From Cephalotus follicularis (lineage: Eukaryota; Streptophyta; Magnoliopsida; Oxalidales; Cephalotaceae), in NCBI GenBank assembly GCA_001972305.1, contig BDDD01000977.1, positions 159,916 through 223,915 on the forward strand: DNA of 64,000 bases, read 5' to 3'. Below are positions 1-64,000 of the stretch, piece after piece. Position 1 is the stretch's first letter; each line of letters begins with the position of its first letter. The position numbers and the translations under genes are program-made. The notes under the pieces were generated by a model that had not been told where the DNA came from, made no database searches, and worked only from the letters and a program-made list of their open reading frames with translations.

Positions 1-370
1 ACGGACGTTGATGTCTTTGCATGTAGGGATCGATGTCTTCAATTAAACTTTGAACATTAGCTTCCATCACTAAAGACGTCGATGTCTTCTTGAAAGGAGT
101 CGATGTCTTTCTGTACGGACGTCGATGTCATTTCTGGAAGTACGATGTCTTTATTATAATTTGATCTTGCACTAAAGACGTCGATGTCTTTTTGGAAGGG
201 ATCGATGTCTTTCTGTACGGACGTCGATGTCATTTCTTGAAGGTCGAAGTCTTCTTCTGCAGATGAGTTTTGCCTTGGTATTGAACTTTGTAATTTCTTG
301 CACATCAAGTAAACTTGTCAAATGCAAATATGTTATCATCAAAACAAGGATTGGGACTAAATCGTCAACA
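1..370 (-). repeat. Sirevirus 3' LTR (partial) with TCGA-palindrome array
   Basis: In minus-strand sense the LTR starts with TGTTGACGATTTAG at 370, immediately after the polypurine tract, and continues past the window start. Bases 69-140 and 171-242 are an imperfect tandem pair with a 102-base period. Inside it the motif AAAGACGTCGATGTCTTY occurs repeatedly (for example near 72-89 and 174-191), with single-motif variants at about 4, 29, 99, 117 and 145. The motif is nearly self-complementary. Confidence 0.8.
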
Positions 371-387
371 ATCTCCCCCTTTTTTAT
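371..387 (-). promoter_or_regulatory. Sirevirus polypurine tract
   Basis: On the minus strand the sequence is an A-run followed by GGGGGAGAT and then the LTR start TGTTG. This is the plus-strand DNA primer site used in reverse transcription; the match to the Sirevirus PPT form is close. Confidence 0.8.
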
Positions 388-1008
388 GATGACAAAAATT
401 TGCTCAAAAGACATAAATTAAAGTAATACCAATTTAAAATCATAAGCAAATACCAATAGAGATATCTTATAATGTAAGCAATGGCAATGTTCATGCAATA
501 TCAAATAAGCAATGAGTTATGCTGTTGAGAGTTCTATCTCCTATATCAATCAAAAAACTTTAGAATTTTGAGCTTTAATCTCCCATATTGAGCATTGAGC
601 CTTTTCTCCCCAAAATTCATACACTCAAGCATTTTGAGCCTATTCTCCCCCTTTTTTGTATAGCATCAAAAAGTTCCACAAGAGGTAGAAATCATTAGCT
701 CCCCCTTAATAAAAGCAAGGGTAAAAAGAATGAACATAGGCATTATGCACAAAATATCAAAATATCGGCAATGAACATAATTATCGGCAATAATTGAGAA
801 AACACATTCATTCAACACAATTATATCATAAACCAAATACACATTCATACAACCATATCACAAACACAATTCATAATAACATAAAATAAAAACATAATTT
901 CATTAACAAACTTTGTTCTTACAAAAAAAAAATATAAACAACATTTAGTTTCATTACAACACAACTGAAACAAGCAAAAAAAAAAACAAATCAAAAACAG
1001 CAACACAA
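388..1008 (-). other. Sirevirus 3' untranslated region with extra PPT-like tracts
   Basis: There is no gene here. AT-rich sequence carries at least two further PPT-like tracts, at about 644-656 (minus AAAAAAGGGGGAGA) and 698-710 (minus AAGGGGGAGC), plus weaker ones near 571 and 605. Multiplied PPT copies upstream of the 3' LTR have been described as a feature of Sireviruses. Confidence 0.65.
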
Positions 1009-2325
1009 TCATGCAGCAGCAGGAGGGGCATCAAAATCAGAGTCATCGCCTGTAGTCTCTTCGCAACCATCAATTGTCTTGGACTCCGCGAGTTTTCGTT
1101 CCATTCTTTTGAGACGCCTCCTTACGACTTTTAGATTGTAGTAGATGGTGTCATTGATGTTATCGAAATCAGAGCGAATCGTCACATGATCTTTTTCCAA
1201 GCTAGTGAGCCGTAAGTTGACTTGCTCAACTTTCTCTTCAAGCAAAGCTTGCATAGAATCAAATCTTGAGTGCATAAACTCCATCATCCTGTCAAAATCA
1301 GTGGAGGATGAGGTTCCTTGAGCTTGAGCCTGAGCAGGTGCAGATTCTCCGTGAGCTTCCCAAGGAGGGTTCTCTTCTTGCTCTTCAATTGCAATCCTTG
1401 GCCCTTGATCAACTTTGGGGCAATAAGTCCAAATGCCTTCTTGCTTTTTCCACCCCATCCTATTCATAGTGCTCTTGTTGTAAGTGTCCTCTTTCTTCAA
1501 TTTCGTTGCAATTTCTCCTTCTAGCCGAATTTGGTGATGTTGGAAGACTTTGGTGAGGATGGATCCGAAGGGTAGAACAGATTTCTTTTGAGAGGATGCT
1601 CTCACCATAGTCTTGAGCATGAGAAGGGGAAAACAAAATTCAATTTTGGAGAGGATGCGCCACATGAGAAAAGCTTGCATCCGGGACAACTTGGCATACC
1701 CACCACCGGTGGGAAGAAATTGGTGTACAATGAGATGGTGGAGTAGCCTATTGTCAACTGATAATCTATTGGTGGTCAGTGCCATATTTGGATGAACATT
1801 TGGATCATTAGGGTAGAGAATGGACAAATTTTGATTAGGGTGAAAACCCTCAACCTCCGGCCATTTTTTATGTTCAAAAATGTATAAACCGGTATGTGGA
1901 ATGTGTAGAATAGAGGCTAGAATCCTAGCATCTAGATAGATTCTCTGCCCTTTGACATAAGAGGAGAGTGCAAATTCCTCATTTGGGCTAGAAACAATCC
2001 GAAGGTGCATGTAAAATTCCTTGACCAGTTTTATGTAAAAAGGGTCCTGGATTTGTACAAGAGGAAGAAGATGGAGATCATCTAACCAGGAAACAAAAGA
2101 AAATTCAGAAGAACAGAAATCCAAGTCTATGTTCCTGCCTCCCATAACCCTTTTATCAACAAAAAACACATTTCTCAAAGGAACTTGCTCTTCGGATTCG
2201 CAATTCGATTGGAGAGCAGGGTCGGGGGAAGACTCTCTAGTCTCAAGCCTTCGGCTTTTAGCAGATTTCTTAGGCTGAGAGGATGAAGCAGCCTTCTTAT
2301 TGGAAGTACGTTTTGTCCTCGACAT
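1009..2325 (-). CDS. Intact 438-aa Sirevirus accessory ORF (putative plant transposon protein family)
   Basis: An uninterrupted 438-codon frame starts at ATG (2325) and ends at TGA. It sits between pol and the 3' LTR, the position of the env-like ORF of Sireviruses. The N-terminus (residues 1-30) is rich in Lys, Arg and Ser (KRTSNKK, KSAKSRR) and could be a nuclear-localisation signal. Residues about 50-300 resemble the plant 'putative transposon protein' domain found in many plant retroelement ORFs. Residues about 335-415 form a likely coiled coil (heptads in MMEFMHSRFDSMQALLEEK and VRRRLKRMERKLAE), and the C-terminus is acidic. I see no signal peptide and no convincing membrane segment, which argues against a classical envelope. 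Function is unknown. It is the only long element ORF here without a stop or frameshift, in an element whose pol is broken. A TATA box was not identified. Confidence 0.75.
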   Translation of the reverse strand: MSRTKRTSNKKAASSSQPKKSAKSRRLETRESSPDPALQSNCESEEQVPLRNVFFVDKRVMGGRNIDLDFCSSEFSFVSWLDDLHLLPLVQIQDPFYIKLVKEFYMHLRIVSSPNEEFALSSYVKGQRIYLDARILASILHIPHTGLYIFEHKKWPEVEGFHPNQNLSILYPNDPNVHPNMALTTNRLSVDNRLLHHLIVHQFLPTGGGYAKLSRMQAFLMWRILSKIEFCFPLLMLKTMVRASSQKKSVLPFGSILTKVFQHHQIRLEGEIATKLKKEDTYNKSTMNRMGWKKQEGIWTYCPKVDQGPRIAIEEQEENPPWEAHGESAPAQAQAQGTSSSTDFDRMMEFMHSRFDSMQALLEEKVEQVNLRLTSLEKDHVTIRSDFDNINDTIYYNLKVVRRRLKRMERKLAESKTIDGCEETTGDDSDFDAPPAAA

Positions 2326-2922
2326 TCTATCAAACAGTTAGAGAACACAACAGACAAACACAAAGAGTGATAAAAACAGACGGATTGGAGGAGATGAAAA
2401 TAGTTTTTGAAGTTGGAGAAGGATTTAGAGGATTGTTTTCGAACAAATAGAATGATTTTTGAAAGAAAAATAAGAGAGTATAAATTTTTGAAAAGACTCA
2501 AAATAGGGTTTACAGTGTATTATGAGCATGAGATCGGCGTTTATATGAAAGAGTCGATTTCTGAGTGAAAGACGTCGACGTGATTCAAAATAAGTCGACG
2601 CGTTCTTTAAAAGAACTGAAGAAATCGATTCAAAAAACGCTACGTTTTTAAAAGCATCGACGCGTTTGTAAAGAAGTCGACGTGTTTCAGGGAAACACAA
2701 AGAGATCGATGTTTTAAAAAGAGATCGACGTGATTTTCATAAGGCATAAACTTTTGCAGAAAAGAAGTCGACGTGTTTTTGTAAAGCATGGAATTTTCCA
2801 GAAAAGAAGTCGACGTTTTTGTAAAACAGAACACAAAATCAAGCAAAAATAGAACAATAAAAAAAATCATCATATCAATTTAACATACAATCAAACATAT
2901 CATTCAAACATAATAAACATCA
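2326..2922 (-). other. Spacer between Sirevirus pol and accessory ORF
   Basis: Noncoding. About 2545-2825 holds a second array of TCGA-centred motifs (GACGTCGACGTG, GTCGACGCG, ATCGATG), each separated by 15-45 bases of unrelated AT-rich sequence. The remainder is AT-rich and shows nothing recognisable. Confidence 0.7.
2545..2825. repeat. TCGA-palindrome array, internal to the Sirevirus
   Basis: About ten copies of (A)RTCGAYGTG or RTCGACGCG occur in some 280 bases (for example near 2571, 2598, 2663, 2685, 2706, 2723, 2766 and 2807). Flanking spacers differ, so this is an array of a conserved short motif rather than a simple tandem repeat. It lies outside the LTR. Confidence 0.75.
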
Positions 2923-4933
2923 TTAAAGCTCACATAAACCTAATTCTCTTCTAAACTTAGAAAAAGAATTTCCATCCAAGGGTTTGGTGAAAATATCCGC
3001 CACTTATTTTTCGGTGGGAATATACTCTAAAACAATGTCACCACTTTCTACATGTTCTCTTAAGAAATGGTATCTAATGTCTATATGCTTTGTCCTAGAA
3101 TGATGGACTGGGTTCTTAGCTAGGCAAATACTACTAGTATTATCACATTTAATAGATACATCTTTAACACATACCATAATCAACCAATTGTTGCTTTTGC
3201 CAAAGAATTTGAGCACAACAACTACCTACAGCAATATATTCAGCTTCGGTGGTAGATAAAGCTACTGAATTTTGCTTTTTACTAAACCAAGAGACAAGCA
3301 TGCTCCCTAGGTATTGGCATGAGCCACTAGTGCTCTTGCGGTCAACTTTATATCCACCAAAGTCAGCATCCGAGTAAGAATGTAAATCAAAATTAGAATC
3401 TCGGGAATACCACAAGCCTAATGTAGGTGTGTATGCAAGATATTTAAAAATCCTTTTCACAGCAAATAAATGGGATTCTTTATGATTGCATTGAAAACGG
3501 GCACACAAGCACACACTAAACAAAATATCGGGTCTACTTGCCGTTAAGTACAACAAAGATCCTATCATACTTCTATAAAGCTTTTGATCGATACTTTTAC
3601 CTTGTTCATCTTTGTCAAGTTTTGTAGAAGTGCTCATAGGAGTCTTGCTTGTTTTGGCTTTCTCCATTCCAAACTTCTTGAGAATATCCTTTGTGTATTT
3701 TGTTTGGTTGATGAAGATCCCATCTTTGTTTTTTGTGACTTGTAATCCAAGAAAGTAGTTGAGCTCTCCCATTAAACTCATTTCAAATTCAGATTTCATG
3801 GTATTTGAAAATTCCTTGCATAAAGAGTCATGAGTAGATCCAAAGATAATATCATCAACATAAATTTGAACAATAAGTAAATCATTACCTTTAGATTTTG
3901 TAAAAAGAGTAATATCGACATTTCCTCGTTTAAAATCATTTTCAATTAAAAACTTTGTCAACCTCTCATACCAAGCACGAGGGGCTTGTTTGAGTCCATA
4001 TAAAGCTTTGTCTAATTTGAAAACATGATTTGGAAAGTGAGGATCCTCAAAACCTTGAGGTTGCTCTACATACACCCCTTCTTCAATAAAACAATTTAAA
4101 AATGCACTTTTCACATCCATTTGATATAACTTGAAATTATTAAAACAAGCAAATGCAAGTAATAAACGAATGGATTCTAGTCTAGCAAACGGTGCATATG
4201 TCTCATCATAGTCTATTCCTTCTTCTTGTGAATAGCCTCTGGCAACTAGTCTAGCCTTGTTTCTAATGATGGTTCCTTGATTGTCCATTTTGTTTCTAAA
4301 ACCCATTTAGTTCCTACAACCGAATGGTCCTTTGGTCTAGGTACTAAAAACCAAACTTTCTTTCTATCAAATTGGTTTAGCTCTTCTTGCATAGCTACTA
4401 TCCAATTTGCATCTTTTTGGCTTCTACAAAGTTCTTGGGTTCTAGGTGAGAAAGGAATGCGACATAGTTACAAGTGTTTGCTCTAGATCTAGTTCTAATC
4501 CCTTGTTGAATGTCACCAATGATAGCCTCATGTGGGTGGTCTCTAACTACCTTATAAGTTTTATCCATAAGTTCTTTTCGGTAACTTTCCTTAGGTTCTA
4601 CATCTATGTCCACCGATGGTTCATGAAATTCTATACTATCATGCACATGTGAAGTAGAATCATGTAACTCATCAAATACAACATGCATAGATTCTTCTAC
4701 TAAAAAAGTATGCTTATTGAAACATCTATAAGCTTTACTAGTGAGGGCGTAGCCAAGAAATATACCTTCATCCGCTTTAGAGTCAAACTTACCAAGTTAA
4801 TCTTGTCCATTGTTGTGTATGAAGCATTTACATCCGAAAGCGCGAAAGTAACTAATGTTAGGCTTTCTCTCCTTCCATAACTCGTATGGAGTCTTTTTGA
4901 GAATTGGTCTTATTGATGTTCTATTTAAAATAT
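2923..4933 (-). pseudogene. pol: Sirevirus pol: integrase C-terminus, RT, RNase H (broken)
   Basis: Minus-strand reading gives the end of integrase (motifs TPYELWKERKPN and FLGYALTSKAYR, about 4900-4720), a linker, then copia RT (KARLVARGYSQEEGIDY, QMDVKSAFLN, the catalytic YVDDIIFG) and RNase H (YSDADFGG, STTEAEYIA), ending in the conserved tail VADIFTKPLDG with TAA at 2923-2925. The enzyme would copy element RNA into DNA in cytoplasmic particles. It is broken: a stop near 4795, small frameshifts near 4405, 4300 and 3170, and loss of everything upstream of 4933. The longest open segment is 3164-4306. Family assignment is secure; the frameshift positions are approximate. Confidence 0.88.
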
Positions 4934-4994
4934 TGTATGAATGATTTTATCTAGTATTTGAGACGTGTTGAGGGAACCATGTTCTGGTTCGCTT

Positions 4995-5395
4995 AACCGT
5001 CGACGCTTAGTAAAGAAGCGTTGACGCTATGGACTGGTTACACGATGAATGAACACTTGCTTTCGCTAACCGTCGACGCAAAAGGGGAAAGCATCGATGC
5101 TTTTTTCTATTATGTGTGATGAACGATATTGGAAGTGTTGACGCGTGAGGTTCCTACCTCAAAGCGCTGACTCCAAGGATTGAAGCGCTGGCGCTTAAGG
5201 GTACATGCCTTGAGCGTCGACGCCAAAGGAGATAAAGGTTGACGCGCAAAACTTCTGGTTGAAAGCGCTGACGCTAAGAGTAAAACCATCGACGCTTAAA
5301 GGACATAAGCGTCGATGCCAAGGGTTAAACGGTGATGCTTAAGTGCTATTTTTGGATGTTAATGCCATATGGTACACGTTGACGCGAATAGAGCC
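4995..5395. repeat. TCGA-palindrome array in Tekay A 5' LTR
   Basis: About 15 copies of a motif with consensus AAGCGTCGACGCTT lie in 400 bases with 15-35 base spacers. Variants are mostly GCGTTGACGC, GCATCGATGC, GCGCTGACGC and GCGTCGATGC, that is, changes at the CG dinucleotides of the palindrome. Confidence 0.85.
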
Positions 5396-5726
5396 CTTTG
5401 GCATTTTGAGCATATGTTTGCATTGCATATTGTTATGGATTGAAATGTATATAATTCCTAAAGTGTTTTATCATTTTAGACAATGGGACTTATGGTTTTA
5501 TTATAACCAGTTTTTTGTATGAAATATTATATTTCAACGGATTGAAACATGGTTTCAAAAGATGATTACATATTTTGAAAAAATATGTTTTGACAAGTAT
5601 TTTATGATACATAAATTACTTGATGATGAATTTGAAAATGATTTATTTTATATCCATTGTGTATATGATTTCAGGCATTTATAAATATATAAATTACTTG
5701 AAACATAATTGACCGAGTTGATTTAT

Positions 5727-5960
5727 TGATTGGATTGGGAGAGCTTTCCCAGCCTACGTGCCAGTTAGCTACGTGCTTTCCTAACCTTGGATGGTTAGTA
5801 TCACATTGTTTGATCGGGTGCTTTTCCCAGCCTATGTGCTGGATAGCTATATGCTTTTCCTAGTCTTGGATGGTTAGCATCTCTGGATTGATGCTGTTCC
5901 TAGCCTACATGCAAGTCCCTACGTGCCTTCCTAGCATTGGATGGTTAGCATCAATATGTG
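5727..5960 (+). repeat. Imperfect ~75-base tandem repeat in Tekay A LTR
   Basis: Three units follow the pattern TTCCCAGCCTACGTGC ... TTCCTAGCCTTGGATGG ... TTAGTATC. The same three units occur in the 3' LTR at about 13090-13320, so the repeat predates insertion. Confidence 0.75.
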
Positions 5961-6039
5961 GATTGGATTGATGGTTCCTTTTGGACTTGATTGATGAATT
6001 GTATGGTTGTAGCCAATATGGATGGACGCTTACCTATTG

Positions 6040-6040
<1 letters not shown>

Positions 6041-6083
<43 letters not shown>

Positions 6084-6120
6084 CTGTGTGTGTGTGTGTG
6101 TGTGTGTGTGTGATATATAT
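6041..6120. repeat. (CA)n(TA)n(TG)n microsatellite with hairpin symmetry
   Basis: About 16 CA units, a short TA tract and about 14 TG units are followed by more TA. The CA and TG arms are complementary, so either strand can fold into a long stem. The 3' LTR has only a short (AT)n here (13400-13422). Confidence 0.9.
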
Positions 6121-6609
6121 TAGTATCGCATCATGAATGCATTCATTACATGACACACATTATTGTTGACCCCATAGTGTATTTATATTTTCTCTACTTA
6201 GCCAGTGGATTCAGCTAACCCTATCAGTTTCAGATTGATGCAGCGGATCAACATCGCTGAGCATGGAGAAATGAAGTGAAGAGTTTAAGTTGTATTTCTT
6301 TAAGGAAATGTTAATTTGGGTATTGTGTAATGGGTTTTGTATTGATGGAAATTGTTAAGAATGGATAAATGTATTTGACTGGATTAGTTCATGCTCCGTT
6401 TTGAGGGCAATTAACAATGATGATGTTATGTTATTGTAACATGTAGTATGGGATGCCTGTTACGTATTTAATTCAGCTTATGATTATATTCTTTCGCAAT
6501 AAAAAGATATGATTAGAAAGTTTTTTTCCCCATATTTTTATATAAGTTGAATATATGTTGATTACCATGACCTCCGGGTCTATGTTGTGAGAACAGGGTG
6601 TGACAACAG

Positions 6610-6624
6610 TGGTATGATAGCATA
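6610..6624 (+). promoter_or_regulatory. Primer-binding site, initiator tRNA-Met (degenerate)
   Basis: TGGTATGATAGCATA lies four bases after the 5' LTR end. It matches the plant tRNA-iMet primer site TGGTATCAGAGC except at three positions, and aligns with the perfect copy in element F (54671). Confidence 0.8.
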
Positions 6625-6718
6625 TATGAATATTATATGCTTAGCTTGGATAAGTTCCTTGGCAATTAACAATTGTTTCCGTAAGATGACTAATCACACC
6701 TTCCTTATAGGAAACGAA

Positions 6719-7860
6719 ATGGACAGAAGGAAGGGACGTGGAAGGGCTAGAGCTGCTGGGGAGAACGTTCCTCAAGAAGCAAATATCCCTCAGGAACCGA
6801 ACGAAGGGAGAGATCCGATGGATCGTATTACTGATTATTTCCTGCAGCAGATGGCTGCAAATGCAGTTAATATGGAGGAGATGCGACGACTGTACACTCA
6901 AGCTTAGCCTCAGTAGATGGGTCCTGACCATGATGCACGACAAGATGGGAGTCAGTTTGGGAGAAATCTGGAGAGATTTATGAGGCAGAACCCTCCTGCT
7001 TTCAAGGGTGAACTCGATGCTACTATCGCGAAGAAGTGGTTGCAAGATCTAGAGAGGACATTTGATGTGATGGATTGCACAAATGATCAGAAATTGAAAT
7101 TTATTGTTTATCGGTTGTAGGGCAAGGCCACTCACTGGTGGGAGATGGTCAAAGCAAAATGGGAGTCAGTTGGACTCGGTAGTACTTGGGAGAGGTTTCA
7201 AAGAGAGTTCCTTGATGCTTATGTGCCCCGAATTGAACAAGAACGAAGGAGACGGAACTCTTAGAGCTACGTCAAGGTGAAATGACTGTGGCAGAATATT
7301 AAGCCTGATTCATGGAGTTAGCCAGACCACTCAGCTTATGTGATAGCGGATGAAGAAAAGAAGATTCAAAGGTTTTTGAAAGGCCTATGACCGAATCTTT
7401 GGGGAAAGGTTAGAGCTATGGAATTGGAGACTTCTGTACGGGTGGCAAAAAAAATGAGATTGTTGGAGAGCATTCAGAATGAGGAGCATGCTGAGAGGGT
7501 GCGTACACCACAGAGTAAGCAACCCTCTACACAGGCTAGACCAGCTTCATCGAAGTGGAAAGATAGCGGTTCTCCAACCAAATCATTGAAGAACAGATCT
7601 CAACAGTCTGCCACTCAGGGTATTCCTAGCTAGGGAAGTAATACAAGATCTGGAGCTTTTTTTCATTGTGGTCGTACAAGCCACCAGCAGAAGGATTGTT
7701 GGATAAATAATAGATTGTGCATGAGGTGTGGGCCATCTAGCCACATGATGAAGGATTGTCCGAGGGGTCAGGCAACAGTGCCTACTAGACCTAGGAGTGG
7801 TAGCAGTACTGCAGCCTAGACTTCACAGTGGAGAGATACTGGCAAGATCATCATAAAAGG
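6719..7860 (+). pseudogene. gag: Tekay A gag, nonsense-riddled
   Basis: The frame starts at ATG 6719 (MDRRKGRGRARA) and aligns along its length with the gag of element F (54773). The capsid region includes WLQDLERTFDVMDC and HWWEMVKAKWES. Of two zinc knuckles, the first has lost its leading Cys (FHCGRTSHQQKDC) and the second is intact (CMRCGPSSHMMKDC, about 7719-7760). Stops occur at about 6905, 6914, 7118 and 7632 and there is a stretch with compensating single-base indels at about 7255-7340. Several stops are one C-to-T step from CAG or CAA, and F keeps CAG or CAA at some of the same places. Gag would form the particle coat. Confidence 0.85.
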
Positions 7861-10800
7861 AATAGTTTTTACTCTTACTCAAACAGAGGTTCTGGAGTCT
7901 AGTTCTGTTGTTGGAGGTACATCATATATTTATGGCTTTGCTGTTAGAGTATTATTGGATCCGGGAGCATCACATTCATTTATTGCTTCCCAATTTTCAT
8001 CATGTTTGGATATTATACCTGATCGTATGCCATATGTTCTTGACATGAGTACACCTGCTGGGGATTCCATGTGTATAGATTATGTATACAAATGTTACGA
8101 GATTTCTATGGTGGGTATCCCATTGTACGCAGATCTTATTGTGTTGCTCATTTGTGACTTCGATGTCATATTGGGTATGGATTGGCTATCATCTCATCGT
8201 GCTCGTATGGATTGTTACAGTGAGATAGTAGATTTTTGTCTGCTTGATGGTACTACTTTCCAGTTTACGGGAGACAAGGGATTCTCTACACCAATCATAT
8301 CCTTCACTCGTGCAATGAGATATCTCGTGAAAGGATGCGAAGGATATCTAGCTTATGCGATCGACAGTAGAAACGAGAAAGGGTCGAGCCTTGAGGAAAT
8401 TCCTGTTGTGAGCAAATTTCCTGATGTGTTTCCAGCAGATTTGTTATCGTTTCCGCCAAAGAGGAATATGGAGTTTGTTATTGATATTGTACCAAGTACG
8501 ACCCTATTTCTAAGGCACCGTATAGAATGGCTCCTGAAGAATTGAGAGAACTGAAGCTGTAGTTGCAAGATTTAATTGATAAAGGCTTCGTTCGACCCAG
8601 TGTTTCCCCGTGGGGTGTACCGGTGTTGTTTGTGAAGAAGAAAGATGGGTCGATGAGACTTTGTATTGATTACCGAATGCTGAATAAAGCAACGATTAAG
8701 AACAAGTATCATATTCCACACATTGAGTAATTGTTCGATCAGTTATCTAAACTCGATTTGAGATCGGTTATCACCAGTTGAGAGTACGGGAAGGAGATAT
8801 CGAAAAGACTACTTTTCGAACACGATATGGTCAATATGAGTTTCTAGTGTTGCCGTTTGGTGTTACAAATGCACCGACAACGTTCATGTCTTTGATGAAC
8901 GATTTGTTCCGACCATACTTGGATCAATTTGTGGTTGTATTCATTGATGACATACTGATATATTCAAAGAATGAGGAGGAACAGGCGTACCATCTGAGAG
9001 TAGTTTTGCATATTCTTAAAGAACAGTACGTGTATGCCAAATTCGATAAGTGTGAATTTGGGGAGGGCTTGGCGGTGGATCTGTCAAAATCGAGGTTGTC
9101 TGGTATTGGCCATAACTGAAGAATGTGACTGAAGTACGCAATTTCCTCGGATCGGTGGGTTATTATCGAAAATTCAACCTGAATTTTTTGAAAATAGCCG
9201 CACCACTGACACATTTGACCCAGAAGAAGACCTTATTTATCTGGGATGGAGACTGTGAGGCTAGTTTTCGAGAGTTGAAGGATTGGTTGATCTCCGCTCC
9301 TATCTTGGTATTGCCCAATGGTAATGAAATTTTTGTTGTATATAGCGATGCTTCGGGTAAAGGGTTGGGTTGCTTGTTGATGCAACACGATAGAGTGATT
9401 GCTTATGCTTCAAGGAAGCTGAAGCCATATGAAGTGAATTACCTGTTGCATGATCTCGAATTGGCTACTATCATCTTTGCTCTTCAAAAATCCAGACACT
9501 ATTTGTATGGAGCATAGTTTGAGATATTTATTGATCATAAGAGTTTGAAGTATCAGTTCTGCCAAGATGAATTGAATATGAGGTAGCGCAGATGGGTTGA
9601 GTTTTTCAATGATTATGATTGTAGTATCCAGTACAATCTTGGGAAAGCAAATGTCGTTGCTGATACGTTGAGTCGTAAAGCTATGATAGCTCGTACGATG
9701 GTGTCTCAATGGAGATTGTTGGAAGATTTTCAAAAGTGGACTCCATTTGTACAATCCCCTAGAGTTTTTATTGGTAGTCTTTGAGCTCAGCTATCATTGC
9801 TTGGTGAGATTAAGGATGCTCAAATGTATGATCTTGAATTACAGAAGATCCGAGAGGACTTGGGATCGAGGCTCGATTTTCAGATGCATGATAATGGTAT
9901 ACTGAGATTTCGAGGACGGGTTTGTCTTCCAAACGTTGATGGGTTGAAGAATGAATTGCTTTATAAAGCTCATAAATCTCGGTATAGTATTCATCCTGGT
10001 AGCACAAAAATGTATCGGGATATGAAGCAAAATTATTGGTGGCCTGGTATGAAGTGTGAGATCGTTGATTATGTTGCTAAGTGCTTGACTTGTCAGAGGG
10101 TCAAGGCTGAACACCGAAGACCGACAGGATTGTTGCAATCATTGCGAGTGGCAGAGTGGAAATGGGAACACGTGACTATGGATTTTGTTTCTGGTTTCCC
10201 GTTGACTCAGAATTGTCATAATGCGGTGTGAGTTATCGTTGGTAGACTCGCGAAATTAGCTCACTTTTTACCTACACATGTCGCTGATTCAGCAAGCAAG
10301 CTAGCTCGGCTGTATATTAAGGACATTGTAAGACTGCATGGCATTCCTATGAGTATTGTGTGTGATCGAGATTCGATTTTCACTTACACCTTCTGGAAGA
10401 GATTTCAAACAGCTTTTGGAACGAAGCTGAATTTTAGCATAGCTTTTCATCCATAAACATATTGACAGTCTGAGCGTACTATCCAGACATTGGAGGATAT
10501 TCTCCGAGCCTATGTTATTGATTTCACTGTTACTTGGGAAGATCATATTCCCTTGATATAGTTTTTGTACAATTATAGTTATCACGCGAGCAATGGTATG
10601 GCTCTGTACGAAACTCTTTATGGACAGAAATGTAGATCATTGGGATGAGGTCGGAGAGCGACCAATACTTGGATCGGACTTCGTTGAAGAGACTTCAGAT
10701 AAAGTCAAGGTGAGTAAAGAAAGGTTACTCGCAGCACAAAGTTGACAAAAGAGCTACGTCGATAGTGTGAAGAGGAGGCCTTTGACTTTTGATGTTGGGG

Positions 10801-11210
10801 ATCATGTATTTCTGAAGGTTTCTCCTTGGAATGGTGTTCCAAGATTTGGAAAAAAGGGAAAGCTAGCTCCACGCTAGATTGGTCCTTTTCAGATTCTTGG
10901 GAGGGTTGGGGAGGTGGCATATCAACTCGCCTTGCCTCCTGCATTGTTAAATGTACATGACGTCTTCTATGTTTCTATGTTGCGAGGCTACATCTGAGAT
11001 CCATCACATATCTTGGATTATGAATTGGTATCGGTGCAAGATGATCTCTCTTACGAAGAATTGCCTGTGAGGATTCTCGATTGGAAGACTCAAGTATTGA
11101 GGAACCGAACCATTCCTATGGTGAAGGTTCAATGACAGTTCCACCATACTGATGAAGGGACGTGGGAACGTGAAGATGAAATTGGGGAACGCTACCCTCA
11201 GTTATTCTAG
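7861..11210 (+). pseudogene. pol: Tekay A pol: protease, RT, RNase H, integrase, chromodomain (broken)
   Basis: Domains in order: protease (LLDPGASHSFI at about 7952, ILGMDWLSSHRA at about 8170); RT ([25 protein letters not shown], catalytic FIDDILIYS at about 8940); RNase H ([15 protein letters not shown] at about 9340); integrase with HHCC finger (CLTCQRVKAEH), first Asp in MDFVSGFP (about 10180), second in CDRDSIFT, Glu in QSERT; and a C-terminal chromodomain (YEELPVRILDW, EGTWEREDEIGERYPQLF) ending at TAG 11208-11210. Many stops (near 8562, 8728, 9517, 9586, 9782, 10229, 10456, 10560) and at least one single-base deletion (near 8765, just before the RT core) make it dead. The chromodomain in this family guides integration to heterochromatin. 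Confidence 0.85.
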
Positions 11211-11237
11211 AGATGTTGAAATTCGAGGATGAATTTT

Positions 11238-11253
11238 TTGAAGGGGGGAGGAT
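11238..11253 (+). promoter_or_regulatory. Polypurine tract of Tekay A
   Basis: TTGAAGGGGGGAGGAT precedes the 3' LTR start (TCTAATGACTAG, a decayed TGTAATG). It is preceded by AATTCGAGGATGAATTTTTT, a conserved Tekay 3' end. Confidence 0.8.
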
Positions 11254-11414
11254 TCTAATGACTAGAAATTCTATTTAATGTACTGTTGTAATTCTCGATA
11301 TAATTTTATCATGAATTAATGAGAAATGATGAATATTCCAACTCATGATGTTGATTTTGGAGGAAGGAATGTTAAGAGTGTTGCATTTGATTAAAATACT
11401 TGAAATTGTCCAAA

Positions 11415-11570
11415 GCGTCGACGCCCAAGAGCAAAGCGTCAACGCCAAGAATACAAAACACGCGTGCAATGCACATTGGCTGCAAAGCATCGACGCCAAG
11501 TGATAGCGTCGACACCAATGAACAAACAGAGTTAAGCGTCGACACTAGGAGGAAAGCGTCGCCGCTTAAA
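11415..11570. repeat. TCGA-palindrome array, distal part of Tekay A 3' LTR
   Basis: About six copies (GCGTCGACGC at 11415-11424, then GCGTCAACGC, GCATCGACGC, GCGTCGACAC, GCGTCGACAC and GCGTCGCCGC) at 15-40 base spacing. Confidence 0.85.
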
Positions 11571-11754
11571 GACAAACAACAGACTCGTTTAAAACACCGT
11601 CAGGAAAACGTGATGGGAGTAGGTATTGACCACTATTCAGCGCCTTATCAAGCCAGAGATGGCGTGTTAGACATGCAGCCATGATTCCGGGACCTGCCAG
11701 TGACTGAATAGAAGAGAGAGAGTGACACATGGGTGACATGTAGCAGGTGAGAAG

Positions 11755-11755
11755 T

Positions 11756-11800
<45 letters not shown>
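11755..11800 (+). repeat. (GA)n microsatellite
   Basis: About 20 GA units lie in the LTR upstream of a purine-rich tract (11890-11980). The minus-strand Ser/Leu-rich reading frames here are artefacts of the repeat. Confidence 0.9.
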
Positions 11801-11802
<2 letters not shown>

Positions 11803-12344
11803 GCACCTGGCACCATGCATGTGCAGGTGTAGAGGAGAGAGAGAGGAAATGCGCATAAAACACACCATTTCCATCCTCCTTGATGCATCAGGAGAAAAGA
11901 AATAAAAATGAAGAGAAAGGGGAGAGAAATAGAGAGAAACACAGAGAGAAATCGGGGAAGAAAGAGGAGAGATAGAGAAGGACGCTTCCTCCATTGTTGG
12001 CCTGGTTCAAAAGCTTGGAAGCTTGGAGTTACTGGACCAAACTTGGAGCTACTGGGAAGCTCAAAAAGCCACTGGTCGGTAAAGCTTAAAGAGGTGGACT
12101 TTGATTCCTAACTTGGAATCTAAGGTAGGGATTATATACATGCAACTTTGAGTTCAATTGTAATAAGTGTTCATTGATGATTTGCATGACTATTGTGGAT
12201 TGAAGATTGATTGAATGATGATATGGCTACTGTGAATAGTAAACTTACCATGCACGTCTTCTGAGTGAAGATGGATTTGATTGCATGTGTTGTATGCATG
12301 ATTTTCTCTAGTATTTGAGACGTGTTGAAGGAACCATCTTCTGC

Positions 12345-12745
12345 TTCGCTTAACCATCGACGCTTAGGGAAGAAGCGTAGACGCTATGGACTTGTTACAC
12401 GATGAATGAACACTTGGTTTTGCTAACTGTCGACGCCTAAAGGAAAAGCATCGATGCTGTAGTCTGTTATGCGAGATGAACAATATTGGAAGTGTTGACG
12501 CGTGAGGTTCCTACCTCAAAGCGTCGACGCCAAGGATTGAAGCGTTGACGCTTAAGGGTCCATGCCTTGAGCGTCGACGCCAAATGAGATAAAGGTTGAC
12601 GTGCAAAGCTTCTAGTTGAAAGCGCTGACGCTAAGAGTAAAAGCGTTGACGCTTAAAGGACATAAGCATCGACTCCAAGGGTTAAACGGCGATGCTTAAG
12701 TGATTGTTTTGGACGTTAACGCCATATGGTTCACATTGACTCAAA
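12345..12745. repeat. TCGA-palindrome array, second block of Tekay A 3' LTR
   Basis: About 14 motif copies collinear with the 4995-5395 array of the 5' LTR. Positions are conserved between the two LTRs, while single copies differ mainly at CG sites. Confidence 0.85.
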
Positions 12746-13916
12746 AAGAGCCCGTAGGCATTTTGAACATATGTTTGCATTGCATATTGTTATGGATTGA
12801 AATGTATAAAATTGCTAAAGTGTTTTATCATTTTAGACAATGGGACTTATGGTTTTATTATAACCAGTATTTTGTATGAAATATTATATTTCAATGGATT
12901 GAAACACGGTTTCAAAAGATGATTACATATTTTGAATAAATATGTTTTAACAAGTATTTTATGATACATAAATTACTTGATGATGAATTTGAAAAGGATT
13001 TATTTTATATCCAATGTGTATATGATTTCAAGCATTTATAAATATATAAATTACTTGAAACATAATTGACTGAGTTGATTGATTGATTGGATCGGGTGAG
13101 CTTTCCCAGCCTAACGTGCCTGTTAGCTACTGGCTTTCCTAGCCTTGGATGGTTAGTATCGCATTGTTTGATCAGGTGCTTTTCCCAGCCTACGTGCCGG
13201 ATAGCTATATGCTTTTCCTAGCCTTGGACGGTTAGTATCTCTGGATTGGTGCTGTTCCTAGCCTACGTGCAGGTCACTACGTGCCTTCCTAGCCTTGGAC
13301 GGTTATCATCAATATGTGGATTGGATTGATGGGTCATTTTCGACTTGATTAACGAATTGTAAGGTTATAGCCACTATGCATGGCTGCTTACCTATTGCCA
13401 CATATATATATATATATATAGTGATATATTATGTATTGCATCATGAATGCATTCATTACATGACACACATTATCGTTGACCCCAACGTGTATTTATATTT
13501 TCTCTACTTAGCCAATGTATTCGGCTAACCCTATCAATTTCAGATTGATGCAGTGGATCAACATTGTTGAGCGTGGGGAAACGAAGTGAAGAGTTTAAGT
13601 TGTATTTTTTTAAGGAAATGTTAATTTGGGTATTGTGTAACGGGTTTTGTATTGTTGGAAATTGTTATGAATGGATAAATGTATTTGACTGGATTAGTTC
13701 ATGCTCCGTTTTGAGGGCAGTTAACAATAATGATGTTTTGTTATTGTAACATGTAGTATGTGATACATGTTTCATATTTAATTCAGCTATGATTATATGC
13801 TTCCGCAATGAAAATATATGATTAGAAAGTTTTAAGTTTCCTGTATTTTTATATAAGCTGAATATATGTTGATTGTCATGACCTCCGGGTCTATGTTGTG
13901 AGAACGGGGTGTGACA

Positions 13917-14580
13917 TCAGTAGAATACCCATGATCGCTCAGATAGTCGGTTTTGTGGAATAAAAGAATTAAAAGAGTTATTTAATTCGAAATGCCGGTA
14001 AGAATATTTTTTATGCGATTGAAAAATGTTTTATCGGATAATCGCAGTATTCGCGATTTATTTACGGCCAGCGTCATAATGAACCTAAAGGGTCACACAC
14101 AATACAAGTGACGATCTCCAATACTGGCTTTCAGGAAAATTAATTAGTGTATCACACTAATTAATAAATCATGAGGATGATTTATTATTATGCTATTTTC
14201 CATTGACGAAGCCAAAGGAAGATAACTTAAAGGCTTATATAAAAGCCTTGTTGCCTTAGATTTTTCTAAGTAATCCTTTCTATCTCCTTGCTAGCACTTG
14301 AGAGAAAAGAAAAAGAAAGCAAAAATCCACCATTGTCCGTGAGCGAGAGAGGGAGAGAAAGAGTTCTTTCAAAGCCTTTGCCTTGGCATATCTTGAGAAG
14401 ACCATTGGAGGAGACCTTGGAGATCTCCTGGTGTGGACTAGCTTTGGAGGCCATCTATCTTGGTGGTTTAAATCTTGAAGTTGGATTGTGAAGGAAGGAG
14501 ACAAACCCCCTTGATTATTATATGTAAGTCTCCTTAAAACCTTCCTTGTAAGCATGATGATGCTTTGGTATGTAACAACC
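13917..14580 (+). repeat. LTR-like fragment with TATA box (probably copia)
   Basis: No coding capacity. The stretch has the look of a copia LTR: AACCTAAAGGGTCACACAC near 14085, a TATA box in CTTATATAAAAGCC (14233-14246), then a purine-rich transcribed-leader-like part. Neither end shows a clear TG or CA with a target duplication, so it is called a fragment. The assignment rests on composition and order only. Confidence 0.4.
14235..14244 (+). promoter_or_regulatory. TATA box in LTR-like fragment
   Basis: TTATATAAAA is flanked by AAGGC and GCCTT, which gives a small inverted repeat around the box. Confidence 0.5.
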
Positions 14581-14689
14581 TAGAAATGGCATTAATAGGT
14601 CATTGGATGGATTAATATGTGAGAACGTGTTTTATGTCTTTGTTTCTTCTTTTGGCCAAATTTTTATATGTATGATGTTCTTGAAATTA

Positions 14690-15817
14690 ATTCCAACATA
14701 AGTAACAATAAGCATTTGTGGCACAATTCGTACCAAATTACGAGGTAGGAACTACTGCCAAACCGCTTGTCCAACGCTCCCAAACTCCACTTGCTACTGC
14801 GACAACACACAGAACCCAACAAAATGCTATCCCTGTTGAATAGACATCTATCCAGGAACCCTTCCAAACACCACAGTTTGTACATGCGTCTAACCCACGA
14901 TTGGATATTGAGAGGGGTCAGCCATTCTATGTGACAAGGGATGAGCTACAAACATTGATGTGTAAGGAACGTAACAACTCACCGTTGGCTGACATTGATA
15001 TGATGCCACCTTATCCAGTTAGCTTTGTAAGTATACCCTATCCAGTGGATTACAAGGTTCCTAATTTTATTATGTTTAATGAAAAGATAGGAAGTGCCAA
15101 GGAACATATAGTCCATTTTGTTGATGCCTTTGGGGTGCATGGCTCAGATATGGCCTTGCACCTCCACAAATTTTCCAAGTCATTATGCGATAATGCATAT
15201 ACTTGGTACTCCAATCTACCCCCATGATCGGTGTCAACGTCGGACAATATGGCAGCAATGTCCTATAGAAAGTTCTTCTAGACCCAAACTCGAGTAACAG
15301 TGATGGATTTGGGATGCATCACCTAGCAAGACAACAAGGATTATATGCTTATTTGGAGCATTTTAAAGGCCAAGTTATGGAATGTTAAGAGAACATGAAT
15401 GAAGAACATGTGGTAGATATTTGTATCCGAGGTATGGCTGATGAATATGGAGTGTTCCTAGAGAATATAAACATTAGGACCCTGAACCATCTCACTTGAG
15501 CGGTCAAATGGATAGTAGAATCTGTGAAAAAGGTCATGACCAAAGTTACAAGACCTCCCAGAAGAGGACCAACTTCAGCAAATGTAGTCAAGACAAAAGG
15601 ATCAAAGAAGAGAAAACCAGGCGATAACGGCAAACCTTTACCCTTGCTTATCAGCGTAGAAAAGGCAAATCAGTTGCTGCATCAATGGCTGCTTGATGGA
15701 GATGTCCGATTGCCGTTTGTACAAAACCTTCCTACACCAGCAAACGTTTCAAAGTTGAATTATTGTCTCTTTCATCAATACGTGGGACATGCAACATGGG
15801 ACTTCTACTCGGTCTAA
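14690..15817 (+). pseudogene. gag: Tat element C gag (broken)
   Basis: A Pro/Thr/Gln-rich N-terminus leads into the Tat capsid pattern (KVPNFIMFNEKIG, VHFVDAFGVHG, LHKFSKSLCDNAYTWYSNLPP at about 15050-15225). The reading continues through several stops (about 15225, 15280, 15325, 15390) to a Lys/Arg-rich segment and a decayed zinc finger (CLFHQYVGHATWDF, last Cys lost) at about 15760-15805. It would be the particle coat protein. Confidence 0.75.
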
Positions 15818-16139
15818 CGGGATTTTCATCAAAAGGTCTAGGAGGGACTACTTGTGATTGAGCCCAGAGACATCCAAGATAACTCTTTGCTTGACACCCA
15901 CAAGATGAACAGGTAAATGTATGTACCTATATCACAAGCATCCCTTAACTCAATTATATTGTCGAAGAAGTAGAAGATCCATCGGTGGATGATTCCTTCC
16001 ATGTCAGTGAGATAGATAACCAAGATTACAACTATCAACCACTAGCAGAAGCCTTGCTGTGGAGTTCCAATGTAAGGAGTTTCTTCAACCATTTGGGCTT
16101 CAATGATTTAGCAAGCACGCTGTTGTCTAAGAGCTGGTA
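15818..16139 (+). other. Gag-protease spacer of element C
   Basis: Degenerate coding sequence with stops in all plus frames. It is probably the gag-pol linker of the Tat element; no motif is recognisable. Confidence 0.4.
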
Positions 16140-16803
16140 AGGATCTCTGATGACTATAATGGAGTGTGTCTGCTAGTAGATCAACCGGTCAGAAAGATTG
16201 CTAAAGCACATGAAGGCACTATCATTTTTACAAATGCGATCAGGATAGCCAAACCAAGGCATCACAACCGCCTGTTGTACCATGAAACAATCATTAATGG
16301 GGTGGCATTTAAATGCGCCTTGGTGGATAACGGTGCCTCGATCAACCTAATGCCATATCAATCCTTCAAGGCCATCGGGATACCGGAAAAGCACCTCGTG
16401 AGACAGTCACTAAATGTATCAAGTTTCATTGTAGTTACCTTACAAACCTTGGGACATGTCTCAATTGATTTAAAGATTAACAAGATAAGAGGGCCTACTA
16501 TCTTCCATGTAATTGACGCTCCAACAACATACCATGTGCTACTAGGACATTCTTGGATCCATGAAAACGAAGCCATACCCTCAACCCTACACCAATGTTT
16601 GAAGCCAAGATGGAGAGGACAAGACATATTTGTACCAACAGCCTCTCAACCTTTCACCTACGCTGAAGCACATATGGTAGAAGCCAATTTCTCTCACCAA
16701 TTTGCTAAAAACGAAGATAATCCTTTCCAAATCACCAGTTGTCACCACAAAAGAACATCAAGAAAAATTCAGAGCGTACCATTGAAGGCGGGCTACCATT
16801 TAT
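16140..16803 (+). pseudogene. pro: Tat element C protease
   Basis: A 213-codon open stretch (16164-16805) holds the aspartic protease signature LVDNGASINLMP at about 16321-16356 and the downstream flap-region pattern YHVLLGHSWIHE at about 16530-16565, followed by a His/Lys-rich tail. The catalytic Asp is present. It would cleave Gag-Pol during particle maturation. Upstream and downstream frames are closed by stops. Confidence 0.8.
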
Positions 16804-17129
16804 GATGGTGCGTGGGGACAGGAGGATTCACCAACCGTGGCCCCAAGCATACGAAATACAAGCATTTGAACCTGCCCTGGAGTACTAACAGGATGTCCCG
16901 AGACCATAACAAGATGAACTCAAGGAAGTCAACCTTAGTCCTGACAATGCTATAAAAACTATAGTTCTAGTTAGTAAGGTTGTCCCTCTATGTGTTCGGG
17001 GTGGGTTGCAAAATTTGTTAGAATAATTTCAAGATGTGTTTGTTTGGGTTTACCAGTTAATGCCTAGATTAGATGTTTTGCTTGGTCCATATACATTATA
17101 TGTTTCTTCTGATTACTAACCTGTTATGG

Positions 17130-18236
17130 AATCTAAACACACATTCCACCCTAAAGTAGAAGTCCAAATTAAAGCAAAAATCAAGAAATTACTTCAAGCC
17201 GGATTCATCCGCCCTATAATGCATCCTACTTGGTTGGCCAACACAGTTCTAGTAAGAAAAAGAATGGACAAATTTGATGTTGTGTGGCCAACATAGTCCC
17301 AAAGATGAATTCCTGCTACCTAATGTGGATACAATGATAGACGCTATGGCAGGCCACGAAATTTCTTCATTCATGGTTGGATTCAGCAGATACAACCAAA
17401 TCAAGATGTCATGTAAACATGCAGAAAAGACAATATTCCAAACTCCAATAGGAAACTTCTATTACACTATCATGCCATTTGGATTAAAGAATGTAGGAAT
17501 AACATACTAAAGAGTGATGACTGCAATTTTCCATGATATGATGCAAGACTTCATGGAAGACTATGTAGATGACATAGTAGTCAAGTCAAAGAAGGCACAT
17601 AAACATGTAGAACATCTCATAAGGGTAATCACAATGTGTCGACAATACAAACTCAGACTTAATCCACTAAAGTGCGCATTTGGAGTATCGGCAAGCAAGT
17701 TCCTGGGCCTTATCATACACCATCATGGAGTTAAGAGTGACCCTACCAAAGTGATCTCCATCATGCAAATGCCGAGCCCAAACTTTCAAAAGCAATTGAA
17801 GAGCTCTCTGCGAAAAGTGTCATATGTTAGACAATTTATCCCCGCGTTAGCAGAGTTGATATCGCTACTCCAGCCCTTGCTGAAAAAGGATGTCGCATTC
17901 AACCGAAAGGAAGAACATTAATGCGCATTCGACATTATTAAATGCTTATTAGCCTCACCTCTCACTATGATTATCCTATTATATATTACAACGATGGAAA
18001 AATCGATAAGTGCGATGCTAGGGCAGAATATAGATGAAGAGGAGCGACCGATGTATTACTTGAGTAGGGTAATCAAGACCCTAGAACTGCGATACACACC
18101 GATGGAGAAATATTGTCTACCTTTGGTATTCAGACCACAAAAGTTCAGGCATTATTTGTCAGGCTATAAGCTAGAGGTGATCACACGCTTTGACCCCATA
18201 ACATTCTTACTCAATTGTCTCGCTCTTTTTGGATGA
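17130..18236 (+). pseudogene. pol: Tat element C reverse transcriptase and first RNase H (broken)
   Basis: Motifs in order: KKLLQAGFIRPI (17190), FSRYNQIKM (17385), MPFGLKNVGITY (17472), catalytic YVDDIVVKS (17560), LNPLKCAFGVSASKFLG (17660), then RNase H pieces YYLSRVIKTLELRYTPMEK (18055) and FRHYLSGYK. Stops and frameshifts occur at about 17290, 17511, 17922 and 18234. Bases 18237-18390 are decayed linker. Confidence 0.8.
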
Positions 18237-18389
18237 ATGGATAGATGGTTAATGATCTTGACATAATTTGACATTAATGTGTAATTAAACAGTGCAATCA
18301 AAAGCCAGGCTCTCACCGATCTATTAGCCCAATTCCCATCGCAGGACCTGGAGGTAAGAAATCTCGGGAGATGTCCAAGAAGTACACCT

Positions 18390-18828
18390 AGCCGAATCAG
18401 AGGAATGGCGAGTACATTTCAACGGTTCATCAACCTTAAAAGGGGGAGGTGCAGGCATTGTTAGAATATTTCCAACCAGTGATAGTATTCAACTATCTTA
18501 CAAGCTGGACTTTAGGTGCTCTAAAAATGAAGCTGAGTATGAAGCGCTCATTCTAGGGTTGTTGGTCGTGTTAGCCATGGGCGCCATAACCTTTAATGTA
18601 AAAGGAGACTCCAGATTGATACTTAGTCAGGTCAAAGGAGAATATGGAGTCAATGAACCAGCTTTGGCACTAAATAGAACCATAGCACAAGCACTGGAGC
18701 GTCACTTCCAGAAAATTCAATATATCCACGCCCCAAGGAGATCCAATTGCCACTCCGATGCTCTAGTGACCCTAGCTTCAAAAGTTGATATAGGCATAAA
18801 TGGAAAAGCACAGATTAAAGTGATTTGA
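18390..18828 (+). pseudogene. Tat element C second (archaeal-like) RNase H
   Basis: The fold signature is present: FNGSST near 18418, GGGAGIV, NEAEYEALILGL at about 18530-18562, GDSRLILSQVKGEYG, and HAPRRSNCHSDALVTLAS near the end. The first catalytic Asp of the usual FDGSS motif reads Asn (AAC). This domain removes RNA from the RNA-DNA hybrid or assists priming in Tat elements. Confidence 0.75.
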
Positions 18829-19346
18829 AAAAAGCCCTTCCTTGCTCAGTCACCGTTCTATTGACCAAAGAAGAGCTAGGGAAGGACACGCATGATTGGA
18901 GGATAGAAGTCACTGCATAATTCCAAAACCCCACACCACAACAAGTTACAAAATGAAATCTTTTATACCCCTACACAACGTTCTGTATTATAGAGGTTCA
19001 AATGGGATCGTAGCAAAATGCATCTCTGAAGATGAAGGATTATGTAAGCTGGAAAAGATTCATGAGTAAATATGTGGAAAACAAGGCACCCCACCCTATA
19101 GAAGAATTTAAAGACAAGGATATTACTGGCCCGCCATGATGGAGCAATCCACAAGCGACATAAAGAGTGCAATTAATGTTCCAAAGTCTTTGACCATATG
19201 GAAGCGTACTTCACTCATAGAATTTTTGAAGAACCACACGCTGCCCAGCAATCCCAGAGACACAATCACCCTTCAAAGGATAGCCAAACACTTATTCATG
19301 GAGGATGATAAATTATTCAAAAAAACACTGACAGGAGCATCGCTTG
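18829..19346 (+). pseudogene. Tat element C integrase, N-terminal part
   Basis: Degenerate linker, then an open segment (19136 on) with IEFLKNHTLP, LQRIAKHLFMEDDKLFKKTLTG and ASL, which is the standard lead-in to the integrase zinc finger. The frame is cut after codon GCTTG by the LTR of D. Confidence 0.75.
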
Positions 19347-22277
19347 TGTCACACCCGTTTCCTATCAAGACGGATGTGACCATCACATGGTAAGTCCCCT
19401 TTTGGTAACCCCCACGTGATAGTTTTATAACCAACTTTTTCTTTAAACCAATTTATCAAATCATAAAGTTGAACTTTTTTAAAAACCTCTTAAATTTTTA
19501 CGAAAATCGGGCATGTAGTATCCATTTATCGAACTATGCCCATTGTAAAGAAAAACACAGTTCATATATGGGCTCAACCCTTAGCAAACCACAACTTAAA
19601 ACTGTAAATATGCATGGGTTGGGCTCTGTCTCAACAATATTATCAAAGTATGAAAAGTAAATAGGGCCTAGCCCTTCAAAAACAAAAACTATAAATGAAA
19701 ACATTTATATAAAAACAAAAGTAATGCTTAATTTAAATCCTGATGACGTGAATGATATGCACGTGTTGCACTGTGGTAGGCATGCCCTGTCCTCGTGGTC
19801 CGACATCCAATAAAGTTGACTTAACAACTATCTAGTCACTACCTGGAAGGGTAAAAAGGAGGGGGTTAGTCCAAATGACTAAGTGAGTTGGGACAAGTCA
19901 TTCCCTGTTACATCCATAAATAACCTGATGTGCTGAATAAAATAGTAAGGTATGATAAAAAAAATATAATTAAAGCCATAAAGAAACAAAGAAAATTCAG
20001 AGAATGAAAATAACATCTGTAAAAGGAGAAACTCATAACACAATAAATCTCAATACTCGAATCGTACTCTTTGAGAACAGAAGGATCACAATGAACATCC
20101 GAAAATAAATCAAGAAATGTACCCATAAGAATCATAAAGAAGACTGGGGATGCTGGTATACTATACTGTCATCATCATATCTCATATACCTGCTATAACA
20201 TCTGTCTCAGCCATATCTAATGGCCATATTGCTCTGCCTTGCCTTATCTAATGCCTGTACTGTTCTGCTCTGCCAACATCACATATCATGCTCCTCATAT
20301 CTCATATCATCATCAACATATCATCCTCCTCATACTTCATATCATCATCATCATATCATCCTCCTCATGTACCGGGGCAATATCTCACGTCACGTCCATA
20401 TCTCATGGCATTACTATATCTCATGTCTCTGCCATGGCAATACTGCTTTACTCTGCTCTACCATATCTAATTGCAATACTGCTCTGGCCATATCTAATGG
20501 CAATACTGCTCTGCTCTGCCATATCTAATGGAAATACTGCTCTGGCCATATCTAATGGCAATACTGCTCTGCTCTGCCATATCTAGTGGCAATACTGCTC
20601 TGGCCATATCTAATGGCAATACTGCTCTGGCCATATCTAATGGCACTGTCATATCTAATGGCATCAGACTAGTAATATGGTCTGCCCAGTGAGTAACGGA
20701 GCTAGGCTACACTCACACTCAGCATACCATTATAGACAATAGCATGTCGCAGATCTAGGGCATGGATGCCCAGGGGCAGTTACCACATAACATCCCATCA
20801 TAGACCAATGGGCATGCTAAGGAGAGTGGGCATCGAACGTACACATCACCCTAGACCCTTATTACAGTCACATACGACATAATACTCAGCATCAGAGTAC
20901 AAAGCATGGTATCAATGATAAATAAAGAAAAACAGGAAGGTGACCTAGTCACCCAGAATCTATCACATAACAGTCACTAACAAGCTCAACATAAGACATG
21001 TGGGATTCAAATCTCGATCAAATTATTAATGACAAATAAAGGGCACATATAGAGACAAGAGTCTCAAAGACAATAAAAATAAAGGAAGGGAATGTCCCAC
21101 TCACTGTATCAATACCAATAACCCCCGCGGACTAGCCCCTATATACTCAGGATCAGCTACAAGTTCCGCATCTACAGTGTCATTACATAATCGACTTAGA
21201 ATTCATATGTTCTATGCTCATAACATGATCTGAAAGCATGCATGAAATGTGACACGCTATAGATGCAGCCTACACACCACAGCAAAACACTGTCTTCACC
21301 AGAGCTCCGACCAACACACTAGAGCTCCAGCCATGCCACCAACAGCTCCCAACTTTTCCGTTCTACACTCAATTGTTGAAGAACCGCTGTGACTCAACAT
21401 AGAATCGCACGGTCAACCCCGGCAGTCAGTCTGACTCACTGAGTCGACTTGTCAGTCTTTCAACAACTCTGACCACTTCATAAATACATCGTAAAACGTT
21501 CAGCCCTATACGTCTCTACCTGAGGCTCGCTGAGAATCGACGTTTTGTCTCCTCATCAGAGATCCAACCAGGATGCCCGAGCTCCAGTCACTCCACAATC
21601 GGCCTCAAAAGCCATTGATTTACCCGTTGGTGACCAAGGTTCGCCATGACTCTCCAGGAAATGGGCAATCACAGCAGACTGCGAGTTGAACTTGCCAAGT
21701 TGACTTACTAGCACAAAAACGCATGATTCACGCCAAAAAACACCTCAACTGTTATCATGATGGGCATAGCTGATCTTCAAGGCAAAGACCGCCTCTACCC
21801 ATGATGACAATGCCGACGGAAGGGGAGCGACAAGGACGACAGGGAAGAAGAAGAAAGAAAGAGAAAGGAGGAGAAAAAGAAGGGGCTTACCGTCAACAGT
21901 GGAGGCTTCGACCGCGAGCCCTCCCTTCCCGATGCCTCGCATCACGCCCGACGACTCCCTCCGTGTCTCTCTCTGTTCCTCTTCTGTCCGTAGTGCGCCT
22001 GGCACCAAAAAAGTGCACCTGAGTCTCTCGCTTTCTTCTTTTATTAATTGGCAGTCAAAATTTCTAGAAAATACTAGGATTTTCTTTTAAACAAATGATG
22101 TTGCATGTCATTTGCATGCCTTTTTCTCACCATACCATATCTCCTTATTTATTTTTAATGCTTCTCGCGCATTTTACATGTGTCACAGAAGTGTCTCTCG
22201 CCCAAAATTTAAAACCAAAAACTACGACCAAAGATCAAGATAAGCACTTCCCATCTGGTTGCAACATGGATGTTACA
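19347..22277 (-). repeat. 3' LTR of element D (2,931 bases)
   Basis: Starts TGTCACACCC on plus and ends GATGTTACA at 22277. It contains a VNTR of CATATCTAATGGCAATACTGCTCTG units, a few GAGTCGACT(C/T) motifs (about 21432), and a purine-rich tract near 21835. Its reading frames come from repeats and carry no protein signature. Confidence 0.85.
20155..20665. repeat. VNTR in D 3' LTR
   Basis: The first part is ATATCTCATATCATCATC-like. From about 20460 there are eight to nine units of CATATCTAATGGCAATACTG with CTCTGGC or CTCTGCTCTGC ends (26-32 bases). The other LTR of the same element has about four units (28025-28345). Confidence 0.85.
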
Positions 22278-22300
22278 ATTCTCTCCCCCTTAAGAAATTT
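22278..22300 (-). promoter_or_regulatory. Polypurine tract of element D
   Basis: Minus strand reads TTCTTAAGGGGGAGAGAAT directly before the LTR start TGTAACATCC. This fixes the orientation of D. Confidence 0.75.
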
Positions 22301-22304
22301 TTTC

Positions 22305-24060
22305 CCCATAATTTACTCACATCACATAGTAAAGAAATCTGAGTATAACCTGCTCATTTCATCCATAGGCTCCCAAGTAGTATTTCTACCACATGATTCC
22401 TCTAAAAGGCCTGATCTCGTCTGTTATAGATGTGTGCTAGAATTTCCTCATATTGTTATTCTAACAAGTCCACAACTGACAATGTCTATGGAAGTTATAC
22501 CTATAATCAGGTATTGGGGTGTATTTCCTCAACACTATTATGTGAAAGCTATCATGGATACATATACCAAAAATTCACTCACAGTATTGGTATGTATACA
22601 CTACTATACATCACCCAAGCACGCTTAACTTCGAAGTTCCGATGGGATACGATGCAATAGTGTTGGTATGATCGCACCTCAAGCGATCTAGATCATAAAT
22701 GAGCTGAATCGATAGAAATGTGCCGTTTGAGTATGTCATTCTAGTATGACTTATATCGTATCATACCTTAGTTATGTCCGTGTCGGTCATACAATAAGTC
22801 CAACACGACATGCTCCCACATTTCATCAAAACCACATGAGCCACCCATTCAAGCCAACAGGAATGTTTGTGGTGTCAACGAGGCACATGAATCATATGTA
22901 TCGACCTACAAACGCTTGGACAACGAATAAGGAACAAAGTCCCACGTCCATTTGAAATTCCATATCCAACTGCACAAGAAAGGTCTAGTAGCCCACAACA
23001 ACGTCGAATGAACAATATATGCTTGGAATACAAAAACTACTACATGGTCAGCCAACACCTGAAAGGGCATCAGGAAAAAATTCTTCCGAGGGACATTGGA
23101 ATTCCGTTTCATAGGTATGCTACAGAGGATCTCAAACACACACTTCTGCTTGAGAATATAGGGCAGCTGAAATATTCTAGAAGTTTCACCGTTGCTCTGC
23201 ATTGATTTACCGGTATGTTGAACATCTGGTTATCAAAACTACAATATTCTCTCTTTATTTGATTTTGCCAGAAGTGCTCCCTCAAGTGACTATACACTTG
23301 GCACTGCTGGAATTTGTCACGTAAAATGAGTTATGGCCTTCACAAAAAACTTACATTTGACAGCTTCATTGTGAGACACACATAACCTATCCCCATACAT
23401 CAGCGTTCCGTTATTTCAAAGCGAGTAGTCAATGCAGTTACAATTCTATCACCAAGCATCACTGATCCAGTCCTGCAATATCGGTCTCTCCCGAATAGTA
23501 GACGATAGAGCTCCCATGCATAAGGCTGACAGGTTCACATGCATTGATCTGACTTCTATAACAAAATGAATAACTCATCCAAAGATAAGCAAGAGAAGTA
23601 GAAAACTTTTTACTCAAAGCATCTGTAATCACGTTTGCATTCCCCTGGGGTATTCGTTAGTGTAATCGTAATCTTTAATCATTTCCACCCATCTCTGCTT
23701 GCGGTTTGAATCCTTGTCTATAAAGATCTACATAGGACCAAAATTCATCTACAATAGATAATGTCTTCTAGACATAGCCCTTATAGGCTAAATCCTTCAT
23801 TGTACTTCGTTAACGTTTCCACCAAGTACTCAAGCAGAAACGTACTATATTGGTTGCATGAACCTCTTCTAACAATTTGTCATTGTGAACGATTCATCGC
23901 TGTGATGCCGTCCTGAAATGTATGTAAGAACTCTAAAATAGTTCCTCCAATGCATTTAAGGTGCTTTATCCTGAACATCGTGCTTTGATAGCTCATAAAG
24001 TCTAGAATTGCTAGGCTATAGCCGGTTAGAACTCTGGCTTGGAAACATCAATTAATAAAG
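22305..24060 (-). pseudogene. pol: Element D pol remnants: RNase H, integrase, chromodomain
   Basis: Minus-strand fragments in normal order: RNase H C-terminus at about 23760-23590 (KQRWVEMIKDYDY, then GNANVITDALS, the counterpart of [11 protein letters not shown]) with the piece before it deleted; a decayed integrase stretch at about 22990-22920 (counterpart of EWKWEHVTMDFV, readable only as WTWDFV); and a chromodomain tail at about 22390-22340 (TTWEPMDEMSRLY). Frames shift repeatedly and a 5S-like piece sits between integrase and chromodomain. Gag and protease are not recognisable. Confidence 0.6.
22610..22678 (-). ncRNA. 5S rRNA-like fragment (5' half, not a working gene)
   Basis: Read on the minus strand, about 68 bases match the start of plant 5S rRNA as I know it: GGTGCGATCATACCAACACT, then CCCATCGGAACTTCGAAGTT, then AAGCGTGCTTGGGTGA. 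This covers roughly nucleotides 1-70, including the A-box region. The second half with the C box is lost or too diverged. It lies inside the decayed interior of element D. It could be a 5S-derived insertion, or a relic of a Cassandra-type element, which carries 5S sequence in its LTRs; there is no second copy nearby to decide. Confidence 0.75.
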
Positions 24061-24440
24061 AGCTATAGGGAATGTAACATCCTCGCGGCTAACTCAGCCG
24101 CTACCAAAACAGAGGTATTCTAGGAACATTCTGTACTGGAGACTCGGGTCTTAGAGTCCCTAGCTTTACATCTTACTCTAACTCTACATGAGCCGTCTAT
24201 CTGGTAACCATAAAAGGTTTTACTATTTACGTCCACAGTGCGACCCATCTCCCCGACCACGAGGCATGCTACCAAACACATCACAATTGCATATAATTTT
24301 CGATGTGAATGTCTACATGCAATGTATGATATGCATGAATTTATAAAATATAAAACCACTTTACCTTTTCTTCAAAATCTTGAAAATATTTCACCTTGAA
24401 AGTCTAGAGAATCTAAAACCAATCTCTCAGATACAAAAAC
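24061..24440 (-). other. 5' leader of element D with decayed primer site
   Basis: No gene. Next to the right LTR the minus strand reads TTGTATCTGAGAG, matching 9 of the 12 bases of TGGTATCAGAGC, the tRNA-Met site. TGTAACATCCTCGCGG at about 24069 resembles an LTR start and may mark an older unrelated fragment. Confidence 0.5.
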
Positions 24441-24780
24441 TGTCACACTCGTTTCCTATCAAGACGGATGTGACCATCACGTGGTAAGTCCCCTTTCGGT
24501 AACCCCCGCGTGATAGTTTTATACAACTTTTTCTTTAAACCAATTTATCAAATCATAAAGTTGAACTTTTCTAAAAACTTGAAAATTTTTCTAACTCTAA
24601 ATTTTTTTCAAAAATCGGGCATGTAGTATCCCTTTATTGGACTATGCCCCCTATAAAGAAAAACACAGTTCATATATGGGCTCAACCCTCAGCAAACCAC
24701 AACTTAAAAATGTAAATATGCATGGGTTGGGCTCCACCTCAATAATATTATCAAAGTATGAAAAGTAAATAGGGCCCAGC

Positions 24781-27496
24781 TGTAACACCCCCGAATGGTG
24801 GGAGCCCTTGCAGGTCATAAAACATAACTTAACATAACATAACAGAATTTAAAGCTCGACTTTAATAAAACGTGATGGTCTGAAACATAAACTGATAGCA
24901 TAACTAGAACTAAACATAGTATGAAAGCTTAAACATAAACCAAAGTGTCATAATTTGAAACCATCATATTGTTCATAAAACATCCCTAACATGACCATAA
25001 GACAACAGAAACATAGTAGGATCAATTTCCTAGATGATCCTCATACATAAGGGAGACACCTCTCATCACACATTGCCCCGACGCTCCTGATAACCTGTCG
25101 CATGTAAACAAAAACGCGGCTGAGCAAACCTCAATACATATATAGAATGTAAAAATAGTAAGCGATACTTGAAAAGCAGTAAGATTTCAAAAGTTACATT
25201 AAAACAGAAATCTTAAGCAATAATCAGTTTAAACATTCCTTATAAATCGCCCCAGCATTTTCGTATAACCCAAATCCATAACTTTCATAACATAAGCAAA
25301 CCTTTTAAAAGATAAGTTCCATATTGAGCATCATAACGTATCACATATCAGAAACACATAGAAGCAAGGGATTCGCGACGTCCACATGCCAAATAGAAAT
25401 GAAGTGTACGGCACTACACAATCAATTCTCATATCATATCATATCATATGACTATGATCGATCCATACGCCCTTATCACAAATCCTACTCAAGGATATCA
25501 TAAACATAGTGGGATGCCGTAGACTAATCACACCGCTACGGAAGTGTCATGTCCCCATGCCAGGCCTACGACATGCCTATGGTACGCCCCATAGGTGGGT
25601 ACAAAAAGCTCAGTACTTCACCATTTCAAAACATTGATTTTATTATAATCAATTTAAAACACATAAAAGGTTTTCCGAAACATAGCCATAAGTCATTATC
25701 AACGATATAATTTCATATAACACATACTTTAATAATCAAAAATCAACTCATTTATTTTCACAATAAAAGGACGATTGCATAACATTTCATAAACAGATCA
25801 TAGCTGAATTTATAAAGTCAGAATATTTATCTCATAAAATATTAAAGTGACTTTATTTCCAAAACATAACAGAGTTCGAATATCCGTACATTAATCATAA
25901 ATGTGAAACTGGATTATTTCAAACAAAATCAGATTAAGATAGCCAAAGAACGATAGAATCCATACCTTATACGATCACAGAATAACTTACGAATGGACCG
26001 ATAAATTCTAACTACCACTCGGTCGCACAATATCTATAAGATATAAAATCATTCAAATAAGGACTTAAAACCATCTGCGAACACTAAAACAGAATCGTAA
26101 CGGTGTTTAAAACAGACCCCAATTCAAAAGAAGGACAGACGGATAGGGAAACGTGAAAACGGAATTTTTGTGGCTAACCAGCCGACTGTTACAGAAATCC
26201 AGTCGACTGTTCCTGGGATGGCAGTCGACTGTACAATATAGCCAGCCGACTATACGAGCAGAACTGCAGCCAGTCGACTGTGACAGGGGTCCAGTCGACT
26301 GTGCAAGAGAAAGCAACCGACTGATCAACAGAACAACTGACTACTCAAAGCAAAGCAGTCGACTGTTCAATAAGGTAGCCGACTGCCCTGGGTGACAGAA
26401 AACAAAAATATAGCAATCCTATGCAATTTTCCTATCAAAACCTGGATATCACATTACCAGAGGATTATGACCATTTAAAAGAGACTCTATAAGGTATTTA
26501 AAACAGTTCTAGAACACTGACTTTAAGAGAGATACTCAACAGTGACAATCTTAAAGTGAGTGTTGAGTTCAAACCATTCATACATATATAATAAAATTTT
26601 CTATCAAAATACCACTATCAGTTATCAAAACCAGATTACACAACTCATACAAGATGTCCTATGGCTGCTAACAGACTCGAAAATGGTAACAAAACATAAT
26701 GTGATAAGAATCAAAAACAAAAACTCTAACAGCCTACATAAACATAGAATCGGATTGACATTAAGACTAAAACCAAATACTAAGCCATAACTACATAGTA
26801 GACAAATTTGAAGGATGCCAAAATGATTGTAGAAACACCACAATCAGTGGGTATACAACAGCTGTTCAGGAGCAAAATAAAAAGGAAAAACACAAGGATT
26901 CAAGCCTGCCAAACGAGTGCACAATAAAGCAAAACAAAGCCATCTATAATTGAATCATGAAGCACAAACCTGGTTTTGATGAAGCAATTGTACAAAGAAC
27001 ACAACAACTTATCAAACTTGTAGGTTCGGCGTTTTCCAGGAGAAAGAGGATAGATGGCATCAACCAATAAACAACTGACATACTTAAACAGAAAGTAAAT
27101 AGAGAATTTCGGCTGGGATAAGGAAAGAGGAAACAAAATCTGGTAGGATAAGGAAAAAGAGGAGAAGATTTGGGAGAGTTTGAAGGAAACAGTGAGAGAA
27201 TCAGGTAAAGGAGTTAAGAAAGGGAGAGAAAAACGGGATAGGGAGAGAGAAAAGAAAGAATTTACTTTAGAATAAAAGATTTGATTTTTAATAAATTAAA
27301 TTAATAAAAACAGATTTGTAAATAAAATAAACATAAACATAAACCTTACCACTGCACATACACATACTAACATACCCAAAGTCAAGGCGGGTATCAATAA
27401 GCCCCAAACACATAACCCAACATAAATTAGACAGGCTACATAGCAAAACAGATTTAAAATCCCAAAAATATACGTACGAACATACCGGGTATTACA
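24781..27496 (-). mobile_element. Solo LTR (2,716 bases) inside D's 5' LTR
   Basis: In minus sense it starts TGTAATACCCGGTATG and ends GGGGGTGTTACA, the usual ends of a chromovirus LTR. Target duplication: CCAGC (24776-24780) and CTAGC (27497-27501); the uninterrupted LTR of D has CTAGC at the same place. No internal domain is present, so unequal recombination between two LTRs has removed the rest. It holds an array of CAGTCGACTG. Confidence 0.88.
26178..26390. repeat. CAGTCGACTG palindrome array in solo LTR
   Basis: About ten copies in 210 bases: five perfect CAGTCGACTG (for example 26200-26209 and 26222-26231) and variants AGCCGACTG, AACCGACTG, AGCCGACTA, AACTGACTA. Spacers of 10-30 bases are unrelated. 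It shares the GTCGAC core with the arrays of other families but has different flanks. Confidence 0.88.
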
Positions 27497-27964
27497 CTAG
27501 CCCTTCAAAAACAAAAACTATAAAAAAAACATTTATATAAAAACTAAGTAATGCTTAATTTAAATGTTGATGACGTGAATGATATGCACGTGTTGCACTC
27601 TGGTAGGCATGCCCTGTCCTCGTGATCCGACATCAACTAAAGCTGGCTTAACAAATATCTCATCACGACTTGGAAGGGCTTAGTCCAAATGACTAAGTGA
27701 GTTGGGACAAGTCATTCCCTGTTACATCCATCAATAACCGGATGTGCTGAATAAAATAGTAAGGTATGATAAAAAATATAATTAAAGCCATAAAGAAATG
27801 AAGAAAATCCAGGGAATGAAAATAACATATGTAAAAGGAGAAACTCATAACACAATAAATCTCAATACTCAAATTGCACTCTTTGAGAATAGAAGGATCA
27901 CAATGAACATCAGAAAATAAATCAAGAAATGTGCCCATAAGAATCATAAATAAAACTGGGGATG

Positions 27965-28345
27965 CTGGTATACTATACTGTCATCATCATATCTCATATC
28001 CCTACTATAATATCTGTCTCTGCCATATCTAAAGGCAATACTGTTCTGCTCTGCCATCATCACATATCATGCTCCTTATATCTCATATCATCATCAACAT
28101 ATCATCCTTCTCATACTTCATATCATCATCATCATATCATCCTCCTCATGCACCGGTGCAATATCTCACGTCATCGCCATATCTCATGGCCCTACTATAC
28201 CTCATGTCTTTTCCATGGCAATACTGCTCTACTCTTCTCTGCCATATCTAATGGCAATACTGCTCTGCCCATATCTAATGGCAATACTGATTTGCAATAT
28301 CTAATGACAATACTACTCTGGCCATATCTAATGGCATCAGACTAG
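27965..28345. repeat. VNTR in D 5' LTR (short allele)
   Basis: Counterpart of 20155-20665, with about four CATATCTAATGGCAATACTG units instead of eight to nine. Confidence 0.8.
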
Positions 28346-30038
28346 TAATATGGTCTGTCAAGTGAGTAACGGAGCTCTGCTGCACTCACACTCACCATAC
28401 CATCATAGACAATAGGATGCCACAGATCCAGGCCATGGATGCCCAGGGGTAGTTCCCACATAACACCTCATCATAGACCAATAGGCAAGCTAAGGAGAGT
28501 GGGCATAGAACGTACACCACATCCTAGACCTTTATTACAGTCACATATGACATAATACTCAGTATCAGAGTACAAAGCACGGTATCAATGATACATAAAG
28601 AAAAACAGGAAGGTGACCTAGTCACCCAGAATCTATCACATAACAGTGAATAACAAGATCAACATAAGACATGTGGGATTCAAAACCTGATCAAATCATC
28701 AATAACAAACAAAGGGCACACATAGAAACAAGAGTCTCAAACAAAATAAAAATAAAGGAAGGGAATGTCCCTATAACTGTATCAATGCCAATAACCGCCG
28801 CCGACTAGCCCCTCTATACTGTGGATCAGCTATAGGTTCCACATCTACAATGTCATTACATAATCGACTTAGAATTCATATGTTATATGCTCATAACATG
28901 ATCTGCAAGCATTCATGAAATGTGACACACTACCGATGCAACCTACACACCGCATCAAAACACTGTCATCACCAGAGCTCTGGTCAACACACCAGAGCTC
29001 CGGCCATGCCACCAACAGCTCCCAAATTTGTCGTTCTACACTTAATTACCAAAGAATTGCTGTGACTCAAAGCATAATCACACGGTCACAGCCGACAGTG
29101 TGTCCGAGTCACTGAGTCGACTCATTGGTCTTTCAACAACTTCGGTCACAACCGGCAGTGTGTCCAACTCACTTAGTCGACTCGTTGGTCTTTCAACAAC
29201 TTCGGCCACTTCACAAAGTCATCACAAAACATTCGGCCCTATACGTCTCTGCATGAGACTCACCGAGAATCAATGTTTTGTCGCCTCACCGGAGCTCCGA
29301 CCAGGATACCTGAGCCCCAGTCACGCCACAATCGGCCTCAAAAGCCCCTGATTTACCCGTTGGTGACCAAGACTCGCCATGACTTGCCAAGAAACGGGCG
29401 GTCATAGCAGGCGGTGAGTCGAACCCGCCGGGTTGACTCATTGGCACAAAAACACACGATTCACGTCAAAAAATGCCTCAACTGTTACCACGATGGGCAG
29501 AGCTGATCTTCTAGGCAAAGACTGCCTTCACCCACGATGACAACGCCGACGGAAAGGGAGCGACAAGGACGGGAGGGAAGAAGATGAAAGAAAGAGAAAT
29601 GAGGAGAAAAAGAAAGGGCTTACCGTCAGTAGTGGAGGCTCCGACTGCGAGCCCTCCCTTCCTGGGGCTTCGCGTCACGCTCGGCGACTCCCTCTCCCTC
29701 AGTGAGCGCCCCTGGCGCCGTGTCTCTCTCTATTTCTCTTCTGGTGCTTGTGCGCCTGGCGCAAAAAAACTCACCTGAGTCTCTCCCTTTCTTCTTTTAT
29801 TAATTGGCAACCGAAATTTCTAGAAACTACTAGGATTTTCTTTTTAAAAAATGATGTTGTATGCCATTTGCACGCCATTTTCTCACCATACCATCTCTCC
29901 TTATTTATTTTTAATGCTTCTAGCACATTTTACATGTGCCACAGACGTGTCTCTCACCCAAAATTTAAAACCAAATACTACGACCACAAATCAAGATAAG
30001 CACTTGCTATCTGGTTGGAACATCGATGTTATAGCTTG

Positions 30039-30686
30039 TATGCCTATCTATCGAACATGCGGAAGAAGACATGAAAGAAATGCACACTGGTGACTGTGGA
30101 GAACACTAAGGCAGCACCAAGTTACTAAAGGAAGTCATATCAAAAAGGTATTATTAGCCCACCACCATGGAGTCAGATTGCGTGTCCTTTTTCCAGGAAG
30201 TGCGAGGCTTGCCAAAAACATGGTAACCTCATACACGTACCAACAGTGGAACTTCATGCGCTCTCGACACTATGGCCATTTCATACACGGGCCTTTAATC
30301 TAATAGGCCCTATCAATCTGCCTTCAAATGGTCATTCCTGGATTCTTACAGCCATATAATTATATACTAAGTGGGTTGAAGCAAAGGCGGTTCGTAGAAC
30401 CACAAAAGCTATCACTGCTGCATTCATTAAAGAACACATGATTTGTAGATTTGGATTCCAAGGCGCATAGTATCCGATAACGGCACGCCCCTTGTAAAGA
30501 AAAGTATCAGAGAAATGATGGAACCCTATGGAATTCATCATGTAAAATCTGCACCCTATTACCCTAAAGGCAACGGGTAGGCAGAGGCTACCAATAAAAC
30601 TATTCTACACATACTAATTAGAGTAATTGATGAAAACCCCAATGACTGGCTAGATTCTCTCCCCCATGTACTTTGAGCTCACTGTA
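30039..30686 (+). pseudogene. Tat element C integrase, catalytic part
   Basis: Continues the frame broken at 19346: LSIEHAEEDMKEMHTGDCG, the zinc-finger half CEACQKHGN, WPFHTRAFNLIGPINLPSNG, KWVEAKAVRRTT, VSDNGTPL, YYPKGNG-stop-AEATNK. The second catalytic Asp and the Glu are present; the first (normally FDLIGPI) reads Asn. Stops at 30358, a frameshift near 30465 and a TAG at about 30580 (from CAG). Cut at 30687 by an LTR after LPHVL. Confidence 0.8.
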
Positions 30687-31842
30687 TGTCACGCCCCGAA
30701 CCCCGAGGGGAAACCCCCATGACTCGATGCATGATATACCTTCCATTCAGTCCATTAACTCATATAAATCATATTCCAAAAGTGCTATTTATAATATAAA
30801 TCAAAGTCATACAAGCGGAAGAATCATTTGTAAATATATTATAACTATTAAAATCTCCTGAAAATCATGCATGAAGTATTCGTTTATCGGACTATATCCC
30901 CCTGTAAAGGAAACAAAGTTTATAATATGGGCTGAGCCCTCAACAACCATACTCTCATAGGAGGAAACCAACAGTATATCACAATATATGGACCCATCCA
31001 TGTCCTTTTACATCAACACTCATATAAATCTAGCACTGCCACTAGCCGGCTGGTCAAATACAGAATTAAAACATGTCTCTTATACAACATCAGTTCATTT
31101 ACATTAATCACATTTATACAAGCTAGGTCAGAGGAGATGTAATTCCTTACTCTGTGGTTTAACCTGGCTGGTCACTGCTGCGCATCACCTGGACCTGAAC
31201 CTGACCCATTACATTACAATGTAATGGGTCAGCAACCCGAAGGTTATGTAGGATATACATATGCAAAACATATAGTACTGCAACAGATCTGTGTACAATA
31301 TGAGAGATGTATGCATGACAATCAGTATAAACCATGCTATGAAAACTAGCATTTAGAAGCATGCCATTTTCCATAGTAGTCACCATTCAATAACCATATC
31401 CATATGATTCCAACATAATTCCATTATCATTCGAAGCCCGTATCATTCCAAAGTCCTTTCAAAGCACATATAAGCTTTTCTCGACCTTCCCTGCCAGGCA
31501 AAAAGACTATGCGCTCTTGGCATCCTTGGCTGAGGTCCTCATTCTACTGGCAGACTAAAGTAGCATTCGTAGTAGAACAGGGAATAAAAGATGGACCTTC
31601 TCTAACACTATCTCTCTAGCCACGACCACCATCAATGTCCATACACCATCACAATCCGGACCCTTATGATCCATAACGATACGATCCGTAACCCTAGAGT
31701 ATCCGTTCCATCCGTATAGCGGGGGGCTATATTATCAGCCATGCGATGCAACAGTACAACAATATGCGATGTATGTATCAATACAGTAGTGTGACAGTAT
31801 AACAGTATGTAGTGTAACGGTATGGTGACAATACAGTACAGT
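30687..31842 (-). mobile_element. Partial gypsy LTR (E) inserted in C
   Basis: Plus strand starts TGTCACGCCCCGAACCCCGAG, the complement of a chromovirus LTR end (GGGGCGTGACA). About 1.16 kb is visible before element F interrupts. No coding domain. The far end and target duplication lie beyond F and were not found. Confidence 0.65.
31201..31232. repeat. Perfect 14-bp stem hairpin
   Basis: CTGACCCATTACAT, loop TACA, ATGTAATGGGTCAG. All 14 pairs match. It lies inside LTR E. Confidence 0.95.
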
Positions 31843-32034
31843 TGTAACGCCCGAGATTTTTGCACAATGTAATATTTCAGTTTTATTGAAATCTTATTAC
31901 ATAATTAATCAAAATGGAGGGATTCCTGACCTCGATGGTGTATTCCAAATTTAAAATGTTGACCTTTGGGAGGAAAAAGGATAAAGAAATGATTTAAGGC
32001 ATGAAAAGGCAAAACAGTACAGTTTTGGGCTAAA

Positions 32035-32195
32035 CGCATCGATGTCCTTTTGGAAGACGTCGACGCCTATGGGAACAAAGGGCGCACGTGAATGCATGTA
32101 CATGCACGTCGATGTAGGCGAAGACATTGACACCCTCATATGAAAGAGGAAAAGACATCGACGTCTAAGGAAGACATCGACATCTTTGAAAAGAA
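32035..32195. repeat. TCGA-palindrome array, first block in F 5' LTR
   Basis: About seven motifs (GCATCGATGTC, GACGTCGACGCC, CACGTCGATGTAG, GACATTGACAC, GACATCGACGTC, GACATCGACATC) in 160 bases. Confidence 0.82.
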
Positions 32196-32959
32196 TATCG
32201 GGCACGTTATGCACTGACAGAATAACATGCAATGGGATAACTTTTGAGGCATCATCCAGACATCTTGACATGCACAAAGCGACGTGTTGACATTCTGGTG
32301 TGTTTCCATGCATGCTCCAAAACGTGTCCTTGACATGGTGCATGCAAAAGGATGTACCATCTTCATCTGCAACCTGCAGAAAAGGGAAGGAAAGGAGCCA
32401 AAAACAGGAAGGAGAGAGGAGGGCACGGGTGTGTATGGGTGCATGTGAACCAAGAGAGAAGGAAAGGATTCCTGCCAGCATGAAACACCTCTTCCTTCCC
32501 TTCTTTCTCGGCTAAACACTGTGAGAAATAAAAGGAAAGAGACCTGAGAGTGGAAAGGAAAAACAGAGGGAGAAAGAAGGAGGAATACCACCATTGTTGA
32601 ACCAGTGGAGCTTGGGGAACTTGGAGCTGGTAGCTTGCAGCAACGGGACAACCTTGGAGCTGCTGTGGGCAATTCTTGGAACATAAAGAGGTGGACATAC
32701 AAGGTTTCTAACTTGAAACCAGAGGTAGGGGAATTATATGTACATAATTGAGTTCAAGTTAATGTGTTGCCATGAATAAAATGCATGGATTGCATGCCTG
32801 TTTGGAGTTGAACTGAATGTTTAGTTGATGATATGAACACCTGATGGCGTGGACTATGTATGCATGTTGATTTCTGGGTGAATCCCGTGCTTGATTGTAT
32901 GTATATTAGGGTTGTGTACCCCTGTTTTGTGGATGGACCGAAAGAGACAGTGTTATGGG

Positions 32960-33476
32960 CTCTTAAACGTCGATGCTCTTGTGGTAAGCATCGATGTCTT
33001 TATGCGATGAGGCAATAGACATCGACGTCTTATTTAAGCATCGATGTGTATTTCAAACATTTGCAGACTGCAATGTTTACTTCTGGACTTTGTGGACTTT
33101 TGATGGGTTGATGATTTGGTTATACATATGAATAACCTGTTGTGCGTGTTACGCCGTAAGTAATGTATCTGGAATTGCATGCGTGGATGGAGGATGAATT
33201 CTTCCTTGAAATGGAGTTTGGAAGAGGTGATACCTCTTGGTACCACTTAAACGTCGACGTCTATGGAAGGCATCGACGTCTTCGGTTGTTGTGTGTTAGG
33301 TCTAGTGCATAACGCGATGACGGGTTAAGGTTCCTACCTTAAGCCTCGACGCGTTGTGATGAACATCGACGCCCAAGGGTTTGGGCTCGTCGGCATCGAC
33401 GCCTACAGAAAAACATCGACGTGTTTCATACTGTTACAAGCACTGTTATTGGAAATAAACCTCGACGCTTTTGGAC
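32960..33476. repeat. TCGA-palindrome array, second block in F 5' LTR
   Basis: About 13 motifs such as ACGTCGATGC, GCATCGATGTC, GACATCGACGTC, GCATCGACGTC, ACATCGACGCC and CCTCGACGC; two more follow after the G insertion at 53528-53560. Confidence 0.82.
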
Positions 33477-34438
33477 TGTTTAGCATAAAAATGTGTTATT
33501 TTTAATGATCTATTTGTTATATTTTTATGGTTAGAATAGACTACTGTGGTTGTGTTTATTTGATTTTCAGGTATTATGTCTATTATTTTGGAATAAGAGA
33601 AAATGGAGGATAAACGCTACTTTTCGAGTTAAAGCGGTTTGAAGACAAATTTTAAGGCTCAGAAGATATTGAATATTGGACTCATTTTGTTCATAAAATT
33701 ATTTGGAGCACTTTTTGTTCTTGGGCCGACTGATTCTAAAGTTCCGATCAAGAGATATTATAAGAAAACAAATATTGAAATACGTAGGGCCCATTGATTA
33801 AATCAGCATGATGTCATCTTCATTAAGTGCAAATTGTGATGCTGCCTTCCGTATTCTTCAAGTCAACATGCGTGCAACATGCATCATACATCATCTCCAT
33901 GTAAGCCAATCAGTAGTCGCCACGCGTCCATCCAGCTATATCTCCATGCCCAGCAACCGAGCGCATCATGCCTCCATGCAATGACCATGCGCCACGAACG
34001 CCTCAGCAACATGCACCATGCGTCTTCAGCTCATGCATTAATGCATCAAACGCTCAGCCCATGCAATGAATCAATTTTCCACGTGCGCCAAGGAAAGGAA
34101 ATAAAAAATTGTCGGTTTTTGATTGTTTTATGCTTAGTATCATAGATTGCTTAAGGTTTCTTTTAGTTTGCATATATAAAGAGAAAGCGGCACCAGTAGA
34201 GCAGGCAGTAGATAGAAAACAGTAGTAGCAGCCGCCTCCCTTCTTCTTTTCTTTTCAGTTTAGTTTTCTTAATGTTTTGTAGCTAATTTATTAAGGTTTT
34301 TGAGTTAGAATAAACCCTAGATTGTTATTGTTTGAATTCTATTAATAAAAATCCTTAAATATTTTATTTGTTCTTCAATTTTTCTGCCTTCATAGACACT
34401 TTATCTGTCTGATTAAAATCCACAAACATCTTGTCGGA
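33477..34438 (+). repeat. 5' LTR of G, first part
   Basis: Collinear with the 3' LTR from 51994 (GTTATTTTTAATGATCTATTTG and onward). Broken by H after TTGTCGG; it continues at 45965. No gene. Confidence 0.88.
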
Positions 34439-35394
34439 TGATATGGGAGAAATATATTTATACTAAGAGGGACACGTGTCTTCCGCGGGTTCAGCCAATT
34501 GTCCAAAGGATCTTGAAGCTCATGAAGAGCCCGGCCGAGGAGCACTTACGTGACAGAGGGTGGCCTCCTCAGCTCCAGAGCCGAGGACCCCTTTTTCTGA
34601 GGAGCCCACGCTGAGGCACCAGTGCCGAGGACCTCCTTCAAGGCACCAGTGCCGAGGACCTTCTCTATCCAAGGAGGTGTCGATCACACACATAGCAGAG
34701 GACGTACCCCGCTGCACAGACGATGAGGACCTTCTCCTCGGCGGTATCCAAAAACACCTCATCCTTGTAGAATGGCAGAGGACCCGGCGTCCTAAGCATA
34801 CGCCGCTGAGGAAGCACTAGAAGCCGAAGACCTTGGAGCGATAGGGAAGCAAGAGTCCCATCACCTCGGAAACAGTACCATGGTTCACCTCCTCGGCAGC
34901 ATTGTTGCAGAGGACCTCCTCTTCGTTTATGGCATAAGTCCATGAGATATGCCTGATTTCCGGGGATTCGCCTTCATCCAAATAAGGAAGTAGTTGTATA
35001 ATGAACTACCAACAAGGAAAGTGGCAACATATTAGGTGGAGATCAAGGGAAATGACCGAGATCCTCGGCATTTCCTTAGGGGACAACTATCACCTCCTCT
35101 TTTCATGCTCAAACAGTTACACTCCTGCACTATAAATACTAGTTCAGCAGTCAGAACAAGGGTCAGCCATTTTTACTCTCAAAGAACCTTGTTTTCTCTG
35201 TGCAAAGGCCTAACTTGAGCGTCGGAGTGTCCCCGAGAGAACATCCTCCTGGACCTTAAACGTGTTTGCTCTTCCGTGCAGGGAAAACATCTACAACCCT
35301 CTACTTTCACCTCGGAGCATCAAGTAGCCTTTCCCAAAAGAAATCAAGCCCTTAAACAAGGGGTACTGTTGTGGGAAGAATTTCTGCATCAACA
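34439..35394 (+). repeat. 5' LTR of H (956 bases)
   Basis: Contains a G-box CACGTG near 34472, a direct repeat AGGCACCAGTGCCGAGGACC (twice, about 34614-34660) and a TATA box. GAGGACC/CCTCGG words are frequent. Confidence 0.9.
35131..35138 (+). promoter_or_regulatory. TATA box of H LTR promoter
   Basis: TATAAATA in CTGCACTATAAATACTAG; identical in the 3' LTR at 45701-45708. It probably marks the U3/R boundary, with transcription starting some 30 bases downstream. Confidence 0.75.
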
Positions 35395-35395
35395 T

Positions 35396-35412
35396 TTGTC
35401 GTAGTCTGTGGG
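35396..35412 (+). promoter_or_regulatory. Primer-binding site of H (mutated)
   Basis: TTGTCGTAGTCTGTGGGAA follows the LTR end at one base; the usual Tat form is TTGGCGCCGTCTGTGGGAA. Three changes are visible, so priming is probably lost. Confidence 0.65.
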
Positions 35413-35439
35413 AAACGCAGCAAAAATCTTTCAACAATC

Positions 35440-37341
35440 ATGCCTCCGAGAAAGAACAACAACCAGCTTAGAGCCATAGGTAGTCAGCAACAGGAGGTTA
35501 CAGCTCCTCTTCTAGAAGCTGTCCAAACGGTGGCCCAAGAACAAGCCCCCGTCACAGGGGAGCAGCTCAATCAACTCCTCCAGGGAATGGAGCGTATCAC
35601 TGATTTGTTGGTCACTACTCTGGACAACCAACAACAGCAAGCCGGACCTATCCCGCAAGTGGTCCGAGGAGTTTCTGGTCCCAGCAGACCATGGGTGGAG
35701 ACACGGCGCCCATGAGGTGCCAGGCGAAACCCGTCAAGGGGAGTCCCACATCCCCCAAGACGGTCATGGGATAATATTCCCCTGGGGAGGAGACTTGAGA
35801 TCAATGCATCTCAGAGGGTAGAATCCTCAACTGCCCGGGATTAGCCCAACGATCCCAAGAGAGCACGTCGTGAACATTACGCCATGGATGTGTATCCTCG
35901 GGAGGAGGTCAGAAGAGAAGAATAGGCACAAGTGCGTTCCAATGCACCGCGCAGAGCTGGTGCAGCCCGAGGAAGCAGGGTCGATCCCACAGCCACAGTG
36001 GCTGGAGGGTCACGTGTCTCTAGCAAGGCTAGGAACATAGAAGACGTGGAGCAAGCAATGAACAGAAAGCTTGCTGAACTGGAAAGAAAGTTCCGAGGAG
36101 GAGAACAGGGGAGGGGACATATGTTTGAGGTGCATAACATCAGCGCCCACCCCTTCACATCTGAGATCATGGCAGAGGGTGTTCCTAGTGGATTTCGCTT
36201 CCCAAGCCTTGACAAATATGACGGGTCCACAGATCCCATCCAACATGTGCGCTCTTACATTCAAGCCATGTGGATGTACCAGGCCTCGGATGCCACGCTC
36301 TGCCGAGGATTCCCAGCTACACTGACTGGAGCTGCCCAGTCGTGGTATTTTACCTTGGCAAAGAATTCGGTGGAGAACTTCGACCAGTTTACGGAACTGT
36401 TCGTAACCAATTTCCTCAACAACACTACGTAGAGGAGGAATTCCACTCACTTGATTAATGTGGTGCAGGGCAAAGATGAGTCGCTGAGAGATTACCTCAC
36501 CAGATTCAACAGGGAGTCTCTCACAGTGAAGGATCTGGAGCCATCCTTTGCTATGGCAGCCTTGAATAACGAGCTGAGGAGTAACTCGTCCTTCACTTTC
36601 TCTCTTCTGAAGAAACTGGCCCAGGACATGGCAGACCTGCTGAGGCGAGCAAAGAGATATGTTAATGCCGAGGAAGAGCTGGCCGCTAGGAAACAAAAGA
36701 CACCCTGGTCAGGCCATCAGGAGGAGAAAGGGGGGCATTCACGAAATGCTCTCGAGAGGAGAGAGAAGAGGAAGGAAAGGCCAGACTTGTCCAAGGAAGA
36801 CCTTAGACATAAACTCTCCAGACAAGAGAGCTCATCCAGAGGAGGGGCACCAATCTCGTCCTACAACCACTTTGCCCCCCTCCTGGACACGCGCACTAGA
36901 ATACTTGCAGTGGAACAAGACAAGGTCCCCATCCAGTGGCCAGAGAAGATGAGGTCACCTGCCGAGAAGAGGAACACAGAAAAATACTGTCGCTACCATC
37001 GTGACAACGGTCACAACACTGAGGAGTGCAGGCAGTTGAAGAATCATATCGAAGATCTGATTCAGAAGGGGCACCTGCGCAAGTATGTTGACAGGGATGA
37101 TCCCCAAGGAAGAAGGGAGCAACGAAGAGAAGAGTCTCCTAGGCAGCAAGAGGAGCAGCAACAGCAAGAACCCAGAGGTGTCATCCATACCATATCTGGG
37201 GGGGTCACGTCTGGTGGCGACCACAAAACTGTGAGAAAAGCCTACGGGAGACAGTCCCTTGCTGTGCAACAAGTCCATCACAGCAAAAGGCTGAGAACAG
37301 GTGGAGACGAGGAGGCGATCCTTCTTGGAGGCGGACTATGA
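35440..37341 (+). pseudogene. gag: Tat element H gag (four stops, one late frameshift)
   Basis: One frame runs from ATG 35440 (MPPRKNNNQLRAIG) to 37341 with stops at 35713 (TGA), 35842 (TAG), 35923 (TAG) and 36430 (TAG). Gln-rich N-terminus; capsid region from about 36170 (FPSLDKYDGSTDPIQHVRSY, AAQSWYFTLAKNS, DYLTRFNRESL); Arg/Lys/Glu-rich spacer; zinc knuckle CRYHRDNGHNTEEC at about 36988-37029; basic, Gln-rich tail. It would be the coat protein binding element RNA. Near 37300 the frame shifts by one base into the protease frame, probably a small indel in an element that normally uses one continuous frame. Confidence 0.88.
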
Positions 37342-40300
37342 GGGAGCACGACTCCCTCATGATGACCCAGTGGTGGTAACTCTCCAAGTGGCTCTCTTCA
37401 CTATGAATAGGATTCTCATTGACAGTGGCAGCTCGGCTGATATCCTATACAAACATGCATTCGATCAGCTGAGGATACCGGCAGACCAGCTCAAGCCTGT
37501 AAAGACCCCACTGGTCAGCTTCGCAGGTGAGATGGTCCATCCTCTGGGATCTATCGACCTGTCCGTGGTTGCAGGCACAGCCCCACGTCAAACCCAGGTA
37601 GAGATGACATTCCTGGTGGTTGATACCCCAAGCCCGTATAATGCAATAATAGGGTGACCAGGACCCAACCTATTGGAGGCGATAGTGTCTACGAGACACT
37701 TATTGATGAAGTTCCCCATGAGGTTTGGCATGGGAGAGGTCTGAGGAGATCAACATGTAGCGAGGCAGTGCTACAAAACTGCCATCATGGACAAGGGGAA
37801 GGACAAGGTGCTTACTATAGCAAACGTAGAGCTCAGGGGAGACATGGAACCTGAGCGTCCCCAGCCTATTGAGGATGTGGTCCAAGTGCCCTTGCATGAG
37901 GGCAACACTGAACAAGTTTTCCAAGTTGGCTCACAGCTTGGGGAGGTGAAGAAGGGGGAATTAATAACATTCCTCCGAAGTAACAAAGACGTGTTTGCCT
38001 GGTCGGCAGAGGAGGTCCCCAGGATCAGTCCCAATGTCATGGTTCACAAGCTAAGCGTGAACCCAACGAGGCCTCCGACCAGGCAAAAGAAGAGGAACTT
38101 TCCCCCAGAGAGGCAACAGGCAATAGCAGAGGAGGTGAGCAAGCTATTGCAGGCGGGGTTCATAAGGGAAGTGCACTACTGAGACTGGCTGGCGAACCCA
38201 GTGCTAGTCAAAAAAGTAAATGGCAAGTGGAGGATGTGTATCGACTTCACCAACCTCAACAAAGCTTGCCTAAAGGATCACTTCCCTCTTCCAAAGATAG
38301 ATCAGTTGGTAGACGCGACCTCGGGCTACAGAATGTTGAGATTCTTGGATGCCTACTCGAGATACAATCAAATTCCCATGTACGGGCCCTACGAGAACAA
38401 GACAGCTTTCATCATGGACCGAGGAATGTATTGTTATAGGGTTATGCCCTTCGGCCTGAAGAATGCTGGGGCCACCTACCAACGTCTGGTGAATAAAATT
38501 TTTGAGCCTCAGATTGGAAAAAATATGGAGGTATACATCGACGACATGCTCGTCAAGACCCCAGCCAGGGGCCCCCACATAAAGGACTTTGAGGAAACAT
38601 TTGAGGTGCTGAGGAGATACAACATGAAACTCAATCCATCCAAGTGTACATTTGGGGTCACCTCTGGCAAGTTCCTCGGATTTACGGTCTCCAGCAGAGG
38701 AATAGAGGCCAATCCGGAGAAGATTTCAGTGATTCAATACATGAGGCCTCCTCAAACCATCAGGGACATGCAGAGATTAAATGGGAAAATAACAGCCCTG
38801 AGCAGGTTTGTATCGAAATCAGCAGAAAAATGCCTTCCTTTCTTCAAAATACTTGGGGATCCCAAGGGGTTTTCTTGGTCTGATGACTGTCAAGAAGCCT
38901 TCAACAAGTTGAAGGAATACCTGGCTTCCCCTCCTCTGATCTCAAAACCTAAGGATGGGGAAGACTTGTATTTGTACCTTGCGGCCACCTCGGGCGCAGT
39001 GAGTGCGGTGCTAGTCAGAGAAGAGAAAAAAGTTCAAAAGCTGGTGTACTATGTGAGCAAGGCTTTGAATGATGCTGAAGGAAGGTACCCTGAGGTAGAG
39101 AAATTTGCATATGCATTGATCATCTCGGCCCAAAAACTGAGGCCATATTTCCAAGCCCATACAATCAAGGTTCTGGCTGACAAACCGCTTAAATAAGTTC
39201 TCGCAAAACCTGACACCTCAGGCAGATTAATCAAGTGGTCAGTCGAGCTAGGCGAGTATGATGTGAAGTTCGAAGCCAGACCAGCAATTAAATCACAGGT
39301 ACTAGCCGACTTTGTTGGAGATAATACACCTACGGAGTGTATGGAGGAGAACCCTTCCGAGAGCGAGAAGGGGATATGGAAATTGTCAGTGGATGGGTCT
39401 TCCTGCATCACTAGCAGTGGAGCGGGGTTGGTATTGACAAGCCCAAATGGTTGGACATTGAAGTATGCTCTGAGGTTCAAATTTAAAGCTACAAACAACG
39501 AAGCTGAGTGGGAAGCTCTGATAGCTGGGCTGACGATCGCAAAGCACTTGGAGGTGCAGAAGATAGAGGCCTCCAGTGATTATCAGCTAGTGGTTGGTCT
39601 AGCAAATGGAGAGTATGAGGCCCGAGAAGACACAATGCTGAAATACTTGTCCCATTTTCAGAGTATCAAGTCAGCTTTTAAGCTCCTAAAAGTTTTAAAA
39701 GTACCCAGAGCCGAGAACGCCCAAGCAGACTAGTTATCAAAACTAGCAACGGCGGAGGAGCTAGAGAGAAGTCAAACCGTGCTAGTAGACTACCTGGATA
39801 GGCCTACCATCTCTGAAGCAGATATGATGGACATAGATGTACCCCAGGAGCCAAACTGGATGACTCCCTTTGTTAATTGGCTGATGAATGGAATCTTACC
39901 CGAGGACCCCGCGGAGGCGAGGAAGCTGGTCTACAGAGCAAACAGATTCCAACTCTAAGATGGGATCCTCTACAAAAGGTCTTTCTCTTTTCCTTGGCTA
40001 AGGTGCATCACCGCCCTAGAGGCCGATTACGCTCTGAGGGAGGTCCATGAAGGAATTTGTGGCAACTACATAGGGGGCAGATCGTTATCTCATAAGCTAT
40101 TGAGGAAAGGATACTACTGGCCGACTATGTATCAAGATGCTATAGACCTAGTGAGGAAGTGTGACAAGTGCCAGAGGAACGCAAACATAAGCAGAAGACC
40201 TTCTCAACCTTTGACGTCTATCACAGCCCCGTGGCCCTTTGCACAATGGGGAATGGACTTCGTCGGACCATTACCTATGGAGACAGGCCAAAGGAAGTTC

Positions 40301-41092
40301 CTCATTATAACAGTAAATTATTTCACTATGTGGGTGGAAGCCGAACCTCTTGCCACAATTATAGAGAAGAACACGGAGAGCTTCGTATGGAAGTCAATCA
40401 TCTGCAGATTCGAAGTCCCGAGGACAATTGTCATAGACAATGGAAAGCAGTTTGATTGCCAAGCCTTCCGTGACTTTTGCAAAGAGTGGAGGATAGAACA
40501 CATGCTTGCCTCAGTAGCCTACCCCAAAAGCAATGGACAAGCCTAGGTGATCAATAGAGAAATCATCTCAGGCTTGAAGAAGTGCTTAGAAGATAGCAAA
40601 GGAACATGGACGGAGGAGCTACCAAGCATTTTATGGGCATACAGAACAACTCCTCGGACTACAACCGGTGAATCCCCATACAGTCTATGTTTCAGGACAG
40701 AGGCTATGATACCAGTGGAGATTGGAGTATAATCCCCAAGAGTTGTACATTTCACTGAAGACAATAATGAAGAAGGTCTCAGATGCATCCTCGATCTAGT
40801 GGAAGAACTAAGAGATAAGGCTGCGATCAGAGTTTCAGCCTACCAGCAGAGGGTGAGCCGCTACTATAACAAAAGGGTAAGCCCCAGACCACTAAGACAA
40901 GGAGATCTAGTCCTTCGCAACTCAGTCGTCGCAGACCCCACCGGTACCAGAGGAAAACTTGCCCCTGCCTGGGAAGGACCATTCAAGATCAAGAGGGTCC
41001 TCCGCCCAAGAACATTCAAACTTGAAACTTTGGGGGGTAGGGAGATTTCCAGAGCTTGGAATGTCAAGAATCTGAGGAAGTATTATCAATAA
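37301..41092 (+). pseudogene. pol: Tat element H pol: protease, RT, RNase H, second RNase H, integrase
   Basis: A single frame of about 1,264 codons without any frameshift, closed only by eight stops: 37655 TGA, 37742 TGA, 38180 TGA, 39194 TAA, 39731 TAG, 39956 TAA, 40544 TAG, 40730 TAA. Domains: protease (DSGSSADILY, about 37422); RT (KWRMCIDFTNLNKAC, MPFGLKNAGATY, catalytic YIDDMLVKT at about 38535); RNase H (YYVSKALNDAEGRYPEVEK at about 39050); archaeal-like RNase H (LSVDGSSCITSSGAG at about 39385, NNEAEWEALIAGL); integrase (CDKCQRNAN finger, first Asp WGMDFVGPLP, second VIDNGKQF, then NGQA-stop) and a C-terminal domain (WEGPFKIKRV, AWNVKNLRKYYQ) ending at 41090-41092. The TAG at 40544 stands where the catalytic Glu normally is. 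Most stops are one transition from CGA or CAA. Confidence 0.92.
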
Positions 41093-41928
41093 ATGTAAGT
41101 TGTACAAACTCAGATATCAATGAAAGAATTTTTCTTTCAAAACTTGTGTTCCATACTATAGTTTCAAGTTTCCAAGGGACCGGAGGTCCAATGTTCACGT
41201 CCTCAAACCTCTGAACAACCACCGATCAACTCCCTCAGTTTTTACCCTAAGTATGCTTAACCCCCCAAAAAAGAAAGCCAAGAGAACCCGAGGTCTCGGA
41301 CTGACTAAAGCCTCCTTCCGAGGAGCACCCTAAAGCCTCTTGCTGAGGATCATCCGAAGACTTCAAAGGAAGCACTAAGACTCCCCAGGGAGCAAACTCT
41401 GATTGGAAATACCATTGGAACTTGTCCAACCAGACCTAAAATCATTACTTGAAAGGCGAAACCATGGGAACTCACAATGATCAAGCTCATCGGACTAAGC
41501 ACTTTAATATAAGTGTCCCTATGTGGACTGCAAGCTCAGCCGACCTGTCCTAAGAAACCTAATAGGTCAGACGATACTCCACTCAGCAAACCCATAGGAA
41601 CTTGTCCGAGGAGACCAAGAACTTAGTCTGTAAATGCAATAGAATCTATGAAGACAAGTTATAATTACTTAAGCACTTTTGGGATGGGGTGTCCCACGAG
41701 GACCACTAAACTTAAGTGTTCTTTTCTTCGAGAAGTCAGTAACTAAGACAGAGTTAGATTTCCTAAGGGAATTGTTAGCATATACATACACGCAGAGGTC
41801 AACCACACAATGTAGAAAGTTAATCAAAAGCAAAATCAGAGAATGCAAAAAAGTTTTTCTTTATTTATAGAGAAAAGGAATTACAAGTTCGTTGAAAGAC
41901 TATTACACGATAAAAAACAAATGAACAA
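41093..41928 (+). other. 3' region of H between pol and the antisense gene
   Basis: Noncoding in both directions as far as I can see. Contains several CTCCGAGG/GAGGACC words like those of the LTR. On the minus strand it would be the 3' untranslated part of the antisense gene. Confidence 0.6.
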
Positions 41929-44392
41929 CTAGGGCTCAGGGGGATCTTCATGCTCGGGTGAAGGAGCGAAGAAGGCTTCAACATATGGTAGAGGAGGAGC
42001 CTCAAACCCAGAAAAGGGGTCCACAGGAGCCTCAAACCCAGAAGGGGGGTCAACTGGAGCCGATGGAGGAGGAACAACAGGGGGGTCTAGTGCAGGGTCC
42101 GAGGTCAGAGTAGGATCAGCAGGAAGAATAACCAAGTCTGGTGAACCTGGAATTGAAAGCTCATCCACCATGGCAGACGAGACTCCCTCCTCTAATTCAA
42201 GACGTAGCTTCTCTTCCTCCGCATCAATTCCTTCTGGATAGAAGTCGAATGTCTTGGCAGAGGGACCGTACACCACTCCATCCAGTGGGACGTCAGGACG
42301 CAGGGAAGAGACCCAGTTTCTGCAGGCATAGAAGCCCTGACGGAAGTACTCGGCTGCTTCCTTAAACACTGCATCCTCGAACTCGTCCGAGGCTTTGAAC
42401 TCCTCCACGGAGGACCTCATCAGCTCCTTGAACTCCTCTGAGGTTTTGAAGTCTGCCATGACCTTGTGCCGTTCCCTCCTCAGCTGTTCCTAATCCTTCC
42501 TCTGTTGGCGATCAAGCTTTCCCTCCAGGTCAAGGCACTTCTTCCTGGTGTGTTCCAGCTCTGCCTCCAGCTCCTTCCTGTCAAGCCTCTCCTCGTCCAA
42601 ATCCTCAACTGCTTGCTTCTTCTCCTCAACCAAGGACTCATGAACTTTGAGAACCTCATTCAGTTGAGCTTGGGCTGAGCGGGCGGTCTCCTCCAATGTA
42701 TCCATCCTCGCCCTTAGCTCCCTATCCCTGGCCACTACGGCAGAGAAGTTGTCCACCAGCAGTTGAGTGTTGTTCAGAGCCTGTCAGAGGAGCATATATG
42801 TCAGTAACTGTGAAGAGCAAAGACATAAGAAAAACCAAGGCAACAGGGAAAAAGATCGCGTACCCTCAAGTTGCTCCGCAGACACTGGGTTACCAACTGC
42901 TCATTGGACCATTTCTCCCTCGCTTCCATCTCCAAGGGGAAGAAGACCAGACGACTGACCGCCTGGGGGACCCCGGGAGCATTCAGGTGCAGCTTGGTGA
43001 AGTCCATGTCCTCAAACTTGTTCAGCAAGTCCTCTGACTCCCGAGTTGGAGGTATGATGATTGGATCCTGCGAACTTGCTCCAAGGGCAGTGACGTCCTC
43101 GACCTCCTTCCCCTTTTTGGCTCCCTCGACACCTTTCCCCTTCCTGCTCCTCTACATCAGAGGAATGTGCTCGTCAGCGGGGGAGGTTTCGTCTACAATC
43201 CTCTTTCCTGCCTCCTTCCTCTTCTCAGCAGCAGCAGCAGGCATCCGAACGGGTGGAGGGGTCTTGGTCTGTGACCTTGACACCTCGGCTACGGTGGTCT
43301 TCCCCTTCGGCTTTGGCCCACCTGCAGCAGGGGTCTTCCTCTTGTCGGTAGCCTTCATGATGGCAGAGAAGTCATGGCGAGGAGCCATAGCTGAAAGGAG
43401 ACATAAAGATCAGGGTGAAAGATTCGAAATATAAGAAAATTGAGAATAATGCTAAATTGAGGAGTGGAGGAGACAAAGGCTTTATACAGCTTTCCTCTGA
43501 CACTGGGAGCAAGGGACAATCTTGATCTCCCTCTCCCTCTGAGATATCCTTCTCGGCTCCATCCGAACGAGATCCTTGTCCGAGGGCCACGCTTAGCCCA
43601 GCTTGGAGCAGACGATCCTCACGAACGGTGGAGTTCACATCCTCTGGCTCAAGGGCCAGGAGTTTATTGAAGCTGACCTTCTCCGCCGAGGTCAGGCGTG
43701 ATCTCCTGTTTAGAGATGTCGTGTCCAGAGAATCGCACCAGGGAGAGGGAGTGAACCCTTTGAAGTCCTTTATCAAAAAATACCTCTTCCTCCAGTTTTT
43801 TTATAGACTTGGTACGGTTGAGGAGAAGTTTTTTCACCCCAGAACGAGATTTGAAAAAATACCCACTTTTTTTGGGCGTGGCCGAGAGGACGTCGAACTC
43901 TTTGAAAAGGTTCACTATCGCGTCCACCTCTGACTCTATACACTTGACGAGGTAGCCGGTTATGAAGCTCCAAGACTGGGGCTGAAGAAGTGAGGGATGA
44001 GGATTAAAATTTTCTAATATCGAGATGGCGAAGGAGAGAATTGGAACCCTCAAACCATGAGAGAGTGCCCCTTCGAAGATCACAAAAAGACCTTCTCTAC
44101 TCATAGTAACCATCTGAGGATCCGAGGGAAGGCAGTACGTTAACCCAAGAGGAAAGTTATACCACTCATAGAGTTTTTTCACCTCAACACGGCTGAGGGT
44201 GCTTACATCAAAACAACTTTCAGAAGAAGGGGGATTAGCGCCGGCGATGGGTGCAGCAGGGTCACCCACCGTAGCCCCTAGGCTACCTTCAGCAGCAAGT
44301 GGTCTCTCGGCGTTGGGAACCACCATGGCCAATGGCTCGACTTCTAGGGGAGAAGGAGAAGAAGACCCACTTGATTGTTCTTGACCAGCCAT
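41929..44392 (-). pseudogene. Antisense multi-exon gene of H (gypsy-type transposon domain, coiled coil)
   Basis: Minus-strand gene convergent to pol. Exon 1 starts at ATG 44392 (MAGQEQSSGSSS) and carries the plant 'putative gypsy type transposon' domain (VKKLYEWYNFPLG, LFVIFEGALSHGLRVPI, YFFKSRSG, DFKGFTPSPW); an extra A in a run near 43800 shifts the frame. A GT...AG intron runs from about 43490 to 43391. Exon 2 (43390-42855) is Lys/Pro-rich and has an in-frame TAG at about 43150. A second GT...AG intron (about 42850-42785). Exon 3 gives a strong coiled coil (LEETARSAQAQLNEVLKVHE, EELEHTRKK-type heptads, 42756-42490), a TAG at about 42489, then an acidic, Pro-rich C-terminus ending at 41929. 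Antisense ORFs of this type are known from Tat elements; their function is not established. Exon ends are my reading of splice consensus and are approximate. Confidence 0.75.
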
Positions 44393-44595
44393 TAGCTTAA
44401 AACGAGGAAGAAGAAACTGCTAAAGAAATCTGAGAATGACTTAGAACGGCAAGAAGATGACAGGAACTTACCAAGAATTTTGATGAAGAGTGATGAGATA
44501 GGGTTCCGAAAGCACAGCAAACTTAGAAGGCTCTCAACGGTGATGTAAGTACTGAAGATTGAAGGAGCGAAAGGTTTGCTTAGAGAAGAATACCA

Positions 44596-44604
44596 CCTTT
44601 TATA
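44596..44604 (-). promoter_or_regulatory. TATA box for the antisense gene of H
   Basis: Minus strand reads CTATAAAAGG about 205 bases upstream of the antisense ATG. Nothing else on the minus strand would use it. The rest of 44393-45009 shows no gene. Confidence 0.6.
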
Positions 44605-44984
44605 GACATATAGCTCGGATCCTGACCGTCCACCTCACACAGATCCAACGGCTATGGAACGGACCATCAAATCAGACGTGGGAAACGAAGAGACAGAGGT
44701 GGGAAACGCTCAGTTAATGCCACATGTAAATTGCGTTCAATACGCAACTTCAATGCTAATAATTACGGCCCGTGACACGAGGCCCGTTAGCAGAAATATT
44801 TACAGACCAGAGGGTAGGTTTTAATCCTCTGCTCAGGCAGACTATGTTTTGTGTCAGAGGATCGCCAAAAGTGATACTTTCAACCTCGGTCATTTGCACA
44901 AGGAAAAGCTAGCTTAAAACTCTGCAGAGGAGACCAGCCCGGGTCACGACTCCCAGCTATGATCCTCCTCCTCTGACCGCAGTC

Positions 44985-45009
44985 AGAGAAGAAGGACCAG
45001 GGGGGCCGA
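44985..45009 (+). promoter_or_regulatory. Polypurine tract of H
   Basis: AGAGAAGAAGGACCAGGGGG then GCCGA and the 3' LTR start TGATATGGGAG. Confidence 0.75.
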
Positions 45010-45964
45010 TGATATGGGAGAAATCTATTTATACTAAGAGGGTCACGTGTCTTCCGCGGGTTCAGCCAATTGTCCAAAGGATCTTGAAGCTCATGAAGAG
45101 CCTGGCCGAGGAGCACTTACGTGACGGAGGGCATCCTCCTCGACTCCAGAGTCAAGGACCCCTTTTCCTGAGGAGCCCACGCTGAGGCACCAGTGCCGAG
45201 GACCTCCTTCAAGGCACCAGTGCCGAGGACCTTCTCTATCCGAGGAGGTGTCGATCACACATAGCAGAGGACATACCCCGCTTCACAGACACCGAGGACC
45301 TTCTCCTCGGTGGTATCCAAAAAGACCTCATCCTATGCAGAGTGGCAGAGGACCCGCCGTCCTAAGCATGCACCACTGAGGAAGCACCAGAAGCTAAAGA
45401 CCTTGGAGCGAAAGGGAAGCAAGAGTCCCATCACCTCGACAACAGTACCATGGTTCACCTCCTCTGCAGTCTTGTTGCAAAGGACCTCCTCTTCATTTAT
45501 GGCATAAGTCCATGAGATCTGCGTGATTTCTGGGGATTCGCCTTCATCCAAGTAAGGAAGTAGTTGTATAATGAACTACCAACAAGGAAAGTGGCAACAT
45601 ATTAGGCGAAGATCAAGGGAAATGACCGAGATCCTCGGCATTTCCTTAGGGGACAACTATCACCTCCTCTTTTCACGCTCAAACAGTTACACTCCTGCAC
45701 TATAAATACTAGTTCAGCAGTCAGAACAAGGGTCAGCCATTTTTACTCTCAAAGAACCTTGTTTTCTCTGTGCAAAGGCCTAACTTGAGCGTCGGAGTGT
45801 CCTCGGGAAAACATCCTCCTGGACCTTCAACGTGTTTGTTCTTCCGTGCAAGGAAAACATCTACAACCCTCTTCTTTCACCTCGGAGCATCAAGTAGCGT
45901 TTCCCAAAACAAATCAAGCCCTTACACGAGGGGTACTATTGTGGGAAGAATTTCTGCATCAACA
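45010..45964 (+). repeat. 3' LTR of H (955 bases)
   Basis: Near-identical partner of 34439-35394, including the AGGCACCAGTGCCGAGGACC direct repeat and the TATAAATA box at 45701. Ends GCATCAACA before the target duplication. Confidence 0.92.
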
Positions 45965-46608
45965 TCGGTGAAGCTGAAAGCTGCTGAATGAATGGTGTTT
46001 AATGTGATCAATGAAGTCTACTCATACGGTTTGTCACGCCGAGCACACTCCGTATAGACCTAGCATGACTACTCATACGGTTTGTCTGATGAAAATCCAG
46101 ACTCCGTATAGACCTAGCATGACTACTCATACGGTTTATCTAATTAAAATCCACACTCTGTATAGACCTAGCAGACTACTCATACGATTTGTCATCACAG
46201 TCGCACTCCGTATCGACCTAGTTGTCGTTGGTTCTCAAGGTATGATCGTTTAATTAAAGTGAATTGTTCAATGCAATATATGGTGAGTTTCTCTACCCTA
46301 AAACCTATTTTCTATTATATCTTTTCTTTATTTTTCTTTATTGCTTTAATTAGTTTTAATTTGCACGAGTTATTTTCAATTATTTTATTCTGTTTTTTAA
46401 TTTTATTTATTTCGTGCATGTTTTCAATTGTTTTATTATTTTTGCATAATTATGTGTAATTTTTGATAGTTTATCTCAAATTTGGTATACTTCACCTAGG
46501 TTGGATAAATTACATCTAGTTTAACGTTTTCCTGTGTTCGACCCGTTACTGTATGATCCGTGCACTTGCGGCTATAAATTTTAAAACATCATTCTTTTTA
46601 AGTGAAAA
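45965..46608 (+). repeat. 5' LTR of G, second part, with minisatellite
   Basis: Resumes at TCGGTGAAGCTGAAAGC. 46018-46223 holds four units of CTACTCATACGGTTTGTC...CTCCGTATAGACCTAGCATGA (about 50-57 bases). The 3' LTR has three units (53001-53155). The LTR ends at TTTTTAAGTGAAAA. Confidence 0.85.
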
Positions 46609-46614
46609 AGTTTT

Positions 46615-46632
46615 TGGCGTTGTTGTCGGGGA
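46615..46632 (+). promoter_or_regulatory. Primer-binding site of G, tRNA-Asp type
   Basis: TGGCGTTGTTGTCGGGGA follows the LTR; it differs from the Athila tRNA-Asp site TGGCGCCGTTGCCGGGGA at three positions, all C to T. Confidence 0.8.
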
Positions 46633-47186
46633 AACGTTTTAAATTAGTTTAAATTTATTTAACTGATTCGTAGTATTTAGTTTAGATTTAATTTAAAAAA
46701 CAAAAAAAAAATTGGTTTGCTTTACTTTGTGTTTTCTGCTTTAATTTGTGTTAGTTAATATAATTAGTTTATTTCTGCTTTAGTGTGTGTTTTGCGTTAG
46801 TTATTAATTCCCCGTGTGTGTGTTCCGTTTGTGTTTTGTTTTTGTTTTTTCATTTCTATGTTAATGTATAACTATTTTTATTTTTATTTTTTTGGTTTTT
46901 ATTTTTATTTTTTTATTTTTTTATTTTTTTGTTTTTATGTTTTTATGTTTTTCTAACAATTCTAATTTAGTTTAAATAGGAATCATCATAACCTTTAACA
47001 ATCTCTAACATCATTGCATAATCTTTAACAAATTCTAACTTAGATAATTAGGTTCAGCATAACTTTTAACAACATTTTAACTTCATTTGCATTAACTTTA
47101 ACAATTTTCTAACTTAGATAATTTAGGTTCTTTGCTTTAACCTGTGTTCGTTGCTTTAGTTTAGGTCCTGCGTTAGTCTCTAGTTC
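46633..47186 (+). other. 5' leader of G
   Basis: AT-rich noncoding leader with T-rich low-complexity sequence (46865-46950) and repeated TTTAACAATTTCTAAC-like words. No gene. Confidence 0.7.
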
Positions 47187-48256
47187 ATGACTGATTGGGT
47201 ACGTGGTCCAAACCATCGCTTAGAAATAATTAATCAACCAAGACCAATGGCGGATGCACACCCAATTCAAACTCTTCGCGATAGATTCTACCCCACTAGG
47301 ACAACTCAACCATCCAGTATCCTATTGCCTGCACCTAACGGGAACAATTTTGAGTTAAAATCACAGTTCATTAGCATGCTGCCGCACTTTCATGGTGTAC
47401 CCAATGAGGATGCATATCTCTTTCTTCGCGAGTTCAAGGAGGTATGTGCCCTCATGAAACTTCAGCAACTATCTGAAGACGATATCAAGTTGCGATTCAT
47501 AAACTTTGCTCTTAAATATGGAGATAAGAAGTGGCTCTACAGTCTCCCAACTAATTCCATCTCCACTTGGGATCAGTTTACTATCTCGTTCCTTAAGAAA
47601 TTCTATCCTCTTCATAAAACCAATAAGCTTAGGAACGACATTTTTCAGTTTCGCTAAAGACCCAATGAATCATTCTCTAGATGTATGGAACGTTTCAAAG
47701 ACATCCTCTTAGAGTGTCCTCATCATGGTTTAAACACGTGGCATTTATGCCAAATCATCTACGAAGGCATTGATTACCAGACCAAGCAATTGGTCGAATC
47801 TATGTGTCCTGATGGGTTCACCTCGTACACGGATGAAAACGAGGTATGGAATTTTCTTTTAGTTTGGGTGAGCGAACTAGAGAGTGGGAGTCAACCCAAG
47901 TTTTCGACAGAGCATTTCCAAGTAAAGGGTATGTTATAGAAGGAGCAGTTGCTAAGGAGGCATAGCTAGAAAGTCGCGTAACTAGACTAGAGTCGTTGCT
48001 TAGGGGTTCCACACAAGTAAATCAAATCGATCACAGCACCCCTATGTGTTCTTGGTGTCAGTCCCCAAATCATGTTTTTGAAGAATGCCAAATTTATATT
48101 GACAATCAATATGCTCCTGAGAATGTGTCTGCTATGAATCAATACAACCCGTATAGTAACACTTACAATTCGAGTTGGCAAAATCATCCAAACTTCTCAT
48201 GGAGTCAAGGGCAAACACATGCCAGGATAATCAAGCTTTTCGGGGCAGCCTTCTAG
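47187..48256 (+). pseudogene. gag: Athila element G gag (broken)
   Basis: Starts MTDWVRGPNHRLEI at 47187. Athila capsid pattern: NFELKSQFISMLPHFHGVPN, DAYLFLREFKEVCAL, LKYGDKKWLYSLP, TWDQFTISFLKKFYP. TAA at 47655 (from CAA), then FSRCMERFKDILLECPHHGL onward; a frameshift near 47880 and a TAG near 47962. The zinc knuckle CSWCQSPNHVFEEC (CX2CX4HX4C) is at about 48051-48092. 48257-48736 is a Gln/Pro-rich tail full of stops. Confidence 0.85.
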
Positions 48257-48736
48257 CGTTGGTGCCCCACCTTCACATTTTTGGGGCAACCTTCGAGCTT
48301 TCCTAGCCAGTCTGTACCACGGCAGACATTTCCAAGGTTCTCCCAAAATTCGAATACTATTCGACCATCCTTTCCACCATAAAATCAATTCTCAAATCAA
48401 CAAACATCAGGATTGTCGAACCAAAGGGAGGATCCATCTAGGATTTTGTCGCTAGAAAAGAGCATGGAACTTCTTATGAGCACTATGATGACTAGTCAGC
48501 ATAACATGAAAAAACAAATTTCATAACTAGCATCCGCTCTACACGAAAGAGAAAAAGGGAAAATGCCCTCCCAACCAGACCCGAATCCTAGGACGAATAT
48601 GATTCAGCCCGATCGTATCCAACCGCAATCTAATATGCAATGCTTCTCTTCTTCCAGCCCATCGGACCAAGCAATTGCCTTGTGAAGTGGAAGTGAGTAC
48701 CAACCAGCGGATAAAACAAAAAAATCGAGCCAGGAG

Positions 48737-49960
48737 TTGGTTGAGTCATTTGTGCATGAAAAATCAAAAGAACAGTTGGTTGACTCCTTTGCGGAACCAA
48801 AAAAATTAAATGTGCAAGGAGAAGTTAGGGAAGAGAAAGAAAAAGAAAAAGAGAAAAATGAACAATTAATGGAAATACCCAAGCGTTCATTTGATCCCCC
48901 AGTTCCTTTTCCAAGGAGATTACAAAATGCGAAAGCCCCCGCAATGGAAAAGATCATCAATACGTTTAAACCAGTTCAAATCAATATCCCATTGCTTGAA
49001 GCCATTGAGCAGGTGCCCTCTTATGTAAAAATCCTAAAAGACTTATGCACGAAAAAGAGGATCCTTCAAACTCTGAAAAAGGCTTTCTTGGCAGCCAATA
49101 TCACTGCGATCATTTCGCAACCAAAGATTCGAAAATACAAAGATCCTGGCTGCCCGACAATCTCTTGCGTAATTGGAAACACCAAAATCGATCATGCCTT
49201 GCTTGATTTAGGAGCAAGTGTGAATTTGTTACCTTTGTCAGTTTTTGAGAAACTCGGTTTAGGAGAGTTGCGACTGACCAACACGACTTTGCAATTAGCT
49301 GATAGGTAGGTAAAAGTACCAAGAGGGAAAATTGAGGATGTTTTGATAAAGGTTGGTGAGTTTTTATTTCCTGTCGACTTTGTCGTATTAGATACCCAGC
49401 CTGTTGTAAATATAAAAGACCAAATCTCAGTTATCCTTGGTAGACCATTCTTGGCCACAAGTAATGCATTGATCAATTGCCGAAATGGTCTCATGAAGTT
49501 GAGTTTTGGAAAGTCGTCGATGGACTTTAACATTTTCCGATTGGGAAAGCATCAATCTGACTTTGATGATGTCTACGTGATTCGCTCTATTCCTGATACC
49601 ATTTATTCGTATTTTAATATCGACTTTGATCGCAATTTCATGAGAGAATTAGACGTAGAGGAAGCTAACCAAAAGGATAGATTGACGTGGCTAGAAAATA
49701 AGGAAGCGTTAATGTGGTTGGACAATAAGCTCAATGAGCCAAATTCGAATATTGAATGGGATCATCTATCCCATTACACTCACAAAATTGCCATGCCTGA
49801 CCAAATGTACTTTGACAAAGATTTTGATAACAACTTCATGGAATGCTTGAGAGAATTCGAGGAATTAGAGGTTACGCAAAAAGAGATATTGAGTTGGTTG
49901 GACGATGGGATCATCGATTTTTTTTCGGATAGTCAATGGCAGGTTGGCCACGATTTTTGT
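48737..49960 (+). pseudogene. pro: Athila element G protease and acidic linker
   Basis: A Lys/Glu-rich N-terminus (KEKEKEKNEQL) leads to RSFDPPVPFPRRLQNAK, the usual Athila lead-in. Protease active site LLDLGASVNLLPLSVFEKLG at about 49200-49260; one TAG at 49306; then the second conserved piece ILGRPFLATSNALINCRNG at about 49434-49490. From about 49560 an acidic linker (DFDRNFMRELDVEEANQKDR, DFDNNFMECLREFEELEVTQ) with duplicated phrases. In complete Athila elements this linker leads into RT; here it runs in frame into the aromatic-rich modules. Confidence 0.82.
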
Positions 49961-50733
49961 GATTCTCTTGATGGTTTCTACTGGTGGAGATCGTGTTGGC
50001 ATGGTTCTAAAATTGTAAAAATTGTTTTCTCCCATTGTGCGTGTAAGGTTGCTAAGATAGGTTTAGGTGATGCATTTGAATGTTTTTGTTCTCTATATGG
50101 TTTTTACTGGTGGAAGTCCTATTGGGACGATGCTTACATTGTTTATTGGCAATCTTTACGTTCTGTTGACAACGTTTTTCACTGTTATTGTTCTCTTGAT
50201 GGTTTCTATTGGTGGAGATCGCGTTAGGATGGTTCTAAAATTGTAAAAATTGTTTTCTCCCATTATGTGTGTAAGGTTGCTAAGATAGGTTTAGGTGATG
50301 CATTTGAATGTTTTTGTTCTCTATATGGTTTTTACTGGTGGAAGTCCTATTGGGGTGATGCTTACATTGTTTATTGGCAATCTTTATGTTCCGTTGACAA
50401 CGTTTTTCACTGTTATTATTCTCTTGATGGTTTCTATTGGTGGAGATCTTGTTGGGATTGCTCTTATATTGTTAAATTTGTTTTCTCATGTGGTATGTTT
50501 AAGATTCACATGCTGCATTCAAATGTTCTTGTTCTAATGATGGATTTTATTGGTGGACATCCTTTTGGGATGATGCTTATATTGTTAAACCTATGCCTTC
50601 ACATGGTGTTTTTGAGATATGTAAGCCAGGTACTGAAGATGTGTTCAAGGTAAATGGGCAGCGATTGAAATTTTTTTTAGAGATTCTGGCTGTGACGATG
50701 GAGGAGGCCATGGACTTGCATGAGCCTCCATGA
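49961..50733 (+). pseudogene. Tandem aromatic-rich modules replacing RT/integrase in G
   Basis: In frame with the protease ORF come six modules, each opening [DY]GFYWW[RKT]S. Modules of about 43 and 33 residues alternate, making a 228-base (76-codon) higher-order repeat (starts near 49971, 50199 and 50427). The last module continues DAYIVKPMPSHGVFEI and FKVNGQRLKFF and ends at TGA 50731. That ending matches the Athila integrase C-terminus (pattern RSRW-GPF-V--VFPHG-VEI ... FKVNGQRLK). WWRSCW...IVKIVFSH in the other modules fits the same pattern, so they look like copies of the GPY/F-type segment. A TAG (from TGG) at about 50225 and a frameshift near 50510 interrupt it. Function unknown. Confidence 0.7.
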
Positions 50734-51493
50734 TGATATTCGGTAAACCCTACCCCTTTGTTCTTTATTTTATTGCATTGTTTCTTATATTTTTGTGATC
50801 ATGCATTGTTGTTTCTTTAGTCTGTTTCTATTGCAGTGAGGACAATGCAAGATTCAAGTATGGGGGGGTTTAGACCAAAGTTCATTTTAATTTTGAAAGT
50901 AGGAATAAGTGTTGATATGCTTAGAAACAATAGAAAACCCCATAGGAGATAATAAAAATTTTGTTTTCAAGGAAAAGAAAAGGAATGCATCTCAAGGTAG
51001 GAGTTTTGTGCGACAATTAAAATGATAAATGAATAAAAAGACCGATCTTGTGTGTTTTCAAAGTTTCATAAGATTTTGTGGAGGGGGAGGACAAGGAATT
51101 GATGTTCTTGCATATATGTGTATATATATACAACAGAAAAAAAAAGAAAAAATATATATATCCGTCTTAGTCTGTAGCCTATTTGATTCGAGTAATTAAA
51201 CCTTAGGGGTGTTCTACACCTAGTTCCTTAAAACCAACTGGTTTGAGAGTAACTGGTCGAAAACTCGCTACATGGATCTTATAGAAAGCTTAAGAGACTA
51301 AGACATATAAAAAAATATATAAATAAATTTACCTCTTTGAATTCAGTCTTAGTCTGTAGCCTATTTGATTCGAGTAATTAAACCTTAGGGATAATCTACA
51401 CCTAGTTCCCTCGCTACATGGATCTTATAGAAAGCTTAAGAGGTTAAGACATTGCACGAATTTAAAAGTTGGTTAAAGAAATGAAAAATGAAG

Positions 51494-51538
<45 letters not shown>

Positions 51539-51993
51539 AAAGTTCTTTTGTCTGACTCCAAAGTAGGATTTTGTGTTACTGTGAATGAATATTTTGATTG
51601 GTCATTAAGGGTGGAATAATAAAATAATTTGCTAAAAGTTCCTTAATTGAGATATGTTTTGATTTTAGAACTTGGAACGAGATAATAAAGTTCAAGTATG
51701 GGGGTGTTCTATGAATTTTTGAGTATAGATACATTTTACCTGTTTTCAAAGTTTTGATGAACCGAATTTTGTGTGTTTATTCGCTTGGAAAACACTCACG
51801 AGACTAAACTCGTCCACTAGGGCCACCTAGGGGTTTAACGGCTTATTGCATAAGCTAAATGCAATCGTGATTCCTACGAAAGTGAATTAGGTTTTTGTTT
51901 ATGTTTTTTGTTTTTGAGTTTGTGTTTATGTTTTTGTTTTAGCTTTCCATTTGGTTTGCTTGAGGACAAGCAAAGTCTAAATATGAGGGTATT
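50734..51993 (+). other. 3' untranslated region of G
   Basis: No gene. A segment of about 148 bases beginning GTCTTAGTCTGTAGCCTATT (51163) is repeated at 51345, the second copy lacking about 37 bases. A (TG)n tract lies at about 51505-51536. Just before the LTR is a weak purine tract (AAATATGAGGGT). GTATGGGGG-type words occur near 50860 and 51698. Confidence 0.7.
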
Positions 51994-53519
51994 TATTTAG
52001 CATAAAAATGTGTTATTTTTAATGATCTATTTGTTATATTTTTATGCTTGGAATAGACTACTGTGGTTGTGTTTATTTGATTTTCAGGAATTATGTCTAT
52101 TATTTCAGAATAAGAGAAAATGAAGGATAAACTCTACTTTTCGAGTTAAAGTGGTTTGAAGATAAAATTTAAGGTTCAGAAGATATTGAATATTAGACTC
52201 ATTTTGTTCATAAAATTATTTGGAGCACTTTTTGTTCTTGGGCCGACTGATTCTGAAGCTCCGATCAAGAGATATTACAAGAAAACAAATATTGAAATAC
52301 GTAGGGCCCATTGATTACATCAGCATGACGTCATCTTCATTAAGCCCAAATTGTGATGTTGCCTTCCGCATTCTTCAAGTCAACATGCGTGCAACATGCG
52401 CCATACACCATCTCCATGTAAGCCAATCAGTAGCCGCCACGCGTCCATCTGCCATCTCTCCATGCCCAGCAACCAAGCGCATCATGCCTCCATGCAATGA
52501 CCATGCGCCACGAACGCCTCAGCAACATGCAACATGCGTCTTCAGCTCATGCATTAATGCATCAAACGCTCAGCCCATGCAATGAATCAATTTTCCACGT
52601 GCGCCAAGGAAAGGAAATAAAAAATTGCTGGTTTTTGATTGTTTTATGCGTAGTATCACAGATTGCTTAAGGTTTCTTTTAGGTTGCATATATAAAGAGA
52701 AAGGGGCACCAGTAGAGCAGGCAGCAGGTAGAAAACAGTAGTAGCAGCCGCCTGCCTTCTTCTTTTCTTCTCAGTTTAGTTTTCTTAATGTTTTGTAGCT
52801 AGTTTCTTAAGATTTTTAGATTAGAACAAAACCTAAATTATTATTGTTTCAATTCCATCAATAAAAATTCTTGAATATTTTATTTGTTCTTTAATTTTTC
52901 TACCTTCACACACACTTTGTCTGTCTGATTAAAATTCACAAACATCTTGTCGGTGAAGCTGAAAGCTGCTGAATGAATGGTGTTTAATGCGATCAATGGA
53001 GTCTACTCATACGGTTTGTCATGCCGAACACACTCCGTATAGACCTAGTATGACTACTCATACGGTTTGTCTGATTAAAATCCACACTCCGTATAGACCT
53101 AGCATGACTACTCATACAATTTGTCATCACAGTCGCACTCCGTATCGACCTAGATGTCGTTGGTTATCAAGGTATGATCGTTTAATTAAAGTGAATTTTT
53201 CAATGCAATCTATGGTGAGTTTCTATTATATCATTTCTTTATTTTTATTTATTGCTTTAATTAGTTTTAATTTGTACGAGTTATTTTCAATTATTTTAGT
53301 CTGTTATTTTATTTTATTTATTTCTTGCATGTTTTCAATTATTTTATTATTTTTGCATAATTATGAGTAGTTTTTGATAGTTTATCTCAAATTTAGTATA
53401 CTTCGCCTAGGTTGGATAAATTACATCTAGTTTAACGTTTCCCTGTGTTCGACCCGTTACTGCTTGATCCGTGCACTTGCGCCTATAAATTTTAAAACAT
53501 CATTCTTTTTACGTGAACA
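51994..53519 (+). repeat. 3' LTR of G (1,526 bases)
   Basis: Starts TATTTAGCATAAAAATG (TG changed to TA) and ends GTGAACA. It is uninterrupted at TTGTCGGTGAAGC, the empty site of H. Holds three minisatellite units (53001-53155). Confidence 0.9.
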
Positions 53520-54667
53520 TGGACAATAAGCATCGACGCGTTGGGGAAAGGCGTCGACGCCTTTCCTCCTGGTTTGAATGGTTTGACCCAATTTGGCCCT
53601 GTTGGCTCTGGAACGATTCTAGAAATGACCCTAGACATGTTTGAGCATATTGTTGCATTGCATACTACTGTGAATTGAATCATTATGATACCGCATGATT
53701 TCTTAAATGGTTTTTGATTTGAGAAATGTGTATATGATGTTGTGCGGAAATGTATATTTTCCCAAAAGGATTGCGAAATGGTTACACAAAATTGAAATTA
53801 TGTTATACGGACATGAGTATTTTCGAAAGATCGGAATACATTTTTAATGTATTGTTTTCAAGTATTTTATGATACACTAAAACTACTTGAAAAGGATTGA
53901 AAAAAGGACTCTTATATATTGAGTAAAATATATATATGTTTCAAGAATTTATACTTATAAATCACTTGAAAAGGAGTGTGGAATTTTTATAACTACTGAA
54001 CTCTGTTGGGTGAGTAGCTGAAACTGTAAACTGTGTTAAAAAGGACTGATGCCCACTTGGGATGTTTTGGTTATATATATATATATATTCATGTATATCC
54101 TGTGTTATTTATGTTTTGCATCATGAATGCATTCGTTTCATGTCATTCATTACTTGATCCCAAAATGTATATATACTTAGCCGAGTGATGACAAAGGCTA
54201 ACCCCCTACTATTTCGGATTGACGGAGGCAATCAGACAAGTGCAGTTAAGGCTAATTTGGGAGCTGCTATTTGAAGGTTGCTTAAACTAATTTTGTATTA
54301 TGATAATCCTACTCATGTTGGAGAGGATGATAACTTGTACTTGTTCAAATTGGATAATTTGTATTTTGGGTTTGAAAGAATGATTTGGGTAACTGATTTA
54401 TATATGTGAACTTCTCTTTCGAAGATACTTATGGTTAAAATGAAGGTTTATTCACGCTCTGTTTTGTGAGCATTTAACAATGATATTGTTTTGTTACAAC
54501 ACGTAGTATGGGATGCGTGTTACGTTGCTAGTTCGGCTTATATTTGACAGCTTCCGCAATTGATATATCTGTTTTAAAATGGTTTAAATTTATCATAAAA
54601 TGGATAAGCCGGATAGTTATATTAATTGCTACCACTGAAATGTCGTTTGGAAAACGGGGTGTGACAA
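53520..54667 (+). repeat. 5' LTR of F, second part
   Basis: Begins with the duplicated TGGAC and runs collinear with the 3' LTR from about 57956 (AATAAGCATCGACGCGTTGGGG) to about 58505, where an (AT)n replaces a longer stretch in the other copy. Ends GGGGTGTGACA. Confidence 0.85.
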
Positions 54668-54670
54668 GAT

Positions 54671-54685
54671 GGTATCAGAGCATAT
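54671..54685 (+). promoter_or_regulatory. Primer-binding site of F, initiator tRNA-Met
   Basis: TGGTATCAGAGCATA three bases after the LTR end; perfect TGGTATCAGAGC. Confidence 0.9.
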
Positions 54686-54772
54686 TCCATATATGCTTAG
54701 CTGGGATATTATCCTTGGCAATTAATGAAATGTTTCCTGATGATGTTTTATATCATTCCCTTATAGGAGATA

Positions 54773-55942
54773 ATGGATCGAAGAAGGACCCGTGCTAGAG
54801 CTAAGACTGCTGAGGCAAATGCCCCAGAGGCGGAGAATGTTCTGCAAGGGGTGAATGTTCCCCATGATGAGAGAGATTCGTTGGTCCACATTGCGGATTG
54901 CTTTTAGCAGCAGATGGCCTTTAATGCAGCTCTCGCGAAGGAGTTCTGGCGAAACCATGCTCAGGATCAAACCAGACATAGAGCTCCTGCTCAGTATGAC
55001 CATGATGATAGGAACTCTTTTGGGAAAGGCTTAGAGAAATTCATGAGGCAGAATGCTCCTAGCTTCTGAGGGGAGCTAGATGCTACTATTGCAGAAAGAT
55101 GGTTACAAGATCTGGAGAAGATCTTCGAAGTTAGGGATTGTACCGAGGGATAGAAACTGAAATTTACTGTCTACCGGTTATGGGGCGAGGCCATCCACTG
55201 GTGGAAGATGGTCAAGGCAAAGTGGGAGTCAACCGGACTAGATAGTACATGGGAGAGATTCCAGAGGGAATTACTTGACACTTATGTGCCACGTATTGAG
55301 CAAGAACGGAGAGAAACAGAGCTTCTAGAGCTGCGATAAGGAGAAATGACTATGGCCGAATACCAGGCCAGATTTATGGAGCTTGCCAGACACTCCGCCT
55401 ATCTGGTGGCGGATAAGGAAAAGAAAATTCGGAGGTTCCTGAGAGGCCTACGACCGGACCTTCGGTCAAGAATTAGAGCTATGGAGATGGGAACTTGTGT
55501 GGAGGTTGCTCAGAAAGCGAGATTGCTGGAGAGCATATCAAGCGAGGACCGCGCCGAGAGGGCTCGTACACAAGAGAGCAACCAAACTTCCAAGCAATCT
55601 AGGCCAGCTTCATCTAAGTGGCAAAGCAGTGGTTCTCCGACAAAGTCGACAAAGAATGAATCTCAGCAAACTACCAATCAGGGCACTCATAGTCAGGGGA
55701 GTAATGCTAGGACAGGAGTCTGTCCCCATTGTGACCGTAAGGGCCATCAACCAGAGGATTGCTGGTGGGAAAATGGGTCATGTATGAAGTGTGGAGCACC
55801 TGACCATTTAAGGAGGGATTGTCCGATGAAGCAAGCGATAGTGCCCAATAGACCCATAGGTGATGTTGGTGCTACAGCTAGACCTTCACAGCGGAGAGAT
55901 ACCGGCAAGGGCATCATGAGAGGTACATTTTGCTATCTATGA
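54773..55942 (+). pseudogene. gag: Tekay F gag with two zinc knuckles (four stops)
   Basis: One frame of 389 codons from ATG 54773 (MDRRRTRARAKTAEA) to TGA, with no frameshift and four stops: TAG 54905, TGA 55067, TAG 55151, TAA 55337. Capsid motifs: FMRQNAPSF, LDATIAERWLQDLEKIF, HWWKMVKAKWES, MTMAEYQARFMELARHSAYL, RRFLRGLRPDLRSRI. Two zinc knuckles: CPHCDRKGHQPEDC (about 55720-55761) and CMKCGAPDHLRRDC (about 55789-55830). It ends at KGIMRGTFCYL, where complete elements continue into protease. Three of the four stops are one transition from CGA, CAG or CAA; element A retains CAA where F has TAA at 55337. Confidence 0.88.
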
Positions 55943-56325
55943 TGCATTGTTTTATCATATATTGAAATTGTTGTTGATTTATTGGATGATCAAAAGTTTT
56001 GATTGAGCGAACATTATGGGTGTTAAGCTAGAACCTTCGAAGGCTAACTAGTAAGTAGAAGGATAAATGAACGTTGACACAACAGTCTAATGAATGATCG
56101 AGCAGTTGTTCGAGCAATCGAAAGAATGAATGACCATCGCTTGGGACAAATCTCGTGAATGAGACTTCGAGAGAAGTCAAGATCTTTAAGGAGAGGTTAC
56201 TTGTGGCACGAAGGCGACAGAAAGTTATGTTAATAACGTAAAGAGAAGATTAAGGATTGATACCTTTAATCATCCAGAGTATGTTACAAAAATTCGAGGA
56301 CGAATTTCTTTGAATGAGGGTGGAT
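55943..56325 (+). other. Pol-deletion remnant of F
   Basis: About 380 bases between gag and the 3' LTR. 56180-56265 (AGTCAAGATCTTTAAGGAGA, GAAGGCGACAGAAAGTTATG) resembles the integrase C-terminal stretch of Tekay A near 10690-10770, then comes AAATTCGAGGACGAATTTCT, the conserved Tekay 3' end. Everything from protease to the integrase core is absent. Confidence 0.65.
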
Positions 56326-56514
56326 TGTAACGCCCGAGATTTTTGTACAATGTAATATTTCAGTTTTATTGAAATCTTATTACAGAGTTAATGAGAATGG
56401 CGGGATTCCCGACCTCGATGGTGTATTCCAAATTTAAAATGTTGACCTTTGGGAGGAAAAAGGATAAAGAAATGATTTAAGGCATGAAAAGGCAAAACGG
56501 TACAGTTTTGGGCT

Positions 56515-56665
56515 AAACGCGTCGATGTCCTTTGGAAAGACGTCGACGCCTATGGGAACAAAGGGCGCACATGAATGCATGTACATGCACGTCGATGTAG
56601 GCGAAGACATCGACACCCTCGTATGAAAGAGGAAAAAACATCGACGTCTAAGGAAGACATCGAAG
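56515..56665. repeat. TCGA-palindrome array, first block of F 3' LTR
   Basis: Collinear with 32035-32195. Differences between the two LTRs include GCGTCGATGTC against GCATCGATGTC and GACATCGACAC against GACATTGACAC, again at CG sites. Confidence 0.82.
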
Positions 56666-57444
56666 TCTTTAAAAACAATATCGGGCATGTTATGCACTGA
56701 CAGAATAACATGCAATGGGACAACTTTTGAGGCATCATCCAGGCATCTTGACATGCACAAAGCGACGTGTTGAGCATGCCGGTGTGTTGCCAGGCATGCT
56801 CCAAAATGTGTCCTTGACATGGTGTATGCAAAAGGATGTACCATCTTCATCTGCAACCTGCAGAAAAGGGAAGGAAAGCAGACAAAAATGGGAAGAAGAG
56901 AGGAGGGCACGGGTGTGTATGGGTGCACGTGAACCAAGAGAGAAGGAATGGATTCCTGTCAGCATGAAACACCTCTTCCTTCCCTCCTTTCTTGGATAAA
57001 CACTGTGAGAAAGAAAAGGAAAGAGACGTGAGAGTGGAAAGGAAAAACAGAGGGAGAAAGAAGGAGGAATACCACCATTGTTGAACCAGTGGAGCTTGGG
57101 GAACTTGGAGCTGGCAGCTTGCAGCAACGGGACAACCTTGGAGCTGCTATGGGCAATTCTTGGAACACAAAGAGGTGGACTTACAAGGTTTCTAACTCGA
57201 AACCATAGGTAGGGGAATTATACGTACTTAATTGAGTTCAACTTAATGTGTTGCCATGAATAAAATTCATGGATTGCATGCCTGTTTGGAGTTGAACTGA
57301 ATGTTTAGTTGATGATATGAACACCTGATGGCATGGACTATGTATGCATGTTGATTTATGGGTGAATCCCGTGCTTGATTGTATGTATATTAGGGTTGTG
57401 TACCCCTGTTTTGTGGATGGAACGAAAGAGGCAGTGTTCTGGGC

Positions 57445-58000
57445 TCTTAAACGTCGATGCTCTTGTGGTAAGCATCGATGTCTTTATGCGATAAGGCAAT
57501 AGACGTCGACGTCTTATTTAAGCGTCGATGTCTATTTCAAACATTTGCATACTGCAATGTTTACTTCTGGACTTTGTGGACTTTTGATGGATTGATGATT
57601 TGGTTATACATATGAATAACCTATTGTGCGTGTTACGCCATAAGTAATGAATCTGGAATTGCATGAGTGGATGGAGGATGAATTCTTCCTTGAAATGGAG
57701 TTTGGACGAGGTTATACCTCCTGGTACCACTTAATCGTCGACATCTATAGAAGGCATCGACGTCTTCGGTTGCTGTGTGTTAGGTCTAATGCATAACGCG
57801 AGGACGGGTTACGTTCCTACCTTAAGCGTCGACGCATTGTGATGCACATCGACGCCCAAGGGTTTGGGCTCGTAGGCATCGACGCCTACAGAAAAATGTC
57901 GACGCGTTTCAAACTGTTACAAGCACTGTTATTGGAAATGAACCTCGACGCTTTTGGACAATAAGCATCGACGCGTTGGGGAAAGGAGTCGACGCCTTTC
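57445..58000. repeat. TCGA-palindrome array, second block of F 3' LTR
   Basis: About 15 motifs, for example GACGTCGACGTC near 57502, AGCGTCGATGTC near 57520, AAGCGTCGACGC near 57823 and AAGCATCGACGCG near 57963. Confidence 0.82.
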
Positions 58001-58727
58001 CTCCTGGTTTGAATGGTTTGACCCAATTTGGACCCGTTGGCTCCGAAACGATTCTAGAAATGACCCTAGGCATGTTTGAGCATATGGTTGCATTGCATAC
58101 TACAGTGAATTGAATCGTTGTGATACCGCATGATTTCTTAAATGGTTTTTGATTTGAGAAATGTGTATATCATATTGTGCGGAAATGTATATTTTCCCAA
58201 AAGGATTGCGAAATGGTTTCACAGAATTGAAATTATGTTATACGGACATGAGTATTTTTGAAAAATCGGAATACATTTTTAATGTATTGTTTTCAAGTAT
58301 TTTATGATACACTAAAACTACTTGAAAAGGATTGAAAAGGGGACTCTTATATATTGAGTAAAATATATATATGTTTCAAGAATTTATACTTATAAATCAC
58401 TTGAAACGGATTGTGGAATTTTTATAACTACTGAACTCTGTTGGGTGAGTAGCTGAAACTGTAAACTGTGTTAAAAAGGATTGATGCCCACTTGGGATGT
58501 TTTGGTTGCAAGTATTCATATTTGATAATTACTTGTGATGGCTTGTTTGGGTTACTAAACTCTGTTGGGTAAGTAGCCAGGAATTCTACTACTGAGCTCT
58601 GTTGGGAAAGTAGCTGGAAGTTCCGTTTACGGTAGCCACTAAACTCTGTTGAGTAAGATTGGTTTTCCCTCAGGGATCGATGAACGGGTTGTCTCGAGTC
58701 ATTGGTAAAGCACCTTTTGGGATCGAT

Positions 58728-58752
58728 NNNNNNNNNNNNNNNNNNNNNNNNN
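58728..58752. other. Assembly gap (25 N)
   Basis: Exactly 25 undetermined bases, likely a gap of arbitrary length. It hides the end of the Tekay LTR and the start of copia element J. Confidence 0.98.
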
Positions 58753-59947
58753 GCTGGTTAAATTTACGATAACCTTATTATAGGTTTATAATAGGTCTAC
58801 CTAGGACCATTTAGAATGGCTAAACCGGACCCAAGGGGTATTTCGGTAATTTATGAACACCTCTCTGATAAATAATATTTTAAAGGGTCTCTACCTTATA
58901 ATGATTAGATCTTTAATATGTTAGACATATTAAGTCCTGGTGTCAAATATCGGTTGTGTGGATTTTGCATTTTCTGGAAACACATATGCTTGATCTTACT
59001 TAACCAATATTCGAAGGGTACATGAGATCACTAAAAGAGTTAGACTTTTAATGCTTCACTGGCCAGACAAAGACGTCGATGTCTTTTAGAAAGACGTCGA
59101 TGTCTGACGTTTTTAAAGACGTCGATGTCTTTTAGAAAGTGTCGATGTTTTTAGTGCCACATTGCATGGGGGTCGACGTCCTTCGGAAGGCGTCGACGTC
59201 TTTGAGCAGAACGTGCAACCTGTGCACGAGCTCACTTCGTGGGCACGATTTCTCTCTCATATCCAGCATCCACCTCCTGTTCTTGCACGTTTTAGAAACA
59301 TGAGAATCATGGCTTCGGGCTCCCAGGGAGTGAAGGCCATGATCCTAAGTGAACGGGAGATTGGGAGAGAGGATTGGAGGCTAGTAATAGGCATTTTCTG
59401 CAGAAAATGTACAAGGGTGAAAAGTGAAAAAGTTTGAGTTTTGCTGGGCAAGAGAGCTCAAATTCTTCTCTGCAGTGTGTTCTCTTCATCTGTGATACAC
59501 CAAGCAAGAGCTTATCTAGGGTGGATTGATCATTGACTTCATTGGTCAATATCAATATACCTTTTCTGAGCTAAGTGAGAGAGAGTGTGAGTTTATACAC
59601 TTTATCATTGCTGGTTGGATTGCTTGTTGTTCCTGAGACTTGGAGAACATCAAAGGGGAATCTACTCAAGCGTGTAGCGGCAAAGAAAGAAGGATCCTTC
59701 ACCCGCTGGTATAATTTTGGTCCTTCTTATCTTGCCATGTTTGTGTGTCACCATTGTTAGCAATGGTGACACCAATTCAATTCTGTTGATGTTGTGGTGA
59801 TCCATGTGGTCTGTGGACGTACCATAATGGATTGGTTTTGTTTTATTGGTTGTTATTCCGCTGCCATGATTGTATGTTTTGTTTTGTTCTACACCCTACA
59901 CACCAAAGTCCATTTTGGCACCGGATTCGGTTTATCCGATTCCATCA
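58753..59947 (+). repeat. 5' LTR of J (start hidden) with palindrome array
   Basis: Matches the 3' LTR from AGGACCATTTAGAATGGC onward (58790 here, 62822 there). 59070-59205 holds GACGTCGATGTCTTTT four to five times, then GGTCGACGTCC and GCGTCGACGTCTTT. Ends ...TTCCATCA at 59947. Confidence 0.85.
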
Positions 59948-59948
59948 G

Positions 59949-59960
59949 TGGTATCAGAGC
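59949..59960 (+). promoter_or_regulatory. Primer-binding site of J, initiator tRNA-Met
   Basis: Perfect TGGTATCAGAGC one base after the LTR. Confidence 0.9.
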
Positions 59961-61158
59961 GTCCCACATCATCCTTAATTGAATATGTATGCCTTAGATG
60001 ATGTACTGATTAATGGTTTAATTAATGGATGTGTTTTGTGATCAAACTAAATTTTCAAAGTGCCTTAATGAAAATTGCATGAAATTGGATTTCATTGTGT
60101 TTTTGTGCTGGGAATGTTGTTTTAATGTGTTTAGAATTATGTTTGGAACATGCATAGTGAATTTTAGAATGCCAGAATGGTATTCCATAGTCTAAACCAT
60201 TGTTTTCAGCATTTTTAGAAATGCAAAAACTGCCCAGGGGGCTATAGACGTCGACGTTCTTGGTAGACGTCGATGTCTTGTTCATATTCCCAGGACAGAC
60301 GACGATGTTCTTGATAGACGTCGATGTCTTGTTCATCTTTTTGTGAAACGCGTTGATGTTCTTGTTGAACGTCGACGCCTTTTTCAACTGTTCTTGAGAG
60401 AGGCATTGATGCTCCTGTTATGCGTCGACACCTTGTTCAAGTATTTCCAGAAAACACGTCGATGCTATTGATAAGCGTCGACGTCTTTTATAAATAAATA
60501 CAAAAAACTGTTTTTAAATAAAATTAGATTTTATACATTTTGGCACTTGGAAAATTAAAAATCATTGCTTGATTTAGTGGGAGTTTGATCAATTAACAAT
60601 CCTTGAATTAAATTGAGTAATTGGTTATTATTTATGGCATGTGTTTTATTTGTGGTTTTATTATATTGGATATAATATAGATCTTATGCACAATGGATGG
60701 CCCGAAAAGGATTTTGACCTAGGTTATGGTTTTCTATGTGTGAATGGATATTTATTTATTTATTATTTTAAAGGTCTATAATAAGGTGTCTGCGTGCACC
60801 ATTTCTTTTTCCTTACTTTTGTTATTTCTCCTTGTAATTTTTAAATGTAATTTTTCTTTTCAAAAATGTAAAGTTCTTTTTGTAAAAGAAGACCATGCAA
60901 GGAGAGATGGAGGAAAGGAGAAATGAAGAACAAGATTTTTGAAGGCCATGTATGCATGGTTATTGATGTAATAAATAGATTTAAATCTTTACACCTAGGA
61001 AGACCTAGTAGTGACTTTGGGCTCAAGTCATTACTAATATTGTCCTTGCCAAATCCATTGACATATTTTAGAAATATGTCCAAGGTGCATAAGATACACG
61101 TCTTGCATGATAAGCCGTAATTAATTGGAATTGGCTAATAAAACCAATGAATTAATTA
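59961..61158 (+). other. Leader of J with TCGA-palindrome array
   Basis: No gag is recognisable. 60240-60490 holds about 12 motifs (GACGTCGACGTTC, GACGTCGATGTC, GACGACGATGTTC, GCGTTGATGTTC, ACGTCGACGCC, GCATTGATGC, GCGTCGACACC, ACGTCGATGC, GCGTCGACGTC). The rest is AT-rich. Confidence 0.75.
60240..60490. repeat. TCGA-palindrome array outside the LTR, in J leader
   Basis: Alternating GACGTCGAYGT and TTCTTG/TCTTGTTC spacers give pairs about 20 bases apart. It is distinct from the LTR array of the same element, which uses CTTTTAGAAA spacers. Confidence 0.82.
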
Positions 61159-62763
61159 ATGGCTCTGATGAAACACAAGTCAGAGTCCTTTGAGAAATTT
61201 AAGGAGTTCCGACTTGAAGTAGAAAAACAAACAGGTAAATCCATTAAAATACTTCAGTCGAACCGAGGTGGGGAATACCTGTCAGCTGAATTCCTAGGTT
61301 ATCTTAGAGATAACGAAATTCTATCTCAGTGGACTCCTCCTGGAATACCACAGCATAATGGTGTGTCCGAAAGGAGGAATCGAACTTTGTTAGACATGGT
61401 TCGATCGATAATGTCTTTTGCTGACCTTCCTACCTATCTCTGGGGTTATGCCCTAGATACAACTGCTTATATCTTGAAATAGATTCCTTCAAAATCTGTG
61501 CCTTCTACTCCATACCAGGTATGGTCAAGGAGGAAACCCAGTCTGAACAATTTGAAGGTTTGGGGCTGTCCTGCTTATGTCAAGAGGCTTGACGCAGATA
61601 AGCTGGAAGCGCGGTCAGACCGTTGCAGGTTTGTGGGGTATTCTAAAGAGACTAAAGGATACTATTTCTATCACCCTCGCGAACAAAAGATATTTGTTTC
61701 GCAAAATGCTGTGTTCCTAGAGAAGGAATACCTTCTTGAAGGAAACAGTGGGAGTAAGGTGGAACTCAAGGAGTTGCCACAGGTAGAAACCACACAGGAG
61801 ATGGAGGAGTTGGAGGTTATACCTTCAACAGACACAGCTGAGATTGGATGTCAGGCTGAGAATAGTTCTAAGTTAGGCAGAGCTCCTTTGAGGAGATCAG
61901 GCAGAATCCCATTAGCACCTGAGAGGTATGGATTCCTCATTGATGGTACTGATGAGATAAACGTCATTGAAGATGACGAGCCTGCCAGCTACATAGAGGC
62001 AGTGCAAGGCACTGAATCTGAAGCATGGCTAGGAGCCATGAAATCCAAAATGGATTCCATGTACTCCAACCAAGTATGGAATTTGGTTGAAGCACCCGAA
62101 CGCATAGTGCCTATTGGCTGCAAATGGATCTTCAAGAAGAAGATGAATGCAGATGGAAAGATCGAGACTTATAAAGCTCGATTAGTGGCGAAAGGTTATA
62201 GGCAACCACATGGAGTCGACTATACTGAGACTTTCTCACTTGTCGCCATGCTTAAATCCATTAGGATTTTGCTTGCTATTGCTGCTCATTATGATTATGA
62301 GATATGGCAAATGGATGTCAAGACGACATTTTTAAATGGGCGTCTTGAAGAGGATATTTATATGTCCCAACCCGAGGGATTTACATCTTCTGAGCACCCG
62401 CACATGGTGTGCAAGCTCGAAAGGTCCATCTATGGACTAAAGCAAGCGTCTCGTAGCTGGAATCTATGTTTCGATGAAGCAGTCAAAGCTTTTGACCACG
62501 TTAAAAATGTAGATGAGCCATGTGTTTATCGAAAGCAAGAGGGTCCTAGTATCACTTTCTTAGTGCTATATGTAGATGACATTCTACTCATTGGGAATGA
62601 TGTAGGGATGTTGCAGTCTGCAAAGATATGGCTAACTAAGAATTTTTCCATGAAAGATTCGGGAGAAGCCACCTATATACTGGGTATTAGGATCTTCAGG
62701 GATAGATCCAATAGATTGCTTGGGCTTTCCCAATGGTTATTGAGGTGTGGGAAAATTAATTAG
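61159..62763 (+). pseudogene. pol: Element J integrase-RT fragment
   Basis: Integrase from SESFEKFKEFRLEVEKQTGK through SNRGGEYLS (usual RSDRGGEY has Asp; Asn here), WTPPGIPQHNGVSERRNRTL (catalytic Glu present); one TAG at 61480; then a 421-codon open stretch with TPYQVWSRRKPSL, FVGYSKETKGYYFY, RT motifs CKWIFKKKMNADG, YKARLVAKGY, QMDVKTTFLNG, YGLKQASRSW and catalytic YVDDILLIGND, up to RDRSNRLLGLSQ at about 62730. There the frame jumps into sequence just before the 3' LTR and ends at TAG/TAA 62761. RNase H is absent. Sequence before SESFEKF is leader, so the N-terminal domains were deleted too. Confidence 0.85.
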
Positions 62764-63942
62764 ATTAATTTTTCCATCTGGATAATATTTGGATATTATT
62801 CCAATAGCATTTAAATTGGTCGAGGACCATTTAGAATGGCTAAACCGGACCCAAGGGGTATTTCGGTAATTTATGAACACCTCTCTGATAAATAAATTTT
62901 AAAGTGTCCCTGCCTTATAATGATTAGATCTTTAATATGTTAGACATATTAGTCTTGGTGTCAAATATCGGTTGTGTGGATTTTGCATTTTGTGGAAACA
63001 CATATGCTTGATCTTCTTAACCAATATTCGAAGGGTACATGAGATCACTAAAAGAGTTAAACTCTTAATGCTTCACTGGCCAGACAAAGACGTCGATGTC
63101 TAACGTTTTTTAAAGACGTCGATGTCTTTTAGAAAGCGTTGATGTTTTTAGTGCCACATTGCATGGGCATCGACGTCCTTCGGAAGGCATCGACGTCTTT
63201 GAGCAGAACGTGCAACCTGTGCACGAGCTCACTTCGTGGGCACGATTTCTCTCTCATATACAACATCCACCTCCTGTTCTTGCACGTTTTAGAAACTTGG
63301 GAATCATGGCTTCGGACTCCCAGGGAGTGAAGGCCATGATCCTAAGTGAATGGGAGATTGGGAGAGAGAATTGGAGGCTAGTAATAGGCATTTTCTGCAG
63401 AAAATGTACAAGGGTGAAAAGTGAAAAAGTTTGAGTTTTGCTGGACAAGAGAGCTCAAATTCTTCTATGCAGTGTGTTCTCTTCATCTGTGATACACCAA
63501 GCAAGAGCTTATCTAGGGTGGATTGATCATTGACTTCATTGGTCAATATCAATATACCTTTTCTAAGCTAAGTGAGAGAGAGTGTGAGTTTATACACTTT
63601 ATCATTGCTGGTTGGATTGCTTGTTGTTCTTGAGACTTGGAGAACATCAAAGGGGAATATACTCAAGCGTGTAGCGGCAAAGAAAGAATGAGCCTTCACC
63701 CGCTGGTATATTTTTGGTCCTTCTTATCTTGCCATGTTTGTGTGTCACCATTGTTAGCAATGGTGACACCAATTCAATTATGTTGATGTTGTGGTGATCC
63801 ATGTGGTCTGTGGATGTGCCATAATGGATTGGTTTTGTTTTATTGGGTGTTATTCCGCTGCCATGATTGTATGTTTTGTTTTGTTCTACACCACACACCA
63901 ACGTCCATTTTGGCACCGGATTCGGTTTATCCGATTCCATCA
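62746..63942 (+). repeat. 3' LTR of J (1,197 bases)
   Basis: Starts TGTGGGAAAATTAATTAG after a weak purine stretch (TTATTGAGG) and ends TCCGATTCCATCA. Palindrome array at about 63085-63205. Compared with the 5' LTR it lacks one GACGTCGATGTC unit. Confidence 0.85.
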
Positions 63943-64000
63943 GTGACAAGAGGCCATCAACCAGAGGATTGCTAGTGGAAAAATGGGTCATGTATGAAGT
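63943..64000 (+). pseudogene. gag: Tekay gag fragment flanking J
   Basis: GTGACAAGAGGCCATCAACC and the bases after it match gag of element F around 55730-55792 (zinc-knuckle region) with a few changes. So J was inserted in the gag of another F-like copy; GTGAC would be the right target duplication. The left side is hidden by the gap. Confidence 0.75.

Follow-up and report, generated by a model that had tools for sequence, protein, structure and literature searches.

The window, by which we mean the whole stretch of 64,000 nucleotides analysed, contains copia and gypsy retrotransposons whose LTRs, and in two cases internal regions, carry arrays of a short palindrome. Matches of its proteins indicate Cephalotus follicularis. 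The lineage names used below (Sirevirus, Tekay, etc.) are in part presumed; the gypsy and copia Pfam domains agree with them. The arrays and associated features are:

1..250, minus strand: array of the Sirevirus 3' LTR, truncated at the edge of the window, with 6 strict units
1009..2337, minus strand: Sirevirus ENV-like ORF (Pfam Transposase_32)
2540..2545, minus strand: TATAAA just downstream of the Sirevirus linker array, before the ENV-like ORF
2553..2814, minus strand: array of 7 strict units in the Sirevirus linker, which separates pol from the ENV-like ORF
3164..4306, minus strand: Sirevirus reverse transcriptase (RVT_2, E 1e-68)
4999..5382, plus strand: array of 11 strict units in the truncated 5' LTR (4933-6610) of Tekay F
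11415..11563, plus strand: array of 6 units in the first portion of the Tekay F 3' LTR
12354..12720, plus strand: main Tekay F 3' LTR array, 14 strict units
24781..27496, no strand assigned: solo LTR, TGTAACACCC...GGGTATTACA, with an imperfect 5-bp repeat at its ends
26178..26385, no strand assigned: array of the palindrome CAGTCGACTG in the solo LTR, 9 units, pitch about 21 bp
32025..33425, plus strand: arrays a and b and the beginning of array c in the Tekay A 5' LTR (LTR 31842-33476, interrupted by a nested element)
53530..53562, plus strand: last part of array c of the Tekay A 5' LTR, past the nested insertion
56519..56665, plus strand: Tekay A 3' LTR array a, 6 units
57451..57530, plus strand: Tekay A 3' LTR array b, 4 units
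57735..57994, plus strand: Tekay A 3' LTR array c, 10 strict units
59073..59198, plus strand: copia J 5' LTR array, 6 units
60248..60483, plus strand: copia J leader array, 9 units
60489..60494, plus strand: TATAAA, 10 bp past the last copia J leader unit
61483..62763, plus strand: copia J reverse transcriptase ORF (RVT_2, E 2e-62)
63090..63195, plus strand: copia J 3' LTR array

A single LTR of the Sirevirus element lies in the window; read as its reverse complement, the stretch at about 361-385 is a purine tract and then GATTGTTGAC, which we take to be a Sirevirus-like PPT/LTR junction. The bounds of the Tekay F 3' LTR were reset to about 11254-13921. When the Tekay A arrays are split into a, b and c and both LTR copies are listed, the blocks number 15, where the first-pass annotation had counted thirteen. 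Each element carries at least 8 units: 13 strict ones in the Sirevirus element (its LTR being cut by the window), and, counting one LTR only, 20 in Tekay F, 20 in Tekay A and 15 in copia J.

The arrays are real, and their density lies far above that of shuffled controls. GTCGAC occurs 41 times in the window (shuffle mean 5.56, largest of 100 shuffles 11) and RTCGAY 124 times (mean 38.8, largest 53). Counted by part against the mean of 200 shuffles, the motif reaches 19 vs 2.4 in the Sirevirus part, 16 and 17 vs 1.2 and 1.5 in the Tekay A LTRs, 6 and 6 vs 1.0 each in the Tekay F LTR segments, 6 and 4 vs 0.9 and 0.8 in the copia J LTRs, 9 vs 1.6 in the copia J interior and 6 vs 1.5 in the solo LTR part. 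No Athila-like, inner or 13922-19346 part rises above its own shuffles; even the highest count among them, 6 in the interior of the Athila-like element, compares with a mean of 2.5 and a shuffle maximum of 8, and the Athila-like element lacks an array, as had been noted.

The common unit is a palindrome with dyad symmetry, AAAR-CRTCGAYG-YTTT, of 16-18 bp and thus longer than the 10-14 bases assigned to it before. Pooled over 72 units of four elements, the information per position is at least 0.38 bits from -8 to +8 and at most 0.22 bits outside. The strict unit set, for which at least 6 of the 8 core letters were needed, was used for the spacing, cross-model and unit-scoring analyses. Four additional RTCGAY sites of the Sirevirus element were joined to the unit information set, to the spacer test with ±7 bp held and to part of the later spacing and spacer tests, and the Tekay A unit at 57802 was dropped from the Tekay LTR alignment, unit scoring and CpG asymmetry analyses.

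Copia and gypsy elements of this one window have this short core in common. An 18-bp site model built from 28 copia units finds 17 and 18 sites in the Tekay A LTRs, 6 and 5 in the two Tekay F LTR segments and 4 in Tekay F 11390-12289, and a gypsy-trained model finds 6, 10 and 6 sites in the 5' LTR, interior and 3' LTR of copia J and 16 in the Sirevirus element; under a Markov null, the means of 10 resamples for the Tekay A, copia J and Sirevirus parts are 0-0.7 sites. Each model thus finds the arrays of the other superfamily and few sites elsewhere, the copia model giving 0-2 sites per Athila-like, inner or 13922-19346 part, 0-1 per part of element L and none in the solo LTR.

The lineages with the array number three, not four or five, because the Tekay A and Tekay F LTRs are collinear homologues (59-62% identity). 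The centres of 14 of the 19 Tekay A units coincide exactly with Tekay F centres, and 16 of 19 do so within 2 bp. In the alignment, 90 of 125 core positions are identical vs 719 of 1319 outside units (Fisher p 1.5e-4, to which anchoring of the aligner on the motifs may contribute); for the non-core positions of units (79/153) and for the spacers of arrays (93/172), identity stays at the background level. In the solo LTR the palindrome is CAGTCGACTG, found as 9 units at 8/10 or better (Markov null mean 0.4; 14 such matches in the rest of the window), and its array is missed by all four CRTCGAYG models; this is a motif other than the one earlier ascribed to it. The sharing of a core by "unrelated families" holds for copia and gypsy and was an overcount for the two Tekay elements, which are homologous, and for the solo LTR. 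A GAGTCGACTC pair in element L was rejected as an array, both units lying inside one 60-bp duplication.

Gaps between units fall at 19-22 bp in 31 of 63 cases and at 18-23 bp in 34 of 63, a clustering that reaches only p 0.02 against a shifted exponential. Gaps below 18 bp are missing because of a 6-bp exclusion rule, without which there are six. Short and long gaps alternate, forming doublets (40/50 vs 28.5 expected, p 0.0005), Tekay A and F not being independent here because they are homologous; the Sirevirus element shows no such alternation (5/9 vs 5.1 expected). Helical phasing was rejected as a proven rule, gaps of at least 25 bp being not significant (p 0.42).

Palindromic repeated motifs (RMs) in arrays have been called Sirevirus-specific and absent from 'classic' retrotransposons, the comparison set apparently being Ty1/copia (Bousios et al., 2010; PMC2829016). 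In that paper, 13 Sireviruses carry such arrays, and the RM from Vitis, CGGTCGACCG, has the same GTCGAC centre as the unit described here, so that the earlier statement that such arrays are known from maize Sireviruses with a different motif was too narrow. The layout agrees as well: many short dyads lie in the LTR and, in elements that have an ENV gene, just upstream of it too (PMC2829016), and the Sirevirus array at 2553-2814 has RT on one side and the ENV-like ORF on the other. Published RMs carry a CGG-CCG signature, with Tnd-1 as the exception (PMC2829016), whereas the core is CRTCGAYG here, and the unit is also found in Tekay A/F (gypsy) and copia J, among whose scanned ORFs there is no ENV-like gene. 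In maize, the palindrome CACCGGACNNNGTCCGGTG also recurs in more than one TE superfamily, being the commonest motif both in the structured regions of Copia elements and in Helitrons (PMC10760457, citing Bousios 2016); it differs in sequence and in the superfamilies involved, and is read mainly as an RNA structure or small-RNA source. Among the literature matches listed, no report describes one dyad common to copia and gypsy LTRs (PMC6911290, PMC12844716 and PMC6419827 included). What is new is one site common to copia and gypsy in one window.

Of the three uses proposed in the first-pass annotation, DNA docking is favoured, the units being putative binding sites. We consider it somewhat probable (roughly 0.53), judging from sequence, that the arrays act as homotypic clusters of enhancer sites for a dimeric DNA-binding protein of the host, which would drive transcription of the elements. 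The 16-18 bp dyad would be bound as double-stranded DNA; dimers, if the sites are occupied, would sit about two helical turns apart, at the observed spacing, mostly as doublets in Tekay and copia J. The LTR arrays would drive transcription from the LTR, and those of the Sirevirus linker and copia J leader perhaps transcription from an internal TATA box. A TATAAA lies 10-11 bp past both internal arrays (base rate 1.7% per 21 bp; noticed after the fact), the Sirevirus distance being 11 bp from the weak last unit 2555 but about 32 bp if measured from 2576, the last of the strict units. TATA boxes of the Tekay LTRs are 68-401 bp from the array, with none in the 450 bp following TekF_up, and the copia J LTRs have TATACA-type boxes only.

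The motif had also been proposed as a methylation target. A role as a pure target is disfavoured, since after insertion the CpGs of arrays decayed less than CpGs in the remainder of those LTRs (27/107 vs 40/93; odds ratio 0.39 when stratified, p 0.004); the lower decay is seen in the Tekay F and Tekay A arrays, and copia J runs opposite (3/13 vs 2/20). At positions outside CpGs, it is the arrays that differ more (50/788 vs 156/3746). Reduced decay is what might be expected if a TE-encoded or host factor bound the dense motif and caused local loss of methylation, as VANC does for VANDAL elements, other families having borrowed the site. By this analogy, which we hold to be unlikely here, the placement of the arrays in non-coding parts would be matched by the VANC targets, which are dense short motifs in tandem repeats of non-coding TE DNA; VANC6 motifs are likewise shared with the unrelated AT9TSD1 elements (PMC5735166). 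VANC targets differ in belonging to DNA transposons and in being bound by a known, sequence-specific, element-encoded protein, and the motifs reported for them (YAGTATTAY and AGTTGTCC/AC) are not palindromes (PMC5735166). A long helix is predicted at the C-terminal end of the Sirevirus ENV-like protein (residues 344-417), but the model of this protein is poor (mean pLDDT 38.9), no solved structure matches it below E 0.1 in a PDB sequence search (3 hits, best E 0.11), a candidate trans factor is absent, and copia J lacks the CpG effect. Simple CpG decay may be the source of the CRTCGAYG degeneracy; the inner/outer CpG asymmetry in units is 33 vs 9, and 8 vs 4 after insertion, the difference not being clear. 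For comparison with the CpG islands formed by RM clusters of Sireviruses, CpG o/e is 0.82-1.00 in the Tekay LTRs, but 0.88-0.93 in the array-free Athila-like LTRs and 0.62-0.66 in the copia J LTRs.

It had further been claimed that the spacers are unrelated and only the motif recurs. This fails for Tekay A and F, whose LTRs are collinear homologues, and may hold between lineages: with ±9 bp of the unit held, none of 24 cross-lineage spacer tests survives correction (lowest p 0.03) and no such pair then aligns beyond the units, in a test of low power. One of the two truly homologous pairs, TekA_a/TekF_up, also fails it (p 1.0), and an old transfer could thus be invisible. The spread of one minisatellite among families, by recombination or by template switching in mixed particles and with no shared function, would account for the similar unit length and pitch, for Tekay A units being closer to those of copia J (17.2 bits with its model) than to those of their LTR homologue Tekay F (12.2 bits), and for the excess over spacer shuffles of TekA_a/J5 (z 5.8) and SireLTR/J5 (z 3.1) when only ±7 bp are held. 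We regard it as improbable given the spacer tests, the restriction of above-background Tekay conservation to the core, and the solo LTR, where a similar pitch goes with another sequence.

A role of the units as RNA, through hairpins or kissing dimers (packaging, dimerisation) or as an siRNA source, is likewise improbable: although each of the 8 array stretches that were folded exceeds its shuffles in stability (z -2.05 to -7.35) and the palindromes of maize Sireviruses reportedly attract an excess of small RNAs (PMC10760457), six of the stretches reach only z -2.05 to -3.27, values that palindromes might produce by themselves, paired arm changes are not in excess at ±1 to ±5 (p 0.41-1.0; 0.009 at ±6 and 0.018 at ±7), and sense-strand single-sided variants at ±3 are as often A.C-type as G.U-type over all elements (14 vs 13). 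This balance of variants disfavours, overall, the Gag or nucleic-acid signal suggested before. By element, A.C-type vs G.U-type variants number 5 vs 2 in the Sirevirus element, 3 vs 0 in Tekay F, 6 vs 4 in Tekay A and 0 vs 7 in copia J. As the copia J variants all keep RNA pairing, and its two arrays fold most strongly (z -7.35 and -5.31), RNA structure may matter in copia J, whose arrays also fit RNA hairpins; the direction of these variants led us to give the RNA reading slightly more weight and the enhancer reading slightly less.

If the enhancer reading applies, SIRE, another copia lineage and Tekay would have come to share the site because they converged on one factor, or else a seed array would have spread early, with later selection on the unit only. 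One may speculate, with the odds against it, that a single host dimeric factor is a common transcription entry point for which gypsy and copia independently built arrays of the same spacing, and that the preferred flanks change together across families, being alike in Tekay A and copia J and different in the more LTR-diverged Tekay F, the TE promoters tracking a factor that drifts or switches. In PMC2829016, plant LTR palindrome arrays are a Sirevirus trait without an identified binding factor. If one 16-18 bp site serves copia and gypsy lineages, that factor would be a single, findable target; several TE families would depend on one protein, and the way in which the motif changes with element age would trace how the host factor itself has changed.

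No plant factor matched the unit. The histone H4 promoter motif NONAMERATH4, AGATCGACG, agrees in 8 of 9 letters with ACATCGACG, which fits the unit consensus (PMC3658923); its exact word occurs once in the window, in one unit, and is a lead rather than a match. In viral_contigs, two RT queries gave 0 confirmed relatives, and an exact motif scan returned 26 contigs with one site each, most of them sparse; contig L005 is dense, with 59 RTCGAY sites.

LTR retrotransposons nested in one another make up the window. Self-comparison yielded LTR pairs for six elements, in three of which one LTR is interrupted by a nested insertion. Pfam domains of the two copia elements are as follows.

Domains and ORFs of the copia elements (Pfam)
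1009-2337, minus strand: ENV-like ORF of the Sirevirus-type element (Transposase_32)
3164-4306, minus strand: copia reverse transcriptase of the Sirevirus-type element (RVT_2)
61483-62763, plus strand: copia reverse transcriptase of copia J (RVT_2)

Domains in the remaining elements include RVP_2, Retrotrans_gag, RVT_1, and rve (Pfam). Assignment of the elements to SIRE, Tekay, and Athila/Tat follows the first-pass annotation; copia J is presumably Angela-like. The reverse transcriptases of copia J and the Sirevirus-type element are 35% identical over 202 residues, which suggests that the two belong to different copia lineages. The ENV-like protein has 364 matches, of which the best 120 are all from Cephalotus follicularis; the match with the lowest E-value reaches 87% over 99%. 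The DNA thus very probably derives from this member of the Oxalidales. Repeated purine tracts precede the Sirevirus LTR on the minus strand (361-385, about 643-658, and about 698-708) and resemble the multiple PPTs described for Sireviruses.

The proposed TCGA-centred palindromes are indeed far denser than in shuffled sequence: GTCGAC occurs 41 times in the window (5.56 expected; maximum among 100 shuffles, 11) and RTCGAY 124 times (38.8 expected; maximum, 53). Nearly all of the excess comes from the Sirevirus-type element, Tekay F, Tekay A, copia J, and the solo LTR. Units were defined as centres matching at least 6 of the 8 letters of CGTCGACG, which gave 72 units after four extra RTCGAY sites in the Sirevirus-type element had been added. 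The pooled units carry at least 0.38 bits at positions -8 to +8 and at most 0.22 beyond, so that the dyad measures 16-18 bp instead of the 10-14 bases first reported. The consensus is AAAR-CRTCGAYG-YTTT. Two flavours exist: units are GC-flanked in Tekay F and AC/GT-flanked in the Sirevirus-type element and most of copia J, while Tekay A is mixed.

Site models, controlled with 10 Markov resamples per part, predict across superfamilies in both directions. Trained on copia units, the model picks out 17 sites in one Tekay A LTR and 18 in the other; the gypsy-trained model finds 6 in the J 5' LTR, 10 in the J interior, 6 in the J 3' LTR, and 16 in the Sirevirus-type element. This bears out a short motif common to copia and gypsy elements. 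All four models find only 0-3 sites in each of the Athila-like, inner, and 13922-19346 parts, in agreement with the first-pass annotation, which saw no array in the Athila and Tat elements. Its inclusion of the solo LTR (24781-27496) did not hold, as all four models find 0 sites there. The array in this LTR consists of nine units of a different, CAGTCGACTG-like palindrome, CAG[T/C]CGACTG, at 26178-26385, with a nearly regular pitch of 21 bp (gaps 21, 22, 21, 28, 21, 22, 42, and 20). Its CCGAC variants resemble a dehydration-response core.

The 63 gaps obtained under a 6-bp exclusion rule, five solo-LTR units being taken in, fall into 18-23 bp (34), 24-28 (3), 29-34 (11), 35-41 (0), 42-53 (12), and longer (3); without the rule, six gaps are below 18 bp. 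The 18-23 bp class exceeds a shifted exponential (p 0.02), and the longer gaps show no significant helical phasing (p 0.42). With the solo array left out, short and long gaps alternate in 40 of 50 cases (28.5 expected, p 0.0005). Alternation is found in Tekay (25/30, p 0.002, although A and F are homologous and hence not independent) and in J (10/11, p 0.02), but not in the Sirevirus-type element (5/9 versus 5.1). Doublets about 20 bp apart are thus the rule in two of the three lineages.

Besides LTRs, arrays occupy the Sirevirus linker ahead of the ENV-like ORF and the leader of J. Each of these two internal arrays has a TATAAA 10-11 bp downstream (base rate 1.7% per 21 bp), the Sirevirus distance being counted from a weak last unit. 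TATA-like boxes lie 68-401 bp downstream of the Tekay LTR arrays, except that the array in the first part of the Tekay F 3' LTR lacks one in the 450 bp that follow it; J LTRs have TATACA types only. The regularly spaced dyad of 16-18 bp is real, and control regions of elements from three lineages and two superfamilies share it.

Spacers had been called unrelated among families, yet the Tekay A and F LTRs are collinear (705 columns, 61.8%, E 8e-34; 1007 columns, 58.8%, E 3e-19). Because of this, the start of the Tekay F 3' LTR was shifted to about 11254; at 11254-13921 it is about 1 kb longer than the truncated 5' copy (4933-6610). Global alignment places 14 of the 19 Tekay A unit centres exactly on Tekay F centres, and 16 no more than 2 bp off. 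Cores are identical at 90/125 positions (72%) versus 719/1319 (54.5%) outside units (p 1.5e-4), a difference to which anchoring of the aligner on motifs may contribute; identity in array spacers does not rise above background.

Between lineages, no spacer likeness stood out: when ±9 bp of each unit was held and spacers were shuffled, the lowest p among 24 pairs was 0.03, with none left after correction. This is a weak test, as two homologous Tekay array pairs gave p 1.0 and 0.007. Since one of these fails, an old transfer of arrays between lineages may have escaped it and is a possible origin. With just ±7 bp held, the first Tekay A LTR array and the cut Sirevirus 3' LTR array stand out against the J 5' LTR array (z 5.8 and 3.1), so the outer flanks of the unit carry part of the likeness. 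Tekay A units fit the J model best (17.2 bits), ahead of the Sirevirus model (14.5) and that of their own LTR homologue, Tekay F (only 12.2). Decay of Tekay F may account for part of the low score; its LTR-pair divergence (9.1%) is the highest of the three array-bearing pairs (Tekay A 4.9%, J 3.3%).

RNA hairpins formed by single units would be expected to leave more G.U-type than A.C-type variants on the sense strand. The totals, 13 versus 14, show no such preference, though elements differ (J 7 versus 0, Tekay A 4 versus 6, Sirevirus 2 versus 5, Tekay F 0 versus 3). Of eight stretches folded, six are moderately more stable than shuffles (z -2.05 to -3.27), whereas the gain is strong in both J arrays (z -7.35 and -5.31). 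Given this variant balance, and strong folding in J alone, RNA structure is disfavoured as the common cause but may matter in J.

The best reading, to which we assign a probability slightly above one half, is that of an enhancer array for one putative host dimeric DNA-binding factor, which would use the dyads in the control regions of the elements. CpG decay after insertion is lower inside than outside arrays in Tekay F (15/40 versus 23/33) and Tekay A (9/54 versus 15/40), but not in J (3/13 versus 2/20); stratified over the three, the odds ratio is 0.39 (p 0.004). This is not general conservation, because non-CpG changes are more frequent in arrays (50/788 versus 156/3746). The pattern fits arrays that are protein-covered or less methylated.

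In its passages on palindromic RMs, Bousios et al. (2010; PMC2829016) describe them in LTRs and upstream of ENV in 13 Sireviruses (Vitis, CGGTCGACCG; Tnd-1, ACAATCGATTGT), call them Sirevirus-specific, and suggest a regulatory role; no common binding factor was found there. The Sirevirus-type element shares the RM layout but lacks the CGG-CCG core, and with arrays in Tekay and copia J too, the restriction to one lineage no longer holds. Passages of two further papers place the maize palindrome in Helitrons as well (PMC10760457) and describe dense motif arrays recruiting the methylation-removing protein VANC, an unrelated element included (PMC5735166).

Other repeats and ORFs were seen in elements of the window. 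The Athila-like interior holds a 228-bp tandem repeat (2.3 copies, 49962-50487) overlapping an ORF (49310-50227), and the inner gypsy element an antisense ORF (43664-44419) that weakly matches Transposase_28. In the split element L, each LTR carries 27/58-bp tandem repeats (20451-20645 and 28237-28336), and their copy number differs between the two.
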